A stretch of 64,000 nucleotides of DNA. Origin: Norana najaformis (Eukaryota; Annelida; Clitellata; Crassiclitellata; Hormogastridae). Under the pieces are notes generated by a model. That model was not told the origin of the DNA. It saw only the letters and a program-made list of their open reading frames with translations, and ran no database searches. How positions within the stretch are numbered: the stretch's first letter is position 1; every line of letters begins with the position of its first letter. Both the position numbers and the translations under genes were made by a program. The stretch spans positions 2,283,738 to 2,347,737 of the forward strand of contig OZ029923.1 of the NCBI GenBank assembly GCA_964023275.1. The letters run 5' to 3'. Of this stretch, positions 1 through 64,000 are shown piece by piece.

Positions 1-1570
1 TATGACAATGCGCTTTAGTCAGAAGCCAAGCGACCTTATATTAACTCGATGCATTTTACTGCCCTTGAACGCTGTTTACCCATTTCTGTTAACCGGAAAA
101 CAGTCCAACGTCAAAGCTGCTCTGTCTCCTTCCGTCCCTATCTGATAACCGGATCTTGTTCTTCATTCGGTACATATGGACAACCCGTTTTACATAACGC
201 AGAGCTCGCGAATAAGCTGGTGGGCAGCGCTTATAATTTTTTGCGCCTTAGAAATTGTCTAGCTTACCATGACGATTAGATAAATGCACTTCAGAAAATG
301 CTCAAACGTTAGAACTTCAAAACCCGGATAGCGTAGGCTGCAGGATAATGAAGCATATAGGCTGTAAGTCTATAGCTCATCTCAGCAAAACCATCAAACT
401 GCCTCAATTACCGAAGCACTGATGAGAAACACTAAAATTACTCATGAATACCGTTCGTAGAGTTTACATCCTGTTTCCTCAGAGTCGTTAACATTGCCTG
501 TAAATGTAATTTAGGCTTCCAAACAACTTCAGTGGCCTAAAGTAGGCCGTGCAGTCATAAGAGAGAACGATTTGCAAATGATATTGGACAGACTTTTGCC
601 TAAAAAGTAAGTAACTAAGTTACTTAGTAAGAAAGTAAGTAAGTTGCCTTCATTAGCATCAGACAAGAGCACATGCATTACGTTGTATGGACCATTTACC
701 TACATATTTAAACTAAATTACGGGCAAATAAAACAGACCGGAATAAAGGATTAAATATAACTAAAGAAAAATCGAATCACAAATTCAACAATATTTTTGG
801 GATCCACGGTTTCCTCGTTTGTTGATCCACAGCTCTAGAACCACTTGCCCGTTTTCTGTTTGTTCCATGCAGATTCTGTGTTTGTCTTTTAGGTCAGGGC
901 TGAAGTCCCCTTTCTTTTCGGATTGCTCTTGGCTCCTCATGACCCCGTGGCCTCAAGTACCTCGACTCGTCCTGTCCAAATGATCGTGATTTTAGAATGT
1001 AATTTTGCTTCTAAGAGACGAGTCCCAATCGATTGATGCCTCGTGCATAACGATGTTTGGTGGAACAGATATCTCAAGATCAGATCAGATTAGATTAGAT
1101 TAGATCATAATCATGTCGCGTAGTGCATTGCATTGACCATAAGAATGTTGATAAATCTCAGTGTCGTCGGTTAAAGTGGTTCTATTGAGCTGTGGGGACG
1201 TAGCCAACTGTAATGTAGTGCAACATAGTGTACTGTAATCTGGGATTTATAGAACGTCACTTTGAGGAAATATACCAGTAGCGTCTCCATTTACAAGATG
1301 GCTTTTTACCCTTTGACGGTTTGAAGATATAGTTCAGAGGAAATTGTCTTATGCCATACGCTAAGAAGAAGAACAGTTCTTTAATCCAAAGCCAAGACGG
1401 ATATATAAACCTTCGACCTCTGGATTGACACTGGACTATAGGTACTCTTTTGCTCTCTGTGCCAACCGCGAGAAGTCGGTGTGCGTGGCAGAGCGAAGAG
1501 ATCTGCGACAAGCAAGCAAAACAATACCAATGTAAACAACAAGACAGAAAGTGAATTGTGAGACATAAAG
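1..1570. repeat. Copy of receptor 5' flank at left edge; no gene seen
   Basis: Homologous along most of its length to 9790-11700 (upstream of gene A), 24360-25130 (upstream of B) and 34785-36760 (upstream of C), starting from the shared cagaagccaagcga. It includes a SINE-like unit at 880-1110 ending in TTAGA repeats. By analogy it is the 5' flank of another receptor gene lying left of the window. Confidence 0.7.
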
Positions 1571-2184
1571 TTTATTTAATGGAGAGTTTATTTAATAAAA
1601 GATTTTTCAATATTTTTTAATTTAAACACTTCCTGTGTTTATTAATAGTTCTATTAAAAGCACCCATACAGCCGAGAAGTCATTCACTCGGAATCCGCAG
1701 AATGTCTTGATCATCAATGTTTAGATATTATGATCTGTTAGATTATTTTGGAGTTTAATCATAGCAGCAGCAACTCGACGAGCTCTTCAAACTTCAGTGT
1801 AATACTTTTTAGCAGTCAATTGCTTTAACATAATATTCGAATCATTCATTCATTTGGCGCCTTTTAAAAACACTCAAAAACTCTTGAGTCAAAGCATCTG
1901 TTACAAATGCAGGCAATCGTGTGGCTAAATTGCACCAAAGGCTAATATGACTCATTCATATAGCAACTTTCGCCAATATTTAAAGCAAGATTTAGACAAT
2001 TCTATATGAGAACATCCTTTGTTTACACTCTGCCATTGCAGATTTAAAATTACAATTACCAAATAAGCAAGTGAGATACAGAAATTAGTGTAGAAATATC
2101 TCTTGTACGGGAGTGAACAAACCTTTGGTGTCATGCTACAATTAGTCACTTATACACTCAAAATATCACGCGTATTGAAACAAC
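1571..2184. other. 3' flank / 3' UTR of gene A
   Basis: Non-coding, homologous to 11650-12302 after gene B and in its second half to 27140-27955 after gene C. AATAAA motifs on the minus strand at 1571-1576 and 1588-1593 are candidate poly(A) signals, with a counterpart at about 11668 in gene B. Confidence 0.45.
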
Positions 2185-2298
2185 CTAAGATTTGGACTTT
2201 TTCTTGGGCTTGACTTTCTGTCTTACTTCAAGTGATTCGTATTCATTCGTATCTCTGTCATTTCCCAAACTTGCGTAGGCTGACTCCTGCTTGTCCTC
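2185..2298 (-). CDS. Gene A exon 7: ITAM-like cytoplasmic tail
   Basis: 114 nt from TTTTAG|GAG to TAG. It encodes 37 residues holding ESAYASLGNDRDTNEYESL, then a basic end (KVKPKKKSKS). Spacing between the two YxxL units is eight residues, and an acidic residue lies three before the first Tyr, as in canonical ITAMs. Confidence 0.8.
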   Translation of the reverse strand, partial: EDKQESAYASLGNDRDTNEYESLEVRQKVKPKKKSKS

Positions 2299-5200
2299 CT
2301 AAAATAAAACCATTATCAATATGGTATAGCTCGAGATTGATATGCACGAATTAGTAAAGTTGACAGCAGTCTGATATTTTCTGGATTCTAAAGTTCTGCA
2401 TTGCTGTCAGATGATATGTGTTAATGTGTGCTTTGCTCCGAGTTAAAACGCTTATCTACTACTGGGAACCTGTAAAATTCAAAACCAATTCCGATTCATC
2501 TGTGAGCAGCAACAAGAATGAGATGGTAAACAAATAATTGTAGTCACATGAGTGCAATAGTCCAGTTACAACATAAAATGTAAACAAGTTTATCAGATGG
2601 TAATGAAAGACACTAGATCTAACAATTGGCATAAAAATTACATACAAGGCTGTTTTCATCAGGTCCTATACCCAGAAAATATATGACGTAGTATATCGTT
2701 TAGGCTCACACTGACATTGCCGGTCATAAACCTGTAACCATGATTTGCTTCTATAATAAAGTCCTTGGAAAGAAGAACACGATATACCCAATTATGCTGC
2801 ATCTTCTCTCGATCTATATACATAAAAATGTTAGCAAGAAGACAAGTTTGAACGATTTCAAAATCAGAAATAAGGATCATAGACTCAGAGGCGGGAATTT
2901 TTGCTATTTCCGGGCTGAATCTAGCGAGCCAGCCGGGTTTCGACAGCTTAACTACTGCCTGCAGTGTCGATGTTGTTGTACCAGACACAGTATGATTTGG
3001 CCACGTCTGCTTCGATCCAGCAAAAGGTGAATTAATGACTTACTGATGTAGTTTTTTTGCTAGGAATGGACGGAAGTTGATGGGGCGAAGGGCTTTTCTT
3101 CTGCTTCGTAGGTTGCGCAACATCAGCTACAAAGCAAGAATATATAGCTGCAATATTTACAGCATATTGGAATACAACTTCCGGTTCCGGCGGCCATGAT
3201 GTGGCCTTGTTTTACGCCACCTTTCATTTTGGCTTAAATTTGGTCTAAAAGCGACACATGTTGGACAATTCTGTCATGTTCGGACTCTTCTATTGTGATC
3301 GAGTTGGCGTTCCGGTGTCATTTACATGAATTCACCGTGGATTTTCGGTTTCGGACGGTTTTTTCGCGCTCGTGATTGACGTCTCTATCGTTGGAACAGT
3401 TCATTATGTATTCAAGGGATGTCAGGTTCAGACTCTCTCGATCATGGCTCATGCCGTCGAAAGACGATGGAAGGCTTCGGAATTGTTGCATGCGTCTTTC
3501 AGAAAGTGGTTCTACCATCAACGGATTACCTGTCCTACACGGATGGACCTGGTGGTTCAAGTTATGCCCGGATGCTGCGTCCTCTACCACTGCGAAGGGC
3601 GGCATTGGGACGGTGGTGTACTGCGGACGCCATTGCCCGTCGTTGCTGCACGACTTTGACGCTGAACACGTTGTCATCTGTCAACTGGGGATGGAATCCT
3701 GTTGGTTAGGCTCAGCGTGTTTGCGAGAGTCAGCTACGGGTGACATTTCTGGTGACCTCAGCATTGCCCGCTAATCGACGAAATCTTTGCTGTTAATGAC
3801 ATCTAACATCACACGCAGGCGTATTTAAGCGCCTTTGAAGCTGTTTGTGTTTATGTTGTAACGCGTCCGTTGAGTAAGACATTGTTTTATTAAGGCGCGT
3901 AATAAATATAAGTTGTATTGTATTGTACATTTTAGGTATAAATTACATATGCAATTAATTGCGACATTGTACCTTGTGCTTGTGTAAGTGAGGGCGTTTT
4001 TGTACCTGTGGATGTCTCTGTCTTCGTCAACTGATTTCTTACCGCGAGGCTGATTATCTGGTCTCCGATGAAACTCTAGATATCCGAGTCTGACCAAGCT
4101 GGCATAGGATATGGATGCCAATAGGACGGCAGTGAGAAGTCCGATTGGGAAGCCGATTCCAATGCCATCTTCCATGTGAAATTTCGAGGAACAAGTCCAG
4201 GTCGAAGTTAATTTATCTGTGCATAACATGAAGCGTTTCTCAACACTTAAGTAACAAGTATGAAGAACAGACCTATATAAATATCTAAAGTAATGCACAA
4301 ACGATCACAGAGGAAATGAGTTTTACATATCATGTAAAATTCAAAAGTATTTTGACCTGTTCAGTGGAAAGCACGAGGCTTTGTAAAGCTTATCAGCTTT
4401 GAAACTGAACGATCCTTATAAATAAAAAGAGAGAGAAAATGTCAAAAAACGTGAAATGGAGTTTTGTCCAAATGAATGTAGATTTTAAAAGCACTGGACA
4501 TATTTGAAATATGCCTACATAGTATGAACTGAACATATTCACAAATGCACTGGCCTTTCTAGAATACATTCTAACATTGAAACTAACCCAACATCGTTTC
4601 TCTAGGTGACTTGATTTGGTTGGACACTGGCGAATAAACTAGTCTTTATAAAAGTACGTGTTTTTCTATAACGACCGTATGGCCTCGACCTGTCTAATTT
4701 TTCAATGAATTAATCGGTTGAGATCCTTCACCACCGCTGCCCGTTTGAATGGGCGGCACGCCCTTTAGGGTTCCCGTATACGAATGGTGCTATACCGAGA
4801 TGAGGATAATAATAGGTTTCGATAAGCCACGACCGGGACGCGAACCGATATCCTCACGTTTTAAGGCCTCTTGACGTACGCGTGTTGCCAACCAGGCCAA
4901 CAGCTTGTTTTGTTTAGCCTTGAGATTTATCTACTTAATAATGTATAGCACTTATTACGATCGCAGTCAGTAAATCTAAATATCAGGCGCGGATGAATGT
5001 TCCCTAATGATCAAGACCAAGTCAGGCAATGGCCATGGCAAAATAGTGAGTCTTGACATGTGATTTAAGTCAAAAAAATGCGGGTTGGTAAGTAAGGCAT
5101 GCCTTTTTGTGGTAGACGATTCCAAATATCAGTCACTGAGCAAGTGAAAGCTCTGGATCCACAGTTGTCTTGTGTCGTGGCTAAAGAAACGGCACAGTCC

Positions 5201-8200
5201 CTAGCAGAAGAACGCAGCGGTCTAGGAGAGCGATGTGAAGTTGCAAATACATGAAATTATGTATGAATGACGTTACAAATTTTCGCCATACTACATTATG
5301 ATACGTGACGTTGGGTGTCCTAAAAGGCGCTATTTAAATGTATAAACAAATGCACGTAGCCTTTTATTAAAGAACGACTTAGACTTTGCTCAGAATTATC
5401 TCAGCCAGCAAATGCATTGGACAATGTTAGACAATGTTGGTCAACAGTGTTCCAATGCTGGCTGTGATGGTAGCAGTTTTAGTAATTAACTAATTAGCAA
5501 GACATGCGACGCAAAGGATCAAGTTCAAGATTTTTATTTGCATTCAGGTATTAGAAAAAACAGAAAATATCTGAAATTAGGGAGGAGATTGGAACACCAA
5601 ATGCTGTAGACATTATAATACCTTTGTTCTTAATCTGGAACTCATGTGAAGTTGCATTGTAACTCTTGCTTCGCATGACATTTGTCACAGCACATCTGTA
5701 TCTCCTGGAAGTGACATTGCTCTCAGCAAATTGATTGCTGAACTGATTCTGAATATCCATCCAAGTACAATCACTTTCCAATTCCTGTACCTGCCATTTG
5801 AAACTTGGAGGAGGATGTCCCTTTGCCGTACATGTAATTGTGGTTCCAGGAGAAAAATCAGAAAGTGTTAATGAAACAGTAACATTCCTAACTGGATCTG
5901 AAACATAATTTTAGAAGAAAATGTTTTGTGAAGACATTGTTATGACTTCCTTAAAGTCGAATGAAAAGATAATATTTAGAAAGACCCATAAGGTGTACAA
6001 AGAGATGCATAATGTGTTTATTCTAAGTCAATTTCTTTCTCTTAGTCAAATATGTCTGCGTAATAAAGTATAGTTAACAGAGTTTTGCTGATAGTTGTTC
6101 ATCATATATAATTGCACATCTCTTTTGCTAAACATAAAAGTGGAGTGGGACAAGCGTAAACTTGTGTAGCTTATACGTAGCTTATTTTGTACCATGCTAC
6201 TGCTTGCTTTGTGAAGTGTTTTTATGCAATAAAGCTTAAAATTCACAATTGAATTCAAGGCAAAAGAACTATAAACACAGATCAACTTTTTCTTATGCAT
6301 ATGTGAACAGTGATGCAAATTATTTTGGACTGTTCAGATGTTTGTCAACGGCATTGGCTGGTAACCAATTTTTTGAAAACAAGTTACAAAAGGATATTCT
6401 CATTGGATGTTAGCATCATTCAAAAGAATACTTACAGAGGACTTTGATGGCAGGTGTTTCACAAGCAGTAGTTGGAATGTTTGTAGCCAAATCTCTAACG
6501 CCTGTTGCGTTAACGTCAAACGAAGTGACACAAGTGAATGATGGAACCTCAGGAGCTGAAGCAACAACAGAGTAAGACCGTCGTATGGTATTTCCATTTT
6601 CCACAGCAGCCGGAGCACCTTTCACGTCTTTCCACAGCATCGATGCATTGTGTGTCCCAGTGTACGTCATCTCACATGTCAACTGCACTCCATCCCCTTC
6701 CATTGTGTCATCCAGAGAGGCATTTATTGCACATCTGGGTTGAGCATCTACACAGAAACATTTGACTTAAAGCTCAGCGCCACAAACACAGCGTTAGAAA
6801 GACTAGCTTTATCGCCAGTGTTCAATCAAATCAAGTAAGCAAAAATAGAGCGATGCTAGGTCTGTTTCAATGCCAGGTCATAGTCTAGAAATTATATGTG
6901 CATTTATCAAGTGTCACTATCTAACGTCTAATCATCAATCTATGGCGCTTGTGATCAATTGTGATGAAAGCCTTGCTCAAGCTCCCGACCCAGTAGCCGT
7001 CTCAGTGGAGCCATCTCAGCGGAAGAGGCCCGACAGTCTTTGCTTTACAACTCGAACTTTCTATTCAGTCCATTACGGTGCCCCACGTAAGTCCAGTGCA
7101 TTTACGAATATAGCCAACTCATATAATTTTTTCTACAATTTTCCAATCATACTCCACTCCTGATCATACTCCACTTTACAATTTCATATTTCTTCTCCTT
7201 TCTGTGAATACTGAAGGGGTATTCACTGTCAAAGCTGGTAAACTCTGATAGCAGATGATTTTTTTTCTACTGGATCAGCAGGTTTTATCTGCGTTTTTTA
7301 TTGGAATTTTTCACAACGTGACACGATGAATCATTGTGTTGTTGACTTGTTTTTGATTGCTTATCCACCGTAACCTGGCTTCTGGTTTCTCTGACCTATC
7401 GGAATTGGACAAGGCTTCTTTATTTTTTTTATACTTTTTTATTGCAATTTCACTCGAAGTGACCATCGACTGATGCCTTGGGCATAATGATAATGATGCT
7501 ATGGATGTCATTAGATTACTAGATTAGATAGAGCTCGGCATTTAACACGGAGAGAACGGGTGTGAGACTTCTCCTCTGAGACGGTTATTATGTATGGACC
7601 TCTAGGAAGGACCATGAGGTGGTTACTATATATGTTCAGTACCTCGAGCAAGTCTTTTACTCACAATTGCTCAGCGCAAACGATTTATTGTTGATCATTA
7701 AACGGTTGCGCTTAATAAAAACATAAATAATAATTTTCCTGAGATAGCACTACGCTACATATCGGGCGAGCCGACAGTTCAAAACCCGGTCGATTGACAA
7801 CTTCGAAAGATCGTCGAGACCTTATAATCATCATAACGTTTTTGAATCAGTCCTTGTCCCACCAAAGAAATAGCCACAAATGTCGAAGAAGGCCGATAAT
7901 TAGAAAAGTTTGGAAAGAACCCTATAAAAGATGCTACAGTAGTGAGCATAACTTGCTTGGCATTGGTTACAGTAACTGATTAGTATGGCATTTACTTGAA
8001 TGGTTTATTACCTGAATAGCCGTATACACGGTAAGTTAGTTATCTGTTGAGCATTGTCACAGATTCTCTAAAGAAACATAGCATCAAGAAATCCATCTTT
8101 AAAAGTTATATACATATATAAATTATTCTCACTAAGAATCAAGTGAAACAAAATAACTTACTTAATATAATGAGATAAGCACTCCTTTCATCTGGGCGTC

Positions 8201-9315
8201 TATTACCCCAATAAAATGAAGAGGAAGACACAGCACTACAAGTGAAGAGTCCGGAATCTGACAGTTTGACGTCGTTAATAACTAAATCACAACCGGATGA
8301 ATTGTCGACGCTGTATCGATCTCCATAAGTGCTCAATATTCCTCGGCGATCACTGAAAACAGTCTCTGCGTTGGTTTGAGTGGACTTTTCCCAATCGACA
8401 TACTTACAGTTTCTAGATGGTGTTGAACATTTCAAGGTTACATTTGAGCCAACAATTCTCAGAGTGTTTTGAAGTCCTTCGAGTTGACTTTGCTGAGCAC
8501 CTAAAAGTCAAGTCACAGTATTGTAGTTAAGAGACCAATATCTGTAATAGAATTATGAAATAGCCATATGGGTAGGAGAAGCTCAGCATAATAGCATAGC
8601 TTAATATGTTCATTTGGGGTCTGGTATTCTACTGAGAAGCACGGTAACCGATTGGATAGGAGTTCGGATTGTAAGGTGGAGAGTATGGGTTCGAGTCTCC
8701 TCTTAAACGATTAAGCCTACTGTGTCGAGGCCTTGAATAATTCATTTGTTTATTTTTGCTCTGCGCCATCGATTGATGCCTAGTCGTTAGATAATGGCTC
8801 CAAATAAGCGCAGAAGTAATTAAACTAGACGTAAATGTTCCTATCACTGACAATTGGACGAAGCGCTCGGATTGAGCTGCGGAATTTCAAACTAGAATTC
8901 GGGTGGGTTTTCGTTTTCACTCAGTATATAAACAAGTCATTGATCTACTCTGCATTATTAATGTAGTTGCGCTATAGAATTAGCTCAGGTTAATTTAGAA
9001 TACATTACTGTAGCAATTAAGGTATTTTGCTTTGACCAGGAAATGTCAGGCTACCAGTCTTATTGTCGGAACTCAACCCAAGATCAAGAATGCCGTAAGA
9101 AAATGCGAAGCATCAGCACTTTGCTTTAACCACTTTACCAGATAGGCCTACCTATATTAACCGTAAACCTCGGATGTTTGAATTGAATTTCTCAAGCGCT
9201 CCCGCATACATAACGCTTGTCAATTGTTTACTTACTAATTTACGGTCTATGATAATGCGAATGCATTAATTTTACCTGTAACTGTGAGGATGGTCGCGAT
9301 TACGAGGAGCTCCAT
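2185..9315 (-). CDS. Gene A: three-Ig transmembrane receptor with ITAM-like tail
   Basis: Seven exons, read right to left: signal 9276-9315, V-type Ig 8162-8500, Ig2 6436-6747, Ig3 5622-5897, transmembrane 4043-4216, linker 3044-3126, ITAM exon 2185-2298. They join in frame without a stop (1338 nt, 445 aa) and every border has AG/GT. The product is a type I membrane protein: cleaved signal, three Ig domains outside, one glycine-rich membrane segment, and a tail of about 75 residues ending in a basic lysine-rich stretch. The tail holds ESAYASL, eight residues, then YESL, matching the ITAM rule (D/E)xxYxxL x6-8 YxxL; ITAM tyrosines in known receptors are phosphorylated by Src-family kinases and bound by Syk-type kinases. 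Role as a recognition receptor (allorecognition or immunity) is inference from architecture and clustering. AATAAA motifs on the minus strand at about 1571 and 1588 could end the mRNA. This is the most intact of the three ITAM genes with three Ig domains. Confidence 0.82.
3044..3126 (-). CDS. Gene A exon 6: cytoplasmic linker
   Basis: 83 nt; enters in phase 1 and leaves in phase 0 at TCA|GTAAGT. It encodes a Lys/Ser/Pro-rich linker (with PSPHQLPSIPS). Exons of exactly 83 nt with matching borders exist in genes B and C, so it is supported by conservation more than by its own composition. Confidence 0.72.
3165..3890. mobile_element. GC-richer insertion of unknown type in gene A intron
   Basis: Genes B and C lack this stretch at the same intron site (compare 13250-13290 and 28975-29010). 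It is clearly GC-richer than its surroundings and has overlapping open frames of 95-132 codons on both strands, none recognisable. The right end is followed by AATAAATATAAG. It could be a solo LTR or other element; no terminal repeats were confirmed. Confidence 0.45.
4043..4216 (-). CDS. Gene A exon 5: transmembrane segment
   Basis: 174 nt, phase 1-1. After a Ser/Thr-rich stalk comes a single membrane span, GIGIGFPIGLLTAVLLASIS, with glycines every second to fourth residue (glycine-zipper-like), then YASLVRLGYLEF and a basic stop-transfer patch. The same exon occurs in genes B and C. Confidence 0.82.
4740..4905 (-). repeat. tRNA-derived SINE-like sequence
   Basis: The minus strand reads gatatcggttcgcgtcccgg, a B-box-like motif, preceded by a tRNA-like head (ggttggcaacacgcgtacg). 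Lies in the transmembrane-Ig3 intron of gene A and is absent at that point in B and C. Confidence 0.45.
5402..5464. repeat. Small hairpin repeat with CAGCCAGCA arms
   Basis: Begins cagccagcaaatgcattgg and ends ttccaatgctggctg, so the arms are inverted repeats. Related sequences occur at the same intron place in B (14655-14720, 18660-18735) and C (30248-30325), usually with the right arm decayed. Confidence 0.5.
5622..5897 (-). CDS. Gene A exon 4: membrane-proximal Ig domain
   Basis: 276 nt, phase 1-1. It has TTITCTAKGHPPPSFKWQ and RRYRCAVTNV, an I-set/C2-like Ig pattern common in invertebrate adhesion receptors. An additional Cys lies in the C'-D region (SDCTW), also present in gene C but absent in gene B. 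Confidence 0.85.
6436..6747 (-). CDS. Gene A exon 3: second Ig domain
   Basis: 312 nt, phase 1-1. Core motifs are VQLTCEMTY, MLWKDVK and PSFTCVTSF, giving Cys-Trp-Cys of an Ig fold. Extra cysteines sit near both ends (PRCAIN and TACETP) and may pair with each other. The acceptor is GTGTAG and the donor T|GTAAGT. Confidence 0.85.
7385..7532 (+). repeat. SINE family 2 copy
   Basis: Contains gtgaccatcgactgatgcc, gcataatgataatg and ends gtcattagattactagatta. Family recognised from copies at 890-1108, 10690-10930, 23930-24064, 26205-26342 and 35755-36000; the tail is TTAGA repeats. Lies in the Ig1-Ig2 intron of gene A. Confidence 0.55.
7545..7725 (+). repeat. Degenerate SINE family 1 copy
   Basis: Shares ctcgagcaagtcttttactc and cacaattgctcagcg with the better copies, but the tRNA-like head is poorly preserved. 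Confidence 0.4.
8162..8500 (-). CDS. Gene A exon 2: V-type Ig domain
   Basis: 339 nt, phase 1 on both sides. It shows the V-set hallmarks: B-strand Cys (TLKC), Trp after the C strand (VDW), an Arg in DRYSV, and DSGLFTC at strand F. Two more cysteines (NC before VDW, and SSGC in strand E) are placed to form a second disulfide. The C-terminal part is longer than in the paralogues, with an extra segment containing FYWGNRR before the G strand. Confidence 0.85.
8632..8830 (+). repeat. SINE family 1 copy (tRNA-derived head)
   Basis: Has a B-box-like gggttcgagtctcc at about 8688 and the family body ctgcgccatcgattgatgcc followed by ttagataatggc and a g-c-rich end. Lies in the signal-Ig1 intron of gene A. 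Confidence 0.6.
9276..9315 (-). CDS. Gene A exon 1: signal peptide
   Basis: Starts at ATG and encodes MELLVIATILTVT plus the first base of a Gly codon, a short hydrophobic signal core. The donor is G|GTAAAA and the exon ends in phase 1. Genes B and C have near-identical exons (MELFVVAILLTVT, MELFVIAVLLTVT), which supports the start codon. Confidence 0.75.
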
Positions 9316-11700
9316 CTTTTGAGAAAAGATATACATGGATACGTCTATTTTGTAGTATACTACCACTTTATGGAAGCCTATAGGGAGGTTTCGACATGCG
9401 ACAATAGCTATGAAGTAGCGATTAAGATTCACGGTTGTTTAACAATACCCAGTAATCCTCATCGATTAGTATTCAAGCTAAGTGTCTACTCTGTATAGCG
9501 ATCTTGAGTTTCTTGTACTAATTCTTCTTCAGCCTACAGATGTCCACAAATTCAGATTCACTTCTGCACCAAATTGCATTCTTTTTACCTAACGATTTTC
9601 TCCATTCATTTCGTTGTGACGTTTGCAGTGACAAACTTTGGGACTCCGGATGTAACATGTAACGAGTCATACTTAGCTGTTGATCTGACAGTTTATGAAT
9701 TAGGAAATCATGACTTTAAAATATGAGGCCTAATAGTTCGACCCGACTTCCTCGTCTATTGTGGCAGAATAGTTACTGTATGTGTTACTAATAGTGAGAC
9801 AGTGTACATCCGTCTGCCGATGTTATATTATGATAAAGCACTTAGTTCAGAAGCCAAGCGATATTGCATTAACTTTATGCTTTTTAGAGCTATCGAAAGC
9901 TGTTTAACCACCTATTTCAACCCGTACAAAAGATACTGCCTCCTACCTTTCCTCTCTGCCCCTCGGACGACTGTGCCTTTTTCTTTATACGGTACTTTTG
10001 GACAACCCCTCTGCTTGACGCAGAGCTCGTGAATACGCTGGTGCCAAACTTTTAGAAGTTTTTGCGCTTTAGAAATTGTCGAGTTTGCCATTATCATTAG
10101 AAAAATTCACATTGGAAATTGCTTAAAGGGTAGAACCTCAAAACCCGGACGATATGGCTGCAGTGTAGTAAAATATTTAGGTAATAAGCTAATAGCTCAT
10201 CTCAGCACCAGTATCAAACGTCATTAATTACTGAAGCTCTAATGAGAAGAACTAATAACGTTCATGGGTGTAGTTCGTAGGGCTTGTATCCGGTTTTATC
10301 AGAATCAGAAACATTGGTTGTAAAATGTAATATAGGCTTAACTGGCCTAAAGTAGGTCGTGCAGTCATAAGAGAGAACGATATGCAAATGATATCATGCA
10401 GAGAGTTGCCTAATAAATAGGTAAGTAAGGAAGTAGTTGCCTTCAATAGCATCTGACAAGAGCACTTGCATTACGTTGCATAGGCAGTAACATACATATT
10501 TAAACTAGATAAGGGGCAAATATAATGAACAGACAGACATAAGTGAATATCACTAAACATAGCTAAAGATATGTCGATCACAATTTTAATAATATTAATG
10601 GGATCCAGGGTTTCCTCATTTGCTAATCCACAGCTCTAGATCTAGGTGCCCGTTTCTTTTTTTCTTAACAGATTCTGTAATGTCGTTCAGGTTAGGACTC
10701 AGGACTGAAGTCCCCTTCCTTTTCGGATTGCTTATCCTCCTCTTGACTCCTTCTGACCCCGTGACCTCAAGGACCTCCACTTGTTCTGTCCAAAGGATCG
10801 TGATTACAGATTACGGTTTTGCTTCTATGAGGCGAGTTCCAATCGACTGAAGCTTGTGTATTACGATAGCACCGATCGAGATATATTAAGATCAGATCAG
10901 ATCGGAACAAATCAGGTGAGATCATAATCAGGTGTCACCGTATACTGCTTTGACCATAAGAATAATGATAAATCTCAGCGTCGTCATTTATAGTGGCTCT
11001 ATTGACCTGTAGGAGTGTGCGTATTGTCGGAATAAAAACCAGTCGCTTAATTATCGTAACAATAGCTAACTATAATTTAGTGTAACATAGTGTTATGTAA
11101 TCTGAGATTTATAGAGCGCCATTATGAGGAAACATACCAGCAGCGCCTCCCACCCAACTTCGCGAAACCACCATTTACAAGATGGTTTATATTCTCTGAC
11201 TGATTGAAGACAAGGCTCAGAGGAAATTGTTTTATGCCATATGGTAAGAAGAAACTCAGTCACTTAGCCAAAGCAGAGAGACAGCCATGTGTATGAAGTG
11301 TTAGCGACTTCACTTTTTAGCGTCAGCGTATGACAGCGTGTTGCCAATTCTGTCCCTTGCCGCTTGTTCTTTCCACACACATTGTACGGCCGTGTACGGC
11401 CGTGTACTCATTTTATAACTGATATCACTAGATAGCTCAAGTGAAGCGGAAAATGTCAATACATTTCTCTGCCTCGACTGAGGTATAGGCCTAACCTTCG
11501 ACCTCTGGATTGACAGTCCAGCACCTGAATACTAGACTATAGGAGCTCTATTGCAAAGTGGTTGTGCCAACCACGAAATGTCGGTGTGCGTTGCAGAGCG
11601 AAGAGATCTGCGACCAGGAAGGAAAATAAATAACCAATATAAACTACAAGAATTGTGAGGAATAACGTTTATTTAATGGAGAGTACTGTTTATTTAATAA
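9316..11700. other. 5' flank of gene A; SINEs, no other gene
   Basis: Homologous to other receptor 5' flanks from about 9790. Holds a SINE family 2 copy at 10690-10930 and a tRNA-like stretch at 11485-11560. No open frame with splice sites or domain likeness was found. Confidence 0.55.
11485..11560 (-). repeat. tRNA-like sequence (GTC anticodon loop), SINE or pseudo-tRNA
   Basis: The minus strand has tagtctagt (A-box-like), a perfect anticodon stem ctgga/tccag around ctgtcaa (GTC, Asp-type) and a degraded T arm. Acceptor pairing is poor. The paralogous place in another flank (36531-36603) has a GTA loop. Confidence 0.4.
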
Positions 11701-12302
11701 GATAGTATTCAATACGTTTTCATATAAACTCTTGTTGTGTTTATGTTTAATAATAGTAAGTTCTATTAAATACACGTTTAAGCCCGAGAATTAATTCAAT
11801 CGGAATCGAATGTCTTGATTATCAATGTTTAGGCATTTAGTGTGTTAGATAATTTTGGGGTTAATAATCATAGCAGCTGCAACTCGACGAGCTCTTCAAA
11901 CATCACTATAATACTTTTTAGCGGTAAATTGCTTTAACATAATAATGGAATCATCTATTTATGTAACGCCTTTTAAAAGAACTCAAAAAAGCTCCTAAGC
12001 CAAAAGATTCTGTCAAAAATGCAGACAACCGTGTGGCTAAGTTGCACCAAAGGCTAATATGACTCATTCATATGTCAACTTTCGCTAACTACATTAAAAG
12101 AAAGTTCAAGCTATGAAAGAATGTCAAAATCTCGAATAGCTAAGTTTCATGGCATATTGCAACAAAGGAGACTGAACAAAATCCAAAGAGACTAAATAAA
12201 ACCCCATGTGGCCAAAGCTGTTAGCGTTATGGAATGCGCTAAACATTATTATTTCGCATTTCATTAAGCATACAGCGTAAATATCACGCGTGTTGGAACA
12301 TT

Positions 12303-12416
12303 CTAAGGTTTGGAGTTTCTCTTCGGCTCGACTTTCTGTCTTATTTCAAGCGGTTCATATTCGTTCGTATCTCTGTCATTTCTCAAACTTGCGTATGCTG
12401 ACTCCTGCTGGCCATC
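12303..12416 (-). CDS. Gene B exon 10: ITAM-like cytoplasmic tail
   Basis: 114 nt to TAG. Holds ESAYASLRNDRDTNEYEPL and a basic end (KVEPKRNSKP). Both tyrosines, the +3 leucines, the eight-residue spacer and the acidic residue at -3 are kept despite nearby substitutions, which suggests constraint. Confidence 0.8.
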   Translation of the reverse strand, partial: DGQQESAYASLRNDRDTNEYEPLEIRQKVEPKRNSKP

Positions 12417-15400
12417 CTAAAATAAAACCACGAGCAATATTTTATAATTCGAGATTGATATGCAAGAATTAGTAAGTGTGACAGTCGTCTCATATTTTCC
12501 AGATTCAACAGTTCTGCATTACTGTCAGATGATATGTGTTACTGTATGCTTTGCTGCGATGTAAAACGCTTATCTACTATCGGGCTTCTTACTTCCTGTT
12601 TCAACTGTGAGCAACAGCAAGCATGTAATGGTAAATAAATAACTGTTGTCACATGACTGCAATAGTCCGTTTACAAGACCAATGTAAACAAGTTTATCAG
12701 ATGGTAACGAAAGAAACTAGATCTAACAGTTTGCATAAATATTACACATAAGGCTGTTTTTATCAGATCCTAAACCCAGAATTATATGTCATAGTATTAT
12801 CGTTTATGCTACCACTGACATCGGTGGATAAATACCAGTAGACAAGATGTGCTTCTATAATAAAGTTCTTAGAAAGCGGAACATAATATATTTAATCATG
12901 ATGCATCTTCTCTCGATCTACATGCATAAAAATGATAGCAAAAAGACAAGTTTGACCGATTTAAAAATCAGAAATAAGGATTATAGACTCAAAGGCGTGT
13001 TATTGCAATTTCCGGGCTAGATTTAGCGAGCTGTTGAGTTTCGACAGTTTAAGCACTTCCTGCCGTGTCGGTGTTGCTGCTCTAGACCCAATATCTTTGG
13101 CCCACAACAGCGTCTGCTGCGATCCAGCAAAAGATGAATGAATGACTTACTGATGCAGTTTCTTTGCTAGGAATGGACGAAAGTTGATGGGAAGAAGGAG
13201 TTTTCTCCTGTTTCTTAGGCTGCGCAACATCATCTGGAAAGTAACAATCTACAGCTGCAGTGCCTATAGCATATTTTAGGTGTAAATTACTGCCTAGCTT
13301 TACAGGATGCAGACAGTTAAAAGTGAAATTGTATATAGTGTTTGTTCAAATAAGTGTGATTCGGTGGCTCTGTATGTTTCTGTCTCTGTCGACGGATTTC
13401 TTACCATAACGCTGATTAGCTGGTATCTGATGCAACTCTAGGTATCCGAGTTTGACCAAGCTGGCATAGGCAATGGATGCCAATAGGATGGCAGCGAGAA
13501 GACCGATTCCAAAGCCGATTCCAATGCCTACTCCAATTTGATCTTCAGAGGAACTAGCAGAAGTGGAAGATAATTCGTCTGTGAATTGCATAACATGAAG
13601 TGTTTATGGTTTTCTCAACACATAAGTAACAAGTATGAAGAAAAAACCTTCACAAACTATGAGAAAGCTGGAATAGAATTCTGCAGCCATATATTACTCG
13701 AGAATGTATTAAACAGTTTAACCTATCATTGACGGCAAATATGAGATTTTTGTAAAGCTTATCAGCTTTGACACTGGATGACTTATAAACATAACGAAAG
13801 ATAAGTAATATGTAAATGTGAACTGGTGTATGATCCCAATTGAGTTAGATTTTAATAGCATTGGACATATTTACACTGCACAATATCAGCTAAATATATT
13901 CACGAATGCACGGCCTCACTGCATTACGACTGACATTGGAACTGACCCAACATCGCTTCGCTTCCTGAATTGATTTGGCTGAACATTGGCGAATATACTT
14001 TCTAACACAGGTTTTATGTTGCGCTGAGATTTATCTACTTAATTAATAATTTAAAACAATGCTTACCCTCGCAGAGTTAATCTGAAGCTTAGGCGCTGAT
14101 GACAGTTCGCAAGGGGTCAAGACCGAGTCAAGCATAGACCAAAGTAATAAAGTGAGTCTTGACAAGTGATTTAAATAGTAATCGTAATTCCTTATTTATA
14201 CAACACATTTTCAAGAAAGCTATTCAGACACACAGAAGACCACTTTCAAACAGAATGGTATTCAATCGCTGGCGAAGAGACAGAGATAGGGCTAGAAGCT
14301 CATGATGCAGGACAAGATAGCAAGTTGGCATGTATGGTCTTTTGTGGTAAACGATTCCAAATGCTTGGGACATAGCAACTGAAAACATTTCATCCACACT
14401 TGCTTTTTGCTGATGCTCTAGTAACAAATCGATTATCAGAAGAATACAACAGGCGAGTGATATAGAATTGCAATGTATGAAGATGTGTATGGTAATATAG
14501 AAAGATTGAAGCTGAGAGCATACATTTCACTTTGTTAAGGAACTTTGAGATGCCCTAAAAGGCGCTATCTAACTGTTTAGGCAAATGTATTATATCACAC
14601 AGCATTAAGCATTTTGTTCAAGCAGGACTGCGTCTTTGCCCAGTAATATCCCATCCAACACACACGTTGGTAAAATTGTTGGACAACGTCGATTCAATAA
14701 TGTCCAATGTGTGCGTGTTAACAGTCGTCATCGTAAAGTCGAGATTTCTATAGCTCCCAACGAAAGCTAAGTCGCGGAAACCAGCATTTTCACAAACGCT
14801 AAGTGAAGAACAAGATCGATAGGCAAGAAGGGTTCGGTGCCAGCCCAAGATCGAAAAGTCAAGCATAATACCAGCATTGTTAACTTGGAACTCAGAAGTT
14901 GCACTGCAACGCTTTCCTCTCACGACATTCAATGCCACACATCTATATCGCCTGGAAATGACACTGCTCACAGAAAATTCACTGCTGTTTTGATTAGGAA
15001 TATACGTCCATGTTCCTCCATTTTCCGATTCCAGTACCTGCCATTTGAAACTTGGAAGAGGATTTCCCTTTGCCGTACACGTAATGATGCTTCCAGGGGC
15101 ATAATAAGAACTTGATGGTGACAAAATGACATCTCTAACTGAATCTTAAACAGATGTACAAGACAATTTATAAAATGATATGAAGACTTCGTAATGACTA
15201 ACCTAAAGCTGGTTGAAAAGACGAGTTTTCAGGAAGACCCATAAGGAGGACATAGGGATGTATATTGTGTTGTTTCAACATATTTTTTGTCTCTTAGTCA
15301 AAATATTTGCATAGCTACAGTAAGTGTAGTAAATGTAGTTATTAGTTCATTTCTGATATTTGTTTATCATACAGAAACGCAGACCTGTGTTACTAAACAT

Positions 15401-18400
15401 GAAAATGTGCTAGGACTAACGTTAGCTTTATCTTTTGCGCAGCTCCTTTTGTGATGTGTTAGTGTATTTGTGCAATAAAGCTTTAAAATTCGCAATTAAA
15501 CTCAATGCAGAAGAATCAATAAACACCCTATCAACTGTCTGATATAATTAAGTGAACAATGATGTAAGAGAACTGTTATTATGTTTACCAATGGGATTAT
15601 CCACTAAACATTTAAAATAATAGAAATGGACATTTTCGTTGGTAGTAGTAGTTCCGCAGTTTAACGACAGCTTATGGCATCAAAGGCCGTTGCCGTCGCC
15701 CTCCTCCTTTATCCAGGCTTGGGACTGGCACTACCCCCAAACAAGGCAGTGGCGGAGTTAATTTCGTTGGTTGTTAACATCATACAATGAAGTACTTACA
15801 GAGGACTTTGATGACAGATGTTCCACAAGAGATATCTGGAGTGTTCGAAGCCATACCTATAATTTTTGTTCCATTATTATAAAGATCCTTAACTTCAATT
15901 GAAGTGACACAAATGAATGATGGAACTTCAGGAGCCGAAGCAACAACAGAGTGAAACCGACTTATGGTGTTTCCATTTTCCACCGCAGCCGGAGCATCTT
16001 TCACGTCTTTCCACAGCATCAATGCTTTGTCTGTTCCATTGTATGTCACCTCACATGTCAACTGCACTCCATCTCCTTCCATGGTGTCATCCAGAGACGC
16101 ATTTATCGCACACTTGGGCTTAGTTTCTACGAACACATATTGTGTCAAAAATATTTAAAACAACAGAAACTCTAATTAATAATTTACAATCACCATTTCC
16201 AATACAATGAAGGCAAGGCCAGGTAATAGTCGAAGTTCAATAATTTTGCACTCATAGTAGACTGCCTATTCAATCTTTGACCAGACTAGTAATTCTCGTC
16301 GGGAGAGTCAAACATATCAAACTGAGGCTTGAAAGAATAAAATTGTTGTTATAATTGGTTTATTCATGGGAATCAACGGTTTTTGCAGTTATAAAGGTAA
16401 TAGGGACAGCGGTGACACTTGATAAATACACTCTATTCATTCGTTTAACAAGGAAGGGTGAATTGTCATCCTGGTGAGCTACAGTTTACACCGATCAGCA
16501 ATTTCATGCAACAACAAACAATAATTATAAGGACCTTTTCATTCAAATGCTTGGATCTGAAAACGCTTCATTAAATAGAGAAAAAAGTGATTTAATCCTT
16601 TGTGAGGCTAATGTGGGTGCTACATAAATGTTCAGATACATACTAGTAGACATGTTCATACATTGGTATACACATACTTCCTGCCTATCGAATTTGTTTT
16701 GACTGAGCGATTGTGGATAAGCTGTTGCCCGCGACTTAGCTTTCGTTGGGCGCTGTAGAAACCTCGAGTTTACGAAAACGATCATACTCAAGTAGAAACA
16801 TTGGAAAGTAGTTATCATGCCCAGTGGAATCTGCGAGAAGTTAAATCTGAGATATCAACGAAAACCTCTGCAGGAAGCAGCTTAATGTGAACATAAATCT
16901 ACAATTTGGAAATGATATAGCGAAAAGGCATGAATACCAGGAAAGATCCATGAGAGTTGGCGAAAGTATGCGGTATATTGTCATTGTAGTAATAAACTGA
17001 ATGAAATTCAGAAGATTTATTTATTTGTTGCGTGCAAGATCAGTATTTCTGAAATATCAGTGTGCCAAGTCAACCATCATGTTAGCCAAAATCTTTTTTA
17101 CACTACTGCAGATGAAGATACCACTATGCATATCAGAAGGCGAAGAGTTGCAGCAAGTCTTAATCTACCAAAGGATCGGCCAAAATATGAAAGGCAGAGG
17201 TAATTGCATAAATTCAGAACTATCCCATAAAAGCCTTACTGCTTAGCAATTTCGCTAATAAGCAGTAGGAAGAACCACATTTCACTGCATTGGTTAGAGT
17301 AACTATGAAGCATGGCATTTAATGCCCAACATAGAACTTCTTGACTATTATTTACAATTTACTAGTAAATTATCTGTTTGCCATTGCCACAGAAGCTCTA
17401 CAGAAGCATAGATACAAGAAGTCCATCTCTAACTGTTATGCTTGTTTATGATTTAAAGTTATTAGCACCATAGAATCACCTGAAATATAGATATCTCACC
17501 TAATATAGCAAGATGAGCACTCCTTTCATGTGAAACTTTTGAAAGAAAAATAACTTACTGAGTATAATAAGAAATGCGCTCTTTTCAACTGTATTTGGTG
17601 AAATAAAAACTCTACAAGTGAAGCGTCCGGCATCCGTCAGTTTAACGTCGTTAATAACTAAATCACAACCAGATGAATTGCTGATGCTGTATCGATCTCT
17701 GTAAGGGCTAAGTGTTCCATTGCGAACACTGAAAACAGTCTCTGGGTTGGCTTGAGGAATTGATTTCAGCCAGTCGACATACCTACATTTTCCAAATGGG
17801 GTTGAGCATTTCAATGTTACATCTGATCCAACAGTGCTCAGAGTGTTTTGAGGTCCTTCCATTTGACTTTGCAGAGCACCTAAAAGTCAAGACACAGCAT
17901 AACGATTGAGATCTGTTATTGAATTATGAAGTAGGCCTAGCTGAATGGATAGGAGGAGCTTAGCATATTACCATTGCCTAAGATGTGCATATGGACATAT
18001 GCTGTAATCTATAGTGGGGCAGGGGAGCCTATTGTGAACATTCCTCTTTCACAGATCCTACCTGACACCCCTTCTTCCTCTTATATGTCCCTCCACTCCA
18101 ATTGCAAACACCATCCCCATAGCTGCCACGCTGTCTCTCCGTCTGACTTTCGGATCTTGAGCTGGAACCGAATTCTTTTGCCTATCGATTTTGTTTTGAC
18201 TGAGCGCCTGTGAATAAGCTGGTTCCCGCGACGTGGCTTTCGTTGGGCGCTGTAGAAATCTCGGAATTACGATTACGATTACGATTAGGTCAAGATAGCA
18301 AGTTGACAAGTAGGGCCTTTTGTTGTAGACGATTCCAAATGCCTGGGACATAGGAACTGAGAACGCTTGATCCACAATTGCCTGTTGCTAAGGTTGCAAG

Positions 18401-21400
18401 CATCATGCGACGCAAAAGGAGCATGTTCAATTAACAACCCATTATCAGAAGAATACAACAGTCTAGTCAGTGATATAGATTTGCAATGTATGAAGATATG
18501 TATGATAATATAGAAAAATTGAAGCTGAGAGCATACCTTATACAATATGTTAAGGAACACTGAGATGCCCTAAAAGACATTATCTAATTGTCAAGACAAA
18601 TGTGTTATGCCAAACAGCATAAAGCATTTTGTTTAAGCACGACTGCGTGTTTGCTCACTATTATCCAGCCAGCATTCGCGTTGGGACAAGTTGGACAACG
18701 ATGATTCAACAGTGCCCTGTGTGTACGTGTGTGTCACGACTGGAGAAAACCGCTAGGTTTTAGTAATGAAATAGTTGTCTAGGCTTGATACGCAAAAGGA
18801 GGATGTTCAAGATTTCTATATGCATCAGATTATAGAAAAAGAGCAAATATATTAAATGAAACAAGGGAGTGAAATACAAAATGCCAAATACATAACAATA
18901 CCTGTGATGTTAGTTTGAAATTCATAAGAAGTGACGTTGTAACTCTTGCCTTTCAAGACATTCATTGCCACACATCTGAATCGTCTGTAACCAGCATTGT
19001 TAACAGAAAATTCACTGCTGTTCCAATTATGAATATCCATCCATGTCCCTTCTTTTTCCAAATCCTGTACCTGCCATTTGAAACTTGGTGGAGGATGTCC
19101 CTTTGCCGTACACGTAATGTTGGTTCCAGGAGCATAATAAGAAAGTGTTGTTGACAAAGTGACATTCCTAACTGTATCTTAAACAGATTTTACAAGGCAA
19201 CGTATAAAGTGATGTGAAGACATTGTAATGACTAACCTGAAGCTGGTTGAAAAGGCGAGTTATCAGGAAGACCCATAAGGAGGACATAGGGATGTATATT
19301 GTGTTGTTTTAACATAATTTTTGTCTCTTAGTCAAAATATTTGCATAGTTAAGTGTAGTTAATGTAGTTTTCAGTTCATTGTTTATCATACTCAAATGTA
19401 GACCGTTGTTACTAAACATGAAAATGTACTGGAATTAGCGTTAGCTTTAGCTTTTACGTAGCTTTTGTCCTGTATTAGTGTATTTGTGGAATAAAGCTTT
19501 AAAATTTGCAATTAAACTCAAGACAGCAGAAACAATTAACGCAGATCAACTGCCTGATATAATTATGCGAACAGTGATGCAAGTGAACTGGGATGATATT
19601 TACCAACGGCATTAACTACTAAGCATTTAAAATTATAGAAATGGACATTTTCAATGGATGTCAACATCATTCAATCAAATACTTACAGAGGACTTTGATG
19701 ACAGGTGTTTCACAAGAGGCAATTGGAACATTTGAAGCCAAACCTTCAATTTTTTTTTCATTATCATTAACTGAAAAAGAAGTGACACAAGTGAATGATG
19801 GAACTTCAGGAGCCGAAGCAACAGCAGAGAAAGACCGACTTATGTTTTTTGCACTTTCCACCGCAGCCGGAGCATCTTTTACGTCTTTCCACAGCATCGA
19901 AGCTTTGTCTGTTCCATTGTATGTCACCTCACATGTCATCTGCACTCCATCTCCTTCCACGGTGTCATCCAGAGACGCATTTATCGCACATTTGGGTTGA
20001 GTCTCTACGAGCATATATTATATCAGATATATTTAAAGCAACAGAAACTTTACTTAATAATTTACAGTCACCATTCCCAATACAATTTCAGTTTATACAG
20101 AAATTCCCAATGAACGCAAGGTCAGGTATTATTCGAAGTTCAGTAATTTTGCACTCATAGTAGACTGCCTATGTAATTTAAGACCAGCCTAGTTATTCTT
20201 GTCTGGGAGAGTCAGACGCTTCCAACTGAAACTTGGAAGAGGAAAGCTGTTCTTACAACTGGCTTACTCATAAGAATGAACGGTGTTTCCAGTAATAAAG
20301 GTACAAAGTTATAACAAACAATAGTTCTAATTTGTGGATTTGAAGGATCTTTTCATTCAGATGCTTCAATCTGAAAACGTTTCATTTTAGAGACACACAC
20401 ATTTAAGTATCTTAAACATCTATGTTTATGTTTACGCTTTTGTCAGGCTCTAATGGTGCTACAAAAATGTTAAGTTACATACATGTAAACATGTACACAC
20501 ATTCATATACACATATCTTCTGCCTATGGAATTTGTTCTGACGTTTGCGCCTGTGAATAAGCAGCTGTACGCGGCTTAGCTTTCGTTGGACGCTGTATAG
20601 ATCGAGTTTACGAATACCATTATACTGTACTTAAGAAGAAACATTAAAAACTAGTTAACATGGCGCAGTGGAACGTACGAGAAGTTAAATATAAGGCACC
20701 AACGAAAACTTCTGCAGGAAGCAGCTTGATATGAAAACAAATCTACAGTTTGGAAATACTATAGAAAAGGTATGAATTCATGGAAACGCCCACAAGAGTT
20801 GGTGAAAGTATACAACATATGTGATCATTGTAGTAATTAACTGAATGAAATTCAGAAGATTTATTTATTTGCTGCGTGCAAGGTCAATATTTCTGGAATA
20901 TCGATGTGCTAAGTCAACTATCATGTAAGCCAAAATTTTCTTTTTCACTCCTACAGACTAAGATACACCATGTACATCAGAAGAGGAAGAGATCTAGCAA
21001 TTTTGATTGTTCCACTAAAGGATAAGCCAAAATACGAATGACATAGATAGGTTTTCAGAGCAACCCTATAAAAGCCTTACTGCTAAGCATTTTCCCAAGT
21101 CAGCAGTAGTAAGAATAACTTTCCAGGACATTTGTTAGAGTAACTATGGAGCATGGCATTTAGTGCCCAACAGAACTACTTGACAGTATTATTTGTAATT
21201 TGCGGATAATTTATCTGTTTCCTATTCTCACAGAAGCTCTACAGAAACATAGATTCAAGAAGTACACCTCTAACAGATATGTCTGTTTATACTTTTTATA
21301 CTTATTAGCACCATAGAATCACCTGAAATATAAATATCTCACCTAATATAGTAAGATGAATACTCCTTTCATGCGAGACTTTTGAAATAGAAATAACTTA

Positions 21401-23113
21401 CTCAGTATAATAAGAAATGCATTCCTTTCATCTGTATTTGGTGAAATAAATACTCTACAAGTGAAGCGTCCGGCGTCCGTCAGTTGAACGTCGTTAATAA
21501 CCAAATCACAACCGGATGAATTGTCGACGATGTATCGATCTCTATAAGCGTTAAGTATTCCATTGCGATCACTGAAAACAGTCTCTGGGTTGGTTTGATG
21601 AATAGATTTCTGCCAGTCGACACCAATACAGTTTCCAGATGGAGTTGAACATTTCAAGGTAACATTTGATCCAACGATGCTCAGAGTGTTTTGAGGTCCT
21701 TCCATTTGACTTTGCTGAGCACCTAAAAGTCAAGTCACAGCATTACAGTTAAGAGAAGAATATCGTCATTGAATTATGAAGTAGATCTATCGGTAGGAGA
21801 ATCTTAGCATAATAGCATGGCGTAAGATGTGCATATGGACATATGCTGTAACCTGTAGAGGACACATTAGCCTATTGTGACAGAGCGTTTGGCTTGTAAT
21901 TTGGAGAATACGGGTTCGAGCCTCCTCTGAGAGAGTCACTGTGTTGTGCCTTCGAGCAATTTCTTAACTCATAGTTGTTCAGCGCCATCGATTGATGCTG
22001 AATCATTAGATGGTGGCGTTTATTAATGCAGAAATAATCGTAATATTTAACATTGTGTGTTCATATCGATGGCATTTGAACTAAACCCGCGGTATTATCT
22101 GCTGGATTTCAATTTAGACTTTATGCGACCTTCCGCTTTCGATTTTCGCTCAGACAATCTATTGTTCTGTGGTGTGTTATAAATACGGCGCTTTAGAAGT
22201 AGCCTAGCTCAGGTTAGCCTAGATCAGATGAGACCAAAATAGTGTGACATTTTCCCTGTCGAGAGCTCTGATTCCACTAACAATCCACAACTGGATGACC
22301 ATTACCAACGAACGGATGACTGTTAATCGACAAGAGTCTTCACGTTTCAATACTTCATTAAATATACGGCACCTATCCTAACATCTGCAGAAACTAAGAT
22401 CGCGTCGGCGGATGTCTTACAGCGTGATTACGGTCGACACTTCCTACCCTCGAAGTCAGCTGCCTTCTTCGTCTTTAGCGGACTTCACTCTACTTCTTCC
22501 TTCGACTTCGTCGACTCCTTAGATCTGTACATCACTTGATCTTAAGTACATCACGTGGTCTTACGCACACTCACGTAGTCTTACGTACTCTGACTCAATA
22601 TCACGTGGTCTTAAGTACAATGACGTCATCTTTACTTACCTCACGTGGTCTTAAGTACATCCTGTCATTCTTACATACATCATGTGATCATACGTACATC
22701 TCATTGTCTTACGTTCATCACGTGGTCAATCACAATCAAGACGGGGTATACTACCACAATACCAATTTTGTTATTTTGCTTTGACTTGGAAAATATCAGA
22801 ACAGAAAATATCAGAATATTGGAACTCGACCGGAGATCAAGAAAGCAGTGATAAGAAGCTAAAGCATCAGCACTTTGCTTATATTCACTTTGCTGGCTAT
22901 CTAAATAAACTGAAAACCTCGTCATATCTACTCTACTATTTGCAGTGCATCATAGTTTCTCTCTTTACCAATATATTTCCGATTTAAAAGCACACACACA
23001 TATACGACGCTTCTCGAGTGCCTACTTATGCCGCTTACTTAGCTCTTTGATAATAGGAAAGCATGGATTTTACCTGTAACAGTAAGAAGTATTGCGACCA
23101 CAAAGAGCTCCAT
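12303..23113 (-). CDS. Gene B: six-Ig transmembrane receptor with ITAM-like tail
   Basis: Ten exons: signal 23074-23113, Ig1 21402-21722, Ig2 19687-20004, Ig3 18902-19177, Ig4 17559-17879, Ig5 15800-16126, Ig6 14872-15144, transmembrane 13405-13578, linker 13151-13233, ITAM exon 12303-12416. All Ig exons are open and phase 1-1, so the whole set joins in frame (2247 nt, 748 aa). Ig1-3 and Ig4-6 are two copies of the same V/Ig2/Ig3 module found once in A and C. No signal exon was found before Ig4 and no transmembrane or tail exon after Ig3; the space between (17880-18901) holds a remnant of the Ig3-transmembrane intron (18290-18560) joined by a SINE to DNA like the signal-Ig1 intron. This points to an unequal exchange that fused two neighbouring receptors. 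Two separate genes, each missing one end, is the alternative; cDNA would decide. Confidence 0.78.
13151..13233 (-). CDS. Gene B exon 9: cytoplasmic linker
   Basis: 83 nt between CCAG and TCA|GTAAGT, phase 1 in and 0 out. Encodes DDVAQPKKQEK and a Ser/Pro-rich end, the same linker as in A and C. Confidence 0.72.
13405..13578 (-). CDS. Gene B exon 8: transmembrane segment
   Basis: 174 nt, phase 1-1. A Ser/Thr/acidic stalk, then GVGIGIGFGIGLLAAILLAS, the most regular glycine repeat of the three paralogues, followed by IAYASLVKLGYLEL, which holds two YxxL units four residues apart next to the membrane. Confidence 0.82.
14730..14862 (-). repeat. SINE family 3 copy beside Ig6 donor site
   Basis: Contains gagatttctatagctcccaa, cgaaagctaagtcgcgg and gatcgataggcaagaaggg, the reverse complement of the family consensus. 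It starts about ten bases past the donor of the Ig6 exon; the paralogous donor at 18901 lacks it. Confidence 0.6.
14872..15144 (-). CDS. Gene B exon 7: Ig6 domain (Ig3-type)
   Basis: 273 nt, phase 1-1. Contains SIITCTAKGNPLPSFKWQ and RRYRCVALNVVRG. A minus-oriented SINE copy (14730-14862) begins only about ten bases past its donor site. Confidence 0.84.
15800..16126 (-). CDS. Gene B exon 6: Ig5 domain (Ig2-type)
   Basis: 327 nt, phase 1-1. Contains VQLTCEVTYNGTDKALMLWK and PSFICVTSIEV, and terminal cysteines PKCAIN and ISCGTS. The F-G region is nine bases longer than in Ig2. Confidence 0.85.
16676..16788 (+). repeat. SINE family 3 copy
   Basis: Contains ttttgactgagcgattgtgg, gacttagctttcgttgggcg and tcgagtttacgaaaacgat. 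Lies in the Ig4-Ig5 intron of gene B. Confidence 0.6.
17559..17879 (-). CDS. Gene B exon 5: V-type Ig domain (Ig4)
   Basis: 321 nt, phase 1-1. Second V-type copy: VTLKC, YVDWLKS, DRYSI, SSGCDLVI and LTDAGRFTC. It begins like a first Ig domain (GALQSQMEGPQ), which shows it once followed a signal exon. Confidence 0.86.
17880..18901. other. Fusion junction intron in gene B
   Basis: 18290-18560 resembles 14295-14560 (the transmembrane-Ig3 intron), while 17880-18040 resembles DNA preceding first Ig exons (8500-8630, 21722-21880). A SINE family 3 copy at 18045-18296, ending in GATTAC repeats, sits exactly between. This is the expected scar of a module duplication. Confidence 0.6.
18045..18296 (+). 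repeat. SINE family 3 copy, best preserved
   Basis: Shows tcggatcttgagctggaacc, ttgactgagcgcctgtgaat, ctttcgttgggcgctgtag and a tail of gattacgattacgatta. Used as reference for the family. Confidence 0.65.
18902..19177 (-). CDS. Gene B exon 4: Ig3 domain
   Basis: 276 nt, phase 1-1. Contains TNITCTAKGHPPPSFKWQ and RRFRCVAMNV. The acceptor is TTTAAG rather than the CAG used in A and C, a change shared with Ig6, so both copies descend from the same ancestor. Confidence 0.84.
19687..20004 (-). CDS. Gene B exon 3: Ig2 domain
   Basis: 318 nt, phase 1-1. Contains VQMTCEVTYNGTDKASMLWK and PSFTCVTSF, with terminal cysteines in PKCAIN and ASCETP. Asn-Gly-Thr offers a glycosylation site. Confidence 0.85.
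20518..20625 (+). repeat. SINE family 3 copy
   Basis: Contains gcgcctgtgaataagc and gcttagctttcgttggacgc. Same intron position as the copy at 16676, so it was present before the module duplication. Confidence 0.55.
21402..21722 (-). CDS. Gene B exon 2: V-type Ig domain (Ig1)
   Basis: 321 nt, phase 1-1. V-set pattern with VTLKC, GVDWQKS, DRYIV, SSGCDLVI and LTDAGRFTC. It carries the four-cysteine layout of the family and is very close to gene C's first Ig exon. Confidence 0.86.
21878..22040 (+). repeat. SINE family 1 copy
   Basis: Has cgggttcgagcctcctctg (B box) and gttcagcgccatcgattgatg, ending tggtggcgtttattaatgc. A copy sits at the matching intron place in gene C (33210-33362). Confidence 0.6.
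22510..22735 (+). repeat. Short repeats of TACATCACGTGGTCTTA type
   Basis: About ten imperfect units of roughly 16-20 bases, such as gtacatcacgtggtcttac, some with acgtcatc variants. Also present in gene C's first intron at 33880-34010. CACGTG is a palindrome (E-box core), so it recurs many times. Confidence 0.6.
23074..23113 (-). CDS. Gene B exon 1: signal peptide
   Basis: 40 nt, encodes MELFVVAILLTVT and ends in phase 1 at G|GTAAAA. A putative MITE starts about 100 bp upstream of this ATG (23215-23758), and short direct copies of surrounding DNA lie on each side (about 22990-23040 and 23139-23195). Confidence 0.75.
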
Positions 23114-23214
23114 CTTCTGAGAATGTTGCTAATATATACACATATACGACGCTTGTCGAGTGCCTACTTATGCTACTTACTAAGCTCTTGGATGTATCAT
23201 GCCTGTATTATACG

Positions 23215-23758
23215 TAGGGCTGCCAACTTTTGACTCTGCCAAATTGGGACGCCCGCATAGTCACTCGATATGCCAGCACCAATTTACCCTGTCCGCATGA
23301 GTGTATGTAACGAATGTTGCGTCAGCCTAAAGTGGAATCGATTGCAAATAGTCGTTAAAAATTATATTAAAATGACTTGACTCAAATCATCAACAGACAA
23401 GTGGCCTATGTATAAAATTTTAATCAACTTCAAGAGCAAAACGTTCATTAAACTCCAGTAACCTTCCTGGCTTCAGGGCCTTGCACGAGTGAAGTTCATA
23501 TATACATGCATGATGCGTGTAATATTTGCAAATGTCATTTATTTGGTCTACTAACCTAACTACCCTCTATTCTATTGTAACTCTGTTCAACTTATTTACT
23601 GCAGGCTGTTCGATTTTAGTGTGAGATAAGAAGAACAACATTTGGTGAAGTAGATATTTGCACCAAGTTACGGGACAATTTGGGATATATCCGGGACACG
23701 GTATCACAAGGCCGATTCCTGGTCTGTCCAGGCGAATCCGGGACGGTTGACAGCCCTA
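23215..23758. mobile_element. hAT-like non-autonomous transposon upstream of gene B
   Basis: 544 bp with ends tagggctgccaac and gttgacagcccta, inverted repeats with one mismatch. Inside the right end are gggacacgg and ccgggacggttgac, as in hAT-type MITEs. No transposase frame. Genes A and C lack it. Flanks share an imperfect tatacg, a possible target duplication. Confidence 0.6.
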
Positions 23759-24064
23759 AGTATACGACTGTTTTATGTCAGCCTATAGGGGTTTAGACAT
23801 GCGACAAGATCTAATAGTAGAGATTCAGATACAGGGATACTTAACAATATGCAGTAATCCTCATCAGTTTCTTTTCAAGCTGATTGTCTGCTTTGCATGG
23901 TGATCTTCAGTTTCTTGCACTTCTAGATTCTCTGACCCACCGGAATTCGACCCGGCTTCTCCAACGGTATATGATTTTTGACTTCGATTTTGAATTGAAG
24001 TGACCATCGATTGATGCCAAGAGAATTATGATGACGGCGCTATAGAAGTTATTAGATTATATTG

Positions 24065-25130
24065 CACTCAGTCAGCGGCCCACAGATACCCACAGATTCA
24101 GAATAATTTATAAATTATCATATTGCTGGTACTAACGATTTTTCCAATTCGTTTCGTGGTAACACTTGCTGGGGAAAACTGTGTAATCCAGCTGTCGCAT
24201 GTAACGAGTTATACTTAGATGCTGAGCAGATAGTTTATCAGTCAGGACAAAATAATTATAGATCGGGCCTTTTGAAATCGACCCGACTTCCTCATTTAAT
24301 GTAGCAGAATAGATAATGTATGGGTTAATAAGAAAAATAGAGTAAATCCGCCTGCCGATGTTTCTTTTCTGAAAAAGCACATTTGTCAGAAGCCAAGCGA
24401 TATTATATTCAGTTGGTGTATTTTACAGACCTTGAACACAGCCCACTGACACAGCTCGTCTGTCTCCTTCCCTCTCTTTCTTTCTCTCTTTGTCTGTCTG
24501 TCTCTGTCTGTCTGTCTCTGTATGCCTGTCTCTGTCTGCCTGTCTTGTCTGTCTGTCTTGTCTTGTCTGTCTCTCTCTGTCTGATCCTCTGACAACAGGG
24601 TCTTGTTCTTCATACGGTACCTCAGGGCAACCCCGCTGATTTCAAGCAGAGCTCACGAATAAGCTGGTGCCCAGCGTTTAGACTTTTTTGCGCTTTAAAA
24701 ATTGTCGGAATCACCATTACGATTAGATAAATGCACTTCAGAAAATGCTTAAATGGTAGAACATCAAAACCAGGACGGTATAGGCTGCATAGTCGTAAAG
24801 CATATAGGCTATACGTCCATAGCTCGTCTCAACACCAGCATCGAACTAAATCAATTACTGAAGCACTAGTGAGAAACTAATAATGCTTATGGGTAAGCCT
24901 ATAGTTCGCAGGACTTGTATCGGATTTCCTCAGAGTCGCAAACATAGGACGTAAAATGTAATTTTGGCTTCTAGACCACTTCAGTTGCCTATTACAGGCC
25001 GTGCAGTCATAAGAGAGGACGATATGCAAATGATATTGGCCAGAATTTTGCCTAATAAATAAGTAATAAGTAAGTAAGTAAGTTGCCTTCATTAGCATGC
25101 GGCAAGATCACTTGCATTAACTTGCATGTA
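24065..25130. other. 5' flank of gene B
   Basis: Homologous to 1-700, 9790-10500 and 34580-35600. Contains a CTGT/CTCT-rich stretch at 24478-24588 and a SINE family 3-related end at 24640-24720. No gene seen. Confidence 0.55.
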
Positions 25131-25349
25131 CTAGTTACATACAAATCTAAACTAGATCACGGGCAAATATAATAGAGGAACAAATATAACACGAGGAACA
25201 GATAGATCCAGACGACCTAGAGAACGAAGACAGGATGAGGTACTGGAGTGTGGCGGCCGAATAAGATCACAAAGCTATTTTGCAGCATGGCCGATGCGAC
25301 AATAAGAACTGATTTAGTTCATAAACAGTAAGATTTACCTGAACACCTC

Positions 25350-27160
25350 TACATTCGAGCAGTTAGTAGGCATAAATCGGAATCTGAGCCGCAGAATGTC
25401 TTGGTTATCAGTGGTTAGACTATAAGCATTGTCAAAGCGTTTTCTGGTTTAATCTTATCAGCAACAACGCCCTGCACCGTTCAAACATCAGCCAGGTACT
25501 TCTAAGCAGTCGATTGCTTTAACATAATAAATAATTTATTTACATAACGCCCTTTAAAGACACTCACAAACTCTGAGTCAAAACATCTGTTACAAATGCG
25601 GACAGCCTCAACTTTCGCCGACAACATTAAAAGCAAGTTCAAGCTAAGAAAGAATGTCAAATTCGAGAATAACCAAGTTTAGTTGCCTATTGCAACAAAG
25701 AAAATTGAATAATCAAAAAGTTTAGATGTTGCAGTTACGGATTGCGGTCATTGTTATTATTTTTTACATTTATTAAGCGCCACTGTCTGATGAGTACTTC
25801 AGTCGATAGCGCTGAGCAATTTTGAGTGAAGGACTTGCTCAAGTCACTACACAGTAACCGTCTCAGGGAGGTCGAACCCTCATTTTCCCGCGTTACAAGC
25901 CGAGCGCTATATCAATTTGGCTACAGTGCACCATGGTTATAGTGAGAAGATACGGTGCGACGCCCGTATTGCAGTGGACGCCTACTAGGGCGTTGGTTTT
26001 GAGCTGTCGGTTTCTGTATCCGACTTCGGTCGTTTCATATCTGTAAGAGTTGTATAGCTTGGCATTCCCCTCCTCTGTGATACCTCCACGTACTCGGACT
26101 CTCCCTGCTCTGTCTGAAATGATACAACGACGCAGAAATATAAATGAAGGGCTGATAGTCTAACCTAATCTAATCTAATCTGATCTCATCTCATCTGACT
26201 TCATGTATCTGAATTCGATCCGGCTTCTCCAACGGATTTTGATTTTGGATTTTGATTTTCATTTCAAACGGCCATCGACTGATTCCTTGTGCATTATGAT
26301 AACGGCGCTGTAGAAGTCATTAGATTAGATTAGATCTAATGCAAGTCAGATCGCGGCCAGAAGTAATAATCCTTGGGGAAGTCCGATCGTAATCAGGAGG
26401 TAAGATAAAACATGCGACACGTCCATCCACAATATTATTATTGCATACGACGAACGTTGCGCTCTGCATCACATGGAGAATTGTTAGTTCTGTGCTTCTG
26501 TACAATGACTGGGACACATCACGACTGCCTATGCTTTGGCCAATCCTTCTGGAACAGTCTTTCACTTAGCAGTTTGAACTTTATCTTCATAAATAGCTCA
26601 AGAAGAATTTTCAGGGCTTATCTTAAGGTACACCGTTTTAGATCTGTTAGTTAGCCATGCTTCAGTGACTTTGCGAGGTTCTTAAGAAGCACTGAAAGAT
26701 GCACTATATCAACGTTCAAATACATTCATGCGACATTTTTACCGATCCAGTCGTTGATAAAACATTAGTACTTTTAAAGTCAATCGATGGTGAACTTGTT
26801 TTATTTTTATTTTTAAAATTTATTTTGTATATGCTTACAAAATGCTCCAAAATACTGATGTTGTAACGAGAAAGGCAGAGTAAGACGTCGCACTGGACTG
26901 ATAGGCCTACATTTGGACCCCTCCGGGTTCTGATTCGGCACCGAAACTGCCTGTCTCTTGCGAAATTAATTTGGTAAATCGCTGGCGAATCTGCTGATCT
27001 TTCTTAAACAGCTTATGAGTGGCGATGAGAAATTATCATCATCTGATGTAAACTAAGTCTTTCTGGACGCATATGCAAGAATAAAAACGGTACTAGGATA
27101 AAATATGATGTTTCGCAAATTGCGCAAATTCTCTGTTACTCTATCCTTCTACTCTTCAAA
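25350..27160. repeat. Intergenic segmental duplicate, copy 1
   Basis: Matches 36790-38660 over nearly its full length with small differences, including an embedded minus-strand SINE family 1 copy (25748-25935) and a shared block containing catcacatggagaattgtt. No gene is visible in it. Confidence 0.7.
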
Positions 27161-27955
27161 CTTCAGTGCAATAATTCTTAGCACACAAATGCTTTAACAT
27201 AATAATGGAATATTCATTTATATAGCGTCTTTTAAAGGAGTTCACAAAGTTTCTTTAGTCAAAACATCTGTCAAAAATCCAGACATCCGTGTTACTAAGT
27301 TGCAACAAAGGGTAATCTGACTTATTCATATGTCAACTTTCGCCAACTACAGTAGAAGGAAGTTCAAACTATGAAAGAATGTCAAAATCGTGAATAGCTA
27401 AGTTTCATTGCATATTGCAGCAAATGACACTGAAAAAGCTCAAAGTGAATCCTACACTCTCAAGTCGCCAAAGATGTTATAGCTATAAAATGTGGTTATT
27501 ATTATCAGTATTTTTCTGCATTTTTAAGCGTCACTATCTTATGACTAGCATCAAGCGATGGCGTTGAACAATTATGAGTGAAGGATTTGCTGATGGTCCC
27601 TTCAAGTAATCTTTTCAATGCTGGAGGGTCGAACCGGAACACTCAGCGTTACAGACCGATCGCTCTATCCAATCGGCTACCAAAACCCCAGTATATACAA
27701 TTTGTAATGGAATAAGCTATGTAAGTGATTATTTAGCACTAGGTCAATTGCTTTAACTGGTGTCTACTTCGTTTGCAAACGAATCGTTAATGCAATATTT
27801 AGGCTAGTCTATATGAGAACCTCCTTTGTTACACTCTGTTATTAAATATTTTAAATAAAATTTGCTAAAAAAAGAAATTACACATGTAAACTGGTGTAGC
27901 AGTATCTAGGGTACGTGAGTGAATAAACCTTTGGTGTCATGCTACTAATAATCAT
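27161..27955. other. 3' flank of gene C; SINE, no gene
   Basis: Homologous to the 3' flanks of A and B, with a minus-strand SINE family 1 copy at 27500-27690 inserted. Confidence 0.5.
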
Positions 27956-28108
27956 TTATACAGTGTAAATATCAAGCGTGTTGGAACAATCTAAGGTTTG
28001 GATTTTTTCTTCGGCTTGACTTTCTTTCTGTCTTAGGTCAAGCGATTCGTATTCATTCGTGTCTCTGTCATTTCCCAAACTTGCATAAGCTGACTCCTGC
28101 AGCACATC
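27956..28108 (-). CDS. Gene C exon 7: ITAM-like tail with altered C-terminus
   Basis: 153 nt to TAA. ESAYASLGNDRDTNEYESL is identical to gene A. Just after it, at about 28021-28030, four extra bases (a ttct-type duplication) shift the frame, replacing the basic lysine-rich end of A and B by an acidic/neutral end (QAEEKIQTLD, ending DIYTV) that is 13 residues longer. Confidence 0.76.
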   Translation of the reverse strand, partial: DVLQESAYASLGNDRDTNEYESLDLRQKESQAEEKIQTLDCSNTLDIYTV

Positions 28109-31100
28109 CTAAAGTAAATCCATGATCAATATGTTATAATTCGAGATTGATATGCACGAATTAGTAAAGTCGACAGTCGTCTGATATTTTCCCGATTCTA
28201 CAGGTCTGCAATAATATCAGATGATATTTGTTAATGTATGCTTTGCTGCGATGTAAAACACTTAGGCCTATCTACTATTGGGAACCTGTATAATTCAAAG
28301 TTACTTTCTGTTTCAACTGTGTGCAGCAACAAACATGTGATGATAACAAATAATTATGGTCAAATGACTGCAACATTCCGTTTACAACATCAATGTAAAC
28401 AAGTTTATCAGATGGTAAGGAAAGAAACTAGATGTAACAATTGGCATAAATATTACACAAAAGGCTGTTTTTAATCAGGTTCTAAACCCAGAAGATATAT
28501 GACGTAGTATATCTTTAAGGCTCACACCGACATCCCTGGATGAATATCAGCAGTCATGATGTGGTTTTATAATAAAGTTCTTGGAAAGCGTAACATAATA
28601 TATTTAATCATGATGCATCTTCTCTCGATCTACATGCATAAAAATGTTAGCAAAGAGACAAGTTTGAACGATTTCAAAATCAGAAATAAGGATCATAGAC
28701 TCAAAGGCGGGTTAGTGGTATTTCCGGGCTAGTTTTAACGAGCCAGCCGGGTTTCGACAATTTAACCATTGCCAGCAGTGTCGGTGTTGTTTTGCTAGAC
28801 ACATTATCTTTGGGCCACAAAAGCGTCTGCTTCGATCCAGCAATAGATGAATGAATGACTTACTGATGCAGTTTCTGTGCTAGAAATGAACGAAAGTTGA
28901 TGGGACGAAGAGCTTTTTTCTTGTTCCATAGGCTGCACAACATCATCTGCAAAGCAAGAATCCATAGCTGCAATATCTACAGCATATTTTAAGTATAAAT
29001 TATTGTATGGCTTACACGAAGTAGGTAGTTAATGGCGACACTGTATCTTGTGTTTGTGTAAGTGCATGTGTTTCTGTGGCTCTCGATGTATCTGTCTCTG
29101 TCAAAGAATTTCTTACCGCGAGGCGGATTATTTGTCCTCCGATGAAACTCTACGTATCCGAGTCTGACCAAGCTGGCAAAGGCTATCGATGCCAATAGGA
29201 TGGCAGCGAGAAGTCCGAATCCAAGGCCGATTCCTAAGTCAATTACTCTCTGAACTGCGGAAGAACTAGACGAAGTGAAAGTAAATTCATCTGTGAATTG
29301 CATAACATAAAGAGTTTGTGGTTTTTTCAAGCTATAAGTATCAAGCTTAAGGAACATTTCTTAATATGCAAGGTAATATATAAAATTATTAAGACGATGG
29401 AATATATTTCTCATGCCATATAATACTTGAAAACATATTGAACTTTTTTTATTGATTATGGATCGAAAACACGAGAAATTGGGATGCTCATGAGCTTTGA
29501 CACTGGATGACCCATATCCACAAAGAAAGATACGTGTAAACGTGAAATGGAGTATGATTCGAATGAAAGCAGATTTTAATAGCAATGGACATATTTACAA
29601 TACATACCATCAATTGAGTGTATTCGCAAATGGATTGGCCTTTCTAGACTACGACCTGACATGGAAACTGACCCAACATCGTTTCGCTTGTTTACTTACT
29701 TTAGTTGAGCAATGGCGAATAAAGTAGTTTTTCTAACGCATGCTTTGTGTGGCACTGAGATTTTATTTGTTTAATTATTTATTTATAGCTCTTATTACGC
29801 TCGAAGACTGTAAATCCGAATCTTAGGCGCGTATAAAATGTTCGCCAGGGGTCAAGATCGAGTCATGCAAAGGCCAGACTAAAATAGTGAGTCTTGGCAA
29901 ATGATTTAAATCAGGACAGCAAGTTGGCAACTTAGGACTTTTATTGTAGACGATTCCAAATACGAGGGAACAGTAAATGAAAGCACTTGATCCACAATTG
30001 TCCTGAGCCCAGGCTATAGTAGCATTCTAATATTAGAAGAATGCAACAGTATAGGAGAGCAATATGGAGCTGAATTGCATGAAGATTTGTATTACAATAA
30101 GGAAAAATTAAAATTGAGAGTTTATATCGCACTGCGTTATATTAAATAACGTTGAGATTCCCTATAAGGCGATATTTAAATGCTTAAACGAATGCATTAC
30201 ATGACACATCATGAAACATTATTCTTATTTACGGATAACAGCGTCTTTGCGCAGGATTCCATCCCAGCCAGCACATACGTTGGGACAATGTTGGGCGACA
30301 TTTGTTCAACAAAGTCCCTAAGTGTCTGTGTGTTTGCTGAGATGAACCGCTTGGTTTCCGTAATGATGAAATTGTCAAGAAATGCTAGGCAAAAGGAGTA
30401 ATTTTCAAGATTTCTATTTGCATGAGGTATTATAAAAAGACAATTATTATCTAAAACAAGGCAGCATTGTGAAAAATTAAATTCCACAGACATGACAATA
30501 CCTGTATTGTTAACCTGAAAATCACGAGAAGTTGCACTGCAACTAACTCCTCTCACAACATTCATTGTCAAACATCTGTACCGCACGGAAGTGACATTGC
30601 CCAAAGCAGTTTGGTTGCTAGACCGAGTCTGAATATCCGTCCAAGTAGGAAAGCAATCGTTTTCATTTTCCCACACCTGCCATTTGAAACTTGGAGGAGG
30701 ATGTCCCATTGCCACACAAGTAATGGTGGTTCCAGGAGAATAACCACAAAGTGAAGGTGACAAAGTGACATTCCTAACTGGATCTGAAACAGATTTTTAG
30801 CAGAGGATGGAGACAGTGAGGGGAAGACATTGTAATGGCTAACCGGAAGTGAGTTGAAAGATGATTTTTCAGGAAGACTCATATGGATGAACACAGGGAT
30901 GTATATTGTGTCTATTCTTAGTTAAATTTTTTCTCTCAGTCAAAGATATTTGAATAGTTATGCATAGTTAATAAAGTGATGAGTTAATTCTGATAGTTGT
31001 TGATCATACGCAAATACTGTCCTGTGTTGTTAAACATAAAAATGTACCGAGACTAGCGTAAGCTTTAACTCCTTTTGTACTGTGTTGTTGTTTATTTCAT

Positions 31101-34100
31101 ATAGTGCTTTGTGCAATAAAGCATTAAATTTTCAATTAAATTCAGGCAGAAAAACCATTGAACACCTATCAAATCTATTTGATATATAGGTGAACAGTCA
31201 GGCAAGCAATTTGTGAACTATCGAATTGTTTAACAAAGGCGTTGGCTAATAAATACTTTTTGAAAACAACACACAAAAGGACATTCTCACTGGATGTCAA
31301 CATCACAGAACAAAATACTTACAGAGAACTTTGATGACAGGTGTTTCACAAGAGGTAGTTGGAACATTTGAAGCCAAACCTTCATGGTTTCTTCCATTAT
31401 CATTAACTGGAAAAGAAATGACACAAGTGAATGATGGAACCTCAGGAGCTGAAGCTATAACATAGTAAGACTGACTTATGGTTTTTCCATTTTCCACAGC
31501 AGCTGGTGTATCTTTCACGTCTTTCCACGACATTGAGGCCTTTTCCGTTCCATTGTATGTCACTTCACATGTCAACTGCACTCCATCTCCTTCCAATGTG
31601 TCATCCAGAGACGCATTTATCGCACATGTTGGTTGAGTCTCTACGAACACATATTATATCGAAGATATTTAAAACAACAGACACTTTTATTATTAATTTT
31701 GCAATCACCGTAGACATGTAGACACATTCATATACACATACCTCCTGCCTATCGAATTTGTTTTGATGTGGGCGCCTGTGAATAAGCTGCTGCCCGCGAC
31801 TTTGCTTTCGTTGGGCGCTGTAGAAACCTCGAGTTTACGAATACGATTAAACTTAAGAGGAAATATTGGAAAATAGTTACCATCCCACAGTGGAATCTAC
31901 CAGAAGTTAAATCTAAGACATCAAAGAAAACTTCTGCAGGAAGCAGCTTGATATTGTCGCAAAACTTGCGACTGATTGTGTTTTGCTTCGCTGTCGCCGC
32001 CTGTCGAAGGACGGTCTACGCCTCGGGCCGTCCGACGATAGCCGTCGATCCGACAGCCGTAAACTCCTGGACCATACTGGCTAGGCCGAACCCCCCCTTG
32101 TCACGAACTTTTGCGAGAATACGAAAACAAATCTACAGTTTGGAAATGCTACCGAAAAGGCATGAATTGCAGGAAACGTCCATAGGAGTTGGCGAAAGTA
32201 TACAGTATATGGTCATTGTATTAATAAACTGAATGAAGTTCAGAAATTTATTTATTTGTTGTGTGCAAGATCAGTATTTCTGAAAAAACAAGTCAGCTGT
32301 AAGCCATAATCCTCTTTTCACTACTACAGATGAAGATCCACTACGTATTGCAAAGAGGACGATTTTTTGAAACTATTGCTCCCCAAAAGAATCGGCCAAA
32401 GTATGAAAGGCAAATGTAGTTACACAAATTCAGAGCAACCCTTTAAAAAGCCTTACTGATTACCTACACACCCTCATAAGCAGCAGGAAGAATAACTTTC
32501 TAAGACATTGGTTAGAGTAACTATGAAGCATGGCATTTAGTGCCCAACACAGAACTACTTGAATGTATTATTGCCTGAATAGTCCTAGAATAGGTTGAAA
32601 AATTATCTCTGTTGTCACAGAAGCTCTACGGAAAAATAGCTTCAAGAAATCCATCTTTAACAGTTCTGTCTGTTTGGTTATTTTTTTAAAATTATTCTGA
32701 CCAGAGAAACAACTGAAATAAAATAACTTACTCAATATTATAAGAAATGCACTTCTTTCAATTGTATTTGGTGAAATAACTACTCTACACATGAAGCGTC
32801 CGGCGTCCATCAGTTTGACGTCGTTAATAACTAAATCACAACCGGATGAATTGTTGACGCTGTATCGATCTCTATAAGCGTTGTATATTCCTTGGCGATC
32901 ACTGAAACAGTCTCTGGGTTGTTTTGAGGAATAGATCTCTCCCAATCGACACCAATACAGTTTCCAGATGGAGTTGAACATTTCAAGGTTACATTTGACC
33001 CAACAATGCTTAGAATGTGTTGAGGTCCTTCCATTTGACTTTGCAGAGCACCTAAAAGTCAAGTCTATGCATTACAGTTAAAAGACCAATATCTACAATT
33101 GAATTATGAAGTATGCCTAGCTGCATGGATAAGAGGAGCTTAGCATAATAGCATAGCGTAATATATTCATATGGAGATATAATGCAACCTATATTGGTTC
33201 ACGGGAGCTTTTCGGATAGAGCGCTTGGCTTGTAATTTGGAGAATACGGGCTCAAGCCTCCTCTGTGTAAGGACCTCGAGCAAGTTCTTAGCTCACAGTT
33301 GCTCAGCGCCATCGATTGGCGCGTAATCATTCGATAGTGGCGTTTATTAAATGTAGAAATAGTCATAAAATTTAGAATTCTGTGTTCATATTACTGGCAT
33401 TTGAACCAACCAACGTCGATGTGATCTGCTGAATTTCAAAGTAGAATTCGTGCGGCCTTTCGCTTTCGCTTTCGCTTTCGCTCAGACAATCTATTGTTCT
33501 ATGAAGTTTTATAATTGCAGCGCTTTAGAATTAGCTTAGCTCAGGTTAGCCTAGATTAGATAAGACTTATAAAGTGTGATTTTTTTCTCCGTCGAGGGCG
33601 CTGGTTCCACTAACAATCCTCAACAGGATGACCGTTATGAACGCCCGGATGACTGTTAGCCGACAAGAGTCTTCAATACGATTAGATAAGAGTCCACATT
33701 TCACACTTCATTAAATATACAGCACTTATCCTAGCATCTACAGAAACTAAGATCGCGTCGGTGGGTGTCATACAGCGTGAGTACGGTCGACAGTTCCTAT
33801 CCTCATAGACAGCTCTTTTCTTCGTCTTTAGCGGACTTTTCTCTTCTTCTTCGACTTCGTCGAGTCCTGAGATCTATACATCACGTGGTCTCAAGTACAT
33901 CACATGGTGTTACTTATAGTGACGTCATCTTTACATACATTACGTGGTCTTACGTACAGTCGCGTCATCCTTACGTACAGTACATGATCTTAAGTACATC
34001 ACGTGATAAAAAAATTAGCGGGCCATGAACTCAACCGGAGATTAAGAAAGCAGTGATACAAAGCTAAAGCATCAGCAGCACTTTGCTTATATCTAAATAA

Positions 34101-34305
34101 AATGAAAGCCTTGGCATATGTACACTTGCTATTTGCATTGTATCACAATTTCTTTCTTTGCTAATATATTTTTGATTTAAAGGCACAGACACATATATAA
34201 CGCTTGTCAATTGCTTACTAATACTATTTTTGCGCTCTATGTTAATGAGAATGTGTGGATCTTACCAGTAACAGTAAGAAGAACTGCGATCACGAAGAGC
34301 TCCAT
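27956..34305 (-). CDS. Gene C: three-Ig ITAM-type receptor, frameshifted in Ig1
   Basis: Seven exons in the order of gene A: signal 34266-34305, V-type Ig 32732-33051, Ig2 31323-31640, Ig3 30502-30783, transmembrane 29117-29290, linker 28864-28946, ITAM exon 27956-28108. The first Ig exon is 320 nt, one base short of the 321 nt seen in both V-type exons of B; reading moves to another frame after PETV, near 32910, where an A run is one base shorter than in the paralogues. Unless this is an assembly error or a variable allele, the protein stops within Ig1. The last exon has a second indel (see its entry). Other exons are open and well kept, so the break is recent or false. Confidence 0.75.
28864..28946 (-). 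CDS. Gene C exon 6: cytoplasmic linker
   Basis: 83 nt, phase 1 in and 0 out. Encodes DDVVQPMEQEKSSSSHQL and is more acidic and Ser-rich than the linker of A. Confidence 0.72.
29117..29290 (-). CDS. Gene C exon 5: transmembrane segment
   Basis: 174 nt, phase 1-1. Ser-rich stalk, then LGIGLGFGLLAAILLASIAF. The membrane-edge YASL of A and B is FASL here, so that tyrosine is lost, while the distal ITAM is kept. Confidence 0.82.
30502..30783 (-). CDS. Gene C exon 4: Ig3 domain
   Basis: 282 nt, phase 1-1. Contains TTITCVAMGHPPPSFKWQ and VRYRCLTMNVVRG. Extra Cys in NDCFPTW matches the extra Cys of gene A. Confidence 0.84.
31323..31640 (-). CDS. Gene C exon 3: Ig2 domain
   Basis: 318 nt, phase 1-1. 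Contains VQLTCEVTYNGTEKASMSWK and PSFTCVISF with terminal cysteines PTCAIN and TSCETP. Confidence 0.85.
31742..31850 (+). repeat. SINE family 3 copy in gene C
   Basis: Contains gggcgcctgtgaataagc and ctttcgttgggcgctgtag, ending tcgagtttacgaatacgatt. Orthologous in position to copies in gene B (16676, 20518). Confidence 0.6.
31955..32124. mobile_element. Short MITE-like insertion in gene C intron
   Basis: Gene B reads cttgatatgaaaacaaat here without interruption; gene C carries about 170 extra, GC-rich bases. Ends ttgtcgcaaaacttgcgac and the complement of its other end, ttctcgcaaaagttcgtgac, form imperfect inverted repeats. Confidence 0.55.
32732..33051 (-). pseudogene. Gene C exon 2: V-type Ig domain with frameshift
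   Basis: 320 nt. The first half (VTLKC, GVDWERS, up to PETV) and the second half (DRYSV, SSGCDLVI, DAGRFMC) are in different frames. The paralogues read gaaaacag at this place and this copy gaaacag, so one base is missing at about 32907-32910. Splice borders are normal. Confidence 0.8.
33210..33362 (+). repeat. SINE family 1 copy in gene C
   Basis: Contains gggctcaagcctcctctg and gctcagcgccatcgattggc, ending agtggcgtttattaaatg. Same intron as the copy at 21878 in gene B. Confidence 0.6.
34266..34305 (-). CDS. Gene C exon 1: signal peptide
   Basis: 40 nt encoding MELFVIAVLLTVT, donor G|GTAAGA, phase 1. Confidence 0.75.
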
Positions 34306-34559
34306 CTTCTGAGAATGTTGCAAATGGATGTGTGAAGCCAGTAGTGTGCGACGGTCTTAAGTCAGTCTGTCGAGAGGTTTAGACACGCGACAAGATCTGT
34401 GTAGTAGCGATTTAGACACAAATATTTTATAACATGCAGTGATCCTCACCAGTTTCTGTTCAAACTGATTGTCTGCTCTGTATGGCGATTTTGAGTTCTT
34501 GTACTCATTCTCCAACCAACATATGTCCACAGATTCAGATTCGCTTTTACACCATCCCA

Positions 34560-36760
34560 ATCGTATAACCTAACGATTTTTCCATTCATCTTTTTGTAAC
34601 ATTTGCAGTGGCAAACTGTGGGAATCCTGCTGCAGCATGTAATGAGTTGTACTGAACAGACAATGTATCAGTCAGGACAACATAATTATAGATCAGGCCT
34701 TTTGAACTAGATCCGACTTCCTCATCTAATGTGGCAGAATAATTACTGTATGGGTTAATGAAAGTGATAGTTAATAAAGGTTAATAAAATCCGCCTGCCG
34801 GTGTTTTATTACGGAAATGCACGTTTGTCAGAAGCCGGGCGATGTTACATTAACTCGGTGTATTTTACAACCATTCAATGCTGTTTTCCCTTTCTGTCAA
34901 CCCACTCACAGCCCATGTCACAGCTCTTTCGTTTCCTTCTCTGTCTCTCTGTCTCTGTATCTGTGTCTGTGTCTGTCTCTTTCTCTGTCTCTGTCTGTCT
35001 CTGTCTCTCTCTGATCCTCGGACAACCGGTCTTGTTCTACATACGTACCGGGATTGACCTGATGTACCTTCAGGGCAACCTCACTGAATTCACGCATAGC
35101 TCACGATTAAGCTGGTGACCAGCGCTTAGAATTTTTAGCGCTTTAAAAATTTTCGGAATCACCATTACCACCATTACGAATAGATAAATGCACTTCAGAA
35201 AATGTTTAAATGGTAGAACATCAAAACCAGGCCGGTATAGGCTGCGGAGTCATAAACATATAGGCTTTAAGTCTATCAGTACCAGCATCAAACAAAGTCA
35301 ATTAATTAACTCTAATGAGAAACATTAATAATGCTTATAGGTAGGCCTATAGTTCGTCGGACTTGTATCCTGTTTTCTCAGAGTCGTAAACATTGGTTGT
35401 AAAATGTAATTTTTTTCCAGACCACTTCAGAGGCCTACTGCAGGCCGTGCAGTCATAAGAAAGAGCGATATGCAAATGATTTTGGCCAGAATTTTGCCTA
35501 ATAAATAAGTAAGTAAGTAAGTTGCCTTCATTAGCATCTTATATGATCACTTGCATTACGTTGCAATGATCAGTTACATACAAATTTTAACTAAAGCACT
35601 GGCAAATATAATAGACCGAAATACACCATTAAAATAACTAAAGGTGAATCATTTCAGAAATTCAATTAATTTCTCGTTTGTTGAACGACAGCTCTAGAAT
35701 TAAATGCACGTTTCTTTACGTTCTAAACAGGTTCGGTGATGTCGATTAGGTCACAGCTGAGGTCCCAATCCTTTTCGGTTTGCTTATCTTTCGTAGACTT
35801 TTTTCTGATTTCATGGCCTCAAGAATCTTGATTGGTTCTGTCCTAAGGACCGCGACTTCAGATTGCAGTTTTGCTTTTAGCAGTCGCGAGTCCCCATCGA
35901 TTGATTCTTTGGGAATTACGATGGCGGCGAAACACCTATCCAAGATAAGAAACGAAAAGATCAGATCAGCTCAGATTAGGTTAGATTATAATCAGGCGGC
36001 GCCGTTAACTGTGTTGACCACTAGAATAATGATAAATCTCAGAGTCGTCAGTTGAAGGCCTTTGTGTTGGAAAACGGGGGACGAGTGTAATGTCGGAATA
36101 GAAACCAGTCGCTAAACTGCCCTACCTTTCAAATAACTCTAGTGTAATGTGGAACAATGTAATGTAATCTGACATTTATATAACATCACTTTGAGGAAAC
36201 ACAACAGTTATGCTTCCCGTACATCATCGCCATTCCGCTATTGAACAAAACGGTCATCATCCTCTGACGGTTTGAACACAAGACTCTAGATATTATCTTA
36301 TGCCAGTAGGTAAAAAATAAGAAAAGCAGTTCCTTAAGACAACGCCAAGAGGCAGCCATCGATGCGAAGTGTTAGCGACTTCATTTTTCCTAGCCTCAGC
36401 TTATGAGAGCTAGGAAAACCTCTCTCTTGGTGCTTGTTCTTCCCATCAGCAGTGTACGGTCAGTGTACTCATTTCATAGCTGATTTCGCTAACGGGCGCA
36501 AGTGGAGCAGAAATCTCGAAACATTTTTCAGCCCTGGCGGAGATTTAACCTCCGACCACTGGATTTACATTCCAGCACGATAACCACTAGACTATTGAGC
36601 GCCCCAATTAGGTACTCAATTGCAAAGTGGCAGTGCCAACCACAGAAAAAAAAATCGGTGTGCGTGACAGAGGGAAACGAAATCAGGGGGCGAAGAATCC
36701 AATGTAAACTACAAGACAGAAAGGGTGTCAAGACAAAGAGAATTAAGGAATGATGTTAAT
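34560..36760. other. 5' flank of gene C; repeats, no gene
   Basis: Homologous to the other receptor 5' flanks. Contains a CT/CTGT-rich stretch (34925-35012), a SINE family 2 copy (35755-36000) and a tRNA-like sequence (36531-36603). Confidence 0.55.
36531..36603 (-). repeat. tRNA-like sequence (GTA anticodon loop), SINE or pseudo-tRNA
   Basis: The minus strand shows tagtctagtgg, a perfect five-base anticodon stem ctgga/tccag around atgtaaa (GTA, Tyr-type) and a T arm cggag/ctccg. The acceptor stem does not pair well, so a working tRNA is unlikely. Confidence 0.4.
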
Positions 36761-36789
36761 TTATTTAAATATGTATTTTAAAGCTGACT

Positions 36790-38660
36790 TGGTTCATAAG
36801 CAATAAGTTTTATCTAAACACCTTTACATTCGAGCAGTTAGTAGCCTAAATCGGAATACTCGGTATCCTCTGTCAAAATGTTTTCTGGTTTAACCTAATC
36901 ATATCAGCAGCAACTCCATGCACCGTTCAAACATCAGTGCAATACTTCTTAGCAGTCGATTTCTTTCACATAATGACATAATTTATTTACATAACGCCCT
37001 TTAAAGACACTCACAATCTCTTGAGTCAAGACATATTTTACAGATGCAGACAACCATGTCGCTCAGTTGCACCAAAAACTAATACCACGCATTCATATGT
37101 CAACTTTCGCCGACAAAATTGAAAGCAAGTTCAAGCTAAGAAAGAATGTCAAATTCCAGAATAACCAAGTTTAGTTGCATATTGCAACAAAGAAAATTGA
37201 ATAATCAAAACGTTTAGATGTTGCACTTACGGAATCCGGTCATTGTTATTATTTTTTACATTTATTAAGCGCCACTGTCTGATGAGTACTTCAGTCGATA
37301 GCGCTGAGCAATTTTGAGTGAAGGACTTGCTCAAGTCACTACACAGTAACCGTCTCAGGGAGGTCGAACCCTCATTTCCCCGCGTTACAAGCCGAGCGCT
37401 ATATCAATTTGGCTACAGTGCACCACGGTTATAGTGAGAAGATACGGTGCGACACCCGTACTGCAGTGGACGCCTACTAGGGCGTTGGTTTTGAGGTGTC
37501 GGTTTCTGTATCCGACTTCGGTCGTTTCATATCTGTAAGAGGTGTATAGCTTGGCATTCCCCTCCTCTGTGATACCTCCACGTAATCGGGCTCTTCCTGC
37601 TCTGTCTGAAATGATACAACGACGCAGAAATATAAATGAAAGGCAGGTAATCTACTCTACTCTGATCATATGACATCTGATATGACATGATCTTATATAA
37701 TCTAATCCAATGATTTCTATAGCATCGTTGTCATAATGGACAAAGCATCAGTCGATGGTCACTCTAGTGAGGTCGACGTTACAAACTCTACGCCTACGAT
37801 TCCTCGCTCAGTCGATGGACATATGGCGTGTTAACAAATGCATTACTTACTTACTTACTTACATGATGCGTGGGATAAGCCCGGTTGAAATTTGACAGGT
37901 CAAAGAAAACATAAAACACGTCCATCCACAATAATTTTTATTGCATAGGATTAACGTTGCGTTCTGCATCACATGGAGATTTGTTGGTTCTGCGCTTCTG
38001 TACAGTGACTGGGACACATCACGCCTGCCTATGTTTTGGCCAATCCTTCTGGAACAGTCTTCCACTTCGAGATTAGAACGTTACCGTCATGAACAGCTCA
38101 AGAATTATTTTCAGGGTTTATCTTAAGGCACGCCGTTTTAGATCAGTTAGTTAGCCATGCTTCAGTGACTTTGTGAGTTTCTTAAGAAGTACCAAAGAAG
38201 CACCGTGTCAACTTTCAGATACATTCATGCGACATTCTTACCGATCCAGTAGTTGATAAAACGGTATTTTTAAAGCCCCTCGATGTTTGACTTATTTTTT
38301 ATTTTTAAAAAATTATTTTGTTTATGTTTACAAAATGCTCTAAAAATACTGATGCTGTAACGAAAAAGGCAGAGTAAGATGTCGCACTGGATGGATAGGC
38401 CTACATTTGGATCCTTCCGGATTCTGCCCCGTCACCGAAATTGCCTCTGTCTCTTGCGGAAGTGATTTGGTAAATCGCTGGCGAATCTGCTGATCTTTCT
38501 TAAACAGCTTATGCGTGACGCTGAGAAGTTATGATCATCTGACATAAACTAAGTCCTTTTATGCACATGTGCAAAAAGTAAAACGATAGAAGGATAAAAT
38601 ATGATGTTTCGCAAATTTTCGCGAATTCGCTGTTACTCTATCCTTTCCGTCGTTCAGCCA
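36790..38660. repeat. Intergenic segmental duplicate, copy 2
   Basis: Second copy of 25350-27160, including the minus-strand SINE family 1 copy at 37236-37425. It differs by a SINE family 2-like segment in reverse at about 37665-37780. Confidence 0.7.
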
Positions 38661-39997
38661 TCAGCATCCGTCTCAAACCCCTCTATCAATTACTCCTCAG
38701 GTATTCCATTCAAAACTGAATTCTCACCTTTTCAAGAAATCCCACCCTGATCCATCCAGTTGGCTGCCTTTCCATTTCTTTCAGTTTAAACACAACCCAC
38801 TCTAACAGCTCCTTTCCCCCTTCTCTCTTTGGTCTTCTGGCAATCGGACTTGGTTCTTGATATGGCATCTTTGGACAACCCCACTGACTTGACGCAGCGC
38901 TCGTGAATAAGCTAGTGTCCTGCGCTTAGCTTTCAAGTAGGGCTTTAGAAATTTCAAATTTACGATTACAATTACGGTGTTGGGAATACGGGGTAATACA
39001 GGCTTTGAAATTGAAGCTAATAGAACCTATAAACAATGATCAATCTCCATAGCTTTGTGAAGTACCGAATAGGCGTTATATTAAGTTACTTCATACATAC
39101 ATACTGTACATATATGCATACAAACATAAATGCAGCTCTCTGCAAAGCGTGTTGTATACACACGTGATTGTTAGTTCATAATTATAATCGGCATGCACAT
39201 ATAGCAATTATTTCATCGACAGAACATGATCCGGGTTGAGCCTTGACAAATGGAAATAGGAATTTCGTCCTATGACAACTGTTTAGTAACTAATCTATTT
39301 AATATCATTTTACCTTTTTTAATTGCAAAAAATAGCAGTTCTACTTACTGTTTCGCTGGTTCTACTTACTGTTCCGCTGGCGTTTGCAGCTGTTCGTGAT
39401 GGACATATAGTCCCTGATAATTAAACAGATATGGGAAAATGGAGTTAAGCGGAATTGCCGAAGTAACTGTTAATGGTAGCAGGAAATAGAGAAGTAATTT
39501 TAATTAATCATGTAGTTGGTTTTCTCGTCGCCTTATTTGGCGCTATCTAAATGTACAGAACAGAAATGAACATGATACATATCTAGTTACGTTACATTTA
39601 GGCAATGCCTGTATATATCAATGTGTGTATATATATATCTATGTGTGCATATATCGATGCATGTATATATATATATCTAATGTGTGTCTGTATCACTATG
39701 TGTATCAATATGTGTGTCCTTAGGTCTATAAGTGTCCTCGAAATAATGTATAGGTCAAGATCGAAAGAGGTTAAGAGCTCATAAAGGTTCTTAATCATAG
39801 GTTACATCTAACACACCTCAAGAACTTCCAATGAACTTTAGACCTCTTTCGATCTAAGCCAGCACAGTGTCTTGCTGAAAAGTTAAAGGCCGCACTTTTG
39901 ATCTCCATTTGACAAGATCTGATTGCAACGTAATCCGAAACATTCTAATTAAAGAAGCTTACAGTATCTTTCAGACCATCTTGCTATCACCTATTAC
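38661..39997. other. Gap after gene D: SINE, AT-rich DNA, no gene
   Basis: 38690-38978 is a SINE family 3-like copy (cgtgaataagctagtg, gctttagaaatttc, ending acgattacaattacg). 39600-39725 is TATATA-rich. A tail exon for gene D could be hidden here, but none was recognised. Confidence 0.5.
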
Positions 39998-40090
39998 CTG
40001 AACGTGTTAGCACATAAACGCCTGCGACAGCCAACAGGATTATTCCAACGGAAATGCCAGCTACGATGAACACTATAGAAGCAGTTCGAT
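39998..40090 (-). CDS. Gene D exon 5: transmembrane segment
   Basis: 93 nt between TTGCAG and G|GTAATA, phase 1-1. Encodes a single span, IVFIVAGISVGIILLAVAGV, followed by YVLTRS. No charged residue in the span. Confidence 0.7.
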
Positions 40091-43000
40091 CTGCAATACA
40101 GACATTAGCCCTGAATGTAGCACGTATACTATTATACATGGAATGACTTTAAAAGGAGCAGTATAACTTGACATCCAGCATTGTCCGAATTAGTATCTTT
40201 ATGAACAAATACATATTGAGGTAAGATATAGTAAATGGTTAGTTATAAAACTTTCCGAAGGGGTGTAGGTTAACTTTCCATACTGCTTTCAGCTATAGAA
40301 CAAAAAGGCCCACGGCAACGAAACAATTAGGAAACCTTGCCTTCAACAGGCAGATAGGATCCATAACATAGAAAACATGCCATTTCAGAATTTCTCAAAG
40401 CACAACTGAATAATCCATGCAAAATAAATTCCAAGTTAGCTTATCAACTATCCCACTTCTCCAAAAACTAACAAGCTCACGTCCGAGAGATGCATGTTTA
40501 GACCAATTTTCAATTGGCAAATTTCACCATGGCACGCCAAAGGTGGTTAGATCTTAGACAACTAAATGAAAATCCGGCATGTTTTACCACGCTCATGCCA
40601 TACACATATATGCTTAGTATATCTTGTAACTAGACAAGAAAAACTATTAACCAGTTCACAAAAACCATTAAGTCGCATTGAAAGGTTGTGTTTCTCCACG
40701 CCAATACCATGCCCACACACACATATACACACATATATATTGTTACAAGTTCACGTGTAAGAGGGAGGAATATTTGTGTTTAATAGAGACACGTGTCTAT
40801 GCAACAGCTTGGAAGTAACAGGTGCTTGATAGTTGGGTTATAAGGAGTGTCTGAAGGAGTGGTGTCTCGCTGAGGAGGAAATAAAGATATAAAAGAGGGA
40901 GCCTAAAATGTAGAGTAGGGACTTCTTGACGAGACGGATGTCGAATGTTACTGTTTTTGAAGTCGAATGTCTGATGCTATCGAGGAAAAAGTATGTTTTT
41001 AACATTATAACGTTGCTGTTGGTTTCTAACCCGTAAAGTAAGAGAGACAACCTAGGCCAGCACGCAACAATATATATATATACGTCAGCACTGAACTTTC
41101 AGTTGCTGTCAGTGAAGGCTAAGAAAGAAATCTTCCTTCATAGAAAATCGACGAGTATAAAACTGATATTTTCTCAAACGCTGCGAGGAGCAAACAGCTA
41201 AACCCAGCACATATAGCATTAGAATTTTATCTCGACGCAACCAAAAGCCAGACTATGAAGACAACATGATACAGTGCAAAATATACTCAATGAGAATAAC
41301 ACTACCTTGTTTGTTAACCGTGAACTTATGAGAAGTTGCACTGTAATTTCTTCCTCTCACAACATTCGTTGCAAAACATCTGTAACCTTTGGTACTGGCA
41401 TCGTTCATAGCAAATTGATTGCTAGTCTGATTCCCAATATCCATCCAAGTACCATTGTTTCCCATTTCCCGTTCCTGCCATTTGAAACTTGGGGATGGAT
41501 GTCCCTCTGCTGCGCAGGTAATGATGGTTCCAGGCGAATAACTGGGAAGTGATGGCGACAAATTAACATTCATCACTGGATCTGAAACATATTTGTAGAA
41601 AAAGTGTCTTATTACATCGAAGTTCTAGGCATTTAAGTAAGTATAAAACATATATATATACATATAGACATGGTGAGGTAGGGTATGGTAAGTAGTTAGA
41701 TATAACATTTTCCCAAGAGGTGCGGGTTAACTTTCTATACTGCTTTCAGCTATAGAGCAAAATGGCCCACCACAAAAAAGAACAATTAGAAAGCTTGCCT
41801 TCAACAGGCAGATAGGATCTGTTCATATTCAAAGATTATTATCCTTGCCTTAAAGCCATCTGACAGTTGCATACGCAGGACAAAAAACTATAAATTAGGA
41901 TTAAAACAATGCTGTTGTAACTTTCTGCCTGTTCAATCGATATTTCAGACAGATGATCGCCAGTAGAATTAAGAAATTTTCTGAAGAGAAATGAAGTCGA
42001 CGAAGATGTTCCTCGCTGGCCTCTAGGAAGTCTAAGGTCATGAGGGTTCAATAAGTCCATATTCAAAGATTAATATGTTTTGTATCGATACAGATAATTG
42101 CATCAATGACATATCATAATGATCAGTAACAAACATAATAGCCAACTCACAAAAGATTTTAATGGCTGGTGTCTTACAAGTGGCTGCGGAATTGCTTAAT
42201 ACTACGCTTTTAGCCACCGTAACTTCAAATGAAGTGACACAAGTGAATGATGGAACCTCAGGAGCTGAAGCAACAACAGAGAAAGAACGACTTATGGTGT
42301 TTCTATTTTCGATTGCAACAGGTGCATCTTCCATCCCTTTCCAGATCATCGAGGCTTTGACTGTTCCGTTATATGTCACCTCACATGTCAGCTTCACTCC
42401 ATCTCCTTCCGCTGTGTCTTCCACAGACGCATTTATTCCACATTTTGGTTCATCCTCTGCAAATACCATAGCGGGATTATTAAGCAGTAACTGTTATGCT
42501 TTTATTACTGCCACACTACCACTACAATCTTCACCACTACTATCACCAGGAACACCACCACAACAACTCACCACAAACTACCAACAGGAACACCACCATC
42601 ACAACACCACTACTATCACCAGCAACACCACCACCACAACACCACTACTATCATCAGCAACACCACCACCACAACACCACTACTATCACCAGCAACACCA
42701 CCACAACAACACCACTACTATCACCAGCAACACCACCACCACAACACCACTACTATCACCAGCAACACCACCACAACAACTCACCACAAACCATCGCCAG
42801 GAACATTGTCATCAGCAGCAGCAGTAGCAGCAGCAACGGCATCGTCAGCAATATTTAGGATGTGGAATCACGAGAAATTTAAAGTGAGATGCGCGGGTTT
42901 AGTACGAAGTCCTACTCATTAACACCTAAGAAGAAGTAGGCTTCGTATTCAGTGATGAAAGCTAAGTGTAATACTTTGAAGTAATTCGTTCTATTTCATT

Positions 43001-43918
43001 AACAAAGTAAGCACAAATTCTGTATGAAATTCATAATAAATATTAAGTATTAGATAACCAAAAAAAAACAAATATATGTCTAGTAACTTACTCAGTACAA
43101 TAAGATAAGCATCCATTTCAAACGAATTTATGGACTCATAAACTCTGCAAGTGAAGCGACCTGCATCAGTCATTTGTACGTTCTTTATAGCTAAATAGCA
43201 ACCAGAGGAATTTTCAACACTGTATCGATTTCTATCGACGTTCAATATTTCTCCCTTATCACGTCCTCTGTAAACAGTAATTGGATTGGCATCAGGATCT
43301 GATTTCAGCCAATCGGCATTGCTACAACTTTTGGATTTAGATACACATGTCAAGGTGACTTGTGATCCAGCAATGGCGATTGTGTTCTGAGATCCTTCCA
43401 CTTCATTCTGCTGTGCAACTAAAAAAACCAATAGCAAAATTAATTAGAATCGTTAGAAGTTACACCAAATTTTGAAAAAGTATTATCACGTTCTAGAGAG
43501 TATTCACACTGGAATTTATCGCCTTTTCAATTATTTTCGTGATATTTGCCTCATGTTTATGACAGATGCTACTGGCACCTACTTTGCTCAAAAGGAAGAC
43601 GGCTCTGTTTTCGACTTCGCTTTTCTTTGAACGCGCTGGAACTCTTACAATTATGATTACGATTAGTAGAGTCCCGATTTCGCGGAGTTTTTACTGAGGA
43701 GTTTAAACATGTCTGCCCCATTACCTTTTCTCGTATTGCTATAATGGACTTTAACCTTGCCTTAGAATTGCCAGCTACTAGAGAATTCAAACAGGATACG
43801 ACCCCGGAATGCAGTTTGTGAAGGATCACCATTCGGTCTCTAATAAAACAAACAACAGATGAAGGTTCTTACCTGTTAGTCTGATGGCAAGAAGAAGGAC
43901 TAACGCAGAAAGCGTCAT
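39998..43918 (-). CDS. Gene D: three-Ig transmembrane receptor, second subfamily (3' end unresolved)
   Basis: Exons found: signal 43873-43918, V-type Ig 43092-43418, Ig2 42151-42456, Ig3 41306-41581, transmembrane 39998-40090; all phase 1. The Ig domains are homologous in order and type to A-C but form a distinct branch with gene E. The transmembrane exon is unrelated to that of A-C. It ends TCA G|GTAATA; if spliced, the next exon was not recognised in 38.7-40.0 kb, and if not spliced, a stop follows after three more residues. So the tail is either very short or lies in an exon I could not find. No ITAM exon like those of A-C is visible in this unit. Confidence 0.76.
41306..41581 (-). CDS. 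Gene D exon 4: Ig3 domain
   Basis: 276 nt, phase 1-1. Contains TIITCAAEGHPSPSFKWQ and KGYRCFATNVVRG. Nearly the same sequence as gene E's exon 4, indicating recent duplication. Confidence 0.85.
42151..42456 (-). CDS. Gene D exon 3: Ig2 domain
   Basis: 306 nt, phase 1-1. Contains VKLTCEVTYNGTVKASMIWK and PSFTCVTSFEV, with terminal cysteines PKCGIN and ATCKTP. Donor is T|GTGAGT. The intron upstream of it holds a CAC/CAA-rich minisatellite. Confidence 0.85.
42529..42840 (+). repeat. CAC/CAA minisatellite in gene D intron
   Basis: Several near-identical units of about 33-36 bases of the type caccactactatcaccagc followed by aacaccaccac. Translates to His/Gln/Thr-rich runs that are not expected to be coding. 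Confidence 0.7.
43092..43418 (-). CDS. Gene D exon 2: V-type Ig domain
   Basis: 327 nt, phase 1-1. Contains VTLTC, NADWLKS, NRYSV, SSGCYLAI and MTDAGRFTC. The same two extra cysteines as in A-C are kept (KSC before NADW; SSGC), so the second disulfide is older than the split between subfamilies. Confidence 0.86.
43873..43918 (-). CDS. Gene D exon 1: signal peptide
   Basis: 46 nt encoding MTLSALVLLLAIRLT, donor G|GTAAGA, phase 1. Confidence 0.72.
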
Positions 43919-45009
43919 ATTCGAAAAGCTACAGCAATCTGTTTTGAATGTAAAGCCAATAACCAAAGTAATAAAAAACAGAAAAGATAAAGCCAGCGTA
44001 AGTTAGTCCAAAGCGCACAGTTTGTGTATGTGAAAATAATTTTGTTTTCGTTTCTGTATTGGACCATCACATAATCTAAACAGATGCAAGTGAGAAAGCA
44101 TGATTCAATTTGTACGTCTAGGGTTTCATATGCGTGGCACGTGTTTCATTCGTGAGCTTAACTATAGTGTAATGTATTGCAGTGTTTTGTAATGTATAAA
44201 TTATATTGCGCCTCTGTATACACAGCCGTTGCGAAACAGAACTGTCCTCAATTTGAGTGAGGAGGTGCCGGTAACTGCCCACTAAATTATGAGAAGTATA
44301 CTCAAATTAATGAAGATGCAGTTGAGTCAATATTTTTCTTGTAGAATATAACTGACAGGAGATATTATGATACCAATGTTTTACAGAGTTTCTTCAGAAT
44401 TTCGAGCTTTGTGTTCCGTGCAAAACAGGGTGTTGGTCAGTATTTATACACGTAACACTTATTTGAAGCCATTTGGAAAATAGATAGCTTTGCCATCAGT
44501 GCTAAAGTAAATAAGTAAGCAATCCTTTATTCCTACACCAGAAACGCACATACGCAGAAGTTATCAGTAACACGATATATCAGTCTGTTTGCTTTCAGCA
44601 CATGTACTTTCCACGAACAACTTCCCGGTTTAAACGGTTATTAAATCCCACAACAAAAGTTTCTCATTTCAGATTAGAGTAGTTTCCCATGGCTTCTCAT
44701 TCTGAGAAATGGCACACAATGATTCGTCTAGCTGCCTTGCTGCACGAAATTCTTGTTTTAAGGCGAAAGTGAAAAAGGAGGCTGATACACAAAGGTGCAG
44801 GATGAAAAGTTTTGACAGGACCTCTGATTTCCATATCAAAGGCTAGATTGATGATAATCACTTATTACAATAAAACCTTGCTTCTACGATGACACTAAAC
44901 AGACTAGCACTGCCTCTAGACGTTCTCTCCAGATTGGCTGACCCCTAACCAACTGACGCTGAAGAAAAGTTCTTCGATTAGAAGGGCATATATAGACAGC
45001 AAGTGAGGG

Positions 45010-45085
45010 ATGCGCGGTAGTCTAGTGGTTAACGTACTGGACTGTTAATCAAGAGGTTGGTGGTTCAAATCCCGCCTGGGCAGAA
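45010..45085 (+). repeat. tRNA-derived SINE head (Asn-like)
   Basis: Has cggtagtctagtggttaac (A box), anticodon loop ctgttaa (GTT) and ggttcaaatcccgcc (B box). The T stem and acceptor stem do not pair properly, which favours a SINE over a working tRNA. Confidence 0.5.
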
Positions 45086-45289
45086 ATTCATTCGAGATTT
45101 CGGCTCCACTTGGGCCTCAACCAACTCAGTCTGAAGATAAGGCTAAGATGTTATTGTCTTTTGATATCAGGCAACTCAGTGGAACGTTTAATATTAAAAT
45201 TCACATAATTAATATAATCAGCCTTCTTAGCAGAGCGACCTTGAAGTGAAAAACCCAACGTAACCCCAAGTCAGAGACGACTTGTAAAA

Positions 45290-45490
45290 AGAGATCGTAA
45301 TCATAATTGTAAACTCGAAATTTATAAAGTTCTACTTAAAAGCGCAGCGCAGGGCACCAGCTTATTCACCAGCGCTGCGTCAATTTCGTGGGATTGTCCA
45401 AAGATGTCATATCAAGAACCAAGTCCGGTTGCCCGAAGACCATAGAGAGGAGGGGAGAGGAAGCTAGGGTGGGTTGTGTTTAAGCAGAGA
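45290..45490 (-). repeat. SINE family 3 copy
   Basis: Reverse complement of the family: starts with gatcgtaatcataattgtaa, then ctcgaaatttataaag and caccagcttattcaccagcg. Confidence 0.55.
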
Positions 45491-46482
45491 GAATTGGGAA
45501 GACTGATCTAACGAGATACAAAGAAAATCACTTTAAGTTAAGCAAGAGACATTATTTGCCCCAATTATAATTCAGTGCAGAATTTCTTAACAGTCGGTTG
45601 TTATACTATTATGAATCATTCTTTAGAATCGCGCCTTTGAAGGGGACTCTTGATAGCTGTTAATTCTACACGTCTCTCGTAAGTGCAGATTCCGCACCGT
45701 GTGACGCAGCTGCATTAGAAGTTAACATAACTTGCTCATGCATTAACTACATTGTACAGAAATTCAAACTAAGTTGAATAATATTTAATATTATAGACGG
45801 CTGAATTACAGTGAATATAAGAGAATAACTGTTAATAGGAAACGGGGACGGATCTTATATAAGCTAATAGCTTTCATCGGCGTAAATGTTATACTGTTTC
45901 TATGAACTTGCAATATTTGCCATACAATCATCAGTGCAATGAATTCTTACGTTGTATTTACAATTGACTAAAAATTAATCAGATAGGACTAAAAACTCCA
46001 GTTGAGTTGCTAGTTATGCAGGCCGAAATCAGTAACGATTTGGGTGTGTTGGACTTTACTGATTAAATCCAGGAGAGAGCGAATCTGTTTTAATAAAGCA
46101 TCAACTCATCACTTTATGACAAACATACCCTAAGTAATATATTATTTACTGAAGTACAGTTCTTCCTTAGCGTCACCTATTCCACAAATTGTGTATAAGA
46201 GCTTCTTATTCATAATTTCAACTGGTTTACATTTAAGTGTAAGTCACAGTAAGGTTGGTGATGATTCCGATTGCGATTGTTGCAAATTTATAAGTCAGGC
46301 GTAGAGATGCCTGTCGCTTCTTCGATGTTCGATTTCCTCGTAAGCGGACTCTCCGTGCCAGGCCTAAAATAACACTAAGAACCATATAAATCCACTGACA
46401 TTCTGTTTACAATCTTTTATAATATTATCGCGCCACAATCGGCAACAGCGCAACGAATGCTTAGATAACAAGAGAACTTTAC

Positions 46483-46610
46483 CTAGGAAGTGTCTGTATG
46501 GCACAACCGGTATCCAGGACATCCTCGCACAAAAAGGCATATGACGATCAATATAAGAACAACGAGGCCACAAACGGCAACACTCACTGGTATTATTAGA
46601 GCAGCTTCAT
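46483..46610 (-). CDS. Gene E exon 5: transmembrane segment and stop
   Basis: 128 nt from TATAG| to TAG. Single span IIPVSVAVCGLVVLILIVIC, then LFVRGCPGYRLCHTDTS and stop. The stop abuts GTAAAG, so even if spliced the reading frame would end here. Confidence 0.7.
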
Positions 46611-49600
46611 CTATAACACCAACAAAAGCATAGAACATACTATAGCACGTACGAGAACAAAACTCGTAATGATTCTTTCAAATACAACTAGGAGCAAACA
46701 GCTTATCCCAACACATGGAGAACTAGAACTTGGTCTCGGCACAACCAAACGAGAAAATATATTTTGAAATGTAATACAGTGCAAAATATAGTGCATGAGA
46801 ATAACACTACCTTTTTTGTAAACCTTGAACGTATAAGAAGTTGCTCTGTAACTTATTCCTCTCACAACATTCGTTGCAACACATCTGTACCCTCTGGAAG
46901 TGGCATCGCTTACAGCAAATTGATTGCTAGTCTGATTCCCAATATCCATCCAAGTACCATTGTTTTCCATTTCCCGTTCCTGCCACTTGAAACTTGGTGA
47001 TGGATGTCCCTCTGCTGCGCAAGTAATGATGGTTCCAGACGAATAACTTGGAAGTGACGGTGACAAATTAACATCTGTCACTGGATCTAAAACATATTTT
47101 TAGAAAAAATGTCTTAAGACTTCGAAGTTCTAGGCATTTAAGTAAGTATGAAAGTATCCTTCACTTAATTCCATCTGACAAATGAATATGAAAGACAAAA
47201 TACTGTAAACCAGATACAATGATGTTGTAACTTTCTGCCTGGCTATACATATATATTTTGAGTGTACTAGTTGTTCAGTCGATATAAGTAGACACGTGAA
47301 TGTTAGTAGTTTTATGAAATAAGCAAAAGCTTCACAGCTCTATCTGAAGAGCAATGAAGTTGACGAATATGTTTATCGCTAGAGTAAAGAAAGTCTAAAT
47401 TCCCTAAAAATATGTTCATATGCAAGGCATATTATTTTTTTTGTATCGATATGGATATTTATAATTGGAACAATAACATGGCATTATTAAAAGTAGCATA
47501 CTAGCCTACTTACAAAAGATGTTAACGGCTGGTGTCTTACAAGTTGCTCTAGGAACGATCTGGACCTCGCTTGTAGCCACCGTAAGCTCAAATAAAGTGA
47601 CACAGGTGAATGATGGCATCTTAGGAGCTGAAGAAACAATAGAGTAAGATCGACTTATAGTGCTTCCATTTTCATTAGCAGCAGGAGCATCTTCCACCCC
47701 TTCCCAGATAATAGAGGCTTTGACTGTTCCATTGTATGTCACCTCACATGTCAGATGCACTCCATCTCCATCCATTATGTCATCCAAAGTCGCATTTATC
47801 CCACAGTTTGGTTCAGCCTCTACAAATATTATATCCGGATTATTAAACAGTAACTATTATACGTTCAATACTGCTATACCACCTCTAAAACCTTCGCCAC
47901 TTATATCAACAGGAACCACCATTTTCGTCACCAGGGTTGATTATAGCTATACTATTTATGCAAGGCTAACTATTTCTCGCATTAACCAACTTCAGTCTAT
48001 CTTAAACCCTGCCGCCGGTTTTTTTGAAGGTATGTCTAGGCTTGTGCATAAATCCTTCTTCATGCGAGGAGAATTGCGCTTGTTGCCAATGAATAAACGC
48101 ACTGAGTTTAAGATCTTAATGCTTATGCTTAACTGCCTTGTGGGCTGTGTTCCATCTTATCTCAGGGTGTCATGTGTCTCAGTCTCATCCATTCCTGGCC
48201 CCAGATCTCTTCCCTCTGCTGCACAGGGTGTTCTGGTTGTTACCCTGGCCCGAATTTCGACGGTGCATCATAGAAGCTTCGCTCTGGTTGGTCCACCTTC
48301 CTAGAATAGGTTGCCTAGCACCTCACGACATGAATTTCTTGGTCCTTCTTTACCTCTGATCCGTAAGTGTCTTGAAAACCAGTTTGTTCTTCGCTGGTTT
48401 TCTGCCGTTAGGACGAGAAAGCCTCGGACGAGTATCTCTTGCAGAGGCACTAGTATGAATCTGCGATTACAATTTCAGCTACAACACCACCAACACCACA
48501 AGCACCACCAGCAGTCTCTATCTTATGACCCTTGTCAGTTTAATGTGTTTGTGGAATGCAGAGTGAGCACGTAAGCTTACTCAAAAGCCACAAATGACAA
48601 ACAGATATTTAATATTTAAGACGATAGTTCAGTTTAATAGACTGAAGGAACAACTTTAGGGCATATCTGCATTCTCCATTAAATTTTTAAGCATTTGGTA
48701 TTCCGTATCCGTATTTGTCCATCCTCATTTCTGAAGGTCGGAGACCAGAGTCATCGATATCAGCCCTCTCTATGCCGTCCTGTCCCGTGTGCTCCCGATG
48801 CATTCCGCTTCTGAAAGTCCAATCCATTCTTTGATGTCGTCCATCCTTCTTCGCCTCGGTCTTCCCCTTGGTCTTGATCCCTCTACATATCCCTGTAGTA
48901 GGTAAGCAGAGAGTTTGTTTTCGCGGAGTATATAGGTGACCGAAATATCTCAACTTCCTGCCCTTCACTACCTCCAGCAGTCTTTTCGTTGGTCTCAGTT
49001 CTTCCAATATTGAGGCATTTGTTCTGTGTTCCCTCCAGCTGACCGGCAGTATCTTCCTATATGTTGTCATTTCAAAAGCTGATATTCTTTTTCATTTGGT
49101 ATTGCTATGTGGAAATAAAAAGAACAAACAGAAAAGGAAACAAAAAAAAAAAGGAAACAAAAAGAAAATACATGTCTTTCAACTTACTCAGTACAATAAG
49201 ATAAGCATCCATTTCAAACGAATTTATGGACTCATAAACTCTGCAAGTGAAGCGACCTGCATCAGTCAGTTCTACGTTCTTTATAGCTAAATAGCAACCA
49301 GAGGAATTTTCAACACTGTATCGATTTCTATCGACGTTCAATATTTCTCCACTGTCACGTCCTCTGTAAACAGTAATTGGATTGGCACCAGGATCTGATT
49401 TCAGCCAATCGGCATTGCTACAACTTTTGGATTTAGATACACATGTCAAATTGACTTGTGATCCAGCAATGCTTACTGTGCTCTGTAGTCCTTTCGAGTC
49501 ATTCCGTTGTGCGGCTAAACGACAACAGCAGAAATGTTTTTAATTATTTGCAGCTACCCAAAAATGTAAAATAAATGTTATCACTTTTTAGAGGAACTGG

Positions 49601-50512
49601 AAATGGAAAATAAGAAAAAAACACAAAATTCCTCTAAGTTTCGTTTCACTCTAGTCGTATTTCCACGGTTGTTCCAATGATAGCTACCGCTGCTCCATTG
49701 CTAACCCTTGCAGGGGGTTTGATACTCATATGTTTGTCTTAGTCTGCCAATATTTAACCGTTCCTTGTCAGTTTTAGCAGCATGTGTAGGCACTGGTCTG
49801 CCTCCTGGTTACTTCCTTCTGACTGCTACAGGGGCAGCTGCCATCTTCATTTTTCTTAAAACATTACATCCCGGGACCAATTTACAATGCTCATTGCACT
49901 GGGTTGCGGCGTTGTGCTGTAGATGAAACACTGGTAAGCACAGTGAAAGCTGGTGTGTACTCGAATACCAGGTCACCCAACTCAGCCCTCCGTTCATTCG
50001 TGATCGGTCAGTAAATACCAAGGCCTGCATAGAAGTTGAATAGGCTTTCTGTTGCTGGAGAGAAGTGGTCGTGATTGTGCTTCAAATCCTGGAATCGCAC
50101 ATCTGAGAAACTTCTATCGAGGGGTCTAAATATAAAAAGGTTATACCTTCTACTTTTTTACATTTTTAAGTATTAAACCCTAATCTTGTCAAAAACTGGA
50201 TTCAGACTTCAATCAGATCTCAGATTTGGATTTCAAATCCAGTGGTTAAAGGCTCACCACGTTACCATTACGCCAGAAACCGATCTAAACCCCCAGATTC
50301 TGACCTGGCACCGAAAATGACCCAACAGTCTGGGTCTTGCGGACTTGAATTGATATGGAGCCGGTATTTAAGCTGGTCTTCTCAATACAGCTTTTTTGTG
50401 GCGCTGATAAATTTCGCAGATTTACATTTTACATTTATCAAACACATGGAATGTAATAGTTTTTACCTGAAAGGTTAACGATTTGTACAAGGATTGCCAC
50501 GAAAAGCACCAT
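46483..50512 (-). CDS. Gene E: three-Ig transmembrane receptor with short tail
   Basis: Five exons: signal 50467-50512, V-type Ig 49188-49514, Ig2 47514-47819, Ig3 46811-47086, transmembrane/tail 46483-46610. They join in frame to a stop (1083 nt, 360 aa). The Ig domains pair closely with gene D. After the membrane span only about 15 residues remain (VRGCPGYRLCHTDTS) with no tyrosine-based signalling motif of the YxxL type. The stop codon TAG is directly followed by GTAAAG, a good donor site, as though a formerly longer gene had gained a stop at an exon end. Function as decoy, adhesion or adaptor-dependent receptor is open. The Ig1-Ig2 intron contains two retrotransposon fragments. Confidence 0.78.
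46811..47086 (-). CDS. Gene E exon 4: Ig3 domain
   Basis: 276 nt, phase 1-1. Contains TIITCAAEGHPSPSFKWQ and RGYRCVATNVVRG. Acceptor is TTTTAG where gene D has TTTCAG. Confidence 0.85.
47514..47819 (-). CDS. Gene E exon 3: Ig2 domain
   Basis: 306 nt, phase 1-1. Contains VHLTCEVTYNGTVKASIIWE and PSFTCVTLFEL; terminal cysteines PNCGIN and ATCKTP. Confidence 0.85.
47930..48410 (+). pseudogene. CR1-like retrotransposon, reverse transcriptase C-terminal fragment
   Basis: In the Ig1-Ig2 intron of gene E, on the opposite strand. The translation follows the end of CR1/Jockey-type ORF2: a VDYSYTIYARL-type start, MRGELRLLPMNKRTEFKIL, VPSYL, QGVLVVTLARISTVHHRSFA, then WNRLPS-like DNA in a shifted frame. 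No catalytic motif is present; 5'-truncated and broken. Confidence 0.6.
48687..49070 (-). pseudogene. Non-LTR retrotransposon ORF2 C-terminal fragment (RTE-like)
   Basis: 127 open codons. ILEELRPTKRLLEVVKGRKL and RYFGHL, then a Lys-rich part and RMDWTF match the region after the reverse transcriptase domain of RTE/CR1-related elements. No start or upstream domain, so it is a 5'-truncated copy. Confidence 0.6.
49188..49514 (-). CDS. Gene E exon 2: V-type Ig domain
   Basis: 327 nt, phase 1-1. Contains VNLTC, NADWLKS, NRYSV, SSGCYLAI and LTDAGRFTC. Differs from gene D's domain at only a few residues in the central part. Confidence 0.86.
50200..50440 (+). repeat. SINE-like sequence in gene E first intron
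   Basis: Contains gattctgacctggcaccgaa and gtcttgcggacttgaattg followed by tggcgctgataaatttc. Related copies at 26910-27050 and 38400-38530. Confidence 0.45.
50467..50512 (-). CDS. Gene E exon 1: signal peptide
   Basis: 46 nt encoding MVLFVAILVQIVNLS, donor G|GTAAAA, phase 1. Same length as gene D's exon. Confidence 0.7.
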
Positions 50513-52160
50513 CTCCGACAGGTTGTTTTGAATGCGGAAACCTAAACCCATACTTCAAAAACCCGACAATCAACATCACCTTATCACAACTGTACATTTG
50601 GGATTGCAATCGTCGTAAATATTTCTCTAATATGTGTTTTACTTTCTATATCCCTATTGCATGTGTCCAACACATTAAGCCAAAGAAATTAGAGAGGGCC
50701 CGATTTTTTGAGAGCTCGCCTGCGGTTGGTCTATTATTAGTCTATCCTGTTTCAGCAGTTATTGTTGCAAACACCTATTCTCCCTATATTCATATATGGC
50801 TTACCTACTGTAACCAACTCAGAGCAGGCCATCTGTCTAGGCCATTATGTAAGCATAATTTTGAAACGAAAGTAAAAGAACTCACCGACGGACAATAGGC
50901 CTACACAAAGGCCTATAGTGTTGATGATTTAGAGTCTGATTCACTCTATAATGACGAAAGTGACAACTGCTGTCACTGCCGCCTCTGAAATCCATCTTGA
51001 CATCCATCTTCTTTGCCAACGATACCTCGCTCAAACGTTGGACATATGGGTGCTAACAAATGCAATACTTACATACTTACTGATTCATGCGCTGTAAAAG
51101 TTCTTATAAAAATTAGCCTATCCTGTGTCCCTAGAGGAACGCTGAGGGGGCGGTTATTTCTTACTTTTAGGCCTTCAAGCCTACAATGAACGAATTTTAA
51201 GGAAATTATTATTACATCAATATAATCATCATCACCATCACCATCACCATCATCATCATCATCGTCGTCGTCATCGTCGTCGTCGTCATCATCATCATCG
51301 TATTCATTAGCTGCATAAAGAATGTAAAACACGAACACCAGTTTTCCAAATAGACAGGAAAATCATATTTCTTAAAACATAACAGACAATATGGTAAGTA
51401 ATCGATGAACGTGGATTCCTATCACAGAAGGGAACTTTAATCACACGAGACTTTGTCGTCAGGTGACACTACGACAAACAAGACCACATTAATCCAAAGG
51501 CGGGACGACTTTCTTAACTTTCCAATTGGTTTTTCTTACTTTTTTATTGGATTACATTACGTTACAATGACTGTGGTCTTACGTTTTGTGTCATAGTCGT
51601 GCCTAGTTTGCACGGTAAGTAAGTATTCTTTTCCTTCTCTCTTTGTATTTTTTGCATTTATCACATTCTTCTTCTTCGCATTCTTTTTCTTTGATCTGCC
51701 CTCATGCAGGAAACCAACGACGCTATTCTTTTCTGTGCTGTGCCATTCCCTTAACTTCTTTGTAACCCCGTCTTCTTCCATTATACATCATCCTACCCAG
51801 CAATAGAGTTGCTATGCTTTAATTTGTGTTACGTTAATGTTAATTATTCTACGGTCAGACAACTACTATTATTCTGTTATGTCATGTAAAGTTAGAATGT
51901 ACATGTCATGTCACGTAACGTTAGAAGGTAAATATCCTGTCATCTAATGTTAAAAATTAAATGTCATGTTATGAAACGATAAAAGGTAAATATGTTATGC
52001 GACGTTAAAAGGTAAATGTAAACCTAAGTCTATCAAATGCTTGTTTACACGCCTCTATAGAATCTCATCAAAAAGCATGGAGATATAGGTAACAATCTTC
52101 TTTTCCCGTCCCTGTGCAAATTCTGAAGCGGGATCGTTTTATATGAAGTGATTTGAGCGT
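50513..52160. other. Intergenic E-F, left part: simple repeats, no gene
   Basis: 51226-51300 is a CAT/CGT triplet run. A 134-codon open frame on the plus strand at 50494-50898 overlaps gene E's signal exon and has no domain likeness. Short imperfect repeats (ggtaaatgt, catgtca) occur at 51850-52020. Confidence 0.45.
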
Positions 52161-52164
52161 TTTA

Positions 52165-52283
52165 TATGAAGTGGTTTGCGAGCTCGTCTTATAATGAGGA
52201 TTGTGTGAGTTCGAGACTCTCTGGAGACGGTTTTGGTAAAGGACTTTTAGCAATCGTTACTCACTCACAACTGCTCAGCGAAA
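52165..52283 (+). repeat. Truncated SINE family 1 copy
   Basis: Head with gtgagttcgagactctctgg and body up to cacaactgctcagcg, cut there by the minisatellite at 52284. Confidence 0.5.
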
Positions 52284-52590
52284 TTTCTTCTTCTTCTTCT
52301 TCTTTTTCTTCTGCTTATTCTTTTTCTTCTGCTTATTCTTTTTCTTCTGCTTATTCTTTTTCTTCTGCTTCTTCTTTTTCTTCTGCTTATTCTTTTTCTT
52401 CTGCTTATTCTTTTTCTTCTGCTTATTCTTTTTCTTCTGCTTATTCTTTTTCTTCTGCTTATTCTTTTTCTTCTGCTTATTCTTTTTCTTCTGCTTATTC
52501 TTTTTCTTCTGCTTATTCTTTTTCTTCTGCTTATTCTTTTTCTTCTGCTTATTCTTTTTCTTCTGCTTATTCTTTTTCTTCTTCCTCTTT
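52284..52590 (+). repeat. 18-bp TTCTGCTTATTCTTTTTC minisatellite
   Basis: About 15-16 nearly perfect units, one with a variant base. It reads as Ser-Ser-Ala-Tyr-Ser-Phe on one strand and an Arg/Lys-rich repeat on the other; no evidence that either is translated. Confidence 0.85.
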
Positions 52591-52593
52591 GCA

Positions 52594-52766
52594 TTTATTA
52601 AGGGCCACTATTTAATCATGACTAAGTATCACCCGAAGACGCTGAGCAATTGTGAATGCAGGACTTGCTCAAGATCCCTAGACAGTAACCGGCTCAGGAG
52701 GAGTTCGAACCTGTACTCTCCGCATTACAAGCAGAACATTCTAGCCTATCGGCAACCGTGCCACAT
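52594..52766 (-). repeat. SINE family 1 copy
   Basis: Minus-strand copy: gcatttattaagggccacta, gacgctgagcaattgtgaat, then gagttcgaacctgtactc (B box). Confidence 0.6.
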
Positions 52767-52963
52767 GAAAATACCTGAAACATTGGTACCTTAGAAGGTA
52801 GTTGCGCTTAATAAACTCAAGCATATTGACAATGACGTATAAACTTATGTAACAAAGATCGCACCTGATAGCAGATTCAATTTCATGAGTAGTGTGCAAT
52901 CTGACATTAACAAAATGTTAACCGTCTCTTCCTTAAAATTCGAAGCATTATCTATATTAAACA

Positions 52964-53118
52964 TTATTCTTCGAGAAAAATGCTCCTAAGACATCCAAAG
53001 AAGTACTCCAAGACGATTAGAACCACGATCAGTACGAAAGAACCAACAGATCCAACAGAAATTTTTATAGTTTTTATCCGAGCCTCCACCTTGTATTCGT
53101 CATCTTCATCTTCATCGT
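52964..53118 (-). CDS. Gene F exon 3: acidic stalk, transmembrane segment, stop
   Basis: 155 nt from TTCTAG| to TAA. DDEDEDDEYKVEARIKTIK is followed by the span ISVGSVGSFVLIVVLIVLEY and FFGCLRSIFLEE. The Glu near the inner edge of the span is unusual. Assignment to F rests on phase 1 entry and position. Confidence 0.62.
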
Positions 53119-55214
53119 CTAGAAGACAGAAAACAGTTTAACTGTCTAGAACTAACTGACGGAATGAAACAGGAAAAAGCTAAAGAGATCTTGTCTTTAT
53201 TTATCTGAGTAGACATGTCAGCATGACGGGCCAACGACAGGGAAACTCTAATGGTACCCAGTGCTAGTTCGAAGTTAACCGTAATCTTAAACCATGCTCA
53301 TGTTTCAACATTAATAATTACCCCGTGAATGTCAAGCGAGGTAGTTTGAACGGCTTACTCTGTTAACGTTATTAATAGAATGATTTGGTGGGCGAGATAT
53401 GAAAGTCACCATCTGGTCTCAGTTCAAAAAGAGCAAGTTTTCATATTTCGGGCATGTGCTACAAAAGAGTGGAGGTTGGCGAAAGAAAGAGATCATCCAA
53501 GGTACAATTCCTGGATTCCGAGCTCGGGGAAGAGCCAGGATGACACGAATAGAGAACATCAAGTCGTGGACTGAATATCGTTCGACCGGTCATTACAAGA
53601 GACAAAGGACAGAAGCAGATGGTGCAAAATTGTCCTAAGTACAGCTAGTCCTCGGTTCGAGGACGGATGAATACAAGACAAGACAAATCTGACACTATAT
53701 AATTATTGAAGAAAACATACAGTCTGTACTGGTGAAAGCCTATGATTTATTTTATATGTGCCCTTCAAACTTTCATTAATATCGAAAATGGTCAGATACA
53801 TAAACATGGCGACTCAGTTTTCCCAAAAAGATTTTTTGCTACATTAGTTGCTCGATTCTGTGCAGGCAGAACTTAATACAGTGAACTGGCTGGTTTTGAG
53901 GAAGCTGTTCCACTGGGTGTGAGAAGGACCGACTTATAGTTCCTCTCGTTTGCTAGTGAGACGGAATGCGTTCCACTTGGGTTACGTTGATGGCATTTTT
54001 GCCGGATCGTTGCGGGTTGTTTGGTAAGTCCCTCGTATGTTAGGGTGCAGTTATAGGGAACCTCGCTGACATTGTCTTTATGTTCTCAAGCTTGTATACC
54101 TAGAAGTCTGCTTGTCGGGCTAGTATATGAAAACGCAGGTGAGGATCTCTTTTATTTTCGTCATTATCATCATCATCAACAACAACAACATCATCATCAT
54201 CAACATCATTATTACAGTGCGAGAGCTCAACCACAGCAACAGCAATAGCAATACTTCAGCATTGTCTCTGAATTCAACGCTGCATCCTGCTAATTGTTGC
54301 TCATACCAAAAGTACCAAAGTATCAAAAATTAATAGGGCTCCTATTAGGATCTCTTAAAGTTCGACAATCACGATGACGATGTTAATTATAATGATAATG
54401 ATAATGATGGCGACGACTTAGTTGCCTAATCAAATTTTTAAAGGCACTTTCCATGTTTGACTTCAAAGAACAAGAACTTGCCTTGAACATTTAGGTATAC
54501 ACTAGAAGATGCGACTTTGACATCTTTGCAGTGGAAGAGTCCAGCATCCGTCATTTCTACTTTCTTAATGACCAGATCGCACCCAGAAGAAGAATCTACG
54601 CTGTATCGCTGTCGATAAGCTTCAAGAATTCCCGTGTCATTCTGGTAGATTGAGATATTTGTAGGCCCTTCAGATTTCAGCCACTCGATGTCGAGACAAC
54701 CTTTCACCTCCGACGGACATTTCAACGTTACAGATCCAGCTTCAGATGCTATTGCTTTTTCCGGTCCACTGTCCTGTCCTTGAATACCTGATGGATAAAG
54801 GATAAAGCACACCAACCGTTTGAGAAATTACCTCACTTATGATTAGATTAAACCTCTATCGGTTGATGCTTCATGAATATTTGATTTAAGATGACCTTGT
54901 CACCATCCATCAAAACCTAGCCACTTTATAGAGTCACTTTATAAATATAGGAAATTATTTAAAAGAATATTTAAATAGAAAATAGTTACAGATGAGGCAA
55001 GTTAATGTGTCTCACAATCTTTCAAATCAGAGCACTGGATCCTCTTGCTCTAGGTTAAGAAAAGTAAATTACAATATTTTGTTACGTGCTATGAGCATAG
55101 TTCAAAAACTAAACAAGTTACAAAAAAGACAGTTAAATTTTTGGTTGGCAAATTAACAATACCTGTAGTTAGAAAGACGGTGAGTAAGCTTAAAATGATC
55201 ACGATAACAATCAT
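52964..55214 (-). CDS. Gene F: single V-type Ig membrane protein with acidic stalk
   Basis: Three exons: signal 55163-55214, V-type Ig 54482-54787, stalk/transmembrane/stop 52964-53118. They join in frame (513 nt, 170 aa). The Ig exon ends AAG|GCAAGT, a GC donor with otherwise perfect consensus. The third exon begins DDEDEDDEYKVEAR, an acidic stalk, then a span rich in Val/Ile and a tail of a few residues. Between the Ig and third exons, 53880-54085 holds what looks like a decayed Ig2 exon, so F probably derives from a multi-Ig receptor. A start 63 bases further up (55277) is also in frame, but the sister exon of G has TTG there, so the inner ATG is preferred. A TATA box lies at 55320-55326. 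Confidence 0.72.
53380..53690 (+). pseudogene. Non-LTR retrotransposon 3' fragment (RTE-like)
   Basis: Plus-strand open frame with FSYFGHVLQKSGG, IIQGTIPGFRARGRARMT and ENIKSWTEY, the C-terminal tail typical of RTE-type ORF2, followed by ggacggatgaatacaagac as 3' UTR. Lies in gene F's intron, opposite strand. Confidence 0.65.
53880..54090 (-). pseudogene. Decayed Ig2-type exon in gene F intron
   Basis: On the minus strand, EVPYNCTLTYEG corresponds to LTCEVTYNG of Ig2, and the stretch ends near TTCACTG where Ig2 exons read TTCACTTG (SFTC). The frame breaks between the two halves and a stop follows. No splice borders were recognised. Recognition is by position-by-position likeness to the Ig2 exons, so it is tentative. 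Confidence 0.4.
54482..54787 (-). CDS. Gene F exon 2: V-type Ig domain
   Basis: 306 nt, phase 1-1. Contains VTLKC, IEWLKSEG, QRYSV, SSGCDLVI and MTDAGLFHC. The extra cysteines (KGC, SSGC) are kept. Donor is GC, not GT. Confidence 0.82.
55163..55214 (-). CDS. Gene F exon 1: signal peptide
   Basis: 52 nt encoding MIVIVIILSLLTVFLTT and a split Gly codon, donor G|GTATTG, phase 1. Its sequence and upstream 250 bp are copied at 58428-58730. Confidence 0.7.
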
Positions 55215-55319
55215 CTTTTCTCTGGGTGTTTCAATGGTTGAGCAGAAAACGACGCATTCACTAAAACGAATATGCAACTTAGAACACCGAATTTAGATGA
55301 CCGCTCTCACACTCGATCC

Positions 55320-55326
55320 TTTTATA
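55320..55326 (-). promoter_or_regulatory. TATA box of gene F
   Basis: TATAAAA on the minus strand within CACTATAAAAGGATCG, 106 bases before the inner ATG. The paralogous place upstream of the G signal exon reads CACTACAAACGG, so the box is lost there. Confidence 0.5.
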
Positions 55327-56591
55327 GTGTTCATGCATGCGTTGGACCTTGCTCTCCTATTTGCACTGTTTATAGTGTTTATTTTCGATTCATTAGTAGG
55401 CCTATCATGTACTATAATTATAAGCTTTGATATAGGCAAACATGCCCTGAATCTGCATTGCATTTAAAACAATACTGTCACTTAAAGAAGCATATGGGGG
55501 ACATGTGCAGGAAATATAACGCTTACAAGCGAGCAAGTTTTGTATCGAAAATTGGATAACGTCTTACCGACGAGTCATTGGGTTGTTGATTTGTTTGAGC
55601 AATGTGCTGATCACATGATTGTGGTTACTCGGTGCGCCTAACTACCACGCTTCGAACATGAGCGGACTGAAGTTACAATCTCTGGAATTAAGTTTTTAAA
55701 ATTAAGGAATTGTAAACTGGAAAGAAAGCATATGAATAGCAACATTTTGTTTTTGGGTGATTAAACAATAGATGCAAACTGTCCTTTTGCTGACTTTGAC
55801 CAATTGCAAATGTTTATGAATGTGGTTGCAGAGGACGCGAAAAATCGACCTCGGAATGGGTTAGGGTTATGGTTAGGCTTTAGAGTATAGGGTTGAGGTT
55901 AGATTCTGACCCATAGGGTATTCATAAATTTCATATTCACATTCATATTGAGGCCCCCTAGTATTCCAGTTAAGGCGAACTCTTTGAGGCCCTCTAGTAA
56001 CATCCTTCCTTTTATCCCAGTCCACGAAACCTTAGACCATTCTGTAGTCGTCCAATGTATATTCATGTCCATTAGCCCAATAACTTCATTGTCTATCTGC
56101 TATACGTGTCCATCACTGTCTCAGGTTATGGGTGTTTAACGTCTTTGTCTCATGATAGGCTCGAGGAGGGCCTGGCATGTTCTCCGATGTCATAATGCGA
56201 CTTGAGGCAGATGTCGTAGTCGCCTTCATGTTGACCGTTGATCTTGGCCGTGACACATCAATTGAGGCACAGGATTTGCATGAGCTAAGTGAATACTTTC
56301 ATTGCATTTATTGCTCCAAAAGACAACAACATAAGATTTAGTATTCGTTGTTGCCAGCTCATTGAGTGGGCTTTCATGCTGCAATCAAGTAAGTCATACT
56401 GTAAAATATCTCTACTGTCTTCCGGCTTCGTCCAGATTTTCAAGTGTTGTAATTGCCAACTGCTGCTTTAGTCACCATAGTCACCACAGCATACCTCGCA
56501 TACTTGACCATGGACGTAACAAGAATGCGGATGTTCGAAAGAAATATTTTGTTGAGAGATCTCTTGCTATGTAGGTATGCTCGCATGAATA

Positions 56592-56745
56592 TATGTATGT
56601 ATGTATGTATGTCTGTATGTATGTATGTATTTATGTATGTATGTATTTATTTATTTATGTATGTATGTATGTATGTATGTGTGTATGTATGTATGTATGT
56701 ATGTATGTATGCATGCATGCATCTATGTATGTATGTATGTATGAC
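56592..56745 (+). repeat. (TATG)n microsatellite
   Basis: About 38 tetranucleotide units with a few TATT and GCATGCATGC variants. Confidence 0.85.
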
Positions 56746-56899
56746 ACTTAGTATAGTTAGTTACTAGACGAGAAAAACTAGTAACATATTCATGAAAACA
56801 CTAAGTGGCCGGGAAAATTTTTATGTTTCCCCAAGCCAACACCGTGCCTCGCACACACACATATGTGCATACATCAGCATTGATCTTTCAATTGCTCCC

Positions 56900-57062
56900 A
56901 TAAGGAGCATACCGTATGCTTGGGCATACGGCGTCCCACAAGGGTGGGTCCTTGGCCCGATTCTTTTCACGCTATATGTGGCTCCAGTCGCTGATGTCAT
57001 TTCCGGACACGGCATTTGTCATCATCAGTATGCCAATGACCCACAACTGTACATACAGTAAG
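56900..57062 (+). pseudogene. Reverse transcriptase fragment, CR1/L2-like
   Basis: Encodes [20 protein letters not shown], then [13 protein letters not shown]. These match reverse-transcriptase motifs 4 and 5; the catalytic YADD is YAND here, so the copy is dead as well as truncated on both sides. Confidence 0.65.
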
Positions 57063-57065
57063 AAA

Positions 57066-58035
57066 GAATAACATGTCCAGTTTAAATTAGTAATACAAGT
57101 GAAATGTGCATTATCTATTACCAACGGCTATGCTAGTTTCGTGCTTCTTTAGGTTGCATGTATTAAGTTTTTTATCTTTAAAGGTCAGAGTAGAATTATA
57201 TTCTGAGGAGCATTTTAGCGAGTATAGAAAGATGTCTCAAGATTTCTGACGAACTCCGGTGTAAAGTGAGCACATCGGGTTTCCCATCAATGTTGGAAAG
57301 GCCACTGAGTTGGACAGTTTAGTATGCTGCAACGGGTATGTTCGCTAAATGTCCTCTGTTGCATACGACGATGAGTATTAGCTCTTCCAGAACCTGTAGG
57401 TGCTAAAATCTCCAAAGTTTTTTAAACCTTAAGGTCTCATTACTGATTTTAATTTAGAAGAAAGAAACGGTAGAGTTGTGATTATGTTGTGCAAATGAGT
57501 CTTTTTACTTTTCCCAGAAAGCCGGCAAAAGGAGATCGGCATCGCAGAGAATCATTTCCATGGCCATCATCTTCTTTCATTTTCTATTGTTGACTTTTCT
57601 GAGTTGCTGATCACCTGCAACTGATCCGCGCAGGTTACGCAACTATTGCGATCCTAATCCTAGTCGTGGCAACGGCTGATTCACTATCATGTGCGTTGAA
57701 AAGTGTTATCTTGTAGACGCCATTTCACCCTGGAACGTCTGTTGCAACCACAGTTGCCAATGTGTTCCGATACCATGAGATAAATTCCAAAAGGGACCTA
57801 ATTCTAAATTTTTATGTATACATATGTTGGCATATACATAATGACTAGTGATCCTGGACAGTAATGCATCTACATCTTCCAAGAAAATCCAAGTTTTCAG
57901 CAATGTACAAGAATAGATGTGAATAATTCAGATTAATGACTTTAAATTGTTTCAGTTAAGTCTCTGCATTCCACTAGTACATAGGCTTCGAAGGATCAAA
58001 ATCAAGTTTGTTGGTAAATTTCATATCATCTTGTT
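57066..58035. repeat. ~1 kb tandem duplicate, copy 1
   Basis: Matches 58868-59956 with many substitutions, from catgtccagtttaaattag to aaatttcatatcat. Contains the degenerate G exon 2. Confidence 0.7.
57122..57393 (-). pseudogene. Relic G exon 2: degenerate copy of the 58929-59340 exon
   Basis: Begins after CTACAG| in phase 1 with GSGRANTHRR, as does the longer copy (GSGRARTHHR), shares NCPTQ and HFTPEFVRNLETSFY, but has an in-frame stop after PFQH and a large internal deletion. It lies in a ~1 kb tandem duplicate. Confidence 0.5.
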
Positions 58036-58044
58036 TCGCAGATC

Positions 58045-58275
58045 CTATCCTGATTCCTCTTCTTCCCTTTATCTATCCTGCAGATCCGATTCCAAATACC
58101 ACAAATCCTTAGCCGTCTGGTTCCCCCTCCTGCCTCACTCTCGGATCTTGACCTGGAACCGAACCCACCTTGCCTATCGATTTTTTTTGACTGAGCGCCT
58201 GTGAGTAAGCTGATTCCAGTGACTTAGCTTTCGTCGGGGGCTATAGAAATCTCGAGATTACGTTTACAATGATGT
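58045..58275 (+). repeat. SINE family 3 copy
   Basis: Contains tcggatcttgacctggaacc, gactgagcgcctgtgagtaa and atctcgagattacgtttac. Confidence 0.6.
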
Positions 58276-58427
58276 CACATCATGTTTCAAACATCAGAGT
58301 TCTGGATCATCTTGCTTCAGTACGTATGTGCGCAAGGTAAAAGAAATTAGAATATTTTCACGTATTACGAGAACTGTCCAAAAACTATGCAACTTTCAAA
58401 ATAATGAAAGACAAATATAAACATTAC

Positions 58428-58479
58428 CTGCAGTTGGAAAGGCGACGAGTAAGCTTATAACGATCACGGTAGCAATCAT
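58428..58479 (-). pseudogene. Relic G exon 1: orphan signal peptide
   Basis: 52 nt encoding MIATVIVISLLVAFPTA with donor G|GTAATG, phase 1; close copy of gene F exon 1. The next exon candidate downstream (57122-57393) has stops, and the TATA box is mutated, so the gene is probably dead. Splicing onward into gene F, 3.6 kb away, is a formal alternative. Confidence 0.5.
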
Positions 58480-58867
58480 CGTTTCTGTGGTTGTTTCAAT
58501 GACTGAGCAGAAAACAACGCATGCACGAATACGAAAATGCAATTGAGAACACCGAATTTAGATGATTCAGATATTGCTGCGTTTCTAAGTTGTCAACTGT
58601 GACTGTTTCGTCTCTTTCGACCGTTCTCACACTCGATCCGTTTGTAGTGTTATTGCATGTGTTGAACCTTGTTCTCCTATTTGCACGATTTATTATGCTT
58701 ATTTTCGATTCAATAACTTCAGCTGCCAATACAGCTTTGACTTAGGCGAATACTTTGCATTAACCACATACTTCTGAAATTATAGGCAAATATATCAGTT
58801 TCCTACTATGTAAGTACACTTGTGAAGGACCTATGTCTATCTTTTACGATGTTTGTACTTAGAAATA

Positions 58868-59956
58868 AGGAAGAAGTATATGTCCAGTTTAAATTAGTTA
58901 GCTACGTGAAATGTGCCTTACCCACTACCAACGGCATGCCAGTAAAGGGAAGTAGAGTGCAACTTCTTTTGGGTTGCTTGCATTAAGTTTTTTTAGACCT
59001 TTGAAAGTCACATCAGAATTATATTGTAAGTAGCATTGTAACATTTTTAGAACATAGTTCTGATTAATACAGGCTGTACTTTTAAATTCGAAGAAAAAAT
59101 GAAAATACAGTTCAGACTTTGAATTGGTGCCACCGCCAGAATAGAAAGACGTCTCAAGATTTCTGACGAACTCTGGTGTAAAGTGAGTAGACCGGATTTC
59201 CCATCGATTTATGGGTCCGGCCATGCCCCATTTCAATATTGGGGAAAGCCGCTGAGTTGGACATTTGAGAGTGTTGCAACCGATAAGTTTGATAAGTGTG
59301 CTAAATTGCATACGATGATGAGTTCTAGCTCTTCCAGAACCTGAAGTTGTTAAAATCTCCGAAGTTTTTTAAACGTTAAGGTTTCATTACTAATTTTAAT
59401 TTTAAAGAAAATAATGGTAGCGTTGTGATTATGTTGCTCAAATGAGTCTTTTTGCATTTTCCAAGAAACCGTGAAAGGGAGCGCGGCATCCCTGACTCAT
59501 TTCACTGTCCATCATCTTAATTCATTATCTATTACTGACTTTTCTGATTTGTTCTTTCACCTGCAATTGACCCGCGCAGGTTACGCAACAATTGCAATCG
59601 TAATCCTAGTCACGGCAACAGTTGTTTCAGTATTATGAGCGCTGAAAGTATTATCTTGTAACAATAGACTCCTGGGACGTCTGTTGCAACCACAGTTGCC
59701 GATGCCATGCGTTAATTCGCAGAGGGAGACCTTATTCGAAATTTATATGCATAAATATGCATATAATGACTGAGCTCCTACGTTAGTAAAGCTGGACAAT
59801 AATGCATCTACATCTTCCATGAAAATCCAGGTTTTAAGCAATATACAAAAGTGGATGTGAATAATCTCATAAATCACAAAGTTGTTTCAGCTAAGTCGTT
59901 TGACTTAGTATACAGACTTAGAAAGTGAAGTTCGTTGGCAAATTTCATATCATTTT
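58868..59956. repeat. ~1 kb tandem duplicate, copy 2
   Basis: Contains the open exon-like sequence 58929-59340. Between the exon and the right end, 59460-59660 is also conserved with 57530-57720 (gcgcaggttacgcaac), though no function is evident. Confidence 0.7.
58929..59340 (-). CDS. Possible exon, unknown or divergent Ig-like domain
   Basis: Open for 136 codons on the minus strand after an AG acceptor (AACTTCAG|GTTCTGG) in phase 1, the phase used by all receptor exons here. Four cysteines (GCNTLKC and STACI..MLQC) and a Trp (ILKWGM) could suit an Ig fold with two disulfides, but I do not recognise the family. A stop TAG follows directly at the GTTG|GTAG border; no upstream signal exon was found between 59.4 and 64 kb. 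May be a live exon, or simply the better-kept copy of a dead one. Confidence 0.35.

Positions 59957-64000
<4,044 letters not shown>

Follow-up and report, generated by a model that had tools for sequence, protein, structure and literature searches.

The ITAM is an activating motif used by vertebrate immune receptors, and the activating NITR and KIR mostly borrow an ITAM adaptor. Among invertebrates, snail FREPs carry a fibrinogen domain, arthropod Dscam depends on exclusive exon choice in one gene, and the V-set domains of Alr, in the work of Huene et al. 2022, are reportedly without canonical motifs. Part of one paper (PMC12065747) describes the FcoR of Botryllus schlosseri as a V domain with a sushi domain and two C2 Ig domains, bearing an ITIM or hemITAM and paired with the fester genes. 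The oyster receptor CgIgIT2, according to a section of a second paper (PMC11999971), has five Ig domains, a TM and an ITAM, and binds Vibrio and LPS. An annelid V-set/ITAM family was not found among the matches listed from openly licensed papers, the nearest being a single table line, ‘novel immunoglobulin V-set proteins’, from the transcriptome of the oligochaete Olavius (PMC5117596), and the words immunoglobulin, immune, V-set and ITAM are absent from the main text of the first Eisenia genome paper (PMC7253469). An array of V-set/ITAM genes in a worm of this kind would tie the receptor question to named genes, to motifs and to an interval on a chromosome.

The window analysed here, a stretch of 64,000 nucleotides, carries six receptor genes arranged head to tail, all on the minus strand, between positions 2185, the stop of gene 1, and 55214, the ATG of gene 6. 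Each opens with a signal exon (ATG at 55214, 50512, 43918, 34305, 23113 and 9315) followed by a V exon, as the original prediction had held; the common exon order and phases that it also claimed were confirmed at every exon of genes 1, 2, 4, 5 and 6, and gene 3 was verified through its splice sites and exon lengths. These genes are part of a larger array at C11:2.13-2.37 Mb, of which the window represents about a quarter, in a genome of 608 Mb and 17 contigs. An automatic reading of the array recovered 12 complete units in order, each having separate signal, TM and tail exons, and left 7 of 19 tails outside such units. The Ig exons of the six genes are in phase 1-1, and units with one, two, three or six Ig exons occur; given this phase, the array can acquire or shed copies and Ig exons with the frame intact. 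In our interpretation, to which we attach a probability of roughly three in four, the complex belongs to an earthworm-like annelid and its germline-encoded products are activating receptors of the immune type, signalling by way of their own ITAM. Two sequence markers in the genome, a Lox5 homeodomain containing KLTGP and an erythrocruorin linker exon with 77% identity to Lumbricus L2, suggest an annelid near Lumbricus. A mollusc origin (FREP/GRC-like) was rejected after a search for the haemocyanin domain PF14830 produced 0 matches, which is weak evidence. A tunicate origin, as for Botryllus fuhc, was set aside on account of these annelid markers and of chromosome number, Botryllus having 16 chromosomes (PMC12448946) and the present genome 17 contigs. 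A tRNA search with ARAGORN returned none, and an Rfam scan returned one marginal tRNA match.

All features described below lie on the minus strand. Gene 1 (2185..9315) encodes 445 aa comprising three Ig domains, a TM and an ITAM. Its exons (signal 9315-9276; V 8500-8162; D2 6747-6436; D3 5897-5622; TM 4216-4043; CY1 3126-3044; tail 2298-2185) splice in frame with phases 0-1, 1-1, 1-1, 1-1, 1-1, 1-0 and 0, the internal sites are all AG/GT, and the ITAM tail exon (2185..2298) translates as EDKQESAYASLGNDRDTNEYESLEVRQKVKPKKKSKS followed by the stop. Gene 2 (12303..23113; 748 aa) has two V-D2-D3 modules, a TM and an ITAM, encoded in a single open frame by 10 exons: signal 23113-23074, V 21722-21402, D2 20004-19687 and D3 19177-18902, then V 17879-17559, D2 16126-15800, D3 15144-14872, TM 13578-13405, CY1 13233-13151 and tail 12416-12303. 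One signal exon and one TM and tail serve both modules; a signal, TM or tail exon was sought between the modules and none was detected, and choice between the two modules is possible. Gene 3 (27956..34305) follows the same plan, with signal 34305-34266, D2 31640-31323, D3 30783-30502, TM 29290-29117 and CY1 28946-28864; its V exon (33051-32732, length 320) contains a one-base frameshift and its ITAM tail (28108-27956) has an altered C-terminus.

Gene 4 (37477..43918; 406 aa) joins three Ig domains to a different TM and a type-2 ITAM-like tail (YVEV-x8-YTPL) through exons at 43918-43873 (signal), 43418-43092 (V), 42456-42151 (D2), 41581-41306 (D3), 40090-39998 (TM), 39413-39370 (CY) and 37605-37477 (tail). 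Gene 5 (46483..50512; 360 aa) has three Ig domains, a third type of TM and a short tail (signal 50512-50467; V 49514-49188; D2 47819-47514; D3 47086-46811; TM 46610-46483, with the stop at its end), and a putative alternative tail exon at 46295..46363, with an AG acceptor and a short open frame up to a stop, carries one ITIM-like motif (SAYEEI). Gene 6 (52964..55214; 170 aa) consists of a single V domain, a TM and a short tail (signal 55214-55163; V 54787-54482; TM 53118-52964), with a Glu within the predicted TM stretch. The unit at 54 kb had been taken for a relic; it reads instead as this complete single-V transmembrane gene, the V exon having a GC donor. Two leftovers were found in the window: an orphan type-2 tail exon (25988..26113; YVEV-x8-YTTL), to which no TM or Ig exon was found to belong, and a solitary signal exon of the type seen in gene 6 (58428..58479; MIATVIVISLLVAFPTA, then a GT donor), with no V exon found after it within the window.

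The cytoplasmic (ITAM) exon had been overlooked in the original prediction. Across 264 kb, YxxL-x6/8-YxxL/V is present in 17 of 17 type-1 tails, and YxxL/I-x6-12-YxxL/I in 16, the 17th ending in V; a strict ITAM, acidic -3 position included, is found in 14, and the other three deviate at one position. Two further tails lie outside the 17, one with both tyrosines and one broken, and a genome search located the 19 occurrences of the type-1 tail only in this array. The tail is also the most constrained exon, with a dN/dS of 0.30 versus 0.68 for V. Since the conserved type-1 tails are ITAMs, an immune-type receptor is likelier than an adhesion protein. Counting against our reading are the frameshifted gene 3, genes 5 and 6, which are without an ITAM in the reading used, and gene 4, whose tail is ITAM-like only.

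All three V exons submitted matched the V-set family PF07686 at 34.3-40.7 bits, above the Pfam cut-off of 26, which excludes chance. Canonical C...W...DxGxFxC motifs are present in the V exons, and both Ig cysteines and W36 are invariant in six of six aligned window V exons, the frameshifted gene 3 being omitted. When modelled, the V exon gave an antibody-like V-set domain whose structural matches were antibody V domains, CD244 and NITR10; three of five models of V were poor, with a pLDDT of 43-49, as was that of D2 (52.6), which was too poor to use. A profile search of PDB with D2 gave four matches, the best being part of CD276 (E 3.2e-4), and a Pfam scan of four window sequences and P0001 returned only Ig families. 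Spliced-looking relatives were found in public data; P0001 and P0002 could alternatively be intronless gene copies. Within V, pN/pS was 1.05 in CDR-like loops, the limits of which were drawn by hand, versus 0.52 in the framework, a loop value that is no proof of positive selection; mean V dN/dS is below 1. Loop variation is common to most Ig families. Among window paralogues dN/dS was 0.35-0.93 for V, 0.42-0.91 for D3, 0.38-0.59 for D2 except for a single pair at 1.33, and 0.96-1.22 for the short TM piece. The ratio of mean dN to dS was below 1 in every domain. That the tandem genes form a family of surface receptors that diversify, as the original prediction held, is supported by the V fold matches, a loop pN/pS twice that of the framework and the ITAM tails.

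Under the preferred reading, each product would be a single-pass surface protein with a signal peptide, an antibody-like V-set tip, usually two more Ig domains as a stalk and one TM helix, and the cytoplasmic tail of type-1 genes would end in one ITAM. Among neighbouring copies the V loops would diversify while the ITAM exon is held constant, and distinct V domains may engage distinct ligands on a microbial or foreign-cell surface. Clustering driven by ligand would lead a Src-type kinase to phosphorylate both tyrosines, on which a Syk-type tandem-SH2 kinase would dock, and the coelomocyte would be activated. The basis of this reading is the observed anatomy, the V fold as modelled, ITAM conservation, loop-centred variation, the many copies and the differences in Ig-exon number; the cell type involved, the ligand and kinase, the outcome and the transcription of the genes in this species are inferred. 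SH2 domain matches numbered 131, from 150 scored of 207 candidates; the two SH2 pairs examined presumably resemble the PI3K regulatory subunit, and none was named as Syk.

As to function, the receptors may serve coelomocytes in pathogen recognition, after the manner of oyster CgIgIT2, to which we would give a little under even odds. A tandem, diversifying array is generally a common form of arms-race loci, the parts list of CgIgIT2, as that section gives it, is similar to that of the array receptors (PMC11999971), and the Olavius table line counts V-set proteins of an oligochaete among pattern-recognition proteins (PMC5117596); however, about 20 near copies are unneeded for a broad pattern receptor. 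A role in graft recognition is likewise possible, and we hold more tentatively that this is a self/non-self (graft or kin) locus, whose receptors would respond to the polymorphic markers that other worms carry and so bring about the graft rejection, with its short-term memory, described for earthworms. In being clustered V/ITAM receptors they are similar to Botryllus FcoR, a resident of an allorecognition locus (PMC12065747), and the mixture of ITAM, ITAM-like, ITIM-like and short tails is compatible with paired activating and inhibitory receptors, although the data, from one haplotype, do not link this locus to grafting. Somewhat more doubtful still is the proposal that transplantation immunity in earthworms has its molecular basis in the C11 complex, which would be an annelid receptor locus of histocompatibility type, its antibody-like V domains wired straight to built-in ITAMs and genes 5 and 6, short-tailed and ITIM-like, acting as partners or brakes; if true, together with the genome's other V-set clusters, this would be a germline repertoire sized like the innate Ig receptor complexes of vertebrates, in a protostome.

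A non-immune family serving adhesion or neural wiring, with tyrosines in its tail, is unlikely. Tandem arrangement is possible for Ig adhesion families, and the best matches of the gene 1 ectodomain in a PDB sequence search were neuronal growth regulator 1, axonin-1 and contactin-5 (E 1.4e-5 to 6.8e-5), but such matches are weak and, judged by sequence, generic for Ig domains, whereas a canonical ITAM is maintained by purifying selection, variation is focused on the loops and the V-set fold of the tip, as modelled, lies near antibody and immune-receptor V domains. That the array is mostly decaying duplicates, a young expanded pseudogene array with few working genes, is highly improbable in spite of the gene 3 V frameshift, the orphan tail, the lone signal exon, the broken pieces of V, D2 and D3 in other parts of the array and the seven tails outside complete units, since 12 units are complete and in order and the ratio of mean dN to dS is below 1 in every domain, with 0.30 in the tail.

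An array of activating immune-type receptors would mean that clustered V-domain receptors with an activating motif of their own are not confined to vertebrates, tunicates and cnidarians but also arose, or were retained, in protostomes. Like FREPs and Dscam, these would be diversified Ig recognition proteins of an invertebrate; the C-terminal fibrinogen domain of the FREP type was absent from the Pfam scan of four window sequences and P0001, and, unlike the mutually exclusive exon arrays of Dscam, a separate signal, TM and tail exon belongs to each of the 12 units. The original prediction named the Hydractinia Alr complex as a gene cluster of this form; kinship with it is unsupported, the genome having annelid markers and the V domains canonical motifs. 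Alr resembles the array in grouping IgSF receptors in one complex, in its V-set domains and in the ITAM or ITIM of some tails (PMC11999971, PMC12065747), but it is cnidarian, and the array V exons pass the Pfam V-set cut-off and nearly all type-1 tails have an ITAM. CgIgIT2 is similarly a lophotrochozoan Ig receptor with a TM and its own ITAM, yet in the section cited (PMC11999971) it has five Ig domains and is described as one gene, not as a V-set array. Closest in kind to the array receptors are Botryllus FcoR and vertebrate NITR/KIR. In contrast to fish NITR and mammalian KIR/LILR, the array receptor holds the ITAM itself, and no orthology is claimed. With FcoR, as partly described (PMC12065747), the array shares clustered type I receptors at many loci, a V-type tip, more extracellular domains, one TM and tail tyrosine motifs; no Pfam match to a sushi domain was obtained in one D2, four window sequences or P0001, and, unlike FcoR, the array genes combine V, Ig-like and Ig domains with a full two-tyrosine ITAM, in an annelid.

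The Norana najaformis genome comprises 608 Mb in 17 chromosome-size contigs, and the window lies at C11:2283738-2347737. The original prediction placed six receptor genes on a single strand, each beginning with a signal exon and a V-type Ig exon; all six could be built on the minus strand of the window, at 9315-2185 (gene 1), 23113-12303 (gene 2), 34305-27956 (gene 3), 43918-37477 (gene 4), 50512-46483 (gene 5) and 55214-52964 (gene 6). In every gene the signal exon ends in phase 1 and is followed by the V exon, which is of phase 1-1 except in gene 3, where a one-base frameshift has cost the V exon its frame. A second and third Ig-like exon (D2, D3) and a transmembrane (TM) exon follow in genes 1-5, and genes 1-4 have additional cytoplasmic exons beyond the TM. 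All internal junctions are AG/GT, save one GC donor in gene 6. In the reading adopted, gene 5 has a stop inside its TM exon. Gene 6, the unit near 54 kb, makes a small gene that reads as complete: signal, V, TM and stop. Gene 2 forms a single open frame (signal-V-D2-D3-V-D2-D3-TM-CY1-tail, CY1 being the cytoplasmic exon before the tail), and the stretch separating its two modules showed no further signal, TM or tail exon; because the Ig exons of this gene are of phase 1-1, a splicing choice between modules and one joined protein are equally possible.

Several repeats accompany these genes. An inverted repeat of 170 bases (38807-38976 and 45296-45465; 84% complementary, 6.3 kb apart) flanks most of gene 4, and long simple repeats occupy 51190-51330 and 52260-52600, with a minus-strand run of Asp-type codons and an 18-base tandem repeat. 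A dispersed repeat of approximately 80-100 bases, SINE-like by appearance, occurs in both orientations (14725-14813, 16699-16781, 18177-18279, 31756-31847, 58181-58270 and 61925-62027), and a plus-strand reading-frame fragment at 56890-57060 resembles reverse transcriptase by eye.

The earlier gene description reported no cytoplasmic exon; we find one, carrying an activation motif in the type-1 genes. The common form of the type-1 tail, DGQQESAYASLGNDRDTNEYESL, is a canonical immunoreceptor tyrosine-based activation motif (ITAM). Within 264 kb that include the window, 17 type-1 tails were found; all 17 hold both tyrosines as YxxL-x6/8-Yxx(L/V), with a final L in 16, and 14 satisfy a strict form (acidic residue at -3 and final L/I). 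Strict matches across that stretch number 21, of which seven fall elsewhere than in tails; ten first-order simulations gave 2-6. An alignment of 16 tails shows each of the two tyrosines to be invariant, and since TAC and TAT codons are both used at each, it is the residue itself that is kept. A whole-genome search returned 19 matches to this tail, all within C11:2132348-2364320; of the two beyond the 264-kb stretch, one keeps both tyrosines and the other is broken. The TM of gene 4 is of another kind, and its tail carries YVEV-x8-YTPL; this tail has an orphan copy at 25988-26113 (minus strand) and a third copy outside the window. Gene 5 stops shortly past its TM, and 120 bases further there is a possible short exon whose single motif, SAYEEI, is ITIM-like. 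In gene 6 the tail is short, and the predicted TM stretch contains a Glu.

The array was surveyed into both flanks (C11:2123738-2283737 and C11:2347738-2407737). Automatic reading of the minus strand gave 12 complete signal-V-D2-D3-TM-CY1-tail units, which keep strict order and are spaced about 10 kb apart; both strands were searched, and the plus strand of the surveyed stretch yielded no strong type-1 exon; beyond 2381 kb it bears pieces of V and D2 that belong to other types. To the right of the window the array gives way to different V types, which occupy both strands and are broken in several cases. No D3 was seen in the unit at 2192-2198 kb, whose D2 carries a stop, and neither D2 nor D3 in that at 2132-2136 kb; with these and the six-Ig gene 2, units have one, two, three or six Ig exons. 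To the left lies an open frame at 2124334 for a glycine/methionine-rich protein, which we take to resemble an RNA-binding protein of hnRNP or PTB type. A genome-wide D2 search, with 150 of 170 candidates scored, matched strongly and over the full length at 21 places (E 1e-31 or better), one of which contains a stop, and also gave a single truncated copy; all of these lie on C11, the farthest at 2483641. Three weak matches rank below them, one of them on C2. The V-set profile PF07686 gave at least 150 matches from 910 candidates, many clustered on C2, C4, C11, C12 and C16; in four of eight such loci fetched, a weak match to the D2 profile (10-12 bits) lies close to the V exon.

Relatives were sought in a set of 5.8 billion predicted proteins: single-sequence searches found one (P0001; 51% identity over 52% of gene 1) and an alignment search six. 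In P0001 and P0002 V and D2 are joined at the junction of the gene family with no intron between, and in P0001 D2 runs on into a type-1-like TM, skipping D3. From their sequences these two look like spliced transcripts, intronless gene copies being a possible alternative. In P0003-P0005 V continues into intron-like sequence in the style of genomic fragments, and the Ig protein P0006 is a remote relative, at 23% identity. No annelid V-set/ITAM family was found in the part of the openly licensed literature covered.

The genome also carries annelid markers. PF16915, the annelid erythrocruorin linker, has 29 matches (best 8.1e-32), one linker exon sharing 50 of 65 residues with linker L2 of 2gtl/5m3l, presumably Lumbricus terrestris structures; many weak matches at C5:34389541-36879561, mostly at 36.7-36.9 Mb, look like an expanded array. 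Abstracts give 18 chromosomes for Lumbricus rubellus and L. terrestris, so that the present genome, in 17 contigs, probably belongs to a different species. A Lox5-type homeodomain with a KLTGP tail is present, and Hox-like homeodomain exons are spread over C1, C3, C4, C6 and C7, some as similar pairs; in earthworms and a leech, Hox genes are described as extensively rearranged (PMC11371463).

The array is likeliest an activating receptor family: anatomy, motif and motif constraint are observed, and ligand, cell type and kinase are putative. The variable V tips would bind ligands, and the constant, built-in ITAM would recruit a tandem-SH2 kinase. That the receptors read microbes has somewhat less than an even chance; that their ligand is allogeneic, serving graft or kin recognition, seems rather unlikely. 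Both readings overlap with that of an activating receptor family. Earthworms are described as rejecting grafts with a short-term memory (PMC2248247).

By analogy, the receptors may work similarly to the vertebrate NITR and KIR families. Most activating KIR and NITR borrow their ITAM, whereas here it is built in. Hydractinia Alr proteins are reported to have non-canonical V motifs, in contrast to the canonical ones of the array, and Pfam scans of one D2, four window sequences and P0001 revealed no sushi domain. Because no sushi was seen, the V motifs are canonical and the ITAM is their own, we do not file the array receptors under FcoR, CgIgIT2 or NITR/KIR. In their manner of working they may nonetheless be like Botryllus FcoR (PMC12065747) and oyster CgIgIT2 (PMC11999971).
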